NCBI RefSeq assembly: GCF_000429025.1
Contig: NZ_KE386836.1
Location: 124,001 to 188,000 of the forward strand
Direction: 5' to 3'
Length of the DNA: 64,000 nucleotides
Source of the DNA: Actinospineispora spinosispora DSM 44797
GTDB taxonomy: Bacteria; Actinomycetota; Actinomycetes; Mycobacteriales; Pseudonocardiaceae
Below, piece by piece: positions 1 to 64,000 of this stretch. The notes beneath the pieces were generated by a model, which saw nothing but the letters and a program-made list of their open reading frames with translations, had not been told where the DNA came from and did not search any database. Numbering within the stretch: position 1 is the stretch's first letter; each line of letters opens with the position of its first letter. A program made the translations under genes and the position numbers.

Positions 1-951
1 CGGGTCAGCCGCACGATTCCGGCGCCGGGCGAGGCCTCTGCCCCGCTGGTCGCCGCCGGTGACCTCGCGGTCGTCAACGGACTGCAGTCCGACCTGCGCG
101 CGGGCCCGGTCGCCCAGCGGCGCGCCGAGCTCGCCGCGAACGCCGCACTGCGCGCACACGAACAGGCCACCCTCGACGCACTCGCCGCGTTCCCCGAGCC
201 GCCGGTGCGGGAGACAGTCGCGGCGCGTTCCCAGGTCGCGTCGATGCAGAGCGCACCGGGCCGGCTGCCGGAAATCGTCACGCCCCGGCAAGCCGACCCG
301 CACGGTGACCTGGTGGTCACATCGCGCCACCCCCGGCCAACGATGGAGCCACCGCCGGAAGCGCGGACCGTCAGCTCGGTGGTGCCGACGACCACCCACG
401 CCGCCGAGTCGTCCGAGTCGAGCGGCAAGCGCAGCGACAACGGCACCACCGCCGCGCCGCCCCTCGCTCCCATGCCGCCGATCCCGCCGCCGGTCGCGGC
501 GGGGGACGGCTACCGGACCACGCCCGGCAGGCCCGGCAGGCTGGTCCATCCGGACGACGGCCCGTTCGGCCGGTCCGCGGTGCCGGCCGGTGGCGCCCAC
601 CCGGGCGGACTGCTCGACGAGCGCGCCGAACCGAGGAGAGCGGGCCGCCCCGAGATCGAGCTGCCCCGCAAGGCGCCGTTGATCCCGGGGCTGGTTCCGC
701 CCGGCTCGTTGGACGGCCCCGATCCTCGGGTGCACTCACCGGTTCGCGGAGCACCGCTGCCGCCGCCGGTCGACCGCCCCCTTCCGCTGCTGAGCGAGAC
801 GGCGGAGCCGGCAGGGGGCGACTTCCGGCGATGGCGGGGCGAGCGGGTCGGCTCGGTCGAGGAGCAGAACTTCGACGACAACTTCCGAGCGCTGCGCAGC
901 GACGAGTTCCCGGCGGTGCACGGCCTCGGTGAGGGAAGGAGGCGCTCGTGA
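1..951 (+). CDS. PPE-like ESX-associated protein, C-terminal part (5' truncated)
   Basis: The frame is open from base 1, so the true start is outside the window; about 316 residues are visible. The first ~70 residues are Ala/Arg-rich and helical looking. The rest is Pro/Gly/Ser-rich and disordered, ending in a more conserved-looking tail with WRGERVGSVEEQNFDDNF. The next gene is an EspG-type chaperone starting inside this stop codon. EspG proteins bind PPE-type type VII (ESX) substrates, so this is most likely the disordered C-terminus of a PPE-domain protein. That is inference from context: the PPE domain itself is not in the window. It could also be another Pro-rich WXG100-associated protein. 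Confidence 0.55.
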   Translation, partial: RVSRTIPAPGEASAPLVAAGDLAVVNGLQSDLRAGPVAQRRAELAANAALRAHEQATLDALAAFPEPPVRETVAARSQVASMQSAPGRLPEIVTPRQADPHGDLVVTSRHPRPTMEPPPEARTVSSVVPTTTHAAESSESSGKRSDNGTTAAPPLAPMPPIPPPVAAGDGYRTTPGRPGRLVHPDDGPFGRSAVPAGGAHPGGLLDERAEPRRAGRPEIELPRKAPLIPGLVPPGSLDGPDPRVHSPVRGAPLPPPVDRPLPLLSETAEPAGGDFRRWRGERVGSVEEQNFDDNFRALRSDEFPAVHGLGEGRRRS

Positions 952-1739
952 GCACCGCGGTCGCGGCCGACCTGACCTTGTCGGCGGTCGAGCTGGACGC
1001 CTGCTGGGAGCTGCTCGAACTGGGTGACACCCCGGAGACGCTGCTGCTGCCCAGTCCCGGGCGTGACCGGGCGGAACGCCGGGAGATCCTGGGTGACGTG
1101 CTGGCCGAGCTGGCCAGCAGAGGCCTCGCCGACCGGTCCTCGCCGGTCGAATCGCTGGCCCGGCCATTGCGCGTGCTCGCCGCGCCCGACCATCAGGTCG
1201 ACCTGCGTCTCGGCGGCGAGCCACATGGCACGGTTGTCGCGATCGGCGCCGTCGCCGGGTCCCTCGGCGCCGCGCTCGTGCAGTACGGGGACCGGATCCA
1301 GGTCCAGAGCATGCGACCGACCCAGATCATGGCGGCCCTGCTCGGGCTGTGTGGGCCGATCCGCCCCGGCGTCGGCCGCCCGGTCAACGTGCCCGCCGAC
1401 CTGTACGACGCCGCGCAGCAGGCTACGACCGACGGCAACCTGTGGACCATGGCCGACAACCTGGTGTCCGGGGGACTCCCGCGAGCCGACGCGAGCTCCT
1501 GGGTCCGGATGTGCACCGGAGTGCGCTCCTTCGGCCAGCTGGGCGTGACTTTCTGGCCAGAGGGCGCCCGACGGCCGGGCCGCTACGTGGTCGGTTTCCA
1601 CCACACCGAGACCGGCCACTACCTGCAGCTGCGTCGCCCACCCGACCACGGGAACGGCCGCGCGACCGTCACCGTCTGCCCGGTCGACGCCCACCGCCTG
1701 GCCCGCCTGACCGAGGAACTGCTCGCGGCCGGCTACTGA
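948..1739 (+). CDS. EspG-family ESX secretion-associated chaperone
   Basis: 263 residues, GTG start overlapping the previous stop by 4 bp (GTGA), so the two genes are translationally coupled. The architecture fits EspG: an N-terminal strand/helix region (LSAVELDACWELL), a central part with alternating strands, and the C-terminal block GRYVVGFHHTETGHYL followed by basic residues, which resembles the EspG 'FHDT..GRYL' ending. EspG proteins are cytosolic chaperones that hold PE-PPE substrates for type VII secretion. Pairing with the Pro-rich upstream gene suggests a dedicated substrate/chaperone pair away from a full ESX locus. Family assignment is from pattern recognition only. Confidence 0.7.
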   Translation: MSTAVAADLTLSAVELDACWELLELGDTPETLLLPSPGRDRAERREILGDVLAELASRGLADRSSPVESLARPLRVLAAPDHQVDLRLGGEPHGTVVAIGAVAGSLGAALVQYGDRIQVQSMRPTQIMAALLGLCGPIRPGVGRPVNVPADLYDAAQQATTDGNLWTMADNLVSGGLPRADASSWVRMCTGVRSFGQLGVTFWPEGARRPGRYVVGFHHTETGHYLQLRRPPDHGNGRATVTVCPVDAHRLARLTEELLAAGY

Positions 1740-1749
1740 CCCCGAGGCG

Positions 1750-2397
1750 TCACTCGGCGGGCCCCTGGGTCTTGGCCAGTGACTCTTCGATACGGGCCGG
1801 CTGATCGCCCAGACTCACGAGCAGGCTTCGGCTCAGGGGGATCAGGACCTGTTCGAGGCTGTCGTCGAGCGCCGACAGATGACCGGCCAGCTCCAGGGCG
1901 ACGTAGCCGTGCAGCAGGGTGGTCATCTGCGCGGTCACGGCGACCGGGTCGGTCGGCCGGATGCGGCCGAGGTCGATCGCGCGCTGGACCTTCGCGTGCA
2001 TGAGCGCGTAGTTCTGGTCGGCCCCGGCGGGTGTCGGATCCGTCGCCTGCGAGCGGCCGAACATCAGCTCGTACAGGTTCGGCCTGGCCAGCGCGGCCTC
2101 TCGGTACGCCATGGCGAGCTGGTAGAGATCGATGATCGGGTCGTCGGTGGTCGGCACCGTGAGCAGCCGCTCGTACAGCTGCCGGAACCCCTCCTCGCGG
2201 ACGGCCGCGAGCAGCTGCGGCATCCCGCCGAAGTGGTGGTACACCGCCATCGTGGTGCCGCCGACCTCGCGCGCGATCCGGCGTGCCTGCACCGAGGGCA
2301 GGCCTTCGTCGACGAGCAGCTGCGTCGCGGCCTGAATCAGCCGGTCCCGCATGCTCGCGCCGTCCGAGGGCGAGCGAGTGCTTGCGGCCTCTGACAT
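1750..2397 (-). CDS. TetR-family transcriptional regulator
   Basis: 215 residues from the ATG at 2397, which places MSEAAST about 17 residues before the HTH. A longer in-frame version would read through both operators and into the divergent gene, so it was rejected. N-terminal TetR HTH: RDRLIQAATQLLVDEG, then VQARRIAREVGGTTMAVYHHFGG. The C-terminal ligand-binding region resembles the TetR_C_13/WHG type. Divergent from the carotenoid oxygenase, with two inverted repeats between them. The likely role is autoregulated repression of the oxygenase, relieved by an unknown, probably hydrophobic ligand. Confidence 0.9.
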   Translation of the reverse strand: MSEAASTRSPSDGASMRDRLIQAATQLLVDEGLPSVQARRIAREVGGTTMAVYHHFGGMPQLLAAVREEGFRQLYERLLTVPTTDDPIIDLYQLAMAYREAALARPNLYELMFGRSQATDPTPAGADQNYALMHAKVQRAIDLGRIRPTDPVAVTAQMTTLLHGYVALELAGHLSALDDSLEQVLIPLSRSLLVSLGDQPARIEESLAKTQGPAE

Positions 2398-2408
2398 AAC
2401 TCGGTTAT
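2396..2408. promoter_or_regulatory. Putative TetR operator 1
   Basis: Inverted repeat ATAAC-TCG-GTTAT. It overlaps the start codon of the TetR gene. Its centre lies 30 bp (about three helical turns) from the centre of operator 2, and both share the ATAAC-N3-GTTAT core. Confidence 0.65.
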
Positions 2409-2419
2409 CCTCTTTCTCG

Positions 2420-2444
2420 GACGACATAACCTCGTTATGTCGTC
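2420..2444. promoter_or_regulatory. Putative TetR operator 2 (perfect 11-bp inverted repeat)
   Basis: GACGACATAAC-CTC-GTTATGTCGTC, perfect 11-bp arms with a 3-bp centre, in the divergent region between the TetR gene and the carotenoid oxygenase. The core is the same as operator 1. This is a strong candidate for the primary site controlling both promoters. Confidence 0.75.
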
Positions 2445-2479
2445 CGGGTTCGACGCCGCGCCCCAACTCGGAGGACAGC

Positions 2480-3952
2480 ATGTCCAACCTGTTCCTGACC
2501 GGCAACTTCGCCCCCGCGACGCGCGAGGAGACGATCACCACGCTGTCCGTCACCGGCCGGATTCCGGACCATCTGGACGGTCGCTACCTGCGGATCGGGC
2601 CCAACCCGGTCATGGAGGTCGATCCGGACACCTACAACTGGTTCAGCCTCTACGGCGACGGCATGGTCCATGGTGTGCGGCTGCGTGACGGCAAGGCCGA
2701 GTGGTACCGGAATCGGTGGGTGCGGACGCCCGACGTGGCGAGGGCGCTCGGTGAGCGTCCGAGCAGGCCGAACCATCGGGCCGGCAATCACATGATCGCG
2801 GCCAACACGAACGTCATCGGCCACGCGGGCCGGACGCTGGCGCTGATCGAGGGTGGAACGGCCGGCTACGAGCTGGGCGAGGAGCTGGAGACGCTCGGCG
2901 AGTGCGACTTCGACGGCACGCTGACCGGCGGATACACCGGTCACCCCAAACGGGACCCGGTCACCGGCGAGCTGCACGCGGTGTCCTACCGCAACCTCGG
3001 CCGCGACGTCGCGCAGTACTCGGTGATCGGCGTCGACGGCCGGGTGCGCGGAACGGTCGACTTCGACGTGCCCGGCAAGCCGGTGCTGCACGACATCGCG
3101 CTGACCGAGAACTATGTGCTGTTCTTCGACGTGCCCCTGGTGTTCGACCGGCCTGCCGCGGTGAGCATGGTCGTGCCGGACTGGATGCCCAGGTCGGCCC
3201 AGCTGGTGCTGTCCTCGCTGCTGGGCAAGGTGTCGATGCCGGAGAGCGTCGCCGGCCGGCTGATGTCGCGGGACCGGGTGGGTGCCACGAACGACTATCC
3301 GTTCACCTGGGACGCGAGCCACCCGTCGAGGATCGGCGTGCTTCCGCGCGACGGGGTGGACGCGGGAGTCCGCTGGTTCGACATCGAACCCTGCTATGTC
3401 TTCCACACCCTGAACGCCTACGAGGAGAACGGCTCGATCGTGTGCGACGCGGTCCGCCTCCAGGGCTACGACGGCGACGCGAAGTACGACATCCGGGATG
3501 CGTTCGACTCGGCGAGCCCCACGCTGCATCGCTGGGTCGTCGACCTCGCCTCGGGCAAGGTGCGGGAGTCCGGCATCGACGACCAGGTCCAGGAGTTCCC
3601 CGGGGTCGACCCTCGGCTGCTCGGGCGTCGGCATCGCTACGGCTACACGACCGCCGGCACGGTGAACCTGGACCCGACCCGGGAGCAGGACGCCATCCTG
3701 CGCCACGACATGGAACAGAACAGGACCACGACGCACTCGCTGCCGAGACACCACCGGGCCGGCGAGTTCTCCTTCGTTCCCACCAGCGTCGACGGCGCCG
3801 AGAACGATGGCGTGCTGATGGGTTTCGTCTACGACGAGACCACCGGCCTGAGCAACCTGACCCTCCTGGATGCGGCGACGATGGAGCCGATGGCAACGGT
3901 CCGTCTGCCGGCAAGGGTCCCCTTCGGCTTCCACGGCAACTGGGTGAGCTGA
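2480..3952 (+). CDS. Carotenoid oxygenase (RPE65/CCD family dioxygenase)
   Basis: 490 residues from the ATG at 2480; GGAGGACAGC just upstream gives a Shine-Dalgarno. Non-haem Fe(II) dioxygenase cleaving a C=C bond of carotenoids, apocarotenoids or stilbenes. The four iron-ligand histidines are all recognisable: His155 (GHPKRDP), His204 (LHDIALT), His309 (VFHTLNAYEENG) and His485 (GFHGNW, near the C-terminus). DGRYLRIGPNP and LYGDGMVHG are typical N-terminal blade motifs. No signal peptide. Controlled by the divergent TetR gene with two operators. The following fatty-acid-type degradation genes suggest that cleavage products feed beta-oxidation, but this is inference; lignostilbene-type substrates are equally possible. 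Confidence 0.93.
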   Translation: MSNLFLTGNFAPATREETITTLSVTGRIPDHLDGRYLRIGPNPVMEVDPDTYNWFSLYGDGMVHGVRLRDGKAEWYRNRWVRTPDVARALGERPSRPNHRAGNHMIAANTNVIGHAGRTLALIEGGTAGYELGEELETLGECDFDGTLTGGYTGHPKRDPVTGELHAVSYRNLGRDVAQYSVIGVDGRVRGTVDFDVPGKPVLHDIALTENYVLFFDVPLVFDRPAAVSMVVPDWMPRSAQLVLSSLLGKVSMPESVAGRLMSRDRVGATNDYPFTWDASHPSRIGVLPRDGVDAGVRWFDIEPCYVFHTLNAYEENGSIVCDAVRLQGYDGDAKYDIRDAFDSASPTLHRWVVDLASGKVRESGIDDQVQEFPGVDPRLLGRRHRYGYTTAGTVNLDPTREQDAILRHDMEQNRTTTHSLPRHHRAGEFSFVPTSVDGAENDGVLMGFVYDETTGLSNLTLLDAATMEPMATVRLPARVPFGFHGNWVS

Positions 3953-3960
3953 GGAGCGCG

Positions 3961-4023
3961 CACAGAGCGAGTACGCGCCGCACAGAGGCCCCAGCCTCTG
4001 TGCGGCGTAGACAACCTCTGTGT
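3961..4023. repeat. Palindromic element, CGCACAGAGGC class, copy 1
   Basis: Inner hairpin CGCCGCACAGAGGC / loop CCCA / GCCTCTGTGCGGCG (3976-4007), flanked by outer half-copies CACAGAG (3961-3967) and CTCTGTG (4017-4023). Follows the carotenoid oxygenase stop by 8 bp. Related elements at 34381-34446 and 63492-63563. It may act as a terminator, but no U-tract follows. Confidence 0.7.
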
Positions 4024-4061
4024 GAGCCGCAAGGGCATCGGTCAACTTGAATACAAAGTGA

Positions 4062-4073
4062 GTTGAATTCAAC
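4062..4073. promoter_or_regulatory. Palindromic operator-like site upstream of the SDR operon
   Basis: GTTGAATTCAAC is a perfect 12-bp palindrome. A related half-site (CAACTTGAATAC) begins at 4043. The region is AT-rich compared with its surroundings and lies 30-60 bp before the SDR gene, so it is a likely promoter/operator for the SDR-MaoC-thiolase operon. The regulator is unknown. Confidence 0.5.
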
Positions 4074-4102
4074 ATTGGGGCGCGTCGCACGGAGTCTCGT
4101 GG

Positions 4103-4849
4103 TTGGCTAGCAGCATGGGACTGCTGGACGGCAAGGTCGCCGTGATCACGGGTGCGGCGCAGGGGATCGGGCTGGAGATCGCGCGGGCGTACGTGGCACA
4201 GGGTGCCACCGTCGTGCTCGGTGACGTGAACGTCGAGGCCGCCGAGAAGTCGGCAGCCGACCTCGGCGGGCGCGCACTGGGCGTCCGGTGCGACGTCACC
4301 TCGGAGGACGAGGTGAACGCGCTGGTCACGCGCGCGGTCGACGAGTACGGCACGGTCGACGTGATGGTCAACAACGCCGGCATCACGCGCGACTCGACGA
4401 TGCGCAAGATGACCCTGGAGGACTTCCGGCTGGTGCTCGACGTCCATGTCACCGGCTCCTGGCTCGGCACGAAGGCCGCGGGTGCGGTCATGCGCGAGCG
4501 CAAGAGCGGGTCGATCGTGAACATCTCGTCGATCTCCGGCAAGGTCGGCAACATCGGCCAGACCAACTACAGCTCCGCGAAGGCCGCCATGGTCGGTCTG
4601 ACCAAGGCCTCCGCGAAGGAGCTCGCCTACCTGGGCGTCCGGGTCAACGCGATCCAGCCCGGACTGATCCGCACCGCGATGACCGAGGCCATGCGCCAGG
4701 ACGTATGGGACTCGAAGCTCGCGGAAATCCCGATGGCCCGTGCCGGTGAGCCCGCCGAGGTGGCCAACGTGGCATTGTTCCTGGCCAGCGACCTGTCCAG
4801 CTACATGACCGGCACCGTGCTCGAGGTGACCGGCGGCCGCTACATGTGA
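4103..4849 (+). CDS. Short-chain dehydrogenase/reductase (3-oxoacyl-ACP/3-hydroxyacyl-CoA type)
   Basis: 248 residues from TTG 4103, which has GGAG at a good distance; the in-frame ATG at 4115 is the alternative but lacks a close Shine-Dalgarno. NAD(P) motif [12 protein letters not shown], catalytic Ser in NISSISG, Tyr156 and Lys160 in YSSAKAAM, and the C-terminal GxxLEVTGG of FabG-like SDRs. Together with the MaoC and thiolase genes immediately downstream it forms a complete 'hydratase - dehydrogenase - thiolase' set for one round of acyl-CoA beta-oxidation. The exact substrate cannot be told. Confidence 0.88.
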
Positions 4850-4875
4850 AGTACGACCAATCGGGAGGCGCAAGG

Positions 4876-5328
4876 ATGCGGGTTTTCTCAGGGATCGACG
4901 ACCTCAAGTCGGCTGTCGGGCAGCACACCGGCACGAGTGACTGGGTCACCATCGAACAGAAGCAGATCGACACCTTCGCCGACGCCACCGGTGATCACCA
5001 GTGGATCCACGTCAACGCGGAGAAGGCCGAGTCCGGCCCGTTCGGCAAGACCATCGCGCACGGCTTCCTCACCTTGTCGCTGTTGCCGGTGTTCGGCGCG
5101 GCGACCTACCAGGTCGAGGGCATCAAGATGGGCATCAACTACGGCCTGAACAAGGTGCGGTTCACCTCGCCGGTGCCGGTGGGCAGCCGGGTGCGCGGCA
5201 GTTTCGAGCTGCTCGACGTGGCCGAGGTGACCGGTGGAGTCCAGGTGACCAACAAGGTCACCGTCGAGATCGAGGGCAGCGACCGGCCCGCGTGTGTGGC
5301 CGAGTCGCTGCTGCGCTACTACCTCTAG
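4876..5328 (+). CDS. MaoC-like (R)-enoyl-CoA hydratase
   Basis: 150 residues from ATG 4876; GGGAGG sits 8-9 bp upstream, which decides this start over a GTG at 4846. Hot-dog fold with the hydratase 2 motif FADATGDHQWIHV (catalytic Asp and His) and AHGFLTLSLLP. Hydrates trans-2-enoyl-CoA to the (R)-3-hydroxyacyl-CoA. Located 26 bp after the SDR and 16 bp before the thiolase, same strand: one operon. Confidence 0.9.
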   Translation: MRVFSGIDDLKSAVGQHTGTSDWVTIEQKQIDTFADATGDHQWIHVNAEKAESGPFGKTIAHGFLTLSLLPVFGAATYQVEGIKMGINYGLNKVRFTSPVPVGSRVRGSFELLDVAEVTGGVQVTNKVTVEIEGSDRPACVAESLLRYYL

Positions 5329-5344
5329 AAGGAGCGGAAGCCCG

Positions 5345-6559
5345 ATGCGGGATGCGGTCATTTGTGAGCCGTTGCGGACGCCGGTCGGCGGGTTCGGCGG
5401 CACATTGCGGGACGTGCCGGCTCACCAGTTGGCCGTCACGGTGGTCTGTGAGCTGATGTCCCGCACCGGGCTGTCCGGTGACGCGGTCGACGACGTGATC
5501 ATGGGTAACTGCTACCCGACCATGGACGCGCCCGCGTTCGGTCGGGTCGTGGCTCTGGACGCGGGGCTGCCGATCACCGCGACCGGGCTGCAGCTGGACC
5601 GTCGTTGCGGTTCCGGGCTGCAGTCCGTGCTGTTCGCGGCGATGCAGGTGCAGACCGGTGCGTCGGACCTGGTGCTGGCGGGCGGCGCGGAGTCGATGAG
5701 CAACGCGCCGTTCTACTCGACGTCGATGCGCTGGGGCGTGAAGGGCGTGCCGAGCGTCGAGCTGCACGACGCGCTGGCTCGCGGCCGGGTGACCGCCGGC
5801 GGGGTGAACTTCCCGGTGCCCGGCGGCATGCTGGAGACGGCCGAGAACCTGCGCCGCGAGTACAGCATCCCGCGCGAGGAGCAGGACGAGTTCTCGTTGA
5901 GCAGCCACCAGAAGGCGGCGGCCGCCGCCTCGTCCGGCCGGTTCGCCGAGGAGATCGTGCCGGTCACGGTCTCCGGTCGGCGCGGCGACACGGTTGTTGA
6001 GTCCGACGAGCACATCCGGCCGGACTCGTCGATGGAGTCGCTGGCGAAGCTGCGGCCCATCCTGGGTAAGGGCGACCCGGAGGCGACCGTCACCGCGGGT
6101 AACGCGTCCGGGCAGAACGACGGTGCCGCGCTGTGCATCGTGACGCACCCGGACCGGGCCGAGGAGCTGGGTCTTCGCCCGCTGGCGCGGCTGGTGTCCT
6201 GGTCGGTGGCTGGTGTCGAGCCCAAGACGATGGGCATCGGACCGGTGCCCGCCGTGGCGAAGGCCCTCGGGCGGGCCTCGCTGACGCTTGCCGACATGGA
6301 CCTGATCGAGCTGAACGAGGCGTTCGCCGCGCAGGTCCTGGCCTGCACCCGGGAGTGGGGCATCGAGCCGCTGAAGGACGAGCGGTTCAACGTCAACGGC
6401 TCGGGCATCTCACTCGGCCATCCGGTCGGCGCGACCGGCTGCAGGATCCTGACCACGATGGTGCGCGAGATGGCCCGCCGCGAGGCGCGCTACGGCCTGG
6501 AGACCATGTGCATCGGAGGCGGTCAGGGCCTGGCAGCGGTCATCGAACGGGTTTCCTGA
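5345..6559 (+). CDS. Acetyl-CoA C-acyltransferase (thiolase)
   Basis: 404 residues from ATG 5345, preceded by AAGGAGCGG. Thiolase with nucleophilic Cys88 (DRRCGSGLQ), NEAFAAQ, the His motif GISLGHPVGATG and the acid/base Cys in ETMCIGGGQG. Full length for the family. It performs the thiolytic step of the operon that begins with the SDR. No frameshift or missing catalytic residue. Acetoacetyl-CoA synthesis (biosynthetic direction) is possible, but the hydratase and dehydrogenase neighbours favour degradation. Confidence 0.93.
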   Translation: MRDAVICEPLRTPVGGFGGTLRDVPAHQLAVTVVCELMSRTGLSGDAVDDVIMGNCYPTMDAPAFGRVVALDAGLPITATGLQLDRRCGSGLQSVLFAAMQVQTGASDLVLAGGAESMSNAPFYSTSMRWGVKGVPSVELHDALARGRVTAGGVNFPVPGGMLETAENLRREYSIPREEQDEFSLSSHQKAAAAASSGRFAEEIVPVTVSGRRGDTVVESDEHIRPDSSMESLAKLRPILGKGDPEATVTAGNASGQNDGAALCIVTHPDRAEELGLRPLARLVSWSVAGVEPKTMGIGPVPAVAKALGRASLTLADMDLIELNEAFAAQVLACTREWGIEPLKDERFNVNGSGISLGHPVGATGCRILTTMVREMARREARYGLETMCIGGGQGLAAVIERVS

Positions 6560-6560
6560 T

Positions 6561-6611
6561 ACTAAACGTGATCTGTAACACTGGCTCCCCTTAAGGCGAC
6601 ACTAAATGTGA
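6561..6611 (+). promoter_or_regulatory. Direct repeats ACTAAACGTGA / ACTAAATGTGA
   Basis: Two 11-bp copies (6561-6571 and 6601-6611) with one mismatch, exactly 40 bp apart, in the AT-richer gap between the thiolase and the small protein at 6639. The spacing of about four helical turns suggests a regulator binding on one face of the DNA. No family could be assigned. Confidence 0.4.
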
Positions 6612-6638
6612 ACGCCGTCGGGGAGAGGACTGTCTGTC

Positions 6639-6893
6639 ATGGCTCGGGAAACCAACGAACTGCTCAGTCGCCGGGATATGGCGCTGCTCAATGCGGTGGC
6701 CGACCGTCGATGCGAGATCGTCTATGGCGCCAAGCCGCTGTTGTTCATGGATGGCAGGGCGTTCCCGGATCGGGAGGCCGCGCGCCGGTTGATCCGGGCC
6801 GGGCTGGTCGCCCAGCCGGGCATCGGCACGGGCCGTTGGCCGGCCCGCCTGACTGACACCGGCAGGATCCAGCTGTCCCGCGCAACCGACTGA
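6639..6893 (+). CDS. Small winged-helix-like protein, function unknown
   Basis: 84 residues; ATG at 6639 with GGGGAGAGG about 12 bp upstream. The sequence (SRRDMALLNAVADRRC, EAARRLIRAGLV, PARLTDTGRIQLS) reads like a compact winged helix: a helix pair followed by a short strand and 'LT.TG' wing. It has its own upstream direct repeats and a strong terminator palindrome directly after the stop, which supports a real short gene. DNA binding is inference only. Confidence 0.65.
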   Translation: MARETNELLSRRDMALLNAVADRRCEIVYGAKPLLFMDGRAFPDREAARRLIRAGLVAQPGIGTGRWPARLTDTGRIQLSRATD

Positions 6894-6895
6894 CC

Positions 6896-6939
6896 CCGTG
6901 AGTGGCGAGTGGTCTCCTGGGACCACTCGCCACTCACGG
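6896..6939. terminator. Long palindrome, GTGAGTG class, copy 1
   Basis: 19-bp perfect arms beginning CCGTGAGTGGCGAGTGGTC with a 6-nt loop, starting 3 bp after the small-protein stop and ending 8 bp before the stop of the convergent crotonase. Its position suggests a bidirectional terminator. There is no real U-tract on either side. Confidence 0.75.
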
Positions 6940-6946
6940 CTTGTGA

Positions 6947-7738
6947 TCAGGCAAAACGGGGGGCGCGCTTCTCGCGGTGGGCGGCTACGCCCTCGCGGAC
7001 GTCGGGGAGCCCGAAGCCGTAGAACTCCATGGCGAGCGAGGCGTCGAACGTCGGGCCCATCTGCCGGTACCAGTTGTTGAGCGTGTTCTTCGTCCAACGG
7101 GTCGCGGTGACCGAACCCGCCGCGAGGCGCTGCGCCACGGCCAGCGAACGGTCGGCCAGCTCGTCGTCGTCGACACACAACGAGACCAGACCGATCCGTT
7201 CCGCCTCCTCGCCGCTGAGTGCCTCGCAGGTGAGCAGGTAGTACTTGGCCTTCGCCATGCCGCACAGCAGCGGCCAGCAGATCGCCGCGTGATCACCCGC
7301 CGCGACACCCAGCCGGGTGTGCCCGTCGACGATCTTCGCGCGGCGCCCGGCGATCGACACGTCCGCGAGCAGTGCGACGACCAGCCCGGCGCCGACCGCG
7401 GGCCCGTTGATCGCCGAGACGATCGGGGTGTCACAGTTGACCAGGTTGTGCACCAGGTCCTTGGCCTCCTGGAACACTCGCGTACGGACCGCCGGGTCCT
7501 CGGTCATCTCGGTGATCATGTCGAACGAGCCGCCTGCCGAGAACGCCTTGCCCTCGCCGCGCACCAGCACCGCGCGCACGCTCTCGTCGCGGTGGATGAC
7601 CGGCCAGACATCGGCGAGGTCGGCGTGCATCGCGGCGGACACGGCGTTCAGGTTCGGCCCGTCCAGCAGCAGCTCGAGGATGCCTTCGGCCGGACGGCTG
7701 AACTTCAGGCTGGGAAACGCTGCGTAGCGGTCGGTCAT
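6947..7738 (-). CDS. Enoyl-CoA hydratase/isomerase family protein (crotonase)
   Basis: 263 residues. Crotonase fold: oxyanion-hole blocks [12 protein letters not shown] and [14 protein letters not shown]-terminal [16 protein letters not shown]. The usual glutamate pair of enoyl-CoA hydratases is not seen; the second active-site segment reads [12 protein letters not shown], with an Asp-His where many hydratases have a glutamate-containing segment. The chemistry may therefore differ from simple hydration (isomerase, decarboxylase or MenB-like use is possible). Divergent from the VOC gene with only 59 bp between the start codons. Confidence 0.85.
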
Positions 7739-7797
7739 CTGGTGAACCTCGCAAATTTCGATCGATTGTGGTTTGGGTCACGCGCTACCGTCGAAGC

Positions 7798-8178
7798 ATG
7801 GCGGTACAGCTGAACCACACAATCGTCGCCAGTCGGGACAAGGCGCGCTCGGCGAACGACCTGGCCGACCTGCTCGGGCTACCCGCGCCGAGCGAGTTCG
7901 GCCCGTTCCACGTGCTCGAGGTCGAGAACGGGGTGAGCCTGGACTTCATGGCCGCCGACGAGATCAACCCGCAGCACTATGCGTTCCTGGTGTCCGAGGA
8001 CGAGTTCGACGCGATCTTCGGCCGCATCCGGGAGCGCGGGCTCGACTTCTGGGCCGAGCCGACCGGCACCGGCAAGGGCGAGATCAACACCAGGGACGGC
8101 GGCCGGGGCCTGTACTGGGAGAGCCCCGACGGGCACTACCTGGAGATCCTCACCCGGCCGTACGGCAGCGGAGGCTGA
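7798..8178 (+). CDS. VOC (glyoxalase/extradiol dioxygenase) superfamily protein
   Basis: 126 residues from ATG 7798. A longer GTG start at 7768 would overlap the divergent promoter. Two beta-alpha-beta-beta-beta modules: N-terminal NHTIVASRDKARSANDLADLLGL and C-terminal GLYWESPDGHYLEILTRPY, whose His and Glu are typical metal-ligand positions. Likely a single-domain metal enzyme or binding protein of the local catabolic set. The substrate is unknown. The next crotonase starts 22 bp later. Confidence 0.85.
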   Translation: MAVQLNHTIVASRDKARSANDLADLLGLPAPSEFGPFHVLEVENGVSLDFMAADEINPQHYAFLVSEDEFDAIFGRIRERGLDFWAEPTGTGKGEINTRDGGRGLYWESPDGHYLEILTRPYGSGG

Positions 8179-8200
8179 GCACTCGAAGTACGGTGCGAAC

Positions 8201-9055
8201 GTGACCTACTCCGTGATCGAGACCGAGCGGCACGACTCGGTGCTGCTGGTGCGGCTGAACAGGCCGGACCGGCTCAACGCGTACAACCAGACGATGTGCG
8301 ACGAGCTGATCCGGCTCTACGACGAGGCGGACGCGGACAACGATGTCCGGGTCGTCGTGGTGACCGGCAACGGGCGCGCGTTCTGCGCGGGCGCCGACCT
8401 GGAGAAGGCCGGCGCCACCTTCCAGCGCGACGACAGCGACGAGCCGCACCGCGACTCCGGAGGTGTGCTCAACCTGCGCACCTACGAGTTCAGCAAGCCG
8501 GTCATCGCCGCGATCAACGGCCCCGCGGTCGGGGTCGGCGCGACCATGACGCTGCCGATGGACGTCCGGATCGCCGCCGACACCGCGAAGATGGGCTTTG
8601 TGTTCGCCCGCCGCGGCATCGTCGCGGACGGCTGCGCCAGCTGGTTCCTGCCGCGCGTCGTCGGCATCTCCAAGGCCCTGGAATGGACACTGTCCGGCCG
8701 GGTGTTCGGCGCGGCCGAGGCACTGGAGGCCGGCCTGGTGCGCAGCCTGCACCCGGTGGAGGAGGTGCTGCCCGCCGCGATGGAGCTGGCGAAGGAGATC
8801 GCGGAGAACACCTCGGCGATCTCGGTGACGTTCAACCGCCAGCTCATGTGGCGCATGCTCGGCGCCGACCACCCGATGGCGGCGCACGAGGTCGAGTCGC
8901 GTGCGCTCGGTTTCGTCGGCGGCACGGCGGATGCGCGCGAGGGCGTCGAGTCGTTCCTGGAGAAGCGTCCGGCGAAATACCCCGGCCGGGCGCCCGCCGA
9001 TCTGCCGGACTTCTACCCGTGGTGGCCGGACCGCCCGTTCACGCCGCTGCCCTGA
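8201..9055 (+). CDS. Enoyl-CoA hydratase/isomerase family protein (crotonase)
   Basis: 284 residues from GTG 8201; the open frame continues upstream into the VOC gene in another phase, so the longer start was rejected. Crotonase motifs: NRPDRLNAYN, GRAFCAGADLE, NGPAVGVGATMTL and FARRGIVADGCASWFLPRVVG. In close relatives the last motif usually reads RRGIVPE.; here PE is replaced by AD, so the catalytic carboxylate, if used, is an Asp. Downstream of the VOC gene, probably co-transcribed, and followed by a terminator. Confidence 0.88.
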   Translation: MTYSVIETERHDSVLLVRLNRPDRLNAYNQTMCDELIRLYDEADADNDVRVVVVTGNGRAFCAGADLEKAGATFQRDDSDEPHRDSGGVLNLRTYEFSKPVIAAINGPAVGVGATMTLPMDVRIAADTAKMGFVFARRGIVADGCASWFLPRVVGISKALEWTLSGRVFGAAEALEAGLVRSLHPVEEVLPAAMELAKEIAENTSAISVTFNRQLMWRMLGADHPMAAHEVESRALGFVGGTADAREGVESFLEKRPAKYPGRAPADLPDFYPWWPDRPFTPLP

Positions 9056-9076
9056 GCACGCGTGCCCTGACATGCA

Positions 9077-9116
9077 TCGAGGCCCCGCCCGGAGAGGTAG
9101 CCGGACGGGGCCTCGA
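9077..9116 (+). terminator. Rho-independent-like terminator
   Basis: 16-bp arms TCGAGGCCCCGCCCGG / CCGGACGGGGCCTCGA with one mismatch and an 8-nt loop, 21 bp after the crotonase stop. GC-rich stem followed by a weak T-containing tail. Confidence 0.75.
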
Positions 9117-9162
9117 TACGTTCCCGAACTGACGCGCCGCTCCCACCACGAAGCGACATGAA

Positions 9163-9181
9163 TTAAGTTAGCCTATCCTTA
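9163..9181. promoter_or_regulatory. Iron box (IdeR/DmdR-like), apparently orphan
   Basis: TTAAGTTAGCCTATCCTTA matches the actinobacterial IdeR/DmdR consensus (TTAGGTTAGSCTAACCTAA) at about 16 of 19 positions. It lies between two gene 3' ends (crotonase, FAD monooxygenase), so there is no obvious gene to control. Confidence 0.55.
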
Positions 9182-9219
9182 CTTTGAGCGCAACCCCTCG
9201 GTCCGCCCGGGGCTCATGG

Positions 9220-10413
9220 TCAGCTCGATGAGGTGATCAGCGTTGCGTAGTCGGGCAGCTCGACGCCGTTGACCGCGCGCTCGATCAGCTCGGTGAGCGC
9301 CTCCATGTCGGGCTCCGGGCGCGGCTCGGCGTCCGGACCGGCGGCGTCGCGCAGATGCACGTGCATTCGGCCGATCTCCTGGTTCGCCTCGACGAACGAA
9401 CGCATCCGCCGCTCGTAGCCCGCGAACCCGGCCTCCGGGTCCCAGTCAGCCGCGGCCAGCTCGCCGGCCAGCAGATAGGCGCCGACCAGGGCCAGCCCGG
9501 TGCCCTGCCCGGACATCGGCGACGAGCTGAACGCCGAGTCCCCGAGTAGTACCACCCGCCCGCTGGACCAGCGGTCCATCACCACCTGGGCGACCTGGTC
9601 GAGGTAGAAGTCGGGGGTGTCGTCCAGGTGGGCGAGGATGCGCGGGGTCAGCCAGCCCAGTCCGGCCATCCGCTCGCGCAGCAGACTTTTCTGAGCGGAG
9701 ACGTCGCGGTGATCGACGTCGAAGTCGGGCGCGGGAAAGGAGAACATCGCCATCGCCCGGGTGGCGTCACGCAGCGGCCGCAGCCCCGAGGAGCGCCCGG
9801 ACCCCTGGTCCTGGTAGTCGATCATCCACCGGTCCACCTCGAACTCGTTGGGCACGGTGTAGAAGGCCAGCGCGAGCCCGAGATGGCGGACGAACCGCTC
9901 GCGCGGCCCGAAGACCATCGACCTCAGCCCCGAATGCAACCCGTCAGCACCAACCACCAGGTCGAAGCGACGCCGGCCGCCGCTGGCGAAGGTCACGTCG
10001 ACCTCGTCCGCGTCCTGGCTGAGCTCCGCGATCCGGTCGTCGAAGACGTACTCGACGCCGTCCCGGGTGTTGTCGTAGAGCACCTGGGACAGGTCCCCGC
10101 GCAGGATCTCGATGTCCGCGATGTAGCCGTCGCCGCCGTCGTCGTCCGCGCGGAAGGTCTCCAGCACGTTCCCCGCGACGTCCACGGTGTACGCGCCGGC
10201 GGTGTCCGTGCGGGCGGCACGCACCGCCGGGTCCAGCCCCATCCGCCGGATGGCCTCCTTGGCCACACCGCGCGCATCCACCGCCTGCCCACCGGGGCGT
10301 AGGCCGGGAGCCCGCTCCACCACCGTCACCTCGGCGCCCCACCTGCGCAGCCAATGGGCCGCCGAGGGCCCCGCGATGCTCGCTCCCGCCACCAACACCC
10401 TGGGTCCGCTCAC
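9220..10413 (-). CDS. FAD-dependent monooxygenase (aromatic hydroxylase-like)
   Basis: 397 residues. Class A flavoprotein hydroxylase of the PHBH/TetX type: N-terminal dinucleotide motif VAGASIAGPSAAHWL, the DG motif VVGADGLHSGLR and the FAD-ribityl GD motif VLLGDSAFSSSPMSGQGTGLAL. No signal or membrane segment. Likely NAD(P)H-dependent hydroxylation of an aromatic or polycyclic substrate. Next to the acyl-CoA dehydrogenase on the same strand (67 bp gap), possibly the same transcript. Confidence 0.9.
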   Translation of the reverse strand: MSGPRVLVAGASIAGPSAAHWLRRWGAEVTVVERAPGLRPGGQAVDARGVAKEAIRRMGLDPAVRAARTDTAGAYTVDVAGNVLETFRADDDGGDGYIADIEILRGDLSQVLYDNTRDGVEYVFDDRIAELSQDADEVDVTFASGGRRRFDLVVGADGLHSGLRSMVFGPRERFVRHLGLALAFYTVPNEFEVDRWMIDYQDQGSGRSSGLRPLRDATRAMAMFSFPAPDFDVDHRDVSAQKSLLRERMAGLGWLTPRILAHLDDTPDFYLDQVAQVVMDRWSSGRVVLLGDSAFSSSPMSGQGTGLALVGAYLLAGELAAADWDPEAGFAGYERRMRSFVEANQEIGRMHVHLRDAAGPDAEPRPEPDMEALTELIERAVNGVELPDYATLITSSS

Positions 10414-10480
10414 CGGTTGCTCCCTGTTCGTCCGATCCGTGTCGACGATAAGGACTCGGGCGCGGTCAGGAACTCATCGG

Positions 10481-11638
10481 TCACAGCCGGCCGAGGACCC
10501 CTCGGGCGATGATGACCTGCTGGATCTGGCTGGTGCCCTCGTAGATGCGGAACAGGCGGGCGTCGCGGTAGAAGCGCTCGACCGGCACGCCGCGCATGTA
10601 TCCGGCGCCACCGTGCACCTGGACCGCGCGGTCCGCGACCCGTCCGACCATCTCGCTGGCGAAGTACTTCGCCGAGGACGGGCCGACCGAGGTGTCGGTG
10701 CCCGCGTCGAACGCGGCAGCCGCCGCGAGTACCAGTGCGTGACCGGCGCGGTAATCGGTGACCGAGTCCGCGATCAGACCCTGGATCAGCTGGAACGTGC
10801 CGATCGGGTGGCCGCCCTGCTCACGGGTCCGCGCGAACGACACCGACTCGTCGACCAGTCGCTCCGCCATGCCGACACACAGCGCGGCGATGTGCACGCG
10901 GCCGTGCGCGAGGCAGCGCATCGCGGTGATGAACCCCTTGTCCACGCCGTCCTCGCCGCCGATCAGGGCGGGCCCGTCGACGCGCACGTCGTCCAGGTGT
11001 ACGTCGGCCGTCCACGCGCCGAACTGGCCCATCTTGTGGTCTTTCGGCCCGACCGAGACGCCGGCGGCGGAGCGCGGCACGAGGAACGCGGAGATGCCCC
11101 GGTTGGCGGGTACGTCCGGGTTCGTCCGCGCGAACACCATGAACACGTCGGCGAGCGGGGCGTTCGTGATGTAGCGCTTCGAGCCGTTGAGGACCCATTC
11201 GTCGCCGTCGCGGCGCGCGGTCGTGGCGAGGCCGGACGGGTCGGAGCCCGCGTCGGCCTCGGTCAGCGCGAACGACGCGGTGACCTCACCACTGGCCAGC
11301 TTCGGCAGCCACTCGTTCTTCTGCTCCTCGGTGCCGCCCTCGATCAGCACGTGCCCGGCGATGCCGTTGTTCGTGCCGAACATGGAACGCAGCGCGGGTG
11401 TGGTGTAGCCGAGCTCGAAGACCAGCCGGACCTCCTGCGACAGCGGAAGCCCCAGGCCGCCGTATTCCTCGGGGATGGCGAAGCCGTACAGGCCCATCGC
11501 CTTGCACGCGTCGCGCAGTGAGTCCGGGATCGCGTCCTTCTCGTCGATCTCGGTCTCCAGTGGGACCACTCGCTCGCGGATGAACTCACGCACCGAGGCC
11601 AACACGTCCGAGAAATCCGACTCCTCCATGCCGGTCAC
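10481..11638 (-). CDS. Acyl-CoA dehydrogenase
   Basis: 385 residues from GTG 11638; an ATG three codons in (11629) is the alternative. Acyl-CoA dehydrogenase N-, middle and C-domains are complete: FALTEADAGSDPSGLATTA (FAD/substrate), WVLNGSKRYITNA, VQVHGGAGYMRGVPVERFYRDAR and the catalytic Glu in IYEGTSQIQ. Introduces the alpha,beta double bond in an acyl-CoA. Divergent from the MarR gene; the TTG-N7-CAA sites between them could regulate it too. Confidence 0.93.
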   Translation of the reverse strand: MTGMEESDFSDVLASVREFIRERVVPLETEIDEKDAIPDSLRDACKAMGLYGFAIPEEYGGLGLPLSQEVRLVFELGYTTPALRSMFGTNNGIAGHVLIEGGTEEQKNEWLPKLASGEVTASFALTEADAGSDPSGLATTARRDGDEWVLNGSKRYITNAPLADVFMVFARTNPDVPANRGISAFLVPRSAAGVSVGPKDHKMGQFGAWTADVHLDDVRVDGPALIGGEDGVDKGFITAMRCLAHGRVHIAALCVGMAERLVDESVSFARTREQGGHPIGTFQLIQGLIADSVTDYRAGHALVLAAAAAFDAGTDTSVGPSSAKYFASEMVGRVADRAVQVHGGAGYMRGVPVERFYRDARLFRIYEGTSQIQQVIIARGVLGRL

Positions 11639-11696
11639 CCTACGGGCGGGTAGCGGGCCGCACCGCGCGGCCGGAATAAATCAGCCGGGTAGATGC

Positions 11697-11726
11697 TTGT
11701 AACGAGCAAGTGGTTGCATGCGACAA
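11697..11726. promoter_or_regulatory. Putative MarR operator pair (TTG-N7-CAA twice)
   Basis: TTGTAACGAGCAA (11697-11709) and TTGCATGCGACAA (11714-11726), two sites of the same form 17 bp apart, 33 bp upstream of the MarR start and 59 bp from the divergent acyl-CoA dehydrogenase. The short dyad fits the MarR type of operator. Confidence 0.5.
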
Positions 11727-11758
11727 ATAGCATGAATTCGGCGACGGGAGGTGCGACC

Positions 11759-12235
11759 ATGCACGCAGGAGAGGTGACCGACCATGATCGACAGCTGGAC
11801 CTGCTGAGTTTCGAGCTGTTCCGACTGACCAGGCTGTTCGAGCGGGCGCACGCCAGGAAGACGGCGCAGCAGACCGATGGTCTGGAGCGCGCGGCGTATC
11901 TGCTGCTCGTGAAGCTGGTGAAGGACGGCCCGCAGCGGCTCAGCGCGCTGGCCGACGCCGTGTTCTCGGACGTCTCCACCGCGAGCCGCCAGGTTGCTCA
12001 GCTGGTCAACCTCGGGCTGGTGGAACGCCGCGCCGACCCGACGGACGGGAGGGCAAGTCTGCTCGCCGCGACCGACGTCGGCATCGACAAGATCGAGACG
12101 CGGCGGCGCGCCCGTAACAAGGAGTACGCCGAGATGCTCGGCGACTGGTCGGAGGAGGACCGGAGCCAGCTGCGCGAGCTGCTGGGCCGGTTCAACAACG
12201 AGTTCGAAACGCATTATCTAGGAGGTTCCGCATAG
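11759..12235 (+). CDS. MarR-family transcriptional regulator
   Basis: 158 residues from ATG 11759, preceded by GGGAGGTGCG; an upstream ATG (11693) would run through the operators. Winged helix: LLLVKLVKDGPQRLSALAD, then SDVSTASRQVAQLVNLGLVERRADPTDGRASLLAAT. Its TAG stop overlaps the GTG start of the DHA2 transporter by 1 bp, the classic MarR-efflux pump operon. It likely represses itself and the pump until a toxic ligand binds. Confidence 0.93.
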   Translation: MHAGEVTDHDRQLDLLSFELFRLTRLFERAHARKTAQQTDGLERAAYLLLVKLVKDGPQRLSALADAVFSDVSTASRQVAQLVNLGLVERRADPTDGRASLLAATDVGIDKIETRRRARNKEYAEMLGDWSEEDRSQLRELLGRFNNEFETHYLGGSA

Positions 12236-13983
12236 TGACCGCGCCCCTGGCTGCCGAGCCGGGCCAGCAACCGCTGTTCACCCACCGGCAGATTCTCACG
12301 ATCTTCGCCGGACTGATGGCGGGGATGTTCCTCGCCGCGTTGGACCAGACCATCGTGGCCACCTCGATCCGGACGATCGCGGACGACCTCAACGGGTTGA
12401 GCCTGCAGGCCTGGGTCACCACCGCGTACCTGATCACCGCGACGCTGACCACACCGCTGTACGGGAAGTTGTCCGACATCTACGGGCGCAAACCGCTGTT
12501 CCTGTTCGCCATCACGGTGTTCGTGCTGGGCTCGATCGCCTGCACGTTCTCCGGGTCGATGTACCAGCTGGCCGGGTTCCGGGCGCTGCAGGGCATCGGC
12601 GCCGGTGGGCTGTTCTCACTCGCGTTGACGATCGTCAGCGACATCGTTCCGCCGCGTGAGCGGGCCGCCTACCAGGGCTACTTCGTCGCGGTGTTCGGCA
12701 CGGCGAGCGTGCTCGGCCCGCTGGCGGGCGGTTTCCTCGCCGGGCAGAGCTCGTTGCTGGGGATCACCGGCTGGCGTTGGGTGTTCCTGGTCAACGTGCC
12801 GATCGGCATCGTCGCGCTGTTCGTCGTGGCGAAGGTGCTGAACCTGCCGCACCAGCCCCGCGAGGCGCGGGTCGACTGGCCGGGTGCGGCCGCGCTGAGC
12901 GTCGGCCTGGTTCCGTTGCTGCTGGTCGCCGAGCAGGGCCGCGCCTGGGGCTGGAGCTCCGTCGCGTCGCTGACCTGCTACGGGATCACGGTGGTGGGCC
13001 TTGCGCTGTTCCTGTACGTCGAGCACCGCTACGGCGACGACGCGCTGCTGCCGCTGCGGTTCTTCCGGCACCGGGTGTTCGGGCTGGCCACGGCCGCGTC
13101 GCTGATCGTCGGCATGGGCATGTTCGGCGGGATGGCGTCGCTGCCGCTCTACCTGCAGATCGTGAAGGGTGCATCGCCGACCGAGGCCGGGCTGCTGACC
13201 CTGCCGCTGATGGCCGGCGTCATGTCGATGTCGATCTACTCCGGGCGGGCGATCCGGCGCACCGGCAACGTCAGGGTGTGGCCGATCCGGGGAATCTCGC
13301 TGATGATCGCCGGTCTGGCGCTCATGACGCTGGTCGGGGTGGACACGCCGTTCTGGCAGACCGCCTGCGCCATGCTGGTGTTCGGCTGGGGTCTCGGCTC
13401 GATCATGCAGCCGCTGATCATGGTCGTGCAGAACTCGATGCCGGCGCGCGACATGGGTGTCGCGACGGCGTCGGCGACGTTCTTCCGGCAGATGGGCGGA
13501 ACGCTCGGCACTGCGGTGTTCCTGTCGATCCTGTTCAGCACGGTGCAGGGCAAGGTCGCCTCGGCGTTCCAGACGGCGCTGCCGACACCGGCGCTCCAGG
13601 GTGCGCTCACCGATCCGTCGGTGCTGGCGAACCCGGCCGACCAGGCCGTGGTGCGGGCGGTGTCCGGCGGGGGCGTGGTCTCGCTGGACGACACGTCGTT
13701 CCTGTCGCACATCGACGCGCGGCTGGCCCGGCCGTTCCTGGAGGGCTTCTCCGCGTCGATGACGCTGGTGTTCGTGGTCGCCGCCGTGGTCATGGTCATC
13801 GCGCTGGTGCTGGTCAGCTTCATCCCGCCGATCGTGCTGCGGGACAAGTCCGGCCTGGAGACCCAGCGCGCGGAGGCCGAGGCAGCGGCGGTTCCGGTGG
13901 CCATCCCGGAGCAGGCTGTCGCGGTGTCGACCCGCGAGGCGTGGACACCGAACCAGCCCCGCGACACCGAACACGCAGGTTAG
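12235..13983 (+). CDS. DHA2-type MFS multidrug transporter (EmrB/QacA family)
   Basis: 582 residues with about 14 hydrophobic segments, the size and topology of DHA2 drug:H+ antiporters. LDQTIVATSIRTIADDL lies in TM1 (acidic D1 motif), motif A is GKLSDIYGRKP and motif C is GPLAGGFLAG. The C-terminal tail (~50 residues) is hydrophilic and Ala/Glu-rich. Translationally coupled to the MarR gene. Likely exports a hydrophobic toxic compound or an endogenous metabolite. Confidence 0.93.
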   Translation: MTAPLAAEPGQQPLFTHRQILTIFAGLMAGMFLAALDQTIVATSIRTIADDLNGLSLQAWVTTAYLITATLTTPLYGKLSDIYGRKPLFLFAITVFVLGSIACTFSGSMYQLAGFRALQGIGAGGLFSLALTIVSDIVPPRERAAYQGYFVAVFGTASVLGPLAGGFLAGQSSLLGITGWRWVFLVNVPIGIVALFVVAKVLNLPHQPREARVDWPGAAALSVGLVPLLLVAEQGRAWGWSSVASLTCYGITVVGLALFLYVEHRYGDDALLPLRFFRHRVFGLATAASLIVGMGMFGGMASLPLYLQIVKGASPTEAGLLTLPLMAGVMSMSIYSGRAIRRTGNVRVWPIRGISLMIAGLALMTLVGVDTPFWQTACAMLVFGWGLGSIMQPLIMVVQNSMPARDMGVATASATFFRQMGGTLGTAVFLSILFSTVQGKVASAFQTALPTPALQGALTDPSVLANPADQAVVRAVSGGGVVSLDDTSFLSHIDARLARPFLEGFSASMTLVFVVAAVVMVIALVLVSFIPPIVLRDKSGLETQRAEAEAAAVPVAIPEQAVAVSTREAWTPNQPRDTEHAG

Positions 13984-13985
13984 GC

Positions 13986-14031
13986 CTTGTGAGTGTTGAG
14001 TGTGGCTATAGCCATACTCAACACTCACGAG
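13986..14031. terminator. Long palindrome, GTGAGTG class, copy 2
   Basis: 23-bp arms with no loop (CTTGTGAGTGTTGAGTGTGG...), two G-T type mismatches. Lies 2 bp after the MFS stop and 3 bp before the convergent class V enzyme stop. Nearly the same sequence recurs at 39715-39760. Confidence 0.75.
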
Positions 14032-14034
14032 CTG

Positions 14035-15216
14035 TCAGGGGTGGCGGAGGTCGGCGACTGCTCGTACGGCGGCGTCGAGCTGGTCGTCGGAGACGAAGTA
14101 GTGCGGTGACATCCGGACGACCGCGTCCAGGCCCCGGCCGGTCATGTCGAGCAGGGTGGAGGTGGCCCGGCTCGCCGAGGTGCGGACGCCACGTGCGGCA
14201 AGACCTTCCACGGCGTCACCGGCTGGCACGTCCCGCACGGTGAACGACACGATGCCGCCGCGCTGGCGGCCCAGGTCGGTGAGCGTCACACCGTCCAGCT
14301 CGGCCAGTCCGGTGCGCAGCCGCGCGGCCTTGGCCGACACGGTCGCGGCGACCGCGTCCATGCCCAGATCGAGCAGGTAGTCGACGGCGGTCTTGAGCCC
14401 GAGCCGACCGGCGATGTCGGCCTCCCACAGCTCGAACCGCCGCGCGTCCGGTGCCAGCCGGTAGCTGTCGCGGCCGGTCCACTCGGCGGAGTGCAGGTCG
14501 ATCATGGCGGGCTCCAGCTCGCCGATCAGGCCGGGCCGGACGTACAGGAAACCCGTGCCGCGCGGCCCACGCAGCCACTTGCGCCCGGTCGCGGTCACCG
14601 CGTCGACGTCCAGCGCGGTGACGTCAAGGGACAGCTGACCGACCGACTGGCAGGCGTCCAGCAGCACCAGTCCGCCGACGCCGTGCACCAGCTCGACGAC
14701 CTCGCGCACCGGGTTGATCAGCCCGCCGTTGGTGGGCACGTGCACCAGCGAGACGAGCCGCACCCGCTCGTCGAGCATGTCCGCGAGTGCCTCGACGTCC
14801 AGCTGACCGGACGAGTCGGACGGCACGACCTCGACGCTCGCGCCGACCCGGCGCGCCTGGGCCAGGATCGCCACCGCGTTGCTCGCGTACTCGACCTGCG
14901 CGACCAGGATGCGGTCCCGAGCCCGCAGCGGCACCGAGTAGAAGAACTGCGCCCAGGCCCGGGTGGCACTGTCCTGCAGCGCGATCGTCTCCGGTCCGGA
15001 CGCGTTCAGCAGCCGCGCGATGGAACGACGCAGACCCGCGAGATCCTCGGCACACTCGGCGGCGGCCCGATAGCCGCCGACCTCGGCCTCCCGGCGCAGG
15101 TGCCCGATCACGGTGTCGAGCACCTGCCTCGGCGGCAGCGAAGAGCCCGCGCTGTCCAGGAAGGCCTGGTCAAGGCAGCCAGGAGTGTCCGCCCTGACCC
15201 GAGCTTCGTTGATCAC
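14035..15216 (-). CDS. Class V aminotransferase-fold PLP enzyme
   Basis: 393 residues. Fold-type I PLP enzyme related to cysteine desulfurases, isopenicillin-N epimerase and EgtE: VLLDACQSVGQL (PLP-binding Asp and Gln) and the Schiff-base lysine in TATGRKWLRGPRGTGFLYV. SRATSTLLDM and RMSPHYFVSDDQLD form the C-terminal domain. No ergothioneine or Fe-S genes are adjacent, so the specific reaction (desulfurase, C-S lyase, epimerase) cannot be told. It ends at a shared palindrome opposite the DHA2 pump. Confidence 0.85.
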   Translation of the reverse strand: MINEARVRADTPGCLDQAFLDSAGSSLPPRQVLDTVIGHLRREAEVGGYRAAAECAEDLAGLRRSIARLLNASGPETIALQDSATRAWAQFFYSVPLRARDRILVAQVEYASNAVAILAQARRVGASVEVVPSDSSGQLDVEALADMLDERVRLVSLVHVPTNGGLINPVREVVELVHGVGGLVLLDACQSVGQLSLDVTALDVDAVTATGRKWLRGPRGTGFLYVRPGLIGELEPAMIDLHSAEWTGRDSYRLAPDARRFELWEADIAGRLGLKTAVDYLLDLGMDAVAATVSAKAARLRTGLAELDGVTLTDLGRQRGGIVSFTVRDVPAGDAVEGLAARGVRTSASRATSTLLDMTGRGLDAVVRMSPHYFVSDDQLDAAVRAVADLRHP

Positions 15217-15231
15217 GCGGCCGCCGATCGC

Positions 15232-15771
15232 TCAGTGTCCTTCTGCGGCCGGAGCGTGGCCCGAGGTGATCGGACCGGTCTCGTCGACGCCGGCCTCCTT
15301 GGCGCGCTCCCAGGAGGCGTGGATCTCACGCTCGGCGTCGGCCCTGCCGACCCAACGCGCACCCTCGACGCTCTTACCGGGCTCCAGCGCCTTGTAGACG
15401 TGGAAGAAGTGCTCGATTTCCTGCTTGTCGAACTCAGCCAGGTGGTGAATGTCACGCAGGTGCTCCTGGCGTGGGTCGCCACTGGGGACGCACAGGACCT
15501 TGTCGTCGCCGCCCTTCTCGTCGCGCATGCGGAACATGCCGATCGCGCGGGCCCGGATCAGGCACCCGGGGAAGGTCGGTTCCTGGACCAGCACGAGGCA
15601 GTCCAGCGGGTCGCCGTCCTCGCCGAGGCTGTGGTCGATGAACCCGTAGTCGGCCGGGTACTGCGTGGCGGTGAACAGCGTCCTATCCAGCTTGAGCCGC
15701 CCGGTCTTGTGGTCCACCTCGTACTTGTTACGGCACCCCTTGGGGATCTCGATGGTGACGTCGAAGTCCAC
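15232..15771 (-). CDS. ppa: Inorganic pyrophosphatase (family I)
   Basis: 179 residues from GTG 15771 ([12 protein letters not shown]), the usual actinobacterial N-terminus; AAAGGA upstream serves as Shine-Dalgarno. A GTG at 15792 would add 7 atypical residues. Family I motifs: [17 protein letters not shown], the metal-binding [11 protein letters not shown], and PSGDPR...HFFHVYK. Hydrolyses PPi to phosphate in the cytosol. Back-to-back with the PBP4-type peptidase, as in Rv3628/Rv3627c of M. tuberculosis. Confidence 0.96.
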
Positions 15772-15857
15772 GTGACTCGCTGGTCCTTTCACCGGGTTCT
15801 CGTTCTACGGATTACTCCGGAGCGGGCCCCGGAGCTACCCCACTAGTGTGAGGCACT

Positions 15858-17360
15858 GTGCCCCCGACCAAACCACCGACCGCCGAGCAGGGCCATGCGG
15901 ACTCGTCCGCTACGGACTTCAGCGCGGTAGACGGCGAGCCAGCGGAGTCCCCGGCCCGGCCAGGGTTGGGTGCTCGGCTGCGGCGCTTGGTGCGGTTGCG
16001 GGACCGGACCTGGAAGTCCTGGACGGCGTTCGCCGTCGTCGTGCTGCTGGTGCTGGGCGCGGCGGGAGTGCTGGCCGGCACGACCCTGTTCGCGCGTTCG
16101 GAGCCGGCGTTCGACGCGGTACCGCCGAAGATCGCGCTCGGCCCGCTGTCCTTCGACGCGCCGATCCCGACCGAGTCGGGGGTGAGCGCCGAGCTGGAGA
16201 AGCCGGCCGGTGTGCCGCAGCTGGGCAAGCTGACCGGCGAGGTGTTCGACGCGAACACCGGGCAGCGGCTGTGGTCGCGGGACCCGGACAAGCCGATGGC
16301 ACCCGGTTCGACCAACAAGATCCTGACCATGGCCGCGGTGCTGCTGACCATGGACCCGGGCAGCCACCTGACGACGAAGGTCGTGGCCGGACCGTCCCCG
16401 GACTCGGTCGTGCTGGTCGGCGGTGGCGATCCCTCGCTGTCCAGCCTGCCCAACGGTTCGGAGTCGGTCTACACGGGTGCCGCGAAGCTGGCCAACCTCG
16501 CCGAGATGGTCAAGGTCGCGCACCCGGGGCCGATCCGCTCGGTGCTCGTCGACACCAGCCTGTTCGCCGGTGAGGGCATGGCCCCCGGGTGGGACAAGGT
16601 CGACATCCAGGACGGCAACTTCACCCCGATCGGCTCGCTGATCCTCGACGGTGGCCGCAGCAAGCCCGCCGAGCGCGACCCTCCCCGGACGGCCACCCCG
16701 GCCACCGACGCCGGTAAGAAGCTGGCCGAGCTGCTCGGTGCGGACACCACGACGATCGCCCAGACGACCGCCGCCCCGAACGCCGCCGAGCTGGGCAGGG
16801 TCACCTCACCGTCGATCTCCGACCTGGTCGAGAACACCCTGCGGATCTCCGACAACGTGCTGGCCGAGGCGCTGGCCAGGCACGTGGCGATCGCCAAGGG
16901 CGACGAGCCGTCGTTCGCCGGCGCCGCGAAGGCCGTGCAGGACGTGCTGTCCGCCGAAGGCTTCACCGTCACCGGCGCCGAGCTCGTCGACGGTAGCGGT
17001 CTGTCCACGGAGGACAAGATCCCGGCGAGCCTGCTCGGCCAGGTCATGCGCGCGGCGGCGGGCCCCGACTCGGACCCGAGGGCGGCACGGTTGCGTCCGC
17101 TGCTGGCCGGGCTGCCGGTCGCGGGTGGCGACGGGACGCTGCAGACCCGGTTCGACGACGACGCCTCGTCCGAGGGCAAGGGCTGGGTCCGGGCGAAGAC
17201 CGGCACGCTGACCGGCGTCAGCGCGCTGGCCGGCACGGTGGTCGACGACGACGGCCGACTGCTGACCTTCGCGTTCATGTCGGGCGGCACCTCACCGGCG
17301 GACTCCCGACCCAGGCTGGATGCGCTCGCCTCGGTCCTGCGCGGGTGCGGGTGCCGGTAG
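15858..17360 (+). CDS. dacB: D-alanyl-D-alanine carboxypeptidase/endopeptidase (PBP4, peptidase S13)
   Basis: 500 residues, GTG start. A cytosolic N-tail of ~55 residues is followed by one membrane segment (AFAVVVLLVLGAAGVLAG), then the extracytoplasmic S13 domain: S151-T-N-K154 (SxxK), SDN (SxN) and KTGTLTGVSALAG (KTG box). Long linker between the SxxK and SxN motifs as in class C PBPs. Trims or cleaves peptidoglycan stem peptides. Orthologue by position of Rv3627c. Confidence 0.93.
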   Translation: MPPTKPPTAEQGHADSSATDFSAVDGEPAESPARPGLGARLRRLVRLRDRTWKSWTAFAVVVLLVLGAAGVLAGTTLFARSEPAFDAVPPKIALGPLSFDAPIPTESGVSAELEKPAGVPQLGKLTGEVFDANTGQRLWSRDPDKPMAPGSTNKILTMAAVLLTMDPGSHLTTKVVAGPSPDSVVLVGGGDPSLSSLPNGSESVYTGAAKLANLAEMVKVAHPGPIRSVLVDTSLFAGEGMAPGWDKVDIQDGNFTPIGSLILDGGRSKPAERDPPRTATPATDAGKKLAELLGADTTTIAQTTAAPNAAELGRVTSPSISDLVENTLRISDNVLAEALARHVAIAKGDEPSFAGAAKAVQDVLSAEGFTVTGAELVDGSGLSTEDKIPASLLGQVMRAAAGPDSDPRAARLRPLLAGLPVAGGDGTLQTRFDDDASSEGKGWVRAKTGTLTGVSALAGTVVDDDGRLLTFAFMSGGTSPADSRPRLDALASVLRGCGCR

Positions 17361-17468
17361 CCGAGGTGACGGGTTCGGGGCTGTTGACGCCGCTGAGGTG
17401 TGGATTTCGGTAACGAATCGTCGGTCCCCGGTGCTAGACAGTCATCACTAGTCGAAGGGGGCGGCTCT

Positions 17469-18434
17469 ATGGGGTCCGGAGCCAGAACAGGTGCGACTTT
17501 CGTCGCGGTCATTGCCGTGGTCAGCTTGCTGATCGTGGCGTACGGCTGGATGACCGGCTACACCAAGACCGATGGCGGCGAGATCGCCGTAGTGCGTAAC
17601 GGTGGATTCTTCGACGACAACAGCATTCGTGACGTGATCGACCCCAGCTCGGGGCTGGTCTACATCGGATTGTGGTCGAACGTCCACAAATACCCGGCGC
17701 AGCAGCGGTTCTTCACACTGACCTCGAACCAGGGGGCGGGCGGCAGGCTCGGCGTCGACGTGATCTCGGTGCCGTCCAAGGACGGCGTGCAGATGGGTAT
17801 CGAGGGCACCTTCTACTTCCGCCTCACCCGCAACCACACCACGCTGCGTGCCTTCGACGACGGCTACGGCACCAGACAGTTCCTCGGGCAGGACAACGAG
17901 ATGCTCTACGCCTACGACGGTGAGCAGGGCTGGGCGAACTTCCTCGATCAGATAGTCCGGCCGGTCATCGAGAACGCGCTGCGCCAACAGATGGGCAACG
18001 TCCGCTGCGCTGACCTGGTGTCCTCCTGCGCGTTGGTACAGAACCAGGGCGGTGTCCCGGTGGACCCGAACGCGCCGTCGAACTCGGCGAACATCGCCAA
18101 GGTGCAGGACGAGGTCAACCGACAGTTCCTCGACGATCTGAAGTCCACCCTGGGTGGGGCGTTCTTCGAGGACGTGCGGTTCAACCTGTCCCGGGTGACG
18201 CTGCCGCCGTCGGTGCAGGAGGCGGTGGACAAGGCGCAGTCGGCATTCGCGGCGGTGTCGGAGTCCCAGGCGCGCATCCAGCAGGCGCTGGCCGATGCGC
18301 AGGCCAACCGGAACCGGCAGGAGGGCTACAACGCCTGCCCTGCCTGTGCGCAGATCGACATCATCAGGTCGTTGCCGCAGGGTGTGACGGTGTACGCGCC
18401 CGGGGCGAACACCGCGGTTCCGCTGGGGAGGTGA
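17469..18434 (+). CDS. SPFH/band-7 domain membrane protein
   Basis: 321 residues from ATG 17469 (GGGGGCGG upstream). One N-terminal membrane segment (GATFVAVIAVVSLLIVAYGW), then an SPFH domain (GEIAVVRNGGFFDD ... VPSKDGVQMGIEGTFYFRLT) and a C-terminal Gln/Ala-rich coiled coil (AVDKAQSAFAAVSESQARIQQALADA). Such prohibitin/stomatin-like proteins form membrane scaffolds. The small membrane protein gene starts 3 bp after the stop, so they are likely partners. Confidence 0.88.
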   Translation: MGSGARTGATFVAVIAVVSLLIVAYGWMTGYTKTDGGEIAVVRNGGFFDDNSIRDVIDPSSGLVYIGLWSNVHKYPAQQRFFTLTSNQGAGGRLGVDVISVPSKDGVQMGIEGTFYFRLTRNHTTLRAFDDGYGTRQFLGQDNEMLYAYDGEQGWANFLDQIVRPVIENALRQQMGNVRCADLVSSCALVQNQGGVPVDPNAPSNSANIAKVQDEVNRQFLDDLKSTLGGAFFEDVRFNLSRVTLPPSVQEAVDKAQSAFAAVSESQARIQQALADAQANRNRQEGYNACPACAQIDIIRSLPQGVTVYAPGANTAVPLGR

Positions 18435-18437
18435 GCT

Positions 18438-18767
18438 GTGCGGCTCGTCGCGATCGTTGTTGTGCTCGCGGTACTGGTGCTGCTCGGGATGCTGCTGGTC
18501 GGCCGGTTGCGCCGACAGGGAGAGCAGCACCGGCGCCAGGTCGAGCTGGCCGCCTCCTGGCAGGACCGGGTAGTCACGAGCAAGGGCGTCACCTCGGTCA
18601 AGATCCTGCGCGTCAGCGTCGTGAGCGGGCAGGAGAGCGTGCTCGACGAGGTGGTGATGGCCCAGGTTCCGGCGAACGACCCGGACTGGGCGGAGAAGGT
18701 GCGTACCGCTCGGGCCACAGCCGTCGAGCGGGCCTTCGAGCTGAACGTCGAGTCCGGGACGAGCTGA
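18438..18767 (+). CDS. Small single-pass membrane protein, unknown function
   Basis: 109 residues, GTG start 3 bp after the SPFH stop. An N-terminal membrane segment (VAIVVVLAVLVLLGMLLVG) is followed by a charged domain with a predicted strand-rich part and a helix (WAEKVRTARATAVERAFELN). Likely an SPFH-associated membrane component; no named family recognised. Confidence 0.75.
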   Translation: MRLVAIVVVLAVLVLLGMLLVGRLRRQGEQHRRQVELAASWQDRVVTSKGVTSVKILRVSVVSGQESVLDEVVMAQVPANDPDWAEKVRTARATAVERAFELNVESGTS

Positions 18768-18800
18768 CAGATACTGCCGGTGGGGCGGAGGTTGCGTACC

Positions 18801-19883
18801 GTGGCGAAGGTGTCCTCTGAACCGTTGATCGTGCCGTCCGAGCCCGCCGACCAGGACATCCAGCGTGGCCTGCCGGTCGACTGGGCGCTCGCCGCCCGGA
18901 CGGCGAGCAAGCTCATGGCGCCGGGGCCGACGGTGAGCCGTGCCGAAGCGCAACGCACCGTGGAGCTGCTGCGCAACGACGCGGCGACGGCTGAGGGGCA
19001 CGTCCGGGATCTGACCGGTCTCGGCGCGGGCCTGCCGTTGTTGCCCGCCGATGTCGTGGACCGGCCGAGCTGGGCGGTGGCCGCGACCTCCGGGATGGCC
19101 GTGCTGACCAGCGGCGCCCGGCTGCCCGCCGTGCCGAACCTGGCGCGGCGGTTCACCTCGGGCACCGCCGGCCTGCAGGCCGGCGCGGTGCTGGCCTACC
19201 TGGGCAGCCGGGTACTGGGCCAGTACGACCCGTTCGGCGGCGCCGACGGTCAGGGAAAGCTCCTGCTGGTCGCGCCGAACGTCGTGGCGGCGCAGCAGGT
19301 GCTGGACGTCTCGCTCGACGACTTCGCGATGTGGGTGTGCCTGCACGAGGCGACGCACCGGCTGCAGTTCACCGCCGTGCCGTGGCTGCGTGACTACTTC
19401 GCCGAGCAGGTCACCGACTTCCTGTCGGTCAACGAGCAGACCGCGGCCGGGATCCTGGAGCGGCTGCCCGACGCGATCTCCTCGATGCGCGGCAGCAAGG
19501 ACGGGCTCGGTCTGATCGAGCTGCTGCAGGGACCGGAGCAGCGCCTCATGCTCGATCGGCTGCTGGCGCTGACCACGCTGCTGGAAGGCCACGCCGATCA
19601 CGTGATGGACGCGGTCGGCCCGACCGTGGTGCCGTCGGTGTCCACCATCCGGGCTCGTTTCTCCGCGCGCCGCCGAGGGGGTGGCCTGCTGGACCGCATC
19701 CTGCGCGCGGTGCTGGGCGTCGAGGCGAAGGTCCGCCAGTACGCGGTCGGTTCGGCGTTCACCAACGCGGTGGTCTCCGAGGTCGGCATGGAGCGGTTCA
19801 ACCAGGTCTGGACGTCGCCGGAGACCCTGCCGACGCGCGCCGAGCTCCCCGACGCGCCCGCCTGGATCCGTCGGGTCACCTGA
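18801..19883 (+). CDS. Zinc-dependent metalloprotease-like protein (Rv3626c family)
   Basis: 360 residues from GTG 18801, with GCGGAGG 10 bp upstream; the GTG at 18780 lies on the other side of that Shine-Dalgarno and was rejected. HExxH motif at His182-His186 (CLHEATHRLQF), with Glu residues in the following helices (EGHADHVMDAVG). Family known as zinc-dependent metalloprotease / F420 biosynthesis-associated (DUF2342). Between the dacB region and tilS, exactly as in M. tuberculosis. Substrate unknown. Confidence 0.88.
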   Translation: MAKVSSEPLIVPSEPADQDIQRGLPVDWALAARTASKLMAPGPTVSRAEAQRTVELLRNDAATAEGHVRDLTGLGAGLPLLPADVVDRPSWAVAATSGMAVLTSGARLPAVPNLARRFTSGTAGLQAGAVLAYLGSRVLGQYDPFGGADGQGKLLLVAPNVVAAQQVLDVSLDDFAMWVCLHEATHRLQFTAVPWLRDYFAEQVTDFLSVNEQTAAGILERLPDAISSMRGSKDGLGLIELLQGPEQRLMLDRLLALTTLLEGHADHVMDAVGPTVVPSVSTIRARFSARRRGGGLLDRILRAVLGVEAKVRQYAVGSAFTNAVVSEVGMERFNQVWTSPETLPTRAELPDAPAWIRRVT

Positions 19884-19886
19884 CAG

Positions 19887-19934
19887 ACCCGTGAGTGGCG
19901 AGTGGTCCTATAGGACCACTCGCCACTCACGGGT
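19887..19934. repeat. Long palindrome, GTGAGTG class, copy 3 (perfect 48 bp)
   Basis: 24-bp perfect arms with no loop (ACCCGTGAGTGGCGAGTGGT...), between the metalloprotease stop and the tilS Shine-Dalgarno, genes co-directional. The inner stem is the same class as copy 1 (6896-6939). Here it could attenuate read-through into tilS-hpt. Confidence 0.8.
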
Positions 19935-19962
19935 TCTGGGTGGGCGAAGACGGGAGGACACG

Positions 19963-20961
19963 GTGGCTGGGCCGTCCGAGGAGGTCGCGCTGCTGCGCCT
20001 GGCGGTGCGCCGGGGGCTGGCCGGTGCCGGCGTGCCGCCCGGGACACCGCTGCTCGTGGCCTGTTCCGGTGGTGCGGATTCGATGGCACTGGCGGCAGCC
20101 GTCGCGGTGCTGCGGGACCGCTGGCCGGTGCACGCCGCCGTGGTCGACCACGGCCTGCAGGACGGCTCGGCCCGGCAGGCTGCCGAGACCGCCGAGCTGC
20201 TCACCGGCATGGGGCTGGTCGCCGAGGTCCACCAGGTCACGGTTGCCGGCGGCGGCGGGACCGAAGCGGCCGCCCGGCGCGCCCGGTATGCCGCGCTGCG
20301 TGCCGCCCGCCCGAGCGAGAACTCTCCGGTACTTCTCGGCCACACCCTCGACGACCAGGCCGAAACCGTGTTGCTCGGCCTCGGCCGGGGATCCGGTGCG
20401 CGGTCCATCGCCGGGATGCGCGGCTGGGACCCGCCCTGGCTGCGTCCGCTGCTCGCTGTCCGCCGCGCCACCACACGGGCTGTCTGCGTCCAGCTCGGCC
20501 TGCCGATCTGGGACGACCCGCACAACCTCGAACCGAGGTTCACCAGGGTCCGGCTGCGCACCGAGGTGCTGCCGCTGCTCGAAGACGTGCTGGCCGGAGG
20601 CGTCGCGGAGGCGCTGGCCAGGACGGCGGTGCAGCTGCGTGAGGACGGTGACGCGCTCGACGGCCTCGCGGCGGCCGCGTACCGCGACGCGCTCGTCGAA
20701 GGTGAGCTGGAAGTAAAGACGCTCGCCGATTATCCGGCCTCGGTGCGCCGTCGTGCCCTGCGTATCTGGTTGCTTGCGCAAGGGGTGTCCGACCTCACGG
20801 ACGCTGCGCTACGCAGGGCCGACGATCTCATTGGAAACTGGCGGGGGCAGGGAGAGATAACCCTTCCGAGAGGTTGGGTCCTGTACCGCCGGCATGGCAG
20901 GCTCGTGCTCGGCAATCGGTTGGGTGGAGCAACGGTTCCGCCAAGAGTGAACGAAGCCTGA
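19963..20961 (+). CDS. tilS: tRNA(Ile)-lysidine synthase
   Basis: 332 residues from GTG 19963 (GGGAGGA 5 bp upstream). N-type ATP-pyrophosphatase: P-loop SGGADS (residues 35-40), AVVDHGLQ, and [21 protein letters not shown] shorter C-terminal region as in actinobacterial TilS. Converts the wobble C34 of tRNA-Ile(CAU) to lysidine, needed to read AUA. Followed 14 bp later by hpt, a conserved pair. Confidence 0.94.
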
Positions 20962-20975
20962 GGAGGCAGCCAGCC

Positions 20976-21539
20976 TTGTACGACGGAGACATCGCATCCG
21001 TCCTGGTCACCGAAGAACAAATCCGTGACAAGACCGTAGAGCTGGCAGATCAGGTGTCACGTGACTACGCGCAGCTCTGCCCCGGCAGCGGGCGAGCCAG
21101 CGACCTCGTGCTCGTCGGGGTGCTCAAGGGCGCGGTGATGTTCATGACCGACTTCGCCCGCGCGCTGTCGCTGCCCGCTCAGCTGGAGTTCATGGCGGTC
21201 AGCTCCTACGGGTCGGCGACCTCGTCCTCGGGTGTCGTGCGAATACTGAAGGACCTCGACCGCGACATCGCCGGGCGCCACGTGCTGATCGTCGAGGACA
21301 TCATCGACTCGGGACGCACCCTGTCCTGGCTGCTGAAGAACCTGGAGGCACGCAATCCGGCGTCGCTGGAGGTGTGTGCGCTCCTGCGCAAGCCGGAAGC
21401 GGTGAAGGTCGACGTGAACGTGCGCTACACCGGGTTCGACATCCCGAACGAGTTCGTCGTCGGCTACGGCCTGGACTTCGCCGAGCGCTACCGGGACCTG
21501 CCGTTCATCGGCACCCTGGACCCCAGCGTCTACGCCTGA
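20976..21539 (+). CDS. hpt: Hypoxanthine phosphoribosyltransferase
   Basis: 187 residues from TTG 20976 ([16 protein letters not shown]), with GAGGAGG at a good distance. Type I PRTase: [17 protein letters not shown], the PRPP loop [18 protein letters not shown], and the C-terminal [20 protein letters not shown]. Salvages hypoxanthine/guanine to IMP/GMP. A TTG start is uncommon and may hold expression low relative to tilS. Confidence 0.94.
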
Positions 21540-21546
21540 CCGCACG

Positions 21547-21586
21547 CGAAAGGGCCCGGCTCCTGAACAGGAGCCGGGCCCTTTCG
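21547..21586. terminator. Terminator between hpt and secreted protease
   Basis: 19-bp arms CGAAAGGGCCCGGCTCCTG with a 2-nt loop; the arms end in AAA/TTT, so it can act in both directions for the convergent hpt and protease genes. Confidence 0.88.
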
Positions 21587-21598
21587 ACTGTGCTCGTG

Positions 21599-22474
21599 CT
21601 ACAGGGCGGGGAGCGCTCCGCCGTGGAAGGGCTCGGTGCCCTTCTGCAGCTCGATGTCGCCCAGGTCGCCGTTCTGGTTCGCGTAGTGCAGCGCCGACGC
21701 CAGGTCCGCCACACCGTTGGTACCCGGAGCCGGCTCCAGGTTCAGGGTGCTGAGCAGGCCGAACGCCTTGCCGGATGCATCCAGGAAGCCGCTGCCCGAG
21801 TCACCGGGGACACCCGGGGAGATGGTGGCGACGTCGTGCGAGCGGCCGTTGCCGCTGTTGCCGAGGACGATGCCTTCCTTCGGCGAGAGCGGCGCGATGC
21901 CGTGGCGCAGGCCGGAGTTCTGGAAGCTGTAGACCTTGGAGCCCGCCGCCAGCGTGCCCTCGTGCAGCCCGGTCGGACCGCCGAACGTGGGAACCGTCGG
22001 GTTGACCTTGCCCTCGTCCGCCGAGTCGATCTCGACCAGCGCGAAGTCGTTGAAGTCGCACAGGTCCTTGTTCTTCTCGCCCTTCTCCTGCATGGTCAGC
22101 CAGGAGTTGTAGACGAGGCGGCCGGGCTGGCTCGCGCCCTCAATTTTAATCTTGGTGCCCAGCGGGGCCGACTTCGACGTGCAGCCGTTGGTCTCGCTCG
22201 AGTTGCCGGTGCCGGTGCAGTGCGCCGCCTGGCCGATCAGAAGCTTGTCGCCCGCCGTGAAGATGAAGTTCGCGGTGCACTGACCCTGCGGGCTCTCCAC
22301 CATCACACCCGGGTGGACCGGCGCGGACGCGGCCGGTGCGAACTCCGACCGGTCGTCGGCGTGTGCCGCGCCCGGCATGGTGACGGCGGCGGTTGTAGTA
22401 GCTCCGAGTACCAGGCCGGCGGCGGCCAGACAGCGGAGAACGCGACCGGAACGGATCGCGTGGCGGAAGGTCAT
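21599..22474 (-). CDS. Secreted trypsin-like serine protease
   Basis: 291 residues from ATG 22474 (CAGGAGTGCTC upstream). The open frame extends another 100 residues upstream into repeat DNA, which was rejected. Sec signal peptide (RSGRVLRCLAAAGLVLGATTTAA... AHA). Chymotrypsin-like triad: His in GQAAHC, Asp in FNDFALVEID, Ser in PGDSGSGFLD. Extra cysteines (GQCTANF, NGCTSK, DLCDF) suggest disulfides. Exported protease; specificity and pro-region not clear. Not part of the corresponding mycobacterial gene order. Confidence 0.9.
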   Translation of the reverse strand: MTFRHAIRSGRVLRCLAAAGLVLGATTTAAVTMPGAAHADDRSEFAPAASAPVHPGVMVESPQGQCTANFIFTAGDKLLIGQAAHCTGTGNSSETNGCTSKSAPLGTKIKIEGASQPGRLVYNSWLTMQEKGEKNKDLCDFNDFALVEIDSADEGKVNPTVPTFGGPTGLHEGTLAAGSKVYSFQNSGLRHGIAPLSPKEGIVLGNSGNGRSHDVATISPGVPGDSGSGFLDASGKAFGLLSTLNLEPAPGTNGVADLASALHYANQNGDLGDIELQKGTEPFHGGALPAL

Positions 22475-22627
22475 GAGCACTCCTGGCGGCGAGCACGAAC
22501 GGAAGCCCCGGGGGCTGAGCACGAACGTACCCGGGGTTGTCACATCTGTAACGAGGGACACTGTCTTTGGTTGCTGGCTTTCGCGCGCCATCGTTCCCGG
22601 AGGGCCCTCCGGGCCAACCGGGAACGA

Positions 22628-22860
22628 TCCAGGCGGCTCGCCTGACGGCTCGCTGCCTGGGTTTTTTCCTCGCGGCCCCCCATACCCTTCGGGCATGGGG
22701 GCCCACTCGGAAAAATGTCGCCTTCGGCGACGCGCGCGCTTGGTGCCCCGGCCTGGGAGCCGCCACTCATGCACTACCCGCCTGCGGCGGAACCCCTCCG
22801 GGCGCCTTTGCGGGGCCAGCTATGCACCGTGCCTCGCCACATTCCCGGTGCGGGGTGAGA
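22628..22860 (+). repeat. Dispersed structured repeat, family A, copy 1
   Basis: About 230 bp, closely similar to 47000-47210. Order of parts: stem CCAGGC...GCCTGG; a T-run (TTTTTTCC), C5/G5 hairpin and complementary A-run (GGAAAAA); stem GTCGCC-TTC-GGCGAC; GCGCGCGCTT; CCTGGGAGCCGCC; ...GCACTACCCGCC. No open frame is shared between the copies. Related to family B read in the reverse direction. Confidence 0.82.
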
Positions 22861-22962
22861 GGGCTGTAGTGGCGATGCGCATCCCACGACGAACACCTGC
22901 ACTCACCAGGAGGGCCGTGCAGCCGCACCAGGACTGCCTGCGCATGTACAGGGTGTCTGTAA

Positions 22963-23178
22963 AGCCGGCTCCGCGAGTCTCCGAAGGAGTTCCGGCGAAG
23001 GCCGGGCAGTGAATGTCCGCAACCAACGTCGCCAACTCCGTTGGCGGCTCCCCAACCGGCCCCAAGCGCGCGCCCGGGCGAGTCCTCGAGCCTTTTTTTC
23101 TGGGAGTACCCCAGCGAGCGTTTACGCGAGCCGGGGTGGTCACAGAAAAATATCGCGCGCGAAACAGGCCCAAGCAAT
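22963..23178 (+). repeat. Dispersed structured repeat, family B, copy 1
   Basis: About 215 bp. Starts AGCCGGCTCCGCGAGTCTCC, then TTCCGGCGAAGGCCGG, GAATGTCCGCAACCA, a CGCCAAC...GTTGGCG hairpin, GGCTCCC, GCGCGC, a T-run, GGGAGTACCCC / GGGGTGGTCAC, an A-run, CGCGCGAAACAGGCCCAAG. Same order in copies 2 (30983-31194) and 3 (41331-41539, inverted). Confidence 0.85.
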
Positions 23179-23225
23179 ACAGCCTGCACCTCCACCCACC
23201 GCTAAAACCCCACAGCCCGCGCTAC

Positions 23226-23292
23226 CCAACCCAACCACCCCCGCAGGCCCCTCGTACCCGATCTACCCATCCCAACCACCCCCGCGGGCCCA
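23226..23292 (-). other. C-rich tract with G-quadruplex potential on the minus strand
   Basis: Two direct copies of CCCAACCACCCCCGC(A/G)GGCCC (from about 23226 and 23272) in a pyrimidine-rich stretch. The minus strand carries several runs of three to five G. Lies about 250 bp upstream of ftsH. Confidence 0.4.
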
Positions 23293-23529
23293 AAACTCGA
23301 GCTGACCCAACCCACCCACAGTCCCGGGAACTCAGGCGACCGGACCCACGTTATGGCTGATGACACGTATCCAGTGGACGGACCGGCATACGCTTGACAA
23401 GCTGGCCCGGTACGCTGGGTGCTCTCGGGTGTTCGCCGCCCGTTGCGACTGGTGCCGAACCCCTCGCGCGGACGGGCTTGGGCTCGGGCACGTACCAGGG
23501 AGGGTCGAGGCCCCGGAGGCCGCAACTGC

Positions 23530-26028
23530 ATGGACCGCAAGCGTCTACTCCGTAACCCGCTGACTTGGATCTTGGCGGCGTTGCTGCTCTATGTCATCTT
23601 CAGCCAGTTCTTCGACCCGACCAGGGGTTACACCCAGGTGTCGACGTCGCAGGCGCTGGGTCAGGTGACGGGCGGCAACGCGGCTTCTGTGACGGTCGAG
23701 GACAAGGAGCAACAGCTCCGCATCGACCTGAAGAATCCGATCACGGCGAGCAACGGCAACAAAGACAACATCCAGACCAAGCAGATCCTCGCCCAGTACC
23801 CCGTCGGCAGCATGCCGCAGATCTTCACCACGCTGAAGGACACCAAGGGTCTGGACTTCAACACCGAGGTTCGCCAGGAGTCCTTCCTCACCCAGATGCT
23901 CTTCTACCTGATCCCGCTGGGTCTGGTGCTGGTGCTGCTGTTCTGGATGATGAACAGCGCCCAGGGTGGCGGCAACCGTGTGCTGTCCTTCGGCAAGTCG
24001 AAGGCCAAGCAGCTGTCCAAGGACATGCCGAAGACGACGTTCGCGGACGTCGCCGGCGCTGACGAGGCCGTCGAGGAACTGCACGAGATCAAGGACTTCC
24101 TGCAGAATCCCGGTCGCTACCAGGCGCTCGGCGCGAAGATCCCGAAGGGCGTTCTGCTCTACGGTCCGCCGGGTACCGGTAAGACGCTGCTGGCCCGTGC
24201 GGTCGCCGGTGAGGCGGGGGTCCCGTTCTACTCGATCTCCGGTTCGGACTTCGTCGAGATGTTCGTCGGTGTCGGTGCCTCTCGCGTGCGTGACCTGTTC
24301 GAGCAGGCCAAGCCGAACGCGCCCTGCATCATCTTCGTCGACGAGATCGACGCGGTCGGTCGCCAGCGTGGCGCCGGCCTCGGCGGTGGGCACGACGAGC
24401 GTGAGCAGACGCTGAACCAGCTGCTCGTCGAGATGGACGGGTTCGACGCGCGCGGCGGCATCATCCTGATCGCGGCGACCAACCGGCCGGACATCCTCGA
24501 CCCGGCGCTGCTGCGCCCGGGCCGGTTCGACCGGCAGATTCCGGTGGGTGCACCCGACCTCGCTGGTCGGCGCGCGATCCTGAAGGTGCACGCGCAGGGC
24601 AAGCCGCTCGCGCCGGACGCCGACCTCGACTCGCTGGCCAAGCGCACCGTCGGGATGTCCGGCGCTGACCTGGCCAACGTGATCAACGAGGCCGCGCTGC
24701 TCACCGCCCGTGAGCACGGCACGCTGATCAACGCCGCGTCGCTGGAAGAGGCGGTCGACCGGGTGGTCGGCGGCCCGAGGCGCAAGAGCAAGATCATCTC
24801 GGAGCAGGAGCGCAAGCTCACCGCCTACCACGAGGGCGGTCACGCGCTCGCCGCGTGGGCGATGCCCGACCTGGAGCCGGTGTACAAGCTGACGATCCTG
24901 CCGCGCGGTCGTACCGGCGGGCACGCTCTGGTCGTGCCCGAGGACGACAAGGGCTTGATGACGCGTTCGGAGATGATCGGCCGCCTGGTGTTCGCGATGG
25001 GTGGCCGCTCGGCCGAGGAGCTGGTGTTCCACGAGCCGACCACCGGTGCGTCCAGCGACATCGACCAGGCGACGAAGATCGCCCGCGCGATGGTCACCGA
25101 GTACGGCATGAGCGCTCGTCTCGGTGCGGTGCGCTACGGCCAGGACCAGGGCGACCCGTTCCTGGGCCGCTCGATGGGTCATGCGCCGGACTACTCGCTC
25201 GAGGTCGCGCACGAGATCGACGAAGAGGTGCGCGCGCTGATCGAGGCCGCGCACACCGAGGCCTGGGAAATCCTGAACACCTACCGCGACGTCCTCGACG
25301 CGCTGGTGTTCGAGTTGCTGGAGGTGGAGACGCTCACCCGCAAGGACCTGGAGCGGATCTTCTCCACGGTCACCAAGCGGCCCCGGATCACCGCGTTCAA
25401 CGACTTCGGCGGGCGTACCCCGTCGGACAAGCCGCCGATCCAGAGCCCGGCCGAGCGTGCCGCCGAGCGTGGTGAGCCGTGGCCGCCCGCGCGGGAGCAG
25501 GAGCGTGAGCCCGCTCCGGTCGGCAGCGTCGGTGGCGGCCACAAGGGTCTGCCCAGCCCGAACGGTGGGCACCCCGCGCCGAACCCGAACGGTGGTCCTC
25601 CGGGTCCGCCCAACGGTGCTCTGCCCCCGTACGGCCAGCCCGGCTACCCGCCGGCCGGTGGTGGCTACCCGCCGCCGAGCCACGGGCATCAGGGCAACTC
25701 GGGCGGTCGGGACAACAACCCCGATCGACCGGCCGCTGTGCCGCCGAACTACGGTGCACCGCCCGACTGGCGTCCGGCGATCCTGCCGCAGGGCCAGGAG
25801 TGGCCGCCGCCCAATGCCCACCCGAACGGTCCGCCCAACCAGCGCGGCGAGGGTCAGGACAGCTACAACGGGCGGCCCGCTCAGGGGTCCGGAGACGGCT
25901 CGTGGGGCGAGGACGGCAGTTGGCAGGGTCCGAGGGATCCTCAGGACGACGGTCCGAGGACCGATCCGGGAACACAGTCCGGCCGCGACGGAGGCTGGCC
26001 ACAGCCCGGTCAGGACGGCGGGCGCTGA
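23530..26028 (+). CDS. ftsH: ATP-dependent zinc metalloprotease FtsH
   Basis: 832 residues from ATG 23530. Two membrane segments ([36 protein letters not shown]) flank an extracytoplasmic domain. AAA+ module: Walker A GPPGTGKT (212-219), Walker [13 protein letters not shown], second region of homology [17 protein letters not shown]. Zinc site HEGGH (434-438). A Pro/Gly/Asn/Gln-rich C-terminal tail of ~190 residues is longer than in M. tuberculosis FtsH. Degrades membrane and some soluble proteins. Head of the ftsH-folE-folP-folB-folK-DUF3180 run. Confidence 0.97.
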
Positions 26029-26058
26029 GCGCCCAAGCTGGACGGAGCCACATCGATC

Positions 26059-26682
26059 ATGAGCACAACTGAGTCGATCATGCACGCGGTCCCTCCGGAG
26101 GAGCCTGCTCGTCGGGGCTTCGACCGGGACCGCGCCGAGGCCGCGGTGCGTGAGCTCCTGCTCGCGGTCGGTGAGGACCCGGACCGGGAAGGTCTCCAGG
26201 ACACCCCACGCCGGGTGGCGAAGGCGTACGAGGAGATCTTCGGCGGGCTGTACGAGGACCCGGACGCGGTGCTCGCCAAGACGTTCGCCGAGGACCACGA
26301 CGAGCTGGTCCTGGTGCGTGACATCCCGATCTACAGCACGTGTGAGCACCACCTGGCGCCGTTCCACGGCATGGCGCACGTCGGGTACATCCCGGCGGTG
26401 GATGGCAGGGTCACCGGGCTGAGCAAGATCGCCCGGCTGGTCGACCTGTATGCGCGGCGGCCTCAGGTGCAGGAACGGCTGACCGCGCAGGTCGCCGACG
26501 CGCTGGTGCGCAAGCTGTCGCCGCGCGGGGTGATCGTGGTGGTCGAGGCCGAGCATCTGTGCATGGCGATGCGCGGTGTGCGTAAACCCGGTTCGCGGAC
26601 CGTGACGTCCGCGGTGCGGGGCCAGTTCAGGGGCAACGCGGCGTCCCGCGCGGAGGCGCTCGCGCTGATCCACGGCCGGTGA
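26059..26682 (+). CDS. folE: GTP cyclohydrolase I
   Basis: 207 residues, ATG start 30 bp after ftsH. Motifs: [17 protein letters not shown], the zinc-binding [35 protein letters not shown], and the zinc Cys in [17 protein letters not shown]. Converts GTP to 7,8-dihydroneopterin triphosphate, first step of folate synthesis. Overlaps folP by 4 bp. Confidence 0.97.
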
Positions 26683-27575
26683 CCTCCGCCGGTTCGACAC
26701 CGCTGGGCCCGCCGCCGGCCGGCCTGCCGAGGCCCGGCAGGTGCGCCCTGGTCGGGATCCTGAACGTCACGCCGGACTCGTTCTCCGACGGCGGCCGCTA
26801 CCTGGCCGCCGACGGCTCGGTGGACCGGGCGATCGAACACGGCCTGCGGATGGCACGCGACGGCGCCGACCTGGTGGACGTCGGCGGTGAGTCGACCCGC
26901 CCCGGTTCGCACCGGGTGCCCGCCGAGGAGGAGTGCCGCCGGGTCCTGCCGGTCATCCGGGGGCTCGCCGAACAGGGCGTGGCCTGCAGCGTCGACACCA
27001 CCAGGGCCGGTGTGGCGGAGGCGGCGCTCGAAGCGGGAGCGACCGTGGTCAACGACGTGTCCGGCGGCCTGGCCGACCCGGACATGGCGAAGGTCGTTGC
27101 GACCGCCGAGGTGCCGTGGATCCTGATGCACTGGCGTGGACACAGCGACCGGATGGCGGATCTCGCGGTCTACACCGACGTCGTGGCGGAGGTCCGGGAC
27201 GAGCTGCTCGCGCGCGTCGACGCGGCGGTGGCCGCCGGTGTGGATCCGGGCAACCTGGTGATCGACCCCGGGCTGGGGTTCGCCAAGCGGCCGGCGCATG
27301 ACTGGCCGCTGCTGCAGCGCCTCGACGTGTTGCTCGGCCTCGGCTTTCCCGTACTGGTCGGGGCGTCGCGCAAGAGCTTCCTCGGCCGCCTGCTCGCCGA
27401 GCCGGACGGCACGGTGCGGCCCGCACCGGGACGTGAGGTGGCGACCGCGTCCACCTCCGCGCTGGCCGCGGCCGCCGGGGCGTGGGGTGTGCGGGTGCAC
27501 GACGTGGCGGCGTCGAGCGATGCGATAGCGGTCGGCGAGGCATGGCGGACCGGACTGGCGAAAGGCGGCAGATGA
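26679..27575 (+). CDS. folP: Dihydropteroate synthase
   Basis: 298 residues, GTG start overlapping folE (GTGA). TIM barrel: [18 protein letters not shown] (pterin/PPi loop), [34 protein letters not shown] and the C-terminal RVHDVAAS. Joins pABA and hydroxymethyl-dihydropterin diphosphate; the sulfonamide target. Overlaps folB by 4 bp. Confidence 0.97.
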
Positions 27576-27934
27576 CCGACCGGATCGTGCTCACCGGGTT
27601 GCGGGTACGCGGCAACCACGGTGTGTTCGGCTACGAGAAGCGCGACGGCCAGGAGTTCGTCGTCGACCTGACGGTCTGGGCGGACCTCTCGGCGGCGGGG
27701 CGGTCCGACGAGCTGACCGACACACTCGACTACGGGGCTCTCGCCCAGACCGCGGCGGATGTGATCAGCGGGCCGTCGTTGAACCTGATCGAGGCGGTGG
27801 CCGCGCGGATCGCCGAGCGCATCCTGGAGAGCAGGGGGATCGAGCAGGTCGAGGTGACCGTGCACAAACCGTCGGCGCCGATCCCGCTCGACTTCGCCGA
27901 CGTCGCCGTCTGCATCCGGAGAACCCGGTCATGA
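27572..27934 (+). CDS. folB: Dihydroneopterin aldolase
   Basis: 120 residues from ATG 27572 (ATGA overlap with folP). T-fold protein: LTGLRVRGNHGVFGYEKRDGQ, LDYGALAQ, NLIEAVAARIAERIL, and the catalytic lysine in VTVHKPSAPIP. Makes 6-hydroxymethyl-dihydropterin. Overlaps folK by 4 bp. Confidence 0.96.
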   Translation: MTDRIVLTGLRVRGNHGVFGYEKRDGQEFVVDLTVWADLSAAGRSDELTDTLDYGALAQTAADVISGPSLNLIEAVAARIAERILESRGIEQVEVTVHKPSAPIPLDFADVAVCIRRTRS

Positions 27935-28443
27935 GCCGCGCGGTGCTGTCGCTCGGCTCGAACCTGGGGGACCGGGCGGCCTACCTGCGGCTCGCGGTGG
28001 CCGGGCTGGCCGCGCAGGCGTCGGTGGTCGCCGTGTCGCCCGTGTACGAGACGGCCCCGTGGGGTGGCGTCGAGCAGGACGACTTCCTCAACGCCATCGT
28101 GATCGCCTCCTCGCCCTCGCTCGACGAGTGGGGCTGGCTGCGGCTCGGCCAGCACCTGGAAACCGAGGCGGACCGCGTCCGGGAGGTGCGCTGGGGGCCG
28201 CGGACGCTGGACGTCGACGTGGTCACCGTGGACGGCCCGGACGGGCCCGTGTTCAGTTCCGATCCGGAGCTGGTGCTGCCGCACCCGGGGACGGCCGAGC
28301 GCAACACGGTTCTGCGGCCCTGGCTGGACATCGAGCCCGACGCGGTACTTCCGGGCACCGGGCCGGTGTCGGCGCTGCTCGCGGCGTTGGGCGAGGACGG
28401 GATGCACAGACTGGACGAGCTGAGCCTGGTGGTCGACCGGTGA
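27931..28443 (+). CDS. folK: 2-amino-4-hydroxy-6-hydroxymethyldihydropteridine pyrophosphokinase
   Basis: 170 residues, ATG inside the folB stop. HPPK motifs: LSLGSNLGDRAAYLRLAV, SPVYETAPWGGVEQDDFLNAIV, RWGPRTLDVDVVTVDG and LVLPHPGTAERNTVLRPW. Pyrophosphorylates the pterin for FolP. Overlaps the DUF3180 gene by 4 bp, continuing the operon. Confidence 0.96.
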   Translation: MSRAVLSLGSNLGDRAAYLRLAVAGLAAQASVVAVSPVYETAPWGGVEQDDFLNAIVIASSPSLDEWGWLRLGQHLETEADRVREVRWGPRTLDVDVVTVDGPDGPVFSSDPELVLPHPGTAERNTVLRPWLDIEPDAVLPGTGPVSALLAALGEDGMHRLDELSLVVDR

Positions 28444-28907
28444 AAGCGACGTCGTTGCGCGAGCTGCTGCCGGTGTTCGTGGTCGTCGGGCTGACCGTGT
28501 ACCTGCTGATCAGGCTCACCTACGCGAATCTGCCGCCGCTGCCGACGTTGGCCGGGGTGACCCTGCTGGTGCTCGCGGTGGCCGAGGCGATCCTGGGCTA
28601 CTACCTGAAGGCGCGGATCGAGCGTAAGCCCGGGACGGAGCCGGTCCAGCCGCTGCAGGCGGCTCGCGCGGTGGCGCTGGCCAAGGCTTCGGCTGTGGCC
28701 GGGACCGTGATGGCCGGGGTGTGGGCCGGGGTGCTCGGCTATCTGCTGCCTCGGCTCAGCGACTTGGTGGCCGCCGCCGAGGACGCGCCCGGGGCGTTGG
28801 TCGGCCTGATCAGCGCTGTGGCGTTGGTGGCCGCCGCCTTGTACCTGCAGCACTGCTGCCGTACGCCTCTGGACTCGGACGACGAGAACGCGCCACACCG
28901 GCGCTGA
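28440..28907 (+). CDS. DUF3180 membrane protein (Rv3605c-like)
   Basis: 155 residues from GTG 28440, overlapping the folK stop (GTGA). Four hydrophobic segments: LLPVFVVVGLTVYLLIRL; LAGVTLLVLAVAEAILGYYL; a central one around VAGTVMAGVWAGVLGYLL; and ALVGLISAVALVAAALYLQ. Always at the end of the actinobacterial fol operon; function unknown. A very long palindrome follows its stop. Confidence 0.88.
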   Translation: MKATSLRELLPVFVVVGLTVYLLIRLTYANLPPLPTLAGVTLLVLAVAEAILGYYLKARIERKPGTEPVQPLQAARAVALAKASAVAGTVMAGVWAGVLGYLLPRLSDLVAAAEDAPGALVGLISAVALVAAALYLQHCCRTPLDSDDENAPHRR

Positions 28908-28920
28908 TCCCTCGGGACGA

Positions 28921-28988
28921 CTGTGCACACCCACGTGCTGTGTCGCACATGTCCGGACATGTGCGACACAACACGTGGGTGTGCACAG
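28921..28988. terminator. 68-bp near-perfect palindrome after the fol operon
   Basis: Two 34-bp arms with no loop and a single mismatch; left arm begins CTGTGCACACCCACGTG. 13 bp after the DUF3180 stop. Its sequence is unrelated to the GTGAGTG class but its form and position are the same; probably ends the fol operon transcript. Confidence 0.78.
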
Positions 28989-29074
28989 TGCGCCGGTGGG
29001 GTCCGCGGGGTTGGCTGAGAGGTGCGCCCGGCTTGCTGAAGAGGCCGGAGGGGACAAGCGCCCGGTTGTACTAA

Positions 29075-29089
29075 TAGGCTATTCCGCAA
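29075..29089 (+). promoter_or_regulatory. Candidate -10 element for a leaderless prsW transcript
   Basis: TAGGCT at 29075-29080 in an AT-rich patch (GTACTAATAGGCTATTCC), 8 nt before the ATG; transcription would begin at or just before the start codon. No clear -35 was assigned. Confidence 0.35.
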
Positions 29090-30606
29090 TGTCGTTCATG
29101 CAGCCACCGGCGGGGCCGTTCGGACCGCCCCCGGGACCGCTCGGGGGCGGAGCTCTGACCGCGACCGGTCAGTACCGGCTGCGCGCTCGCCGGCAGCGGC
29201 GCGGAGTGCTCGGCACCGTGTTCGGGCTCGTGCTGCTGGGTGTGTGCGGGCTGATGGTGCTCGGCATCATCGCGTTCCAGGTCAGCACGGCGGGTGTCAT
29301 CGTGGGCACCCTGGGCGCGTTGTTGCCGGTCGGGCCGGTGGTTGCGGCGTTCCTGTGGCTGGACCGGTGGGAGCCGGAGCCGCCCCGGTTGCTGCTCATC
29401 GCGTTCCTGTGGGGCGCCTGCTTCGCCACCCTCGCCGCGCTGGTGCTCAACAGCAGCGCCGAGGCCGCGACGGCGGCCGCGATCGGGGACGACAACGCGG
29501 GTGCGTTCGGCGCCGTGTTCGTCGCGCCCTGGGTCGAGGAGGCCATGAAGGGCGCGTTCCTGCTGGGGCTCGTGCTGTTCCGCCGACGTGAGTTCGACGG
29601 TGTGCTGGACGGCGTCGTCTACGCGGGGCTCGTCGCGGCGGGGTTCGCCTTCACCGAGAACATCCTCTACCTGGGTCAGGCGTTCTCCTCCGGCGCCGCT
29701 GACGGTGGCCAGGGCGGCGGGGTGTTCGCGGTGCTGATCATGCGCGGGGTGTTCTCGCCGTTCGCGCATCCACTGTTCACCGCCATGACCGGCATCGGGC
29801 TCGGGTTGGCGACCAACGCGCGCAACGCGTTCATTCGCATCGGGGCACCGGTCGGCGGGTATCTGTTCGCGGTGTTCCTGCACGCGCTGTGGAACGCGTC
29901 GGCGTCGCTGGGGGACGGCACCGCGCTCGCCGCCGTGTACCTGATGGTCATGTTGCCGATCTTCGTGTTCGTCGTCTTCCTCGTGCTCTACCAGCGTCGA
30001 CGTGAGCAGCGGATCACCGCGGCCGAGCTGCCGGGCATGGCGGAGGCCGGGTGGATCGCACCCAGTGAGGTTCGGCTGCTGGAGAGCCTGGCCGGACGCA
30101 GCGGCTGGCTGCGCGCGGTGCGCCGCCGTTCCGGTGCGAACGTCGCCAAGATGGTCGCCGAGTACCAGGCCGCGGTGACCGAGCTGGCGATCCTGCGGCA
30201 CCGGATGGCGCGCGGCTCGCTCGGGCCGCACGCGCGCGAGTGGCACGACGAGCTGCTGGAAGACGTGCTGGTCAGTCGGGCTCGTGCGGTCGGGTCGCCG
30301 GACGCGCTGCACGCGGCATGGGGACGGCGCACGCCGCCACCTGGCTGGTCACCGCCGCCTCCGGGCCCGGTGGGACCTCGGCACGCCGCGCCGCCGCACG
30401 CCGGGCAGCACCGGCCGGCCGACCACCACCTGCGCGGTGCTCCGCCCGCGCCGGGTCAGCGCATGCCACCGGGCCAGGAGCAGCAGTTCCCTCCCCGGCA
30501 GGCCCAGACGCCGTACCCGCCCCGCCAGCAGGGCCCACCACCTCAGGGCCGCCCGCCCTACCCCGGCCAGCCACCGGTCCCCCCACCCCGCCAGGGCCCC
30601 CAGTAA
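29089..30606 (+). CDS. PrsW-family intramembrane metalloprotease
   Basis: 505 residues from ATG 29089. A Pro/Gly-rich N-tail is followed by about eight membrane segments. PrsW motifs: APWVEEAMKGAFLLG (Glu-Glu), GFAFTENILYL, FSPFAHPLFTAMTGIGLG and FLHALWNAS. The cytosolic C-terminal third has a helical part and a ~130-residue Pro/Gln/Gly-rich tail. PrsW proteins cut membrane proteins such as anti-sigma factors; the target here is unknown. Position matches Rv3604c. Confidence 0.88.
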   Translation: MSFMQPPAGPFGPPPGPLGGGALTATGQYRLRARRQRRGVLGTVFGLVLLGVCGLMVLGIIAFQVSTAGVIVGTLGALLPVGPVVAAFLWLDRWEPEPPRLLLIAFLWGACFATLAALVLNSSAEAATAAAIGDDNAGAFGAVFVAPWVEEAMKGAFLLGLVLFRRREFDGVLDGVVYAGLVAAGFAFTENILYLGQAFSSGAADGGQGGGVFAVLIMRGVFSPFAHPLFTAMTGIGLGLATNARNAFIRIGAPVGGYLFAVFLHALWNASASLGDGTALAAVYLMVMLPIFVFVVFLVLYQRRREQRITAAELPGMAEAGWIAPSEVRLLESLAGRSGWLRAVRRRSGANVAKMVAEYQAAVTELAILRHRMARGSLGPHAREWHDELLEDVLVSRARAVGSPDALHAAWGRRTPPPGWSPPPPGPVGPRHAAPPHAGQHRPADHHLRGAPPAPGQRMPPGQEQQFPPRQAQTPYPPRQQGPPPQGRPPYPGQPPVPPPRQGPQ

Positions 30607-30746
30607 CCACACCCGAGACACGCTGAGATCGCCGCCAGGCAAGACGCTGTGCACCCGACCACGGCGCGGTCGGCCATAGCAAGCCACTCAACCCGGCCCC
30701 ACCAGCCTGCGAATGGGTTGGCGGAGACATCCGAGCCGGCTGCGGC

Positions 30747-30990
30747 GATGTCGGCTCCGCGAGTGTTGGAAGGGGCCGGTGTAGGCACTCAAGCCGGCCA
30801 CGGCGATGTCGGTTCTGCGGGTGTTCGGAGGGGGTCGGCGTAGGTACCCGAGCTGGCGACGGCGAAGTCGGTTCCGCGAGTCTCCGAGGGGGTCGGCGTA
30901 GGTACTCAAGTCGGCCATGGCGAGGTCGGTTCCGCGAGTCTCTGAAGGGGTCGGCGAAGGCACCCAAGCCGGCCACGGCAAAGTCGGCTC
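30747..30990 (+). repeat. 58-59-bp tandem repeat array (about 4 units plus the family B end)
   Basis: Units begin with GATGTCGGCTCCGCGAG-like sequence at 30747, 30805, 30864, 30922 and 30980 (steps of 58, 59, 58 and 58 bp). Each carries TCGGYTCYGCGRGTS, then GGGGTCGGCGTAGG and CAAGCCGGCCACGGC-like parts. The last unit is also the first part of family B copy 2, so the array looks like an amplification of that end. Confidence 0.85.
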
Positions 30991-31194
30991 CGCGAGTCTC
31001 CGAAGGAGTTCCGGCGAAGGCCGGCGCACTGAATGTCCGCAACCAAACCGCCCAGCTACCAGGGCGGCTCCCAAGGTGGGCACAAGCGCGCCCCAGCCGA
31101 GGAACGAGGCTTGTTTTTCCGGGAGTACCCCCGACGGCGAAGCCGAGGGGGTGGTCACGGAAAAACTCCGCGCGGAACAGGCCCAAGAGACAAG
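30983..31194 (+). repeat. Dispersed structured repeat, family B, copy 2
   Basis: About 212 bp with the same order of parts as copy 1: GTCGGCTCCGCGAGTCTCC, TTCCGGCGAAGGCCGG, GAATGTCCGCAACCA, a CGCCC...GGGCG hairpin, GGCTCCC, T-run, CGGGAGTACCCCC / GGGGGTGGTCACGG, A-run, CGCGCGGAACAGGCCCAAG. The loop sequence differs from copies 1 and 3. Confidence 0.85.
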
Positions 31195-31295
31195 CATCAC
31201 CCTGGGTGGCGGGTTGTGGGCGGCTGCCTCTAGCGTTCTGCGCACATCGTCTGGTACCCGCCGCGCGGGACTGGAACGACCTCAGGAGCAGATCC

Positions 31296-32210
31296 ATGCA
31301 CGACGGCACTGACGCCGCTAGAGCCGGTCGACCAGCACGCCTTGCCGTGGGAGTCGTGTCGGCGGGCCGGGTCGGATCCGTACTCGGCGCCGCACTGGCC
31401 GCCGCCGAACACCACGTCGTCGCCACCTCCGGGGTCTCCAAGGCGTCGCTCGACCGCGCCGAGTCGCTGTTGCCCGGTGTCCCGCTGCTGCCCCCGGACG
31501 ACGTGACCCGCCGCGCCGACCTCGTGCTGCTGGCGGTCCCGGACGACGTATTGCCCGGCCTCGTCTCCGGCCTCGCCAACGCCGACTGCTTCCGGCCGGG
31601 CCAGATCGTCGTGCACACCTGCGGCGCGCACGGCGTCGGCGTCCTCGAACCTGCGCAGCGGTTCGGCGTACTGCCGCTCGCGCTGCACCCGGTCATGACC
31701 TTCACCGGTCGCATCGAGGACGTGCAGCGCCTGGCCAGCTGCTCGGTCGGGGTCACCGCGACCGAGTACGACGACGCCGCCTGGAGCGTCGGCGAAGCCC
31801 TGGTGCTGGAGATGGGCGCCGAGCCGGTGCGGGTGCCCGAGCGGGTCCGGCCGCTGTACCACGCGGCGCTCGCGCACGGCGCGAACCACCTGATCACCCT
31901 GGTCCGGGACTGTGTCGACGTTCTGGAGCGCGCCGGCGTCCAGCCGGCCGAACGTCTCGTCGCGCCGCTGTTGTCCGCCGCGCTCGACAATGCGCTGCGC
32001 CACGGTGACCGCGCGCTGACCGGGCCGGTCGCCAGGGGCGACGTCGGCACGCTGCGAACCCATCTGCGCGAGCTCGCCGAGCACGCGCCCGACGTCGCCG
32101 ACACCTACCGGGTCCTGGCCGAGCGCACCGCGACCCGGGCCAGTGCCGCCGGCCTGCTGCCCGAACACACCGCGCGCGACGTTTTCACCGCGCTGGAGGA
32201 GACCCGATGA
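31296..32210 (+). CDS. DUF2520 Rossmann-fold protein (Rv3603c-like)
   Basis: 304 residues from ATG 31296 (AGGAGCA 8 bp upstream). N-terminal NAD(P) fold: VGVVSAGRVGSVLGAALAA, then DLVLLAVPDD and HTCGAHGVGVL. The C-terminal all-helical domain is DUF2520-like (HPVMTFTG, YHAALAHGANHLITLV). It resembles ketopantoate reductase/prephenate dehydrogenase folds and overlaps panC by 4 bp, so a role in pantothenate synthesis is likely, but the reaction is not shown. Confidence 0.85.
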   Translation: MHDGTDAARAGRPARLAVGVVSAGRVGSVLGAALAAAEHHVVATSGVSKASLDRAESLLPGVPLLPPDDVTRRADLVLLAVPDDVLPGLVSGLANADCFRPGQIVVHTCGAHGVGVLEPAQRFGVLPLALHPVMTFTGRIEDVQRLASCSVGVTATEYDDAAWSVGEALVLEMGAEPVRVPERVRPLYHAALAHGANHLITLVRDCVDVLERAGVQPAERLVAPLLSAALDNALRHGDRALTGPVARGDVGTLRTHLRELAEHAPDVADTYRVLAERTATRASAAGLLPEHTARDVFTALEETR

Positions 32211-33106
32211 GCACCCCCACCTCGACCCGCCCGTACACGGCGGGTCAGCTGACCGTGCACCGCGACCCGGCGAAGCTCACCGAGCTGACCACGACGCTCC
32301 GCTCGGCCGGCCGGAAGATCAACTTTGTGCCCACGATGGGTGCGTTGCACGCAGGTCACATCGAGCTCATGCGGCACGCCCGCAGAGCCCCCGGGTCCGG
32401 GGTCACCGTCGTGTCGATCTTCGTGAACCCGCTGCAGTTCGGCGCCGGTGAGGACCTGGACAAGTACCCGCGCACGTGGGAGCACGACCTCGACGTGTGC
32501 CGCGCCGAAGGCGTCGAGCTGGTGTTCGCCCCGACCGTCGAGCACATGTACCAGCCGGGCGCCGACATCACCGTCGGCGCCGGTGCGCTGGGCGACGAGC
32601 TGGAGGGCGCCACCCGGCCGGGGCACTTCCGAGGTGCGCTGACCGTGTGTACGAAGCTGTTCGGCATCGTCCGCCCGCAGCTGGCCTACTTCGGTGAGAA
32701 GGACTACCAGCAGCTCGTGCTGATGCGCCGCATGGTCGAGCAGCTGAACCTCGGCGTCCAGATCGTCGGCGTCCCCACGGTGCGTGAACCGGACGGTCTC
32801 GCGTTGTCCTCGCGCAACGTCTACCTGGAACCCGACCAGCGCCGCAGCGCCGTCGCGCTGTCCGCGGCGCTGACCGCCGCCAAGCACGCCGGGTCCGGTG
32901 GCGCCGAGGCGGCGATGGACGCGGCGAAGCAGGTCCTTGCGACCGAACCGGGCATCCAGGTCGACTACCTCGAGCTGCGCGACCCGGCACTGGGTCCCGC
33001 GCCGGAGTACGGCCTGGCCCGGCTGCTGGTCGCGGCCAAGGTCGGCAGGACCCGTCTGATCGACAACATCGGATTGACCCTGGGCACCCCGGCGAGGGAG
33101 TACTGA
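32207..33106 (+). CDS. panC: Pantothenate synthetase
   Basis: 299 residues, ATGA overlap. [16 protein letters not shown] (HxGH signature), [43 protein letters not shown] and [10 protein letters not shown] (KMSKS-like). Condenses pantoate and beta-alanine using ATP. Its stop overlaps panD by 1 bp. Confidence 0.97.
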
Positions 33107-33516
33107 TGATCCGCACGATGCTGAAGTCCAAGATCCACCGGGCCACCGTCACCCAGGCCGACCTGCACTACGTCGGTTCGGTGACCGTCGACCAGGACCT
33201 GATGGACGCCTCCGACCTGCTGTCCGGCGAACAGGTCACGGTCGTGGACATCACCAACGGCGCGCGCTTGGAGACCTACGTCATCCCCGGTGAGCGGGGC
33301 AGTGGGGTCATCGGCATCAACGGCGCGGCCGCGCACCTCGTGCACCCCGGTGACCTGGTCATCCTGATCGCGTACGGCGCCATGGACGACGCCGAGGCCC
33401 GGACCTACCAGCCGCGCGTCGTCTTCGTCGACGCGGACAACCGGGTGACCGACCTCGGCGGCGACCCCGGCCACGCCCCCGAGGGCTCCGGCTTGCTCAC
33501 CAGCTCAGTGCGCTGA
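33106..33516 (+). CDS. panD: Aspartate 1-decarboxylase (pyruvoyl)
   Basis: 136 residues; starting at ATG 33106 puts the self-processing Gly24-Ser25 bond (YVGSVTVD) at the family position. Also [28 protein letters not shown]. Makes beta-alanine for PanC. Overlaps coaX by 1 bp. Confidence 0.96.
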
Positions 33517-34373
33517 TGCTGCTCTGCGTCGACGTCGGCAACACCCAGATTTCCCTCGGGCTCTACGCCACCGACGCCGAGCAGTCCGGTAGCGACTCCG
33601 AAGACCTGGTTCGCGCGCCGTTGCTGCGTCAGTGGCGTATGCGGACCGACCCCCGGATGACCGCGGACGAGCTCGACGTCGCGTTCAACGGTCTGCTCGG
33701 TGACTATGCCGACCATGTCACCGGGATCGCCGCACTGTCCACCGTGCCGCTGCTGCTGCGCGAACTGAGGCTGCTCGCGGAACGAAAGCGGGCGAGCATC
33801 CCGGCTGTGATCGTGGAGCCGCGCGTGCGTACCGGTGTCCCGGTGCTGGTCGACAACCCCAAGGAGGTCGGCGCGGACCGGGTGGTCAACACTCTCGCCG
33901 CGCACCGCCTGTTCGGGACCGCGTGCGTCGTCGTCGACTTCGGCACCTCGACCAACATCGACGTCGTCTCACCGCGCGGTGAGCTGCTCGGTGCCGCCAT
34001 CGCACCCGGCATCGAGATCTCGATGGAAGCGCTCACGACCAGGGCCGCGCAGCTGACCACGGTGGAGCTGGCGCGCCCACGATCGGCCATCGGCAAGAAC
34101 ACCGTGGAATGTGTCCAGGCAGGCGTCCTGTTCGGCTTCACCGGCCAGGTGGACGGCCTGGTCCGGCGGATCATCGTGGAACTCGCCTCCGGCGACACCA
34201 CCGGCTACAAGATCGACCCCGACGAGGTCACCGTGCTGGCGACCGGCGGCCTGGCCCCCCTGATCGTCGACGAATCAGAAACGATCACCCAACACGTAGA
34301 GGACCTGACCCTCCTAGGCCTACGCCTGGTCTACCTACGCAACGCACGGCATCCCTCCCGCGTAAAACCCTGA
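33516..34373 (+). CDS. coaX: Type III pantothenate kinase
   Basis: 285 residues. ASKHA-fold kinase: DVGNTQISLGLY (phosphate-1), PKEVGADRVVNTLAAH, VVDFGTSTNIDVV (phosphate-2), GAAIAPGIEISMEAL, and VLATGGLAPLI. First step of CoA synthesis. Last gene of the DUF2520-panC-panD-coaX operon, followed by a palindromic element. Confidence 0.95.
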   Translation: MLLCVDVGNTQISLGLYATDAEQSGSDSEDLVRAPLLRQWRMRTDPRMTADELDVAFNGLLGDYADHVTGIAALSTVPLLLRELRLLAERKRASIPAVIVEPRVRTGVPVLVDNPKEVGADRVVNTLAAHRLFGTACVVVDFGTSTNIDVVSPRGELLGAAIAPGIEISMEALTTRAAQLTTVELARPRSAIGKNTVECVQAGVLFGFTGQVDGLVRRIIVELASGDTTGYKIDPDEVTVLATGGLAPLIVDESETITQHVEDLTLLGLRLVYLRNARHPSRVKP

Positions 34374-34380
34374 GGCAGCT

Positions 34381-34446
34381 CGCACAGAGGCTCTCCACGC
34401 CGCACAGAGGCCGGAGCCTCTGTGCGGCGTGCGCTCGCTCTGTGCG
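34381..34446. repeat. Palindromic element, CGCACAGAGGC class, copy 2
   Basis: Inner stem ACGCCGCACAGAGGC / loop CGGA / GCCTCTGTGCGGCGT (34397-34430), outer half-copies CGCACAGAG (34381-34389) and CTCTGTGCG (34438-34446). Between coaX and lysS. Confidence 0.75.
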
Positions 34447-34499
34447 CGCTAGCCGGGCCATGGGTTAACCGGGTTTTGTGGGCCAGTACCGTTTTGCGG

Positions 34500-36011
34500 G
34501 TGACGAATGATGGACCGCCCAGTGTTGTTGACCCTGAATCCTCGCTGCCTGAGCAGATGCAGGTGCGCCGGGCCAAGCGGACGGCGATGCTCGACGCGGG
34601 AGCACAGCCGTACCCGGTAGTTCTGCCGCGCACCCATTCACTCAGTGAGGTGCGTGAGGCCCATCAGGGGCTCGAACCGGACACCAAGACGGGTGACGTG
34701 GTCGGGGTGGCGGGGCGCGTGGTTTTCCTGCGCAATACCGGCAAGCTCTGTTTCGCGACGCTCCGCGCCGGTGAAGGTACCGAGCTCCAGGCAATGTTGA
34801 GTCTTGCCGGCGTCGGTGAGGACGAGTTGGCCAGATGGAAGTCACAGGTCGATCTGGGTGACCACGTATTCGTGCACGGTGAGGTGATCACCTCACGGCG
34901 GGGTGAACTGTCGGTCTTCGCCGATGAATGGGCGATGGCCGCGAAGTCCCTTCGTCCACTACCGGTTGCGCACAAGGAACTGTCCGAAGAGACCAGGGCA
35001 CGGCAGCGATACGTCGACCTCATCATGCGTCCGCAGGCGCGCGACACCGTACGGATGCGCGCCGAGGTCATGCGTGCGCTTCGTCAGACGCTCTTCACCG
35101 ACGGATATGTCGAAGTGGAGACGCCCATGTTGCAGCTGTTGCATGGTGGGGCGACGGCGCGGCCTTTTGTTACCCACTCCAACGCACTCGATACTGAACT
35201 GTACTTGCGGATCGCGCCCGAGCTCTACCTCAAGCGCGCGGTCGTCGGCGGTATCGAGCGCGTCTTCGAGATCAACCGGAACTTCCGTAACGAGGGCATT
35301 GACTCGAGTCACTCGCCCGAGTTCGCGATGCTCGAGGCGTATGAGGCGTACGGCAGCTATGACACGATCGCCGAGCTCACCCAATCGCTTGTCACGTCCT
35401 GTGCGCGGGCGGCGTTCGGTTCGACGGTCGTGCGGCACGTCGACGGCACCGAGCACGACCTGGGCGGCAAGTGGCGCGAACTGACCCTCTACCAGGCTGT
35501 TTCCGAGGTTCTCGGTACCGAGGTAACCCTGGACACCCCGGCGCCGACGCTGCGTGGCTTTGCCGAAGAGCGTGATGTTCCGCTGAAGGACAACGCTTCC
35601 GCCGGTGAGATTGCTCTTGAGCTCTTCGAAAAACTGGTTGAACACACATTGATCGAGCCGACGTTCGTTCGCGATTATCCGGTTGAAGTAAGGCCGCTGA
35701 CCAGGCAACATCGCGATGAACCCCGGCTCGCCGAAGCATGGGACCTGTTCGTCTTCGGTATGGAGTTGGCAACCGGATACTCCGAACTCGTCGACCCCGT
35801 TGTGCAGCGGGAACGGCTGGAAGCGCAGTCCAGACTGGCCGCGGCGGGCGACGAGGAGGCCATGCAGGTCGACGAGGACTTCCTGCGCGCCTTGGAATAC
35901 GGAATGCCCCCGAGCGGCGGGATGGGAATGGGTATCGACCGGCTGCTGATGACGCTGACCGGTCTCGGTATCCGGGAGACGATCCTTTTTCCGCTGGTCC
36001 GCCCGGAATGA
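34500..36011 (+). CDS. lysS: Lysyl-tRNA synthetase (class II)
   Basis: 503 residues from GTG 34500; no Shine-Dalgarno is visible and TACCGT lies 7 bp upstream, so the mRNA may be leaderless. OB-fold anticodon domain ([23 protein letters not shown]) then class II core: motif 1 with [18 protein letters not shown], motif 2 [20 protein letters not shown], motif 3 [17 protein letters not shown]. More A/T at third codon positions than its neighbours, also seen in lsr2. Confidence 0.96.
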
Positions 36012-36029
36012 GTGAGGTTTAGCTGTCGC

Positions 36030-36074
36030 GCCTCGACACATCCACGGAATCAGGGCTATTCTGAGTGTCGAGGC
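36030..36074. promoter_or_regulatory. Inverted repeat GCCTCGACAC ... GTGTCGAGGC upstream of lsr2
   Basis: 10-bp perfect arms separated by 25 nt (36030-36039 and 36065-36074), in the 150-bp gap between lysS and lsr2. It may terminate lysS or regulate lsr2; the long loop argues against a simple terminator. Confidence 0.4.
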
Positions 36075-36161
36075 TCGCCGGCAGTCCAGGAGAGGTAGTT
36101 CCGGACGGGTTGTTCGATTGAGCCTGACTATCACTCAATTATCAGCTGGAGGGCTGCCAAG

Positions 36162-36506
36162 GTGGCACAGAAGGTCACGGTTTCACTCATTGACGACCTC
36201 GATGGCGACAAGGCCGAGGAGACCGTTGAGTTCGGGCTCGACGGCAAGAACTACGAGATCGACCTGTCCTCCAGCAATGCCAGCAAGCTGCGCGATGCAC
36301 TCGCCGATTTTGTTGCCGCTGCCCGCCGCCCCGGTGGCAGGCGCCGTTCCGGCGGAGCCGCGGTAGCGGCGGCCGCCCGCCGCCCCGCGGTGGACCGCGA
36401 GCAGAACCAGGCAATTCGGGACTGGGCGCGCAAGCGCGGCATGAAGGTCTCCGACCGCGGTCGCATTCCGGCGGACGTTCTGGAGAGCTACCACCAGGAA
36501 AACTGA
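36162..36506 (+). CDS. lsr2: Lsr2 nucleoid-associated protein
   Basis: 114 residues, GTG start with CTGGAGGG upstream. N-terminal dimerisation domain ([32 protein letters not shown]), a basic linker, and a C-terminal AT-hook-like domain with [21 protein letters not shown]; the RGR lies in the DNA minor-groove contact. H-NS-like silencer of AT-rich, often horizontally acquired DNA. Between lysS and clpC as in mycobacteria. Confidence 0.96.
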
Positions 36507-37112
36507 CCGGCCTTTTCCGCGGAATCGGGTGCGAGGTGTTGTCCCCGCTGACCGTCAAGTGTCTTGGCGTGGGTGGGCGGTATCAACCCCCGGCTGACGC
36601 CGGCCTCGCACTGCTAGGGGCTGTCCGGCGTTCGGGGGCGAGGTTTCAGGGTTGACACCACCCACCCACGCCAAGTGCGGGCCAGGATCGCGGGGACGGG
36701 GAAGTCCTGCGCGCCCAACCGGCCCCGGCTGCGCCGCGTCCCTCGGGAGCACGGTCGCTCGGGGACGTGCCTGGGTGACTTCGCAGAGCGTGGTGTTGTG
36801 TCGCAGACACTGCAGCGTGTGCGACGCGACGCGAACCTCTGCGAGGTGGGCTGGAAGGTCTGCGAGGTGGGCTTGGCGGGGCTCCCGGAGGGAGTTGCGC
36901 GTGGGGCCTGCGATGTTCACCACCAGCGTAAGTCGTAGGGTGGTGAGCGGTATACCGGGCGGAATGTGGTCCGGTTGGTTGGTGTTGTAGCAGTTTGAGT
37001 GGGTTGAGCACGCGCACATGGCAGCGCCGACCTAGCTTCGGCCGATACAGTGGACATACGGTGCCGGTACGCGGGAGCGGACCGACACAGCTCAGTAGTC
37101 AGGGGAGTGCGC
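36507..37112. other. 0.6-kb gene-free region: family C copy 1 and the clpC leader
   Basis: Family C copy 1 occupies 36541-36862. The remaining ~250 bp lead into clpC, with AGGGGAG before the start codon. No gene supported; open frames on both strands here have no counterpart in the second copy of the repeat. Confidence 0.75.
36541..36862 (+). repeat. Dispersed structured repeat, family C, copy 1
   Basis: About 320 bp, matched in inverse orientation by 47271-47580. First half: stem CTTGGCGTGGGTGGGCGGT (36563-36581) with its partner ACCACCCACCCACGCCAAG (36657-36675) around a GCCTCGC/GCGAGG inner stem. Second half: GGCCAGGATCGCGGGG, then a GTCGCAGAC...CTGCAG...TGCGAC hairpin between CGCAGA and TCTGCGAGG. 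Confidence 0.85.
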
Positions 37113-39647
37113 ATGTTCGAGAGGTTCACCGACCGCGCGAGGCGGGTGGTTGTCCTGGCCCAAGAAGAGGCCAGGATGCTCAACCACAACTACATCGGCA
37201 CCGAGCACATCCTCTTGGGCTTGATCCACGAGGGTGAGGGCGTCGCCGCGAAGGCGCTGGAGTCTCTGGGCATTGCGCTCGAAGGCGTCCGGCAGCAGGT
37301 CGAGGAGATCATCGGCCAGGGCCAGCAGGCGCCGAGCGGCCACATCCCCTTCACGCCACGGGCCAAGAAGGTGCTGGAGCTGTCACTGCGCGAAGCGCTG
37401 CAGCTCGGCCACAACTACATCGGCACCGAGCACATCCTGCTCGGCCTGATCCGCGAGGGTGAAGGTGTCGCGGCCCAGGTGCTGGTCAAGCTCGGCGCCG
37501 ACCTGAACAGGGTCCGCCAGCAGGTCCTCCAGCTGCTGTCCGGTTACCAGGGCAAGGAGCCGGCGGAGGCCAGCGGCGGTCGCGGCGAGGGCACGCCGTC
37601 CAGCTCGCTGGTGCTCGACCAGTTCGGTCGCAACCTGACCCAGTCGGCACGTGAGGGCAAGCTCGACCCGGTCATCGGCCGGGAGAAGGAAATCGAGCGG
37701 GTCATGCAGGTGCTGTCCCGGCGCACCAAGAACAACCCGGTGCTGATCGGCGAGCCCGGTGTCGGTAAGACCGCGGTCGTCGAGGGCCTTGCCTCCATGG
37801 TCGTCAAGGGCGAGGTGCCCGAGACGCTGAAGGACAAGCAGCTCTACACGCTCGACCTCGGTTCGCTGGTCGCCGGTTCCCGCTATCGCGGTGACTTCGA
37901 GGAGCGCCTCAAGAAGGTGCTCAAGGAGATTCGCACCCGCGGCGACATCATCCTGTTCATCGACGAGATCCACACCCTGGTGGGTGCGGGTGCCGCCGAG
38001 GGCGCGATCGACGCGGCGTCCATCCTGAAGCCGATGCTGGCTCGCGGTGAGCTGCAGACGATCGGTGCCACCACGCTCGACGAGTACCGCAAGTACGTCG
38101 AGAAGGACCCGGCTCTGGAGCGTCGTTTCCAGCCGATCCAGGTGGGCGAGCCGAGCGTCACGCACACCATCGAGATCCTCAAGGGTCTGCGCGACCGCTA
38201 CGAGGCGCACCACCGGGTCACGATCACCGACCCGGCGCTGGTCGCGGCGGCGACGCTGGCCGACCGCTACATCAACGACCGCTACTTGCCGGACAAGGCG
38301 ATCGACCTGATCGACGAGGCCGGCGCGCGTATGCGCATCCGCCGCATGACCGCACCGCCGGACCTGCGGGAGTTCGACGAGAAGATCGCCAACGTCCGTC
38401 GGGACAAAGAGTCGGCGATCGACGCGCAGGACTTCGAGCGGGCCGCGCACCTGCGTGACTCGGAGAAGCAGCTGCTCGCGCAGAAGTCGGAGCGGGAGAA
38501 GCAGTGGAAGTCCGGTGACCTGGATGTGGTCGCCGAGGTCGACGACGAGCAGATCGCCGAGGTTCTGGCGAACTGGACCGGTATCCCGGTCTTCAAGTTG
38601 ACCGAGGAGGAGACCACCCGGCTGCTGCGCATGGAGGACGAGCTCCACAAGCGCATCATCGGCCAGGAAGAGGCGGTCAAGGCCGTCTCGCAGGCGATCC
38701 GCCGTACCCGCGCCGGTCTGAAGGACCCGAAGCGCCCGTCCGGCTCGTTCATCTTCGCCGGCCCGTCCGGTGTCGGTAAGACCGAGCTGTCCAAGGCGCT
38801 GGCGAACTTCCTGTTCGGCGAGGACGACGCGCTCATCCAGATCGACATGGGTGAGTTCCACGACCGTTACACCGCGTCGCGGCTGTTCGGTGCTCCTCCC
38901 GGCTACGTCGGCTACGAAGAGGGCGGGCAGCTCACCGAGAAGGTGCGCCGCAAGCCGTTCTCCGTGGTGCTGTTCGACGAGATCGAGAAGGCCCACCAGG
39001 AGATCTACAACACGCTCCTGCAGGTGCTGGAGGACGGTCGCCTGACCGACGGTCAGGGCCGCACGGTGGACTTCAAGAACACCGTGATCATCTTCACGTC
39101 GAACCTCGGTACCCAGGACATCTCCAAGGCCGTCGGCCTCGGGTTCGTCCAGGGCAACGACACCGGCTCGAACTACGAGCGGATGAAGACCAAGGTCAAC
39201 GACGAGCTGAAGAAGCATTTCCGGCCGGAGTTCCTGAACCGCATCGACGACATCGTGGTGTTCCACCAGCTCACCCAGGACCAGATCGTGTCCATGGTGG
39301 ACCTGATGGTCACCAGGGTCGAGGGTCAGCTGCGGAACAAGGACATGGCGATCGAGCTCACCCCGAACGCGCGCTTGCTGCTGGCACGCCGCGGGTTCGA
39401 CCCGGTGCTGGGTGCGCGGCCGCTGCGTCGCACCATCCAGCGCGAGATCGAGGACCAGCTGTCGGAGAAGATCCTGTTCGGCGAGATCGAGCCGGGTCAG
39501 ATCGTTCTCATCGACGTCGAGGGCTTCGACCCGGAGGACACGACGACGAACGGGGCCGACAAGGCCAAGTTCACCTTCAAGGGTCAGCCGAAGCCCGCGG
39601 TGAACGTGCCCGACGCGGTGCCCGCCGGTCTGTCCGAAGAGAAGTAA
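37113..39647 (+). CDS. clpC: ATP-dependent Clp protease ATP-binding subunit ClpC
   Basis: 844 residues from ATG 37113 with AGGGGAG upstream. Two N-terminal Clp repeats ([40 protein letters not shown]). D1: Walker [14 protein letters not shown], Walker [15 protein letters not shown]-type coiled-coil middle region. D2: Walker [15 protein letters not shown], Walker [12 protein letters not shown]. Unfolds proteins for ClpP; essential in mycobacteria as ClpC1 and the target of several natural antibiotics. Confidence 0.97.
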
Positions 39648-39664
39648 CCAGCCAGGCGAACACG

Positions 39665-39698
39665 AGCCGGCCCGGACCAGCGATGGTCCGGGCCGGCT
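39665..39698 (+). terminator. clpC terminator hairpin
   Basis: 15-bp perfect arms AGCCGGCCCGGACCA with a GCGA loop, 17 bp after the clpC stop, followed by TTCGCTGTG. A second, bidirectional palindrome follows at 39715. Confidence 0.88.
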
Positions 39699-39714
39699 TC
39701 GCTGTGTACGGACA

Positions 39715-39760
39715 CTCGTGAGTGTTGAGTATGGCTATGGCCATACTCAACACTCACGAG
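39715..39760. terminator. Long palindrome, GTGAGTG class, copy 4
   Basis: 21-bp perfect arms CTCGTGAGTGTTGAGTATGGC with a 4-nt loop, overlapping the last codons of the convergent GAF regulator. Almost the same sequence as 13986-14031 more than 25 kb away. Confidence 0.78.
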
Positions 39761-41241
39761 GTCAGGCGGTCGGCGCGCGCGGTGATCGTGGCGTGGCGGG
39801 GGTCGGACAATGGGAGCGACGCGGCCAGGCGCTCGGCCAGCTCCAGGTCGTCGGCTCCGGTGTCGGTCTCGGCGACCAGCCACATCGCCTCGGCGTCGCC
39901 GGAGTCCAGCACAGCCCGCCGTATCGTGGCGGCGAGCAGCTCGCGTTCCTCCGTCACAGCGGGTGCTTCCGAGCCGGGACGCAGCTCACCCCGGTAGCGG
40001 CTCGCGGCCGAGCGGACCTCACCGGCCAGCAGCTCGCTCCTGACCTGCAGCCAGTCGGCGGTCAGGTCGGCCTGCAGCCGGTACGGGCTGGAACGGACCA
40101 CCGCCGCGCCGAGCTGAGCGCGCAGCCGGTGGACCTCGGCGCGCGCGGTCACCGGGTTGCCCCGTTCGCCGTAGACGCCGGTCGCCAGCTGCTCGGCACT
40201 CACCCCGTCCGGGTGCAGCGCGAGCAGGGTGAGCATGTCGGCGTGGCGCTGCGTGAGACGTATCCGTCGTCCGTTCAGCTCGGCGATCGGAGCGTGGCCG
40301 AGGAACCGCAGCTCCAGGTGCGCCGCCGCTGTCGTCACCAGCGGGGTTCTGCGTCGTCCCGAACGCAGCAGGTAGCCCTCGCCCAGCTCCTCCAGTACCG
40401 CGACCTGCCCGTTCGGCAGTGTCACCGTGCCGTTCTCACCGGGGAGCTCGAGTCGCGGCGTCGGCAGCCAGTTGTGCGGTTCGCTCGCCAGCACGCGCCC
40501 CGACCTGGTGACCAGCGCGCCGTACTCGCCACCCAGGGCGGCGAGCTGAGGTGCGCAGCGGGTGCGCAGCAACTCGTCCCTCGCCGCCATCCGCGCCCGC
40601 AGCTGCCCTTCGGCAAGCCTTGCCGCCGCCTTGACCAGCGCCATCGTCGAGGGGTGGAAGCTGTGCACCGGACCGGTCACGTCGACCACGCCGATGATCC
40701 GCCCGGTGTCCGGATCGTGCACCGGGCAGGCCGCGCACGTCCATACCGAGTAGGCGCGCACGAGGTGCTCCGCCGAATGGATCTGCACCGCGAGGTTCTC
40801 GGCGAGCGCGGTGCCCATCGCGTTGGTGCCCATCGCATCTTCGGACCAGCGGGTGCCCTCGATCAGCCCGACCTTGTCCGCCGTGGTCAGCACGCCGCTC
40901 TGGCCTTCGCGCCACAGGATGTGGCCGTGCTCGTCGGTCACCACCATCATGTGCAGCGCCTCGTCGGCGGTGGCCACGAGGGTCTCGCGCAACAGCGGCA
41001 GCGTCTCCGCGAGCGGATGCTCCGCACGCAGGTCGGCCACGTCCCGGCTGTCGAACACCGCGGGCGGCCCGGCGCCGCGCTCCGGATCCACCCGAGCGGC
41101 GAGACTGCGCCGCCACGACTCGGACACGACGGGCCGCGGCTGCTGCGGCACCGGCGCACCACTGAGCACCGCGTCCCGAATCCGGGCGAGCAGCTGCGCC
41201 CGAGCAACCGGATCCGCGGCCGACGTCGTTGACAGGCCCAT
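39754..41241 (-). CDS. GAF-domain transcriptional regulator of aldehyde metabolism
   Basis: 495 residues from ATG 41241 (CGGGAGGGA upstream). The open frame continues 82 residues further through repeat family B, which was rejected. N-terminal helix pair ([15 protein letters not shown]), a GAF domain ([19 protein letters not shown] ... [18 protein letters not shown] ... [19 protein letters not shown]) as in AcoR-type activators, but no sigma54 AAA+ domain. The C-terminal part looks like an OmpR/SARP winged helix ([26 protein letters not shown]). Divergent from the aldehyde dehydrogenase, so probably its activator. Confidence 0.85.
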
Positions 41242-41330
41242 GCACGTCCCTCCCGGCGGCCCCAAAGACCGAGCCGAGTACCCCCACCATTCTGCGTGCG
41301 ACATGTGACCGCGGCAACTGTCTCGTTCTT

Positions 41331-41539
41331 TTGGGCCTGTTTCGCGCGGAGTTTTTCTGTGACCACCCCCTCGCTTCGCTTCGCTTCGGGGGTACTCCCA
41401 GAAAAACAAGCCGACTTCGTCGGCCGAGCGCGCGCTTGTTGTCACCCTGGGAGCCGCCGTCCGGCTGGGGAGCCTGGTTGCGGACACTCACTACGCCGGC
41501 CTTCGCCGGAACTCCTTCGGAGACTCGCGGAGCCGGCTC
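41331..41539 (-). repeat. Dispersed structured repeat, family B, copy 3 (inverted)
   Basis: Reverse complement of copies 1 and 2 with all parts in order: CTTGGGCCTGTTTCGCGCG-like end at 41331, T-run/GTGACCACCCCC/GGGGGTACTCCC/A-run, CCGAC-TTC-GTCGG, GCGCGCGCTTGTTG, CCTGGGAGCCGCC, GGTTGCGGACACTCACTAC, GCCGGCCTTCGCCGGAACTCC, GAGACTCGCGGAGCCGG. The loop carries CGCTT repeated three times. Confidence 0.85.
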
Positions 41540-41563
41540 AGCCGTGGTCCCGTCTGCCCACAC

Positions 41564-41619
41564 CCGCGAGTCGGGCGTCTCAGCACCGCGAGTCGGGAAT
41601 TTGGGACCCGCGAGTCGGG
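41564..41619 (+). repeat. Three 22-bp tandem units CCGCGAGTCGGG
   Basis: CCGCGAGTCGGG starts at 41564, 41586 and 41608, exactly 22 bp apart, with partly variable remainders (CGTCT / AATTT / CGTCT). Lies between family B copy 3 and the aldehyde dehydrogenase promoter. Confidence 0.7.
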
Positions 41620-41634
41620 CGTCTTGGCTTCAAG

Positions 41635-41649
41635 TGCAACGCAGTTGCA
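41635..41649. promoter_or_regulatory. Putative operator TGCAAC-GCA-GTTGCA
   Basis: Perfect 6-bp arms with a 3-bp centre, 60 bp before the aldehyde dehydrogenase start. Candidate binding site for the divergent GAF regulator. Confidence 0.5.
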
Positions 41650-41709
41650 ACCCCGCTGTGCCTAGCGTCACAGAGGACGTCAGAGGTTCGCGAATGTGAG
41701 AGGACGGCC

Positions 41710-43232
<1,523 letters not shown>

Positions 43233-43233
<1 letters not shown>

Positions 43234-43601
43234 TGGAACGGGTCGCGTTGACCCCGGCCGCCGCAGAGCTGCTGGTGAAGCTGACCGAGATCCACGGTCC
43301 GCTGATGTTCCACCAGTCCGGCGGGTGCTGCGACGGCAGTGCGCCGATGTGTTACCCGGACGGCGATTTCAAGATCGGCGGCTCGGATGTGCACCTCGGT
43401 GACCTGACCGTCGAGGGGTTGGCGCCGATCGGGTTCTACATGTCGGGTTCGCAGTACGAGTACTGGAAACACACCCACCTGACGGTGGATGTGGTGAAGG
43501 GCAGAGGCAGTGGATTCTCGGTGGAGGCACCGGAAGGGGTGCGTTTCCTGATCCGGTCCCGGTTGTTCACCGACGAAGAGTCAGCCGTCCTGAACGGCTG
43601 A
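43233..43601 (+). CDS. DUF779 protein coupled to aldehyde dehydrogenase
   Basis: 122 residues, ATG overlapping the previous stop by 1 bp. Conserved HQSGGCCDGSAPMCYP block with three cysteines, suitable for metal or thiol chemistry, then DLTVEGLAPIGFYMSGSQYEYW and GRGSGFSVEAPEGVRFLIRS. The family is nearly always next to acetaldehyde-type dehydrogenases; role unknown (metal or redox accessory protein is inference). Confidence 0.88.
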
Positions 43602-43603
43602 AC

Positions 43604-43653
43604 GACCCGTGAGTGTTTTCGGTTGCTCTGGCAGCCGAAAACACTCACGGGTC
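43604..43653. repeat. Long palindrome, GTGAGTG class, copy 5
   Basis: 23-bp arms beginning GACCCGTGAGTGTTTTCGG with one G-T pair and a 4-nt loop, 3 bp after the DUF779 stop and 20 bp before the next start; co-directional genes. Confidence 0.78.
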
Positions 43654-43672
43654 CTGACCTGGAGGTATCTCT

Positions 43673-44272
43673 GTGGCTGAATCCACGACGCTGCGCGCGC
43701 TGAGCGGTCTGCCCGCCGAGCCCGCCCGGCTTGCCGATTCCACCCTGATCATGATCGACGCCCAGAACACCTACACGCGCGGCGTGATGGAACTGGACGG
43801 TGTGCAGGCCGCACTCGACGAGGCGGAGGTCCTGCTGGACCGGGCCCGTTCGGCGGGCATCCCGGTCATCCACATCCAGCACGACTCCGGCGAGGGTTCG
43901 CCCTACGACGTCCGGGACGAGATCGGCGCGATCGTCGACCGGGTCGCGCCCCGCGACGGCGAGCTGGTGATCGTCAAGAACTTCCCGAACTCGTTCGTGC
44001 AGACCGAGCTCGACGAGCGGCTCAAGACGAGTGCCGCGCAGAACCTCGTGCTGGCCGGCTTCATGACGCACATGTGCGTGAACTCCACCGCGCGCGGGGC
44101 GTTCAACCTCGGCTACGCCCCGACCGTGGTGGCGTCGGCGACGGCGACCCGTTCCCTGCCCGGCCCCGCCGACCAGCAGGTCCCAGCGGCAGCACTCCAG
44201 TCGGCAAGCCTCGCGGCGGTGGCAGACCTGTTCGCGGTAGTGGTCCCGGACAGCAAATCCATCCCCGACTAA
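43673..44272 (+). CDS. Isochorismatase-family cysteine hydrolase
   Basis: 199 residues, GTG start with GGAGG 9 bp upstream. Triad of the family visible: Asp29 (MIDAQN), Lys102 (VKNFPNSF) and Cys135 (THMCVNSTARGA). Hydrolases of this type act on amides or on isochorismate; no siderophore genes are near, so an amidase/nicotinamidase-like role is more likely. Separated from the aldehyde operon by a palindrome. Confidence 0.9.
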   Translation: MAESTTLRALSGLPAEPARLADSTLIMIDAQNTYTRGVMELDGVQAALDEAEVLLDRARSAGIPVIHIQHDSGEGSPYDVRDEIGAIVDRVAPRDGELVIVKNFPNSFVQTELDERLKTSAAQNLVLAGFMTHMCVNSTARGAFNLGYAPTVVASATATRSLPGPADQQVPAAALQSASLAAVADLFAVVVPDSKSIPD

Positions 44273-44283
44273 CCCTCCAACGG

Positions 44284-44332
44284 CACGAATGTGGCTTTAG
44301 GGACGTTGAACGTCCCTGAAGCCACATTCGTG
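44284..44332. terminator. Long palindrome between isochorismatase and sirtuin genes
   Basis: 24-bp arms beginning CACGAATGTGGCTTTAGGG, 1-nt loop and one T-G pair. Lies between two convergent 3' ends, touching neither stop codon of the left gene but ending at the sirtuin stop. Confidence 0.78.
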
Positions 44333-45160
44333 TCATCGGGGAGGGGGCACGAGGGTGGCCAGCGTGGTGAGAGTTGGCTGTGCGGCCGCGGGGAGGCTGA
44401 TGCCTCTGCCGTGGCGGATGGTCGGTTCCCTCGTGTTGATCCGGATCAGGGCGCCGGAGCCGGCGGTGGCCAGCTCCGCGTGCCTTCGGACCGTGGGGAC
44501 CGCCGTACCGGCACCGATCTCGATCACGACCAGGCGGGCGCCGTCCGACCGCAGCTCGCGCAGCCAGCGGACCTGCTCCCTGGCGCGCGACTCGGTGCGC
44601 CGAGGCAGCCAGTCACGATCACCGAACATCAGGATGTTGGGCCGCGCCAGACCACCGCACTCCGGACAGCTCGGCAGCGGGCGCAGCGCGCGCATGGTCT
44701 GCTCGTCGATCCGCACCTCGACGTCGTCAGCCGGCCAGATCCCGTCGTGGCAGCCGGCGAGGCACTGCAGATGGTGGATCGAACCGTGGCACTCCACCAC
44801 GTACTCGTCGGCGAACCCGGCGCACTGGAACTGGCCGTCGACGTTCGACGTGAACACTCGCGCGGGCCGCTGCGCCGTCGCCCACTCCAGCAACACCCCG
44901 AAACCGGCGTGCGGCACCGTCTCCCGGTACAGCGACAGCCGATGCCCGTAGAAACCCCAGGCCAGCTCCGGGTCGTCGACGAAGTGCACCGGGTCGGCGA
45001 GCTCCTCGAACGCCAGCCCGAGCCGCTCGTACGGCGGATAGGCACGCCAGAAGCCCTCGGTGCCACGGAAATCCGGCAGCCCCGAGTCGACCCCGATGCC
45101 GGCGCCCGCGCAGTAGAGCAGCGCGTCCGCGCCGTCGATCAGCTCAGCCGCGCGGGCCAG
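44333..45160 (-). CDS. SIR2-family NAD-dependent deacylase (start codon non-canonical)
   Basis: About 275 residues if the CTG at 45160 is used. Sirtuin motifs: CAGAGIGVDSGLPDFRG near the N-terminus, TSNVDGQF (for TQNVDG), catalytic His in ECHGSI, and zinc cysteines in LQCLAGC and SCPECGG. The first ATG/GTG/TTG in frame (44989) lies after the NAD-binding GAG motif and cannot be the real start, while the frame is open and conserved up to 45172. The mhuD stop (TAG, 45169-45171) touches it. So the start is CTG 45160 or 45142, or a sequence change has removed a GTG. Confidence 0.75.
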   Translation of the reverse strand: MARAAELIDGADALLYCAGAGIGVDSGLPDFRGTEGFWRAYPPYERLGLAFEELADPVHFVDDPELAWGFYGHRLSLYRETVPHAGFGVLLEWATAQRPARVFTSNVDGQFQCAGFADEYVVECHGSIHHLQCLAGCHDGIWPADDVEVRIDEQTMRALRPLPSCPECGGLARPNILMFGDRDWLPRRTESRAREQVRWLRELRSDGARLVVIEIGAGTAVPTVRRHAELATAGSGALIRINTREPTIRHGRGISLPAAAQPTLTTLATLVPPPR

Positions 45161-45168
45161 CTGCGCGT

Positions 45169-45510
45169 CTACTCGCCGGCCTTGGAGAACTGGACGACCT
45201 CGAACTCCAGCAGCGAGGCACCGGTCGACACCGGGCCCTGCCCGTGTCCGTGACCCTCACCGATCGGACGGCCACGCTCACCGGAGTGGGCCTCCAGCGC
45301 CGGGCCGTCGCGCCACGCCTGGAACGACTCCTCGTCCTCCCAGTGGGTCAGCACGAAGTAACGGTCGTCGCCGGACACCGGGCGCAGCAGCTCGAACGAG
45401 ATGAACCCCGGCTGACCATCGACGGCGTGCAGCCGGTTGGCGAACCGCCGCTCGAGTTCCGGACCCGCGCCCTCGGGCACCTGAATTGCGTTGATCTTGA
45501 CTACGGCCAT
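45169..45510 (-). CDS. mhuD: Haem-degrading monooxygenase MhuD
   Basis: 113 residues, ATG start. Very similar to mycobacterial MhuD: MAVVKINAIQVPEGAGPELE, HWEDEESFQAW, GASLLEFEV. The catalytic/haem-binding residues are in place: Asn7, Arg26, Trp66 and His75. Converts haem to mycobilin-type products and releases iron in mycobacteria. A short insertion (about 10 residues, Gly/His-rich, GEGHGHGQG) precedes the last strand. Divergent from the hydrolase; same pair as Rv3592/Rv3591c. Confidence 0.93.
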   Translation of the reverse strand: MAVVKINAIQVPEGAGPELERRFANRLHAVDGQPGFISFELLRPVSGDDRYFVLTHWEDEESFQAWRDGPALEAHSGERGRPIGEGHGHGQGPVSTGASLLEFEVVQFSKAGE

Positions 45511-45515
45511 GCCGC

Positions 45516-45521
45516 TAGGCT
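45516..45521 (+). promoter_or_regulatory. Candidate -10 box of a leaderless hydrolase transcript
   Basis: TAGGCT 12 bp before ATG 45533, with TTGATC (45491) 19 bp upstream. The -35 lies inside the first codons of divergent mhuD. TAGGCT is also found before prsW. Confidence 0.35.
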
Positions 45522-45532
45522 ACGCAAACCTG

Positions 45533-46342
45533 ATGCGCGATGTGGTCACGGTGTCGGACGGATCTCGGATCGCCCTGCGCGGCTACGGCGCGACCGACGG
45601 CGCCCCCGATCGCACGATCCTGCTCCTGCACGGGCTGATGGGCCGCGCCTCCACCTGGTACCGCACCGCGCGGTGGCTCGCCGACCACGGCACGGTCTAC
45701 GCGATCGACGCCAGGGGACACGGCGACTCGGCCGCCTCGACGCCCGGGCCGTGGCCGACGGAACGTTTCGTCGCCGACGTCGTCGAGGTACTGGAATACC
45801 TCGGCCCCGCCGTCCTGATCGGACACTCCATGGGCGGCCTGCACGCCTGGGAGACCGCGGCCGCACGCCCCGACCTGGTCGACGCCCTCGTGGTCGAGGA
45901 CATGGCCCCCGACCACCGAGGCCGAACCGCCGCGCCATGGGTCGCCTGGTTCGACGCGATGCCCGAGACGTTCGACTCGCTGGCGGCCGTGCGCGACGCA
46001 TTCGGCTGGCCGAGACCCACCGTCGGCGACTACCTCGCCGAATGCGTCCGGGAAGGCCCCGACGGATACCGCCTACTCACCCCGCACGCGCTGGCCGCCG
46101 CGATCGCCGGTGAATGGGGCGAACGCGACTTCTGGACAGGTGTCGCCGCCGTCCGCTGCCCCACCCTGCTGCTGCAGGCCGAGGACACCGCGATCGCGTC
46201 CGAACAGATGACCGACATGGCCCGCCTGATCCCGCAAGCGCGGCACGTGAAGGTCCCTGGCACCGGGCACCTCCTCCACGACGACGCCCCCGACCGCTAC
46301 CGAGAACTGGTGACCGAGTTCCTCACCGGATCAACGCGGTGA
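45533..46342 (+). CDS. Alpha/beta hydrolase (Rv3591c-like)
   Basis: 269 residues from ATG 45533; a TTG at 45491 would start inside mhuD and was rejected. Alpha/beta hydrolase: LLLHGLMGRASTW (oxyanion), the nucleophile elbow LIGHSMGGLHAWETA, an acidic residue after the lid (LLLQAEDTAI) and the catalytic His in GTGHLLHDD. Substrate unknown. Its 3' end overlaps the convergent ligase-like gene by 20 bp. Confidence 0.9.
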   Translation: MRDVVTVSDGSRIALRGYGATDGAPDRTILLLHGLMGRASTWYRTARWLADHGTVYAIDARGHGDSAASTPGPWPTERFVADVVEVLEYLGPAVLIGHSMGGLHAWETAAARPDLVDALVVEDMAPDHRGRTAAPWVAWFDAMPETFDSLAAVRDAFGWPRPTVGDYLAECVREGPDGYRLLTPHALAAAIAGEWGERDFWTGVAAVRCPTLLLQAEDTAIASEQMTDMARLIPQARHVKVPGTGHLLHDDAPDRYRELVTEFLTGSTR

Positions 46343-46829
46343 CCGCCCCGGTTCGCGTATCGGTGATCCCGATCGACGCGATCTTCGCCCGGATCGGCGA
46401 CACCTCACCCAGCGCCGCGAGCGCGTCCGGCAACGCGGCCACCTCGAGCTCGCGGCTGAGCGCGCAGTACGGCAGCCACGACCCCGGCAGATACCGAGCG
46501 GTCGGCTCCCGCACCCGCTTCGCCAACGCGTCGTGCACATCGACGTGCGCGGCGAGCAACTCCGTGTCGGTCACCGCCGCAAGCACGAGCCTCGGCTCAT
46601 CCGTCAAGATCGTCCCCAGCACGGCGAGCCACAGCTCCGGCAACACCAGCCGCCCGAGATCCTCGCCCAGCTGCCCACGCACCTTCGCCGGGATCGCCGC
46701 ACCCCTGGCGAACCGCACCGACGGCGCCGCCGACGGCACCGGAACCCCCTGCAACGCCAACCGCGCACGCAGCTCCATCACCTGCCCCGCCGAGCCGGAA
46801 TCCAGGAAGAAGTCCAGGGCCTCGGCCAC
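46323..46829 (-). CDS. 2'-5' RNA ligase/LigT-like protein, catalytic motifs degenerate
   Basis: 168 residues from GTG 46829, with CGGGAGGG upstream. The overall pattern (AEALDFFLDSGSAGQVMELRARLALQGVP ... HVDVHDALAKRV ... YLPGSWLPYCALSREL) fits the 2H phosphoesterase/2'-5' RNA ligase family common in actinomycetes. The paired HxT/S motifs are not visible: the first is PSVRFARG and the second LPYCALS, so catalysis is doubtful. Recognition is from weak similarity; an unrelated function is possible. Confidence 0.6.
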   Translation of the reverse strand: MAEALDFFLDSGSAGQVMELRARLALQGVPVPSAAPSVRFARGAAIPAKVRGQLGEDLGRLVLPELWLAVLGTILTDEPRLVLAAVTDTELLAAHVDVHDALAKRVREPTARYLPGSWLPYCALSRELEVAALPDALAALGEVSPIRAKIASIGITDTRTGAVTALIR

Positions 46830-46999
46830 AGCGCACCCTCCCGATCGCGGCTGCGCACACCGTATCGCCACTCAGACGGACGCAGCGCCCCGCCAGTACT
46901 AGCCGTATTGCTTCCAATGTGGTCGGATGTGCGGTGGGGCCGGTGGCGCCAATCCCCCAGGCCGCCACCGGTCCCGTCTTTCTGCCTTTTCTCGCGCGG

Positions 47000-47210
47000 T
47001 CCAGGCGGCTCGGCTAACGGCTCGCTGCCTGGGGTTTTTTCCTCGCGGACCCCCTTCGGGGGCCCACTCGGAAAAATGTCGCCTTCGGCGACGCGCGCGC
47101 TTCGTGCCCCGGCCTGGGAGCCGCCTTTTCTGCACTACCCGCCTTCGGCCCGCCTTGCGGGGCCCACCGGTGACACGTGCGTCGCCTCATTCGCGGTGCG
47201 GGGTGAGGTG
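47000..47210 (+). repeat. Dispersed structured repeat, family A, copy 2
   Basis: About 210 bp, same parts as 22628-22860: CCAGGCGGCTCGGC...GCCTGG, T-run, CCTCGCGG, C5/G5 hairpin (here with the short loop TTC), CCCACTCGGAAAAATG, GTCGCC-TTC-GGCGAC, GCGCGCGCTT, CGGCCTGGGAGCCGCC, GCACTACCCGCC. Most differences are in loops. Confidence 0.85.
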
Positions 47211-47270
47211 GCTGGCTTCGGCGGGTGGGTGAACAAGCCGCGTCCCCGGCAGGTCAGGGGGTGACTGGGC

Positions 47271-47580
47271 ACCTCGCAGACCTTCGTGTCGCGTCGCAGA
47301 CACTGCAGCATCTGCGACGCAACGTGAGCCTCTGCGAGGTGTAACCGATGAGGCTGGTGCGGCTGGAGGGACCGTGGTCGAGGCGCAGCCGTGGCCGCAC
47401 CGGGGCGCCGCAGACCACCCCGTTCCCCGCGATCCTGGCCTGCACTTGGCGTGGGCGGGCGGTGTCAACCCGGAACCCTCGCCCCTGAACGCGTGCAACC
47501 AGGAGCGGGGGCGAGGCCGGCGTCAGCCGGGGGTTGATACCGCCCGCCCACGCCAAGACACTGACCGGCCAGCGGGGACG
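47271..47580 (-). repeat. Dispersed structured repeat, family C, copy 2 (inverted)
   Basis: Reverse complement of 36541-36862. The long stem reads CTTGGCGTGGGCGGGCGGT / ACCGCCCGCCCACGCCAAG: relative to copy 1, T-to-C and A-to-G changes occur together on the two arms, so pairing is kept. The distal part has the same GTCGCAGAC-CTGCAG-CTGCGAC hairpin. Confidence 0.85.
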
Positions 47581-47601
47581 AACACTGCACCCTCCGGAAA
47601 C

Positions 47602-48504
47602 TCAGCCAGAGCCCCGAGACGCGATAGCGAGCAATGCACCCGCCGCCCCACCAGCAGGCGGTGAACCCAGCCAGACGGCCCGCAACGACCGCCGCAGACC
47701 CACCCCACGAATCGGCACCCGCACAAGGGACCCGTCGGCGACCTCAGCGCGGACCGCCAACGAGCTCACCACCGAAGCGCCCAGCCCCGAGGCGACGGCG
47801 TTCTTGATCGCCGTGGTCGAGGACAGCTCGAGCGACGGCTCAGGAATCCCGTGCTCACGCAGCGCGTGAGCGAGGAACGTACGAGTGCCCGAGCCGGACT
47901 CACGACTGATCAACCCGGTCCGGGCGAGCAGCTCCGGACGCACCGCGCGCCGCCGAGCCCACGGGTGGGTCGGCGAGACCACCAGCGCAAGCTCGTCACG
48001 CGCCACCGTCCGCCCGGACAGGCCGGCGGGAAGCTCCGGCCCCTCGACGAACCCCAGCTCGGCGCCACCCGCCCGGATGGTCTCGGCCGTGTCGGCGCTG
48101 TTGTCCGAGATCAACGACACGGAAATCCCCGGATCCGAATCGCGCAGCGTCACCAGCCAGCCGGGCAGCAGGTACTCCGCGATCGTGGTGCTCGCCGCCA
48201 CCCGCAGCCTGCTCCGGCGCTGCGCGGCCAGCGTGGCGAGCCCCTGCTCCAGCCGGCTCGCCGCCTCGAGCGCCGGACGAGCCCAGTCGAGCGCGAGCAC
48301 GCCACTGGGGGTGAGCCGGGCGCCCTGGGCGTCCCGGACGAGCAGCGACGTACCCAACGCCGTCTCCAACCGGCGGACACGGGCGCTCACCGCGGGCTGG
48401 GAGATGCCGTGTTCCCGACCGGCCGCACTCAGGCTGCCGCTCGTCGCTATCGTTCTGAGCAGGTCGAACGTCTCCAGATCGGACGCCAGCCGCCGCAAGG
48501 CCAT
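47602..48504 (-). CDS. LysR-family transcriptional regulator
   Basis: 300 residues from ATG 48504. N-terminal winged HTH (FDLLRTIATSGSLSAAGREHGISQPAVSARVRRLE) and a LysR substrate-binding domain (LRVAASTTIAEYLLPGWL ... LALVVSPTHPWA ... IKNAVASGLGASVVS) typical of the CbbR/CysL branch. Divergent from the MFS gene, with a T-N11-A box over its own start: likely autorepressor and transporter regulator. Confidence 0.93.
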   Translation of the reverse strand: MALRRLASDLETFDLLRTIATSGSLSAAGREHGISQPAVSARVRRLETALGTSLLVRDAQGARLTPSGVLALDWARPALEAASRLEQGLATLAAQRRSRLRVAASTTIAEYLLPGWLVTLRDSDPGISVSLISDNSADTAETIRAGGAELGFVEGPELPAGLSGRTVARDELALVVSPTHPWARRRAVRPELLARTGLISRESGSGTRTFLAHALREHGIPEPSLELSSTTAIKNAVASGLGASVVSSLAVRAEVADGSLVRVPIRGVGLRRSLRAVWLGSPPAGGAAGALLAIASRGSG

Positions 48505-48516
48505 AACCAAAGGTTA
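48504..48516. promoter_or_regulatory. LysR T-N11-A box (TAACC-AAA-GGTTA)
   Basis: Perfect 5-bp arms with an AAA centre, overlapping the LysR ATG and 35 bp before the divergent MFS start; matches the generic LTTR recognition pattern. Confidence 0.55.
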
Positions 48517-48550
48517 GAGCGAGCCCACCAACTCGGGCTACCGGAATCCG

Positions 48551-49762
48551 GTGTGGGAACCGCAGACTCGTCGAGTGCGGACCGGGACGGGGCTGGCGGC
48601 GGGACTCGGTGTCACCGAGCTCGTGTCCTGGGGCGTTCTGGTCTACGCGTTCGGGGTGCTGGTCGTGCCGATGCACGACGAGCTCGGCTGGTCCTTCGCC
48701 ACCCTGAACACGGCATACGCCGGGGGAATGCTCGTGTCCGGCCTGGTCGCGGTGCCGGCCGGCTGGTGGCTGCGCCGCCATGGCGCGCGCGGGCTGATGG
48801 TCGGCGGAAGTGTGCTGGCCTCGGCGGTGCTGGTGGCCTGGTCCGCGGTGCGGACGCCGGCCCAGTTCGTGCTGGTCTCGCTGTTCTGCGGGCTGGCGAT
48901 GGCCGCGACGCTGTACGAACCGGCGTTCGCCGTGATCGTGGAACGCCGCGGCGACCCGAAGGACCGCGCACGGGCCATCGTGATCGTCACCGGCATCGCC
49001 GGCTTCGCCAGCGTCGTCTTCGTGCCGCTGACCGGCCAGCTCAGCACCGCGCACGGCTGGCGGTCCGCGCTGCTGGTGCTCGCCGTGGTCACCCTGCTGG
49101 TCGGCGCGCCACTACACGCGCTCCTGATCCGACCGGTCGCACACTGCGCGGCGACACCGAGGGCCACGGTCCGGGAGTTCCGCTCGTCGGCGTCCTTCCG
49201 GTGGCTCAGCGTCTGCCTGTCCGGCAGCACCGCGATGAAGACCGGGTTCGGGGTCAGCGTCGTGGCCTACCTGGTGTCGCGTGGTTACCCGCTGCGGCAC
49301 GCGGCGCTGGTCGGCGGCGCCGCCGGTATCTGTCAGGTCGGCGGCAGGCTACTGGTCTCCTGGCTTCGGCTACCGACCCACCTCGTGTGCGCGGCGGTGT
49401 TCGCCGGGCAGAGCGTCGCCGCAGTCCTGCTGATCTTCGTCGCGGACCGTCGGCTCGGGTCGGTGCTCCTGCTGGTGCTCGCGACCGTGTTGCTGGGACT
49501 CGGGTACGGCATCGTCGAGCTGCTGCGCGGAACGCTGGTCGTCGACTACTACGGGCGGACGGCGTACCCGACGGTGAACGCACGCCTGGCGACCAGGGTC
49601 GTCGCGGCCCGGACGGCGGGCCCGCTGCTCGCCGGCTGGGTGGTCACCGCCACCGGTTCCTACCTGCCGATGCTGCTCGGTGGATCGGCGCTCGCCGCGC
49701 TGAGCGCGGTCGCCATGCTGCTCACCCACCGCGCACGCCCACGAAACCTAGTGAGTGGCTAG
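48551..49762 (+). CDS. MFS transporter (12 TM)
   Basis: 403 residues, GTG start. About twelve hydrophobic segments; first: VTELVSWGVLVYAFGVLVV; loop 2-3 has WWLRRHGARGLMVGG (motif A-like). Resembles the monocarboxylate/oxalate-type MFS group. Regulated probably by the divergent LysR. Its TAG stop and that of convergent mutY share one CTAG (49759-49762). Confidence 0.88.
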   Translation: MWEPQTRRVRTGTGLAAGLGVTELVSWGVLVYAFGVLVVPMHDELGWSFATLNTAYAGGMLVSGLVAVPAGWWLRRHGARGLMVGGSVLASAVLVAWSAVRTPAQFVLVSLFCGLAMAATLYEPAFAVIVERRGDPKDRARAIVIVTGIAGFASVVFVPLTGQLSTAHGWRSALLVLAVVTLLVGAPLHALLIRPVAHCAATPRATVREFRSSASFRWLSVCLSGSTAMKTGFGVSVVAYLVSRGYPLRHAALVGGAAGICQVGGRLLVSWLRLPTHLVCAAVFAGQSVAAVLLIFVADRRLGSVLLLVLATVLLGLGYGIVELLRGTLVVDYYGRTAYPTVNARLATRVVAARTAGPLLAGWVVTATGSYLPMLLGGSALAALSAVAMLLTHRARPRNLVSG

Positions 49763-50649
49763 TGCCCTGGGACGCGCTCGCCGGGTAGCGCGAACGAACC
49801 GTCGGGGAGGTGCTCCACCAGGCCGTCGGTCAGCAGCGAGAACAGGCAGCGGTCGCGTTGCGCCGGTTCGGACCACGCGTCGTCCAGCGCGGTCCGGGGG
49901 ACCGGTCCGGGAGCGTCGCGCAGGACGTCCAGGAGCCTGCCGCGCACCTGGCGGTCGGTGCCCGCGAATCGTTGGACGGGACGGCTCGGCCCGGTGTACT
50001 CGGGACGGCCGTGCGCCTGCCAGGCACATTCGCCGAATACCGGACAGCCCTCGCAGCCGGGGTTGCGCACCGTGCAGCGCACCGCGCCCAGCTCCATGAG
50101 CGCGGCCGAGAACCGCGCCGCCACCAGGTCGTCCGAGGGCAGCAGCGCTTCGGCGTCGGCCAGGTCCGCCGTGGTGCGTGGCGGCCCGGCGTCGCCGGCG
50201 CCGTGGACCGCGCGGGCGATCACCCGGCGGACGTTGGTGTCGACGACCGGCGCGCGACGCTGGTAGCCGAATGCCGCGACCGCCCTCGCGGTGTACGCGC
50301 CGACGCCGGGCAGCGCGAGCAGCTCGTCGACGTCCGACGGCACGATGTCGCCGTGCCCGGTGGCGATCGCCGACGCCGCGGCGTGCAGACGCAACGCCCG
50401 GCGCGGGTAGCCGAGCTTGCCCCAGGCCCGCAGCACGTCGGACTGTGGCGCCGCCGCGAGCTCGGACGGCGTCGGCCAACGCCGCATCCAGTCGAGCCAG
50501 ATCGGCTCGACCCGCTTCACCGGGGTCTGCTGCAGCATGAACTCGCTGACCAACACGCCCCACGGGGTCGTCTCCGGTCGACGCCACGGCAGGTCGCGGG
50601 CGTGTTCGTCGAACCACGGAACCAACAGCTCGGCAAGCACGGATGACAC
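49759..50649 (-). CDS. mutY: A/G-specific adenine DNA glycosylase
   Basis: 296 residues. HhH-GPD glycosylase: catalytic Glu36 (VLVSEFMLQQTPV), HhH LPGVGAYTARAV, catalytic Asp137 (VVDTNVRR), and the [4Fe-4S] loop Cys192-Cys199-Cys202-Cys208. The C-terminal 8-oxoG-recognition domain is short, as in actinobacteria. Removes A opposite 8-oxoG. Position matches Rv3589. Confidence 0.95.
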   Translation of the reverse strand: MSSVLAELLVPWFDEHARDLPWRRPETTPWGVLVSEFMLQQTPVKRVEPIWLDWMRRWPTPSELAAAPQSDVLRAWGKLGYPRRALRLHAAASAIATGHGDIVPSDVDELLALPGVGAYTARAVAAFGYQRRAPVVDTNVRRVIARAVHGAGDAGPPRTTADLADAEALLPSDDLVAARFSAALMELGAVRCTVRNPGCEGCPVFGECAWQAHGRPEYTGPSRPVQRFAGTDRQVRGRLLDVLRDAPGPVPRTALDDAWSEPAQRDRCLFSLLTDGLVEHLPDGSFALPGERVPGH

Positions 50650-50752
50650 TCGGGCAGTATCCAGCGTGCTGACCGGGGGCCTGCGACCCGGGCTCCACTA
50701 CAGGTCGCGCACGAATTGCCCAATAGATATAACTCGATAGAGTGAGTTGAAC

Positions 50753-50792
50753 GGATTTCCGTGACACGCCGTGCCTGCCTAGCCGGAAATCC
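50753..50792 (+). promoter_or_regulatory. Inverted repeat GGATTTCCG ... CGGAAATCC before the wall protein
   Basis: 9-bp perfect arms with about 22 nt between, in the 170-bp leader of the 50819 gene. Could be a regulator dyad; regulator not recognised. Confidence 0.4.
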
Positions 50793-50818
50793 CTCGACCT
50801 CCACTTAACGTTCAACGC

Positions 50819-52333
50819 ATGATCGAGCCAGAGAGCGCGGTGTACTGGCGCCGGCGTGCCGTAGCGGTTGCCGGCGTCGTGGGTGTCGTCATGCTCGTGG
50901 TGTGGGCCGTGTCCGGCCCCAGCGGTTCCGCGCAGCCCCAGCAGAAGCTCGCCGAGGCCAACACCGCGGGTTCGAAGCCATTGTCCTTCGAACCCCCGAT
51001 GGCCAAGGACCACGACGACGACTCGAAGGGCCGCGACGACTCGAAGGGTGACGACGACTCGCCGGACCCGTCGCTCCTGCCGATGCCTGATCCGGGCACC
51101 TCGCCCGCCGCCGCGTCGCTGCCGTCGAGCTCGGCCCTGCCCTCTGGTTCGGCCCTGCCCTCCGGTTCGGCTCTGCCGTCGAGCTCCGCGCTGCCGTCGG
51201 CCGCGGCGCTGCCCTCGCGGCCCGCTCTTCCGTCCGGTTCGGCCCTGCCGTCCGCGTTGCCGTCCGGCTCGGCGTTGCCCTCGGGCTCCACACTCCCGTC
51301 CGGTTCGGCGCTGCCGTCCGGCAGCGCACTGCCGGCTCCGGCCGCGCTCCCGCAGCAGCCAGGGGCACTGCCCCAGCAGTCGGCGGCGCTGCCGCAACAG
51401 CCTCAGCAGCAGAGCGCGCTGCCTCAGCAGCCGGGGACGCTGCCCCAGCAGCCCGCGGCGCTCCCGCAGCAGCAGCCGGCGACGCCGGCGCAGCCGGGGA
51501 TCGTGCCGTCGACGCCCGGTGCGTCGAGCCTGCCGAGCACCCCGTCGGAGAACGGGGACCGGCCCGCGAAGCCCGCCAAGCCACCGAAGCCGCCCAAGCC
51601 GCACGGCCCGAGGGGTGAGTTCAACTCGGACGGCGCTCAGCCCGCCGCCGCCGTGGCACCCGTGCCTGCCGCACCGGGTGGCGCCGGGACCTGCGCCGAC
51701 GCCAACATCGGCCTGGTCGCCCAGGTCGGCGCGACGTCGTACCGACTCGGGCAGCGACCGGAGTTCCGCCTGGTCGTGGCGAACATCGGCAAGACCTCGT
51801 GCACCAGGGACCTCGACCCCGGCCTGCAGGAGCTGGTGGTCACCGGCCCCAACGGTTCCCGGATCTGGAGCAGCAACGACTGCTTCCCGGAGCGGCGCAG
51901 CGACGTCCGCACGTTGGCGCCCGGCAAGGCCGTCGTGTTCCCGGTGAGCTGGGCGGCGCGTAGCTCGGCGCCCGGTTGCGGTGCGAACCGCCAGGAGGTC
52001 ACGCCCGGCAACTACCAGCTGACCGCCAAGCTCGGACCGCTCACCAGTGGTTCGGCGCCGTTCACGATCGCGCCGGACAACAGCTCCGCCGCCCAGCGCT
52101 CCAGCGGTGCCCCCGGTCAGCAGCCGAGCATCGTTGCGCAGCGCCCGACCAGCGCGGTGCAGCGCCCGACGAGCCAGCCGCACCAGCAGCCCTCGATCGG
52201 CGGCGGCCAGCAGGGGATGTCTCAGCAGGGGACGACCCGGCAGAGCGGCTCGTCGGCGAACCAGCCGAACACGGCGACGCAGCCGACGACGGCTCCGCTG
52301 GGGCAGCAGCTGCCCGGCGGCGGCGCACAGTAG
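50819..52333 (+). CDS. Membrane-anchored wall-spanning protein with LPSGSA repeats (Rv3587c-like position)
   Basis: 504 residues, ATG start. One N-terminal membrane segment (VAVAGVVGVVMLVVWAV), an acidic spacer, then ~60 residues of ALPSGS/ALPSSS hexapeptides followed by a block of ALPQQP repeats and a Pro/Lys stretch. After this comes a folded domain (CADANIGLVAQVGATSYRLG ... FRLVVANIGKTSCTRDLD ... DCFPERRSDVRTLAPGKAVVFPVSW) with four cysteines, an Ig/intracellular-proteinase-inhibitor-like beta domain. A Gln/Ser/Thr-rich tail ends the protein. The layout suggests an extracytoplasmic domain on a long flexible stalk. Confidence 0.8.
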   Translation: MIEPESAVYWRRRAVAVAGVVGVVMLVVWAVSGPSGSAQPQQKLAEANTAGSKPLSFEPPMAKDHDDDSKGRDDSKGDDDSPDPSLLPMPDPGTSPAAASLPSSSALPSGSALPSGSALPSSSALPSAAALPSRPALPSGSALPSALPSGSALPSGSTLPSGSALPSGSALPAPAALPQQPGALPQQSAALPQQPQQQSALPQQPGTLPQQPAALPQQQPATPAQPGIVPSTPGASSLPSTPSENGDRPAKPAKPPKPPKPHGPRGEFNSDGAQPAAAVAPVPAAPGGAGTCADANIGLVAQVGATSYRLGQRPEFRLVVANIGKTSCTRDLDPGLQELVVTGPNGSRIWSSNDCFPERRSDVRTLAPGKAVVFPVSWAARSSAPGCGANRQEVTPGNYQLTAKLGPLTSGSAPFTIAPDNSSAAQRSSGAPGQQPSIVAQRPTSAVQRPTSQPHQQPSIGGGQQGMSQQGTTRQSGSSANQPNTATQPTTAPLGQQLPGGGAQ

Positions 52334-52346
52334 ACCAAGTGGCTGG

Positions 52347-52396
52347 GCTGTAACCGCTGCCCGGGTTCTGGGGAGGAGCCGGGCAGCGGTTACAGC
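52347..52396. terminator. Terminator between wall protein and radA
   Basis: 18-bp perfect arms GCTGTAACCGCTGCCCGG with a 14-nt purine-rich loop, followed by TGTATTTCTCTC; convergent genes. Confidence 0.85.
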
Positions 52397-52425
52397 TGTA
52401 TTTCTCTCAGCCGTTCACCAGCGGC

Positions 52426-53832
52426 TCAGCCCTTCAACAGCGGCAGGGCCTCGCCGAGGTGGGAGACCTCCATCACCCGCATGCCCTTGATCTTCGGCAG
52501 GGGGTGCGGGCCGGAGGGCACCAGCGCGGCCTGGAAACCGAGCCGAGCCGCCTCCGCGACGCGCCGTTCGACGCCCGCGATCCGCCGGATCTCACCGGTC
52601 AGCCCGATCTCGCCGATCACGACCAGCCCGCCGGGCAACGGTGCGTCCTTCTGCGCGGACGCCACGGCGAGCGCGATCGCCAGGTCGGCGGCAGGTTCGC
52701 TCATCCGCATGCCGCCCACGGTGGCGGTGTAGACCTCGGCGTCGTGCAGTCGAATCCCGGCGCGGCGCTGCAGCACGGCGAGCACCATCGACACCCTGGC
52801 CGAGTCGAGCCCGCTGACCGCGCGCCGAGGCGACGGGATGTCCTTGCCCGCCACCAGCGCCTGTACCTCGGCGAGCAGCGGCCGTTTGCCCTCCACCGCC
52901 ACGGTGATCGCCGTGCCGGCGACCGGTGCCCTGCGCAGCGAGGAGTCGGCGAGGAACAGCCCTGAGGGGTCCGTGACGCCATGGATGCCGTCGTCGCGCA
53001 GCTCGAAGCAGCCGACCTCGTCGGCGGGGCCGTAGCGGTTCTTGATGCCGCGCACCATGCGCAGCGTGGAATGCCGGTCGCCCTCGAAGTGCAGCACGAC
53101 GTCGACGAGGTGCTCCAGCACGCGGGGCCCGGCGACCGAGCCGTCCTTCGTGACATGTCCCACCAGGATCACCGGCAGGCCGCGTTCCTTGGCCAGCGCG
53201 GTGAGCGCCACCGTCACGGCGCGTACCTGCGTGACACCGCCCGGCGAGCCGTCGACCTCGGCCGAGGAGACGGTCTGCACCGAGTCGACGACCAGCAGCT
53301 TCGGTTTGAGCGCGTCGATGTGGCCGATGATCGAACCGAGGTCCGACTCGGCGGCGAGGTACAGACCGTCGCACACCGCTCCGGTCCTGGTCGCGCGCAG
53401 CTTCACCTGGCCCGCGCTCTCCTCACCGGTGGCGTAGAGAACGGCGCCGTCGCTCTGCGCGACGCGCGCGGCGACCTCCAGCAGCAGCGTCGACTTGCCG
53501 GCGCCGGGCTCACCCGCGAGCAGCACGACGACGCCGGGGACCAGCCCACCGCCGAGGACCCGGTCCAGCTCGGGCACCCCGGTCGGACGGGACACGGCCG
53601 AGTCCAGCTCGACGTCGCCGATCCGCCGGGCCGGCGTGGCCGGAGCGCCCGCCGCGACCGTGCGGGCCGGAGCCCGCACCGTGGCGGTCTCCTCGATCGT
53701 GCCCCAGCTCTTGCACCGGGGACACTGCCCGAGCCACTTCATGGCCTCGTGACCGCACTCGCCGCAGCGGTGGGTCGCGCCGGCGGGGCGGCGCGACCCC
53801 TTGCGCGGCGAGGTGCCTTCCAGCGGGCTCAG
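52426..53832 (-). CDS. radA: DNA repair protein RadA (start codon non-canonical)
   Basis: 468 residues if CTG 53832 is used (CTG 53823 is the other candidate). Zinc finger C-x2-C...C-x2-C (HRCGECGHEAMKWLGQCPRCKSWG), RecA core with Walker A GEPGAGKSTLLLE, Walker B KLLVVDSVQT, the RadA KNRFG-type motif (here IKNRYGPADEVGCFEL) and a Lon-like C-terminal domain. The first ATG (53742) falls between the two CxxC pairs and would delete half of the zinc finger, while the frame is open back to the lpqE stop at 53842 with no ATG/GTG/TTG. Branch-migration helicase of recombination. Confidence 0.9.
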   Translation of the reverse strand: MSPLEGTSPRKGSRRPAGATHRCGECGHEAMKWLGQCPRCKSWGTIEETATVRAPARTVAAGAPATPARRIGDVELDSAVSRPTGVPELDRVLGGGLVPGVVVLLAGEPGAGKSTLLLEVAARVAQSDGAVLYATGEESAGQVKLRATRTGAVCDGLYLAAESDLGSIIGHIDALKPKLLVVDSVQTVSSAEVDGSPGGVTQVRAVTVALTALAKERGLPVILVGHVTKDGSVAGPRVLEHLVDVVLHFEGDRHSTLRMVRGIKNRYGPADEVGCFELRDDGIHGVTDPSGLFLADSSLRRAPVAGTAITVAVEGKRPLLAEVQALVAGKDIPSPRRAVSGLDSARVSMVLAVLQRRAGIRLHDAEVYTATVGGMRMSEPAADLAIALAVASAQKDAPLPGGLVVIGEIGLTGEIRRIAGVERRVAEAARLGFQAALVPSGPHPLPKIKGMRVMEVSHLGEALPLLKG

Positions 53833-53841
53833 GGCGTCGCG

Positions 53842-54381
53842 CTACTTACGCTCGGCGAGGTCGCCGGTCGGGTAGCCGACGGGCAGCGACGCGCTCAGCG
53901 GGCCGGCGTTCTTGAAGGTCAGCACGACCGGGTAGGTGAGCCCCGGCTTGATGTCCTGGTTGAGGCCGGTGAGCGTGACGCTGATGGTCCGGTCGGACTG
54001 GGCGGCCGAGTCGGACTCGGTGTCGCCGTTGCCGACCTTCACCGCGCGGTAACCGCCGATCGTGCCGTCGCCCTGGACCGCTCCACCCGCCGAGACCGGG
54101 CTGCTCACCGACACCAGCTGGTCGGCGGCGGCCGCGACGTTGACCAGCGTCATGTTCAGCTGCGCGGTCTGGCCGGTGCGGTACACCGCATCGGTCGTGC
54201 CCTGACCGGCGAACGCGAAGCTGGCGTTGCGGACCTCGATCGTCCCTGCGCGGCCGGTGTAGCCGTTCACGGCGGACGCCTGGTTCGCGGTCTGGGTGAC
54301 CTGGCCGGCGCTGCAGCCGGTCAGCGCGATACACAGCCCGAGCGCGGCGGCTCCGAGGGCGCCGTACCTTGCGAGACTCAC
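53842..54381 (-). CDS. lpqE: LpqE-like lipoprotein
   Basis: 179 residues from GTG 54381 (AAAGGA 10 bp upstream); an ATG at 54495 would place a charged stretch ahead of the signal peptide. Lipoprotein signal peptide with lipobox LTGC (ALGAAALGLCIALTGC). The mature part has a beta-rich domain (IEVRNASFAF, AQLNMTLVNVA, YPVVLTFKN) similar to PCu(A)C/DUF461 metal chaperone folds, without a clear Met/His copper motif. Same position as Rv3584, next to radA. Confidence 0.85.
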   Translation of the reverse strand: MSLARYGALGAAALGLCIALTGCSAGQVTQTANQASAVNGYTGRAGTIEVRNASFAFAGQGTTDAVYRTGQTAQLNMTLVNVAAAADQLVSVSSPVSAGGAVQGDGTIGGYRAVKVGNGDTESDSAAQSDRTISVTLTGLNQDIKPGLTYPVVLTFKNAGPLSASLPVGYPTGDLAERK

Positions 54382-54628
54382 GACTAGCGGGTCCTTTCCT
54401 GCGTACGCTGGAGTGGCCGGTCGTGTGCCACACCGTGATGACCTGCCCGGAAGCCTAGCCTCGACCTCCGACAACCGGTCAGTGTGGTTGGCCACGGCGC
54501 GTCGGGCCCGGTGCGGGCCGCTTTACACCATGTCCCCTGGTAGGCCGTTCCCAGCACGATCTTGCTCCATTGTCAACCCCCTGACCTGCGACGACAACGC
54601 ATCCCGGTGAGCCGGGCCGGGTTAGGTC

Positions 54629-54640
54629 GTGATAATCTAG
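54629..54640 (+). promoter_or_regulatory. carD promoter -10 region
   Basis: GTGATAATCT (GATAAT at 54631-54636, with an upstream TG) in an otherwise GC-rich leader, about 30 bp before the carD ATG; AGAGGACAT supplies the ribosome-binding site. Confidence 0.5.
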
Positions 54641-54665
54641 GGGTAGCGAAAGGGGCAGAGGACAT

Positions 54666-55154
54666 ATGGTTTTCAAGGTCGGAGAGACCGTCGTCTACCC
54701 GCACCACGGTGCCGCGTTGATCGAGGCCATCGAAACTCGGATGATCAAGGGCGAGGAAAAACAATACCTCGTCCTCAAGGTCGCTCAGGGCGACCTGACC
54801 GTACGCGTTCCCGCGGACAACGCCGAGTTCGTCGGTGTGCGGGATGTTGTCGGTCAGGAAGGCCTGGACCGCGTGTTCGATGTGCTTCGTGCGCCGCACA
54901 CGGAGGAGCCGACCAACTGGTCTCGACGGTACAAGGCAAACCTCGAAAAGCTCGCTTCCGGTGATGTGAACAAGGTCGCTGAAGTTGTTCGTGACCTGTG
55001 GCGCCGGGAGAAGGACCGCGGTTTGTCCGCTGGTGAGAAGCGGATGTTGGCGAAGGCACGGCAGATTCTGGTCAGTGAGCTCGCGCTTGCCGAGGGCACC
55101 GACGAGGAGAAGGCCGAGCTGCTGCTCGATGAGGTGCTCGCCACCGCGTCCTGA
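54666..55154 (+). CDS. carD: CarD-family RNA polymerase-binding transcription factor
   Basis: 162 residues, ATG start. N-terminal RNAP-interacting Tudor-like domain ([25 protein letters not shown]), helical C-terminal domain with the wedge tryptophan in [15 protein letters not shown] and [17 protein letters not shown]. Binds the RNAP beta subunit and stabilises the open complex at rRNA and other promoters. Followed by ispD 6 bp later, as in mycobacteria. Confidence 0.96.
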
Positions 55155-55160
55155 CGCGCG

Positions 55161-55793
55161 GTGAGTGTCCTCGGGCTCGTCCTCGTGACGAGCGACGGTG
55201 CGGAGTCGAACTCCGGGTTGCCCGGAGCGTTCGTCCATGTTGCCGGTGTGCCGCTGGTGGTCCGGGCTGTGCGCATGCTGCTCAGCTCGGGAGCGGTGGA
55301 CCGGGTAATTCTCGCGGTTCCGAAATCGGAGCTGGAGAAATCGCGCGAGATAGTCGAATTCGAACGTGTCGACGTTCGTTGTTGTGATGATGGGTCGGAT
55401 TTCTGGTCCTGGCCCGATGATGTGCGGACGGTTGTCGTGCACGAGGCGCGGCGTCCGCTCGCGCCACCCGGACTGGTGGCCGCTGTCGTCGAGGCGGCAG
55501 CGGCCGATGACCAGCGGGTGATCGTGCCGGTCCTGCCGGTCTCGGACACGATCAAAGAGGTCGACGGCGCCGGTGTCGTGCTGGGCACGGTCGACCGATC
55601 GCGGTTGTGGGTGCGGCAGACGCCGGCGGCGATACCCGTCGAGGTGTTGCGGCGCGCTCTGGCCGAGGGTGCGTGCGATCTCGCTGCACTCCTCGATGCG
55701 GCGACGCTGACCGTTCCCGGTGATCCGCTGGCTTTCGAGGTCCGCACCCCGTGGGACCTCGAGCTGGCGGAACTGCTACTTGTTGACCTGTGA
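55161..55793 (+). CDS. ispD: IspD homologue with degenerate CTP-binding signature
   Basis: 210 residues, GTG start. By position and overall fold 2-C-methyl-D-erythritol 4-phosphate cytidylyltransferase, e.g. [34 protein letters not shown], and [23 protein letters not shown]. But the N-terminal nucleotide loop (family P-A-A-G-x-G-x-R...P-K-A-F) reads [16 protein letters not shown]: the glycine pattern, the Arg and the Lys (now Gly22) are lost. The G-G-x-x-R-x-D-S-V block is missing and HDAARP is HEARRP. It may be inactive or have a changed role. The frame is intact and coupled to ispF (GTG overlap). Confidence 0.8.
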
Positions 55794-56263
55794 CCATCCC
55801 TAGAACCGGTATCGGTACCGACGTGCATCCGGTCGAGCCGGGCAGGGACTGCTGGATCGCCGGGCTGCTCTGGGACGGCGTCGACGGGTGTGCGGGCCAC
55901 TCCGACGGGGACGTGGCGTCCCACGCGCTGTGCGACGCGCTGCTGTCCGCGGCCGGGCTCGGTGATCTGGGTGCGGTGTTCGGCACCGGCGACCCCCGCT
56001 GGGCGGGCGCGCACGGTGTCGAGCTGCTCGCCGAGGTGCGGGCCCGGCTGGACGACGCGGGATGGACCGTGGGCAACGCGGTCGTGCAGGTCATCGGGAA
56101 CGCGCCGCGCATCGGTCGGCGGCGCGAGGAAGCCCAGCGGGTGCTGTCCGAAGCGGTGGGCGGGCCGGTGTCGATATCCGGCACCACGACCGACGGCCTC
56201 GGCCTCACCGGCCGGGGCGAGGGCATCGCGGCGATCGCCACCGCATTGATCTACCCTGCTTAG
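55790..56263 (+). CDS. ispF: 2-C-methyl-D-erythritol 2,4-cyclodiphosphate synthase
   Basis: 157 residues, GTG start overlapping ispD by 4 bp. Metal ligands in [10 protein letters not shown] and the following [37 protein letters not shown] at the C-terminus. All signature residues are retained, unlike ispD. MEP isoprenoid pathway. Confidence 0.96.
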
Positions 56264-56302
56264 CCTCGCGCAACCCGTCTTAGCTCTGGCGCATCGCATC
56301 CG

Positions 56303-56316
56303 TATCATGTAAATGG
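56303..56316 (+). promoter_or_regulatory. cysS -10 element, probable leaderless transcript
   Basis: TATCAT (56303-56308) ends 4 bp before ATG 56313 and 7 bp before GTG 56316; transcription start would fall on the start codon. No Shine-Dalgarno is present. Confidence 0.4.
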
Positions 56317-57719
56317 TGAGTCTGCGCCTGTACGACACCGCCACCAGAAGCGAGCGGGAATTCACCCCGCTCAGGTCCGGGGCTGCGTCGATCTACGTGT
56401 GTGGCGCCACGGTGCAGGGACTGCCGCACATCGGACATGTGCGTAGCGGGCTCAACTATGACGTACTTCGTCGCTGGCTAACCCGGGGTGGGCTGGACGT
56501 CACGTTGGTGCGCAATGTCACCGACATCGACGACAAGATCCTGACCAAGGCCGCCGAGCACGGCAGGCCGTGGTGGGAATGGGCGGCCACGCACGAGCGC
56601 GCGTTCGATGCTGCCTACCAGGCGCTGGGCTGCCTTCCGCCGTCGATCGGCCCGAGGGCGACCGGGCACGTGCCGCAGATGATCGAGCTGATGCAACGGC
56701 TCATCGATGCCGGGCACGCCTACTCGGTGCCGCGCGGCGACGTGTACTTCTCCGTGCGGTCGTTCTCCGACTACGGCGGGCTGTCCGGCCAGCGTCCCGG
56801 CGAGATGCAGCAGGGTGAGTCGGAGTGCGTCGGCAAGCGCGACCCGCTCGACTTCACGCTGTGGAAGGCAGCGAAGCCGGGCGAGCCTGCATGGGGCACA
56901 CCGTGGGGGCCGGGGCGGCCGGGCTGGCACCTGGAGTGCTCGGCGATGGCCACGATGTACCTGGGCGCGGAGTTCGACATCCACGGTGGTGGTCTCGACC
57001 TGGTCTTCCCGCATCACGAGAACGAGCGCGCGCAGTCCTGCGCGGCGGGCGACGGATTCGCGCGCTACTGGACGCACAACGCGTGGGTGACCCTCGGCGG
57101 GGACAAGATGTCCAAGTCGCTTGGCAACACCCTGTCGATCGACGTGCTGCTGCAGCGGGTGCGTGGCGCGGAGCTGCGCTACTACCTGGTCTCGCCGCAC
57201 TACCGTTCGATGATCGAGTACTCCGACGCGGCGCTGTCCGAGGCGGTGGCCGCGTACCGGCGCATCGAGTCGTTCCTGCACCGCGTGCGCGAGCGGATCG
57301 GCATTCCCTCGCTGGCCGACGGGGTGCTGCCCGCCGAGTTCGTCGAGGCACTGGACGACGACCTGAGCACTCCGGGTGCGGTCGCCGCGATCCACGGCGT
57401 GGTCCGGGAGGGCAACGCCGCTCTCGACTCCGGTGATCGGGAAGCCGCCGCTGCCGCTGCGTCCTCGGTGCGCGCGATGACCGACGTGCTCGGTCTGGAC
57501 CCGCTCGGTGAGCTGTGGCATGCAGCTCCCGGAGGCGGGCTGGACGCGGCCGGTGCGGCTCTGTCCGCACTGGTCGATGACCTGCTGGCGCAGCGTGCCG
57601 AGGCACGCGCCCGGCGCGATTTCGCCACATCCGACGCCATCAGGGACAGACTGCTGGCCGCCGGAGTGATCGTCGAGGACACCCGAGACGGCGCGACCTG
57701 GACATTAAAGGACGGTTGA
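56313..57719 (+). CDS. cysS: Cysteinyl-tRNA synthetase
   Basis: 468 residues from ATG 56313, with GTG 56316 equally possible. Class Ia synthetase: zinc/HIGH region [29 protein letters not shown] and [11 protein letters not shown] (zinc ligands), [15 protein letters not shown] (KMSKS). The C-terminal helical anticodon-binding domain is complete. Not MshC, which is shorter. Position matches Rv3580c. Confidence 0.95.
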
Positions 57720-57726
57720 AGACCAC

Positions 57727-58698
57727 ATGGCCGGCAATTCACGCCGACGCGGCGCGATTCGTAAGCCAGGCACCAAGAAGGGCGCGGTGGTCGGTTCCGG
57801 CGGTCAGCGTCGTCGTGGACTAGAGGGCAAGGGTCCGACCCCACCGGCGGAAGCACGGCCCCACCATCCCGCGCAGAAGCGCGCGGCCGCGGCGGAGAAG
57901 AAGGCGAAGTCGGGTAAGCCCACGGTCGCCGGCCGGGGGCGGCGCGACGAGGGCGACACGCCGGAGACGGTGTTCGGCCGCAACCCGGTCGTCGAATGTC
58001 TGCGTGCCGGGGTTCCGGCGACCGCGCTGCACGTCGCGCAGGCCACCAACGCCGACGAACGGGTCGCCGAGGCGGTCCGCCTCGCCGCCGACGCCGGAAT
58101 CGCCATCCTCGAGGTACCGAAGGTCGAACTGGACCGGATGGCGGCCGGTGCGCTGCACCAGGGCCTCGGGCTGACCGTTCCGCCCTACGAGTACGCCCAC
58201 CCCGACGAGCTGCTGGAGGCGGCTCGGCACGCCGGGCAGCCACCGCTGATCGTCGCGCTGGACGGGGTCACCGACCCGCGCAACCTCGGCGCCGTGGTGC
58301 GTTCGGCGGCGGCGTTCGGCGCGCACGGTGTGCTGTTGCCGCAGCGGCGTTCGGCCGGCATCACCGCGGTCGCGTGGCGCACCTCGGCGGGCACGGCGGC
58401 GCGGCTGCCGATCGCCAGGGCGACCAACCTGACCAGGACGTTGCGCGAGTATGCGACGGCGGGCCTCATGCTCGCCGGGCTCGACGCGGACGCGCGCGTC
58501 TCGATCGACGAGTTCACCCTCGCCGCCGATCCGCTGGTGATCGTCGTCGGCGGAGAGGGCCGGGGCCTGTCGAGGCTGGTCAGGGAGACCTGCGACGTCA
58601 CGGTCTCGATCCCGATGGCCGGCAAGGTCGAGTCGCTGAACGCCTCGGTCGCCGCGGGCGTCCTGCTCGCCGAGGTGGCCCGCCGCCGCCGCGGTTAA
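57727..58698 (+). CDS. rlmB: 23S rRNA (guanosine-2'-O-)-methyltransferase RlmB (TrmH/SpoU family)
   Basis: 323 residues, 7 bp after cysS. A basic, Gly-rich N-terminal extension of ~75 residues, then the RNA-binding L30e-like part ([16 protein letters not shown]) and the SPOUT knot: motif 1 [16 protein letters not shown], motif 2 [14 protein letters not shown], motif 3 [20 protein letters not shown]. Methylates a guanosine of 23S rRNA in E. coli; a self-resistance-type methyltransferase is less likely given the conserved position. Confidence 0.92.
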
Positions 58699-58701
58699 CT
58701 A

Positions 58702-58747
58702 CCCGTGAGTGTTTTGGGCTGCCCTGGCAGCCCAAAACACTCACGGG
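58702..58747. terminator. Long palindrome, GTGAGTG class, copy 6
   Basis: 22-bp perfect arms CCCGTGAGTGTTTTGGGCTG.. with a CT loop, followed by CTTTTG. The right arm overlaps the stop of the convergent flavin-fold gene. Closest relative is copy 5 (43604-43653). Confidence 0.82.
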
Positions 58748-59610
58748 CTTTTGACGTGCTCCACCGTTGAGGTGTGGCGGCCCTGCCAGGTGGTCAGGCG
58801 TTCGGGCGTGAGCTGGATGTGCGCCTGGGCGCCGGCCAGCGTGGCTGTGCCGTCGCCGCGCAGCAGGACGCCGCGCTTGTCGTCCATGCGGTAGCCGGCG
58901 GTGCTCCTGCTGACGCACACCGGCCCGTCCGGCAGCATCCCGACCAGCGTCGCCAGCTCGGCGCCGGTGTCCGCGCTGTGGCCGTCCGAGGCCCAGGAAC
59001 CGGGCAGCGCGGCGGGGCCGTCCACGGTCTGGACGCCGATCTGCGCCGAGCCACCCTGGGTGAGAAGGTCCGGCAGCTCGTCCAGCGACCACCGGGCAGC
59101 GTCCGGTACCGGCTCGTCGGTCAGCAGGTTCGCTCTCGGCCACTCGCCCCAGGCCTCGATCACCCGATCGCCGCCGACCAACGCCAACCGGTGCACCGTG
59201 ATGCTCAGGACGACCCGGTCGACCAGCAGCAGCGGGCTCGGCTGGTCGGCGACCACACCGAGGAAGTGGCGGGTGTTGCCGGCCAGGTAGCTGAGCGCGC
59301 CCGCCGGCATGCGGGACAGCTCACCGAACGGGCCCCACGCGCCGAAGCTCAGCGGATCGACCACCCTGGCCGTGCCGCTGCCGAGCAGGCTCTGCTCGCC
59401 CTCGCTGATCAGCAGCCCGATGCGCGGGTCCCTGCGCAGGGTCTTGGCCTTCACCGAGGCTCTCGGCGCGATGACCCACAGCCGACCGGCGGACCAGCTG
59501 AACGCGGTGGGCGTCAGATGCGGACCCCGGCGCGCGGCGACGGCCGAGTAGAGGACGTCCGCGCCGAGCAGCCGTCGGACATCGGCGTTGCAGGTCCACT
59601 CGATCGCCAT
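58741..59610 (-). CDS. Pyridoxamine 5'-phosphate oxidase-like (flavin-binding split-barrel) protein
   Basis: 289 residues, ATG start. The N-terminal half fits an FMN-binding split barrel (LYSAVAARRGPHLTPTAFSWSAGRLWVIAPRASVKAKTLRRDPRIGLLI); the C-terminal half repeats a similar pattern (PVCVSRSTAGYRMDDKRGVLLRGDGTATL) without the motif, so it may be a degenerate second domain. Substrate and cofactor unknown. The C-terminus runs into the palindrome. Confidence 0.72.
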   Translation of the reverse strand: MAIEWTCNADVRRLLGADVLYSAVAARRGPHLTPTAFSWSAGRLWVIAPRASVKAKTLRRDPRIGLLISEGEQSLLGSGTARVVDPLSFGAWGPFGELSRMPAGALSYLAGNTRHFLGVVADQPSPLLLVDRVVLSITVHRLALVGGDRVIEAWGEWPRANLLTDEPVPDAARWSLDELPDLLTQGGSAQIGVQTVDGPAALPGSWASDGHSADTGAELATLVGMLPDGPVCVSRSTAGYRMDDKRGVLLRGDGTATLAGAQAHIQLTPERLTTWQGRHTSTVEHVKSP

Positions 59611-59620
59611 GAAAACAATG

Positions 59621-60484
59621 TTATGCGAGGCGGCGCGCCGGCGGGCGATAACGGCCGACCACCCGGCAGCCCAGGTAGCACAGGAAGATCAACGTCGTCA
59701 CGTACCCGGAGATCGGCAGACCCGGGGCGAGCGAGGCCACCGTGCCGCCGACGAGTGACACCTCGGCGAACAGGATCGCCAGCAGGGTCACCACCAGCGG
59801 GTTCGCCGACACCCGAGCCGCTGCCGCGCCCGGCGTGACCAGAACGGCGAGCACCAGGATCGCGCCGACCGCCGGGACCGCCACCGCCGTGCTCAGCCCG
59901 ATCAGCGCCGCGAACACCATCGACAACGCACGCACCGGCACCCCGCGAGCCGATGCGACGTCCGGGTCGGTGCTGGCGAACAGCAGCGGCCGGTACCAGA
60001 CCAGCAGCGTCGCCACGACGATCGCGGCGCACCCGGCGAGCAGCCACAGGTTCGTCGAGTCGACCGACACGATCGAGCCGGTGAGCAGCCCGAACTTGTT
60101 CGCCGACCGGCCCGGGTAGACGGCGAGCATCAGCACGCCGAGGCCCAGCCCGAAGGCGAGCACCACGCCGATGACCGAGTCGCGTTCGCGGCGCCGCAGC
60201 CCGAGTAGGCCGAAGACCAGCGCCGCCACCAGTGCGCCACCGACCGCGCCGAGACCGACGGCGGCGGTACCACCGAGGAACAGCGCCGCGACACCGCCGG
60301 TGAAGGACAGCTCGGACGTGCCGTGCACGGCGAACGCCATGCCCCTGCTGACGATCAGCGGTGCGAGCAGCCCGGCGATCAGGCCGAGCACCGCGGCGGC
60401 GAGCAGGGCGCGCTGGACGAACGGCTGGTGCAGCAGCGCGCCGGTGCCGGTGAAGGTGAACAGGCGGGCGATCAGGTCAGCCAT
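59621..60484 (-). CDS. Metal ABC transporter permease (ZnuB/TroC type)
   Basis: 287 residues with about eight membrane segments. Family features: FAVHGTSELSFTGGVAALFLG, FGLLGLRRRERDSVIGVVLAFGLGLGVLML, and SMVFAALIGLSTAVAVPAVGAILVLAVLVTPGAAA. Overlaps the ATPase gene by 8 bp. Membrane part of a zinc or manganese importer. Confidence 0.93.
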   Translation of the reverse strand: MADLIARLFTFTGTGALLHQPFVQRALLAAAVLGLIAGLLAPLIVSRGMAFAVHGTSELSFTGGVAALFLGGTAAVGLGAVGGALVAALVFGLLGLRRRERDSVIGVVLAFGLGLGVLMLAVYPGRSANKFGLLTGSIVSVDSTNLWLLAGCAAIVVATLLVWYRPLLFASTDPDVASARGVPVRALSMVFAALIGLSTAVAVPAVGAILVLAVLVTPGAAAARVSANPLVVTLLAILFAEVSLVGGTVASLAPGLPISGYVTTLIFLCYLGCRVVGRYRPPARRLA

Positions 60485-61340
60485 GGCCGGGTCCGTCGAG
60501 CTGATGTCCGCAGTGCGCCGGAGGCTCGTCGGCGCCGACGACCACGATCCGGTCGCGGATGCGCAGCACGTCGACCTGGGTGCCGTACAGCTGCGACAGC
60601 ACCTCGGTGGTCATCACCTCGGACGGCGGCCCGATCCGGAACTTGCCGTTGACCAGGTACAACACCCGGTCGACCAGCGGCAGGACCGGGTTGATCTCGT
60701 GGGTCACGAACAGCACGGCGGTGCCCGCGTCCAGCCGCCTGCGGTCGATCAGCCTGCTGACCACCCGCTGGTTCGCCAGGTCCAGTGACAGGAGCGGCTC
60801 GTCGCACAGCAGTACCGTCGGATCCCCGGCGAGCGCCTGGGCGACCCGCAGCCGCTGCTGCTCGCCGCCGGACAGCCGCCCGACCGGCATGTTCGCGTAG
60901 GCGGTCGCGCCGACCGCCTCCAGCGCGGCGTCGATGCGGTCCCGCCGCGCGCGCCAGCCGAACGGGCGCAGGCCGAGCCGGTGTCCGTCCAGGCCGAGAC
61001 CGACCAGGTCCCTGGCGCGTAGCGGCGTCTCGACGTCCATCGTCTGCTGCTGCGGGATGTAGCCGATCCGGGTGTTGCGTGCGCCCGCCGGGGCGCCGTC
61101 GACGGACACGGTGCCACCGCTGAGTGCACGCTGACCGAGCAGGACCTTCAGCAGGGTGGTCTTGCCGGAGCCGTTCGGACCGAGCACCGCGATGAACTCA
61201 CCGGGCTCGACGCGCAGATCGAGGCCGTCCCACAGCACCCGCTCGCCGAGCGCCAGCCGTGCCGAGCTCAGCTCGATGGCGGGCGCGACGGTTCCGGCGG
61301 CCAGATCCGGGGTGTGGGTGGTCGCGTCGAGCGCTGTCAC
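60477..61340 (-). CDS. Metal ABC transporter ATP-binding protein (ZnuC type)
   Basis: 287 residues from GTG 61340, overlapping the binding-protein stop (GTGA). Walker A GPNGSGKTTLLK, Q-loop YIPQQQTMD, signature LSGGEQQRLRVAQAL, Walker B VLLCDEPLLSLD, and H-loop VTHEINPV. Energises the importer. Confidence 0.95.
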   Translation of the reverse strand: MTALDATTHTPDLAAGTVAPAIELSSARLALGERVLWDGLDLRVEPGEFIAVLGPNGSGKTTLLKVLLGQRALSGGTVSVDGAPAGARNTRIGYIPQQQTMDVETPLRARDLVGLGLDGHRLGLRPFGWRARRDRIDAALEAVGATAYANMPVGRLSGGEQQRLRVAQALAGDPTVLLCDEPLLSLDLANQRVVSRLIDRRRLDAGTAVLFVTHEINPVLPLVDRVLYLVNGKFRIGPPSEVMTTEVLSQLYGTQVDVLRIRDRIVVVGADEPPAHCGHQLDGPGHG

Positions 61341-62260
61341 TGCCGGCGACCCAGCGCGGCACTCAGCTGGTCGATCTGCCCACCCATCCACGTCACGTAG
61401 TCCATGGTGCCTGCCGGCAGCGTCTCCGTCACCTTGATCACCGGGACGCCGCCGGTGTTCGCGGCCTGTTCCACCTGATTGGTGATGGCGCTCTCGGTCT
61501 GGCCGTTGAGCACGAGCACGCTGACCTTGTCCGGGCCCTGGAACAGGGCGAGGGTCTGCTGCAGCACGGCGGCGGGCGGGTCGTTGCCGTCCTCGACCGC
61601 GTGCGCGAACTCCTCGGGAGTCGCGTTGACCAGGCCGGCGGCCTCGGTCAGGTACAGCGCGACCGGCTCGGTGATCGCGATCCGGGCGCCGTTGTGACCG
61701 GCCTTGATCGCGGCCAGCTTGGTGTTCAGCCCGTCGAGCTGGGCCTTGAACGCCGTCGCGTTCGCGGTGAAGCTCGCGGCGTCGGCCGGATCGGCCTTGC
61801 CAAGGTCCGCTGCCAGGGTGTCGGCGAGCTTGGAAATGGTGGGCAGGCTGTAGAAGACGTGCTCGTTGAAGTTCTCGCCGGTGTCCAGCCCGGACAGCTT
61901 CGAGACGTCGATCGCCTCGGCGTGCCCGCCGGACGCGGTCAGCAGCTTGCCCGCGAACTCGTCGTAGCCGCCGCCGTTGGCGATGAGGACCTTCGCCTGA
62001 CCGACCGCCACCGCGTCGTTCGGCGTGCTCTCGTACTCGTGCGGGTCGGCGTCCGGCGAGTGGATGATCGAGGTGACGTGCACGTGGTCACGGCCGATCG
62101 CGGTGGCGATGGAGCCGTAGACGTCGGTGCTGGCGACGACGTTCACCGTGCCGGGCGTCGAGGGTGCCTGGGCGGGCGTGGCCGGCTGGCCGCAGCCCGC
62201 CAGTCCGGTGAGAGCCAGCGCTGTGGTGGCTGCGAGCAGAGCGGCACGGCGGGAGGTCAT
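61337..62260 (-). CDS. Zinc/manganese ABC transporter substrate-binding lipoprotein
   Basis: 307 residues from ATG 62260; the ATG at 62296 lies inside the Zur-like box and was rejected. Lipoprotein signal with lipobox LAGC. Cluster A-I binding protein: DADPHEYES and NEHVFYSLPT provide His ligands; TEPVALYLTEAAGL replaces the third His-region and may supply Glu; GQTESAITNQV has the usual acidic position. First gene of a three-gene operon. Confidence 0.92.
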   Translation of the reverse strand: MTSRRAALLAATTALALTGLAGCGQPATPAQAPSTPGTVNVVASTDVYGSIATAIGRDHVHVTSIIHSPDADPHEYESTPNDAVAVGQAKVLIANGGGYDEFAGKLLTASGGHAEAIDVSKLSGLDTGENFNEHVFYSLPTISKLADTLAADLGKADPADAASFTANATAFKAQLDGLNTKLAAIKAGHNGARIAITEPVALYLTEAAGLVNATPEEFAHAVEDGNDPPAAVLQQTLALFQGPDKVSVLVLNGQTESAITNQVEQAANTGGVPVIKVTETLPAGTMDYVTWMGGQIDQLSAALGRRQ

Positions 62261-62279
62261 GACCCGAACGATACCGAAG

Positions 62280-62296
62280 ATGGAAATCGTTGTCAT
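62280..62296. promoter_or_regulatory. Zur-like box upstream of the metal transporter
   Basis: ATGGAAATCGTTGTCAT, imperfect dyad (5 of 7 arm positions) close to actinobacterial Zur sites (TGAAAATGATTTTCA type; 12 of 15). 20 bp before the binding-protein start and 90 bp from the divergent LacI gene. Supports zinc-responsive repression. Confidence 0.65.
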
Positions 62297-62385
62297 TACA
62301 TGAACGGAGTGTCACAGCCCACTACCCCGGACGATCATGGCCAGGCTCACTATCGGTCCCACTTCTGAATCGTTATTGTCGGGGG

Positions 62386-63486
62386 ATGACGCGTAGTCCG
62401 CGAATCCGGCGGCCGGCCACCCTGGCCTCACTGGCCGCCGAGCTCGGGGTCTCCCGGACCACCGTGTCGAACGCCTACAACCGGCCCGACCAGTTGTCCG
62501 TCCAGCTGCGCACCAGGGTGCTGGAGACCGCCAAGCTGATGGGATACCCGGGGCCGGATCCGGTGGCGCGCTCGCTGCGCACCCGGCAGGCGCGCGCGGT
62601 CGGTCTGCTGCTGACCGAGGAACTGTCCTTCGCCTTCCGCGACCCGGCCGCGCTCGGTTTCCTCGAAGGACTGGCCAGCGCGTGTGAAACCGCTGGTCAG
62701 GGCCTGCTCCTGATGCCGGCGAGCCGCGACGACCCCGATGTCAGCACCGTGCACCAGGCCAGTGTGGACGGCTTCGTCGTGTACTCGGTGCCGGAGAACG
62801 ACCCGCACCTGGAAGCGGTGCTGCAACGCCCGTTACCCACCGTGGTCGCCGACCAGCCGATGAACGTCGACGGCGTCGACCGGGTCGGTGTGGACGACCG
62901 GGGCGGCATGCTCACGCTGGCACGGCACCTCGTCGAGCTGGGGCACCGGCGGATCGGTGTGCTGTGCATGCGGCTGAGCAACAGCCGGTCCGACGGGTAC
63001 GCCGACCTCGAACGCCAGCGCACCGCCGCGCTGCAGGTGCAGCGGGAACGCCTCGGTGGTCTGCGTGACGGGTTCGCGGAGGCCGGTGTCGACTGGGCGA
63101 AGGTCCCGGTGGTGGAGCGCTACGACCACACGGTCGAGGCGGGCGCCCTGGGTGCGGCCCAGCTGCTGGACGACCATCCCGACATCACCGCCCTGGTGTG
63201 CACGTCCGACGTACTGGCGCTGGGCGCGCTGCGCATGGCGCGTGGCCGCGACCTGTCGGTCCCCGGGCAGCTCAGCGTGACCGGCTTCGACGGCGTCCCC
63301 GAGGCACTGCGAGCGGGCCTGACCACGGTCCGCCAGCCGGTGCGCGACAAGGGCCGCACGGCAGGTGAACTGCTCCTGACCAGAGGCGACAGAACAGAAC
63401 CGAAGTCGGTCATCCTCCCCACCGAGATGCTGATCGGCCAAACAGCCGCCCCACCCAGAGCCGAACGCTGGTTCTCCGGCCTCTGA
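62386..63486 (+). CDS. LacI-family transcriptional regulator (Rv3575c-like)
   Basis: 366 residues from ATG 62386 (GGGGG upstream). HTH and hinge: ATLASLAAELGVSRTTVSNAYNRPDQLS, ARSLRTRQARAVGLLLTEEL. Periplasmic-binding-protein-like sensor domain (VDGFVVYSV, VGVDDRGGMLTLARHLVELGHRRIGVL, ALVCTSDVLALGALRMARGRDL, TTVRQPVRDKG). Conserved in this position in mycobacteria; ligand unknown. Confidence 0.93.
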   Translation: MTRSPRIRRPATLASLAAELGVSRTTVSNAYNRPDQLSVQLRTRVLETAKLMGYPGPDPVARSLRTRQARAVGLLLTEELSFAFRDPAALGFLEGLASACETAGQGLLLMPASRDDPDVSTVHQASVDGFVVYSVPENDPHLEAVLQRPLPTVVADQPMNVDGVDRVGVDDRGGMLTLARHLVELGHRRIGVLCMRLSNSRSDGYADLERQRTAALQVQRERLGGLRDGFAEAGVDWAKVPVVERYDHTVEAGALGAAQLLDDHPDITALVCTSDVLALGALRMARGRDLSVPGQLSVTGFDGVPEALRAGLTTVRQPVRDKGRTAGELLLTRGDRTEPKSVILPTEMLIGQTAAPPRAERWFSGL

Positions 63487-63491
63487 CCCGG

Positions 63492-63563
63492 GCTCGCACA
63501 GACCGAGCACACCCCGCACAGAGGCTCCAGCCTCTGTGCGGGGTGTGAAGGGTCTGTGCGAGC
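63492..63563. repeat. Palindromic element, CGCACAGAGGC class, copy 3
   Basis: Nested perfect dyads: outer GCTCGCACAGACC / GGTCTGTGCGAGC (63492-63504, 63551-63563) and inner CACACCCCGCACAGAGGCT / AGCCTCTGTGCGGGGTGTG (63508-63526, 63529-63547). Best-formed copy of the three; between two same-strand genes. Confidence 0.8.
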
Positions 63564-63589
63564 TTCTGGGAAGCGGTTACCTTGTGCGG

Positions 63590-64000
63590 ATGAGCGGGGT
63601 CAGCGTTCGGCGGACTGACGCGTGGCGGCATGCGATGTCCGAGGCGTTCGTGCCGCTCGAGGTCGGGGCGCTGGATCGGGAGCGGTTCACCGGGCGGCTG
63701 CGCACCGACCAGCTCGGTGAGCTGATGGTCGCCGAGCTGAGCTCGTCGGCCCAGCGGGTCAGCCGCACGCCTCGGCTGATCACCGAATCGGACCGGCAGC
63801 TCTGGCAGATCGCGGTGTCCCGGCGGGGCACGGCGCGCGTCGAGCAGGACAGCCGCCAGGCCGAGCTGGGCCCCGGTGACCTGGTGATCTATGAGACTGC
63901 GCGCCCGTTCCACTGGACCTTTCCCGAGCCTTGGGCGGCGACCGTGTTCACCCTGCCCCGTGAAGCGGTGCCACTGACGGCGGCGCAGTCGCGGCACGTC
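63590..64000 (+). CDS. AraC-type regulator, N-terminal ligand-binding part (3' truncated)
   Basis: ATG at 63590; the frame is open to the window end (137 codons). SDRQLWQIAVSRRGTARVEQDSR and ELGPGDLVIYETARPFHWTFPEPWAATVFTLPRE are typical of the cupin 'AraC-binding-like' domain that precedes an AraC HTH in actinomycetes. The HTH is expected beyond the window. Not in an operon with the LacI gene, which ends at the palindrome. Confidence 0.8.
   Translation, partial: MSGVSVRRTDAWRHAMSEAFVPLEVGALDRERFTGRLRTDQLGELMVAELSSSAQRVSRTPRLITESDRQLWQIAVSRRGTARVEQDSRQAELGPGDLVIYETARPFHWTFPEPWAATVFTLPREAVPLTAAQSRHV

Follow-up and report, generated by a model that had tools for sequence, protein, structure and literature searches.

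Three structured repeats probably belong to a large, lineage-restricted family of non-autonomous mobile elements with interchangeable hairpin domains

Three copies of a short, structured repeat lie within the 64,000-nt stretch of DNA analysed here (the window; 69.7% G+C), which is part of a 9.54-Mb, 73-contig, high-GC assembly. What are these copies, and what could have placed them where they are? An earlier reading of the letters alone (the sequence-only reading) had listed three options: a non-autonomous mobile element, a structured RNA, or a hairpin-ended element moved in trans. That the three copies are related was borne out by pairwise BLAST (79-84% identity, E ~1e-41 to 2e-62) and by a covariance model that found all of them, with scores of 96-121 bits. 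The repeat unit, termed the B element, runs from AAGYYGGCTCC to CGCGCGRAACAGGCC and measures ~207 bp (203-214 bp in 32 copies); its G+C content of 65-66%, versus ~70% for the window, makes it slightly less GC-rich than its surroundings but not AT-rich. A sister form, B', first seen as the left half of inverted dimers, has the same plan as B with other stems. The copies in the window (Wa, Wb and Wc) and their immediate surroundings are the following, the dimer that includes Wa spanning ~22571 to 23173:

22571-22820 (-): left half of the Wa dimer, a sister element B' (5' domain Ib, 3' domain IIb) whose outer end faces left; match to the B' model R2 at G000:C6:146657-146799
22961-23173 (+): B element copy Wa, with 5' domain Ia and 3' domain IIa in the TATCGCGCGCGAAACAGG variant; right half of the inverted dimer
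30711-31006 (+): 58-bp tandem array preceding Wb, ~5 copies, whose unit takes in the B element's own 5' end; Wb matches the array by BLAST
30980-31186 (+): B element copy Wb, found by BLAST and covariance model
41331-41540 (-): B element copy Wc, found by BLAST and covariance model
41564-41624 (no strand assigned): 22-bp tandem array on the 5' side of Wc, with a CCGACTCGCGG-type unit
41634-41669 (+): upstream block of gene 41710-43233, kept beside Wc and conserved in congeners without the element
47030-47160 (-): B' element without a B partner; R2 match G000:C6:171030-171160

A genome-wide search by BLAST and covariance model, as proposed in the sequence-only reading, revealed more than 100 dispersed copies. 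The BLAST-type search with Wc gave 45 matches, 40 of them long. Model R1, which represents the 3' half of the element and was built from 32 copies, gave at least 126 matches at an E-value of 0.01 or better and 103 at 71 bits or more (150 of 7941 candidates scored), and model R2, which represents B', gave at least 34 B' copies above 114 bits (150 of 10005 candidates scored). For analysis, we took ~3 kb, or less near contig ends, around 100 of the 103 strong R1 matches, leaving out C9:327144, C2:369503, and C16:98797; a profile search followed by removal of duplicates yielded 100 distinct B copies, 90 of which were complete enough to align. All 90 aligned copies are distinct (nearest-neighbour identity: median 93%, best 99.5%), and the lack of any identical pair means that there is no sign of very recent movement. 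It is probable that Wa, Wb and Wc are members of a non-autonomous mobile repeat family that is large and restricted to one lineage.

Each element comprises a 5' hairpin domain and a 3' domain, the latter a long hairpin closed by CGCGCG/CGCGCG, joined at CAAGCGCGCG. In the RNAalifold consensus of 32 copies, the helices GGCTCC/GGAGTT and CCGGC/GCCGG make up the 5' domain, and the CGCGCG/CGCGCG helix of the 3' domain encloses a small hairpin and a long stem around TTTTTCTGGGAGTACCCC / GGGGTGGTCACAGAAAAA; two weaker long-range helices of this consensus are absent from the fold of 90 copies. The stem formed by a T-run and an A-run around GGGAGTACCCC / GGGGTGGTCAC, noticed in the sequence-only reading, is real, and among the internal mismatches said to fall at similar positions, two recur at identical places as unpaired columns of the consensus. 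Compared with dinucleotide shuffles, the 3' halves of the three window copies fold better (z of -2.97, -3.94, and -3.71), and the 5' halves show no clear excess folding (z of -1.04, -1.50, and -0.53). The element is also non-coding, in line with the earlier claim that no reading frame is shared. A 62-nt stretch present in 46 of the 90 copies has entropies of 0.59/0.39/0.51 by codon position, the third position not being biased, and the same stretch is 63 nt long in 37 further copies, which shifts the frame; one frame of the 62-nt stretch lacks stops in 43 of the 46 copies. Short, non-coding, dispersed, and strongly structured, B resembles a MITE in these respects, with a shuffle-based folding excess in the 3' half only.

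Such conserved folding could point to a structured RNA with a cellular job (an mRNA 3' end, a leader, or a small RNA), multiplied and kept by selection, in which case the two domains would be RNA folds. The stems are indeed kept across divergent types: in the 32 copies, 99.2% of the cells in the consensus pairing are paired, versus 38-51% with the partners slid, and 19 cells show two-sided changes, versus 5.3 in shuffles. Among the 90 copies, the pair cells comprise 2749 Watson-Crick, 294 G.U, 8 A.C, and 8 other combinations, and the two-sided changes in the long stem are of the types U-A to C-G and G-C to A-U. Other features of the same alignments argue against an RNA. The number of further pair types in the 32 copies is below that of shuffles (498 of 500 shuffles were as high or higher), and the minority G.U and A.C variants of the 90 copies reveal no strand preference (8 and 7 events, respectively), so that neither strand looks selected. 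Since G.U and A.C are equally frequent, covariation alone is no proof of RNA here; additional correction of the palindromes as DNA would be expected to give equal numbers. In addition, the element has no Rfam match at gathering score, and neither does any other part of the window, whereas a neighbouring RNase P RNA, an SRP RNA, and one tRNA at the loci did match. Matches at permissive E-values, sought for Wa and seven loci, were rejected: the element gives only weak sub-gathering matches to mir-675 and RUF6-5 (for the latter, in L088, 25 bits with a gathering score of 70 and an E-value of 0.38), and a palindrome in the spacer region of L105 reaches 33 bits with mir-3047, for which the gathering score is 53. 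We regard a structured RNA as unlikely; the location of the copies, described below, also bears on it.

The two domains are interchangeable. We distinguished three types of 5' domain and four of 3' domain, found in seven pairings that exchange at CAAGCGCGCG:

5' domain Ia: CTCCGAAGGAG..CCGGCGAAGGCCGG
5' domain Ib: GCCCGAAGGGG..CCGCCGAAGGCGG
5' domain Ic: CCCCGCAAGGGG..CAGTGCGAAGCACTG
3' domain IIa: seen in Wa in its TATCGCGCGCGAAACAGG form
3' domain IIb: TTTTTCCGAGTGG
3' domain IIc: AAAATCCTAAAG
3' domain IId: AAATTTCCGGTTGCGG

From 150 candidate junctions, after removal of 10 (6 without a recognisable 3' domain, 2 likely chance matches, and 2 tandem-array units), we counted 91 Ia+IIa, 27 Ib+IIb, 7 Ic+IIa, 5 Ia+IIc, 5 Ic+IId, 4 Ib+IId, and a single Ib+IIa (L102). 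Stem sequences are replaced between types and the hairpins are retained. Within IIa, each of the small-hairpin variants h1-h3 combines with every one of the four loop classes (93 of 100 copies assigned), indicating that pieces a few tens of bases apart were reassorted. Modules in several combinations, with some sequences in tandem, correspond to a BOX-type organisation. At L064, near position 2004 (-), a B'-like 5' domain leads into a 3' hairpin of yet another kind, which may be an additional 3' domain type.

This free assortment of hairpin and loop variants over a few tens of bases, together with the replacement of stems, the tandem arrays, and the other palindromic families mixed in beside B, is compatible with spread in which no dedicated enzyme takes part: palindromic intergenic repeats would undergo gene conversion and template switching during replication, and hairpins would thereby be made, corrected, and shuffled. 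Such a process does not readily explain the fixed 3' end and the strong preference for positions next to stop codons, which need a specific end, and the ~100 unlinked sites need transfer between non-homologous loci. Enzyme-free spread is therefore rather improbable in our judgement.

Many copies have close neighbours on their 5' side. In 22 of the 100 copies, a sister half with a type-Ib 5' domain lies on the left, forming an inverted dimer; 21 of these left halves carry a IIb 3' domain and one, in the inverted pair at L102, carries IIa, the sole instance of Ib with IIa that was seen. The outer end of the left half is ~330-425 bp away and matches the inverse of the right end (GGCCTGTTYCGCGCG). 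An outward copy of the end with at most 2 edits occurs within 1.4 kb on the left of 23 of the 100 copies (chance, 0.04 per flank). The remaining 78 copies, including the left half of the L102 pair, are termed solos; no terminal inverted repeats are evident in them.

The 5' flanks of many copies hold other repeats as well, including a 15-bp array, 22-bp and longer arrays, and palindromic or structured families. Tandem arrays detected by TRF lie within 300 bp on the 5' side of 36 of the 78 solos, versus 4 of 78 on the 3' side, and 28 solos have an array at most 30 bp from their 5' end, whereas none has one so near the 3' end. Under a strict test, 5' arrays built of left-end pieces were found in 7 of 73 copies, with none on the 3' side and 0.35 expected, which is a weak signal. 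At L078:1178-1403, three extra left-end hairpins of the element stand 5' of a full copy with an exact 75-bp spacing.

Several of the neighbouring repeat families also stand alone in the window. A structured dispersed repeat with 27-bp inverted arms (TTGGCGTGGTCGGGCGG...) around an inner hairpin lies at 36540-36701 (+) and 47418-47579 (-); these two are 90-91% identical to a consensus that also occurs upstream of several B copies. A palindromic repeat of the CTGCGTCGCAGATG type occurs at 28934-28975, 36778-36848, and 47270-47342, and upstream of B in L099, L110, and L029. The near-perfect 44-bp palindrome at 43607-43650 and 58703-58746 is the same as the spacer of many B'-B dimers. Separately, dense 18/21-bp tandem repeats fill 51119-51494 within the predicted gene 50819-52333 (+).

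The placement of the copies is polar: the 3' end lies on or beside stop codons, or a short way from gene starts, and the repeats accumulate on the 5' side. Using genes called with a simple custom codon-usage gene caller, we found that 97 of 100 copies overlap a called gene by at most 30 bp and that the median distance from the 3' end to the next called gene is 34 bp. Of the 75 solos flanked by called genes on either side, 59 have the 3' end as the one nearer a gene (medians of 22 bp for the 3' end versus 157 bp for the 5' end; p 6e-7). Of the 47 copies whose 3' neighbour is convergent, 23 end on its stop codon or no more than 2 bp from it, and 33 end no more than 20 bp away; among stop codons facing the 5' end, only 4 of 66 are as close as 2 bp (p 2e-7). 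When the gene on the 3' side runs in the same direction, the distance is at most 20 bp in 10 of 48 cases and at most 60 bp in 25. The 23 abutted stops comprise 18 TAG, 3 TAA, and 2 TGA, versus 41 TAG, 16 TAA, and 81 TGA for the other genes called in the same loci, some of which overlap, i.e. TAG or TAA in 21 of 23 versus 57 of 138 (p 6e-6). Two copies end beside RNA genes: the 3' end of an RNase P RNA gene (L099:1091-1489) is ~12 bp, and that of an SRP RNA gene (L105:1615-1711) ~3 bp, from the element's 3' end. The closeness of 3' ends to genes, these two included, would suit a structured RNA, but the orientation of the right-hand gene is even (48 same, 47 opposite), which speaks against it.

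Beyond the 3' end, the first 11 bases are A- or purine-rich in 82 flanks (this excludes 12 flanks that share a long tail and 6 copies whose flank could not be used), and past these 11 bases the insertion sites share no common target core. Target-site duplications, which the sequence-only reading suggested looking for, did not materialise: at no length from 2 to 10 bp did they clearly exceed shuffled pairs (20 dimers and 69 solos). TA is present on both sides in only 4 of 68 solos; together with the lack of target duplication, this means that classical cut-and-paste transposition is not shown.

That a copy can be an insertion is seen at Wc, which sits between the divergent genes 39754-41241 (-) and 41710-43233 (+). 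Among 62 genomes of the genus, 36, this one among them, have DNA that matches gene 41710-43233, and 29 of the 35 congener matches were compared at this locus. Gene 39754-41241 was found adjoining in 24 of the 29, one match being too partial to measure; the start-to-start gap, estimated from tblastn ends, is 468 bp here versus 76-310 bp in 23 congeners. The covariance model found no element in the 29 congener loci. Given these shorter gaps, the conservation of block 41634-41669, which is probably the promoter of gene 41710-43233, and the lack of the element in congeners, the composite at Wc is an insertion that spared the block. The search for an empty site in related genomes was thus successful at the one locus tested, where Wc is an insertion relative to the orthologous gap.

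The family appears confined to this lineage. With stricter filters and an E-value of 1e-4, R1 gave no match in 35 genomes of the genus and 24 of the order, 59 relatives in all, and R2 none in 61 congeners. A loose motif pattern matched 66 times here and not at all in the 61 congeners, and its reversed control gave 0. A 20-mer core, invariant in the 32 aligned copies, had no match in viral contigs and 2 in GTDB contigs, neither supported by the covariance model; a loose pattern matched 56 viral contigs, again without support from the covariance model in any. BLAST of Wc against plasmid and phage records gave no match. Diverged forms whose stems differ could escape every one of these sequence searches. 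A search of open-licence PMC text found no description of these repeats. Absence from the relatives examined is a further argument against a structured RNA kept for a cellular role.

If B is mobile, which enzyme could move it? As the sequence-only reading had claimed for the vicinity of the copies, no transposase was found among the genes translated around seven copy-bearing loci. Outward-facing copies 1.8 and 3.3 kb apart (L160, and L072 with L016) enclose genes assigned by Pfam to FxsA, alpha/beta hydrolase, enoyl-CoA hydratase, and MgtC; in the L072-L016 interval, the scan covered all but a 236-bp stretch and a partial frame at the start of L016. Among the genes around the seven loci and these four enclosed genes, no autonomous element with matching ends was seen. 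Genome-wide, we searched for Y1 transposases, reverse transcriptases, TnpB, IS110-type recombinases, and Y2 (IS91) transposases, the Y2 search being uninformative as no control was positive. TnpB was not found in the assembly (controls positive), and with neither TnpB nor Y1 found, a TnpB omega-RNA or a remnant of IS605 type has no support.

Three rival mechanisms can be weighed with these searches. Repeats of the REP/BIME type, moved by a REP-associated Y1 transposase, would resemble B in their intergenic hairpins, inverted pairs, stop-codon-adjacent positions, and lack of target duplications, but the assembly has 0 matches to PF01797, which was detected in 6 of 14 control genomes, and this origin is very unlikely. 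A retrotransposed, SINE-like RNA would account for a constant 3' end and a 5' flank that varies in extent and content. The assembly has, however, 0 matches to PF00078 (3 of 14 controls positive), and none of the 100 copies is clearly 5'-truncated, as those that match the profile only in part are variant types or contain Ns; we consider such an origin exceedingly improbable. Lastly, B could be a minimal IS110-type element with the fold as its bridge RNA, since a structured non-coding unit, variable loops, and the lack of target duplication are also features of IS110. The genome does contain one IS110-type recombinase match (L205, 3.5 kb), but at this sole locus no sequence resembles the element (a best profile score of 0.4 bits with an E-value of 0.76; one 26-bp BLAST match to Wb, E 7e-4) and the insertion sites have no common target core beyond the 11 bases, making a bridge RNA highly doubtful.

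The best reading is, with fair probability, that B elements are non-autonomous mobile repeats of the BOX/MITE kind, because there are more than 100 dispersed copies, an empty site at one locus, no conserved frame, and no transposase around seven loci. Copies would spread as DNA, recognised via their hairpins or ends. A candidate enzyme acting in trans may prefer A-rich or TA-containing targets, which in a GC-rich genome would largely be TAG/TAA stop codons and ribosome-binding sites, and new types may arise through recombination or template switching between copies. Going further, B might represent a new sort of lineage-specific mobile system, in which a two-domain folded strand with cassette-like halves has its constant 3' end joined by a putative enzyme to TAG/TAA stops and gene starts. 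Every such event would add new repeats on the 5' side, and the choice of target may lie in one exchangeable domain. We view this extension as speculative and quite unlikely. Among the options of the sequence-only reading, the non-autonomous mobile element is therefore the best supported, a structured RNA is neither shown nor excluded, and the movement of a hairpin-ended element in trans is one that we infer, no partner having been found.

The family offers a natural experiment on the invasion of a bacterial genome by structured repeats: no relative examined carries it, its modules, junction, dimers, and sites can be read directly, and three enzymes with positive controls (Y1, reverse transcriptase, and TnpB) were not found. 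What moves such repeats and why they stop at stop codons become testable questions. The same holds for whether compensatory stem changes come from DNA-level processes or RNA selection, which bears on claims of RNA structure based on covariation in repeats.

How does B compare with known systems? Like MITEs, B is short, non-coding, strongly folding, and dispersed, and it is an insertion relative to an empty site at one locus; unlike MITEs, its solos have no evident terminal inverted repeats, the outer ends of dimers being inverse matches, no target duplication was found, no autonomous partner with matching ends was found, and the elements are not AT-rich. REP/BIME repeats, which are associated with RAYT transposases, have hairpins, inverted pairs, stop-codon-adjacent positions, and no target duplication, all of which are shared by B; the differences are the lack of a detectable Y1 transposase in the genome and the longer, two-domain unit of B. 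The BOX repeats of Streptococcus pneumoniae are described (PMC3049150) as 125 elements of 422 modules in one strain, with terminal inverted repeats and causing duplications. B resembles BOX in its ~100 interspersed copies, its modules with one type in tandem, and its strong predicted folding; it differs in its GC-rich host, in the exchange of two hairpin domains as blocks at one junction, in its inverted dimers, in the lack of target duplication, and in its placement at TAG/TAA stop codons. On these grounds, modular pneumococcal BOX (PMC3049150) would seem to be the nearest described kind, alike in plan and different in ends, target duplication, domain exchange, and stop-codon placement.
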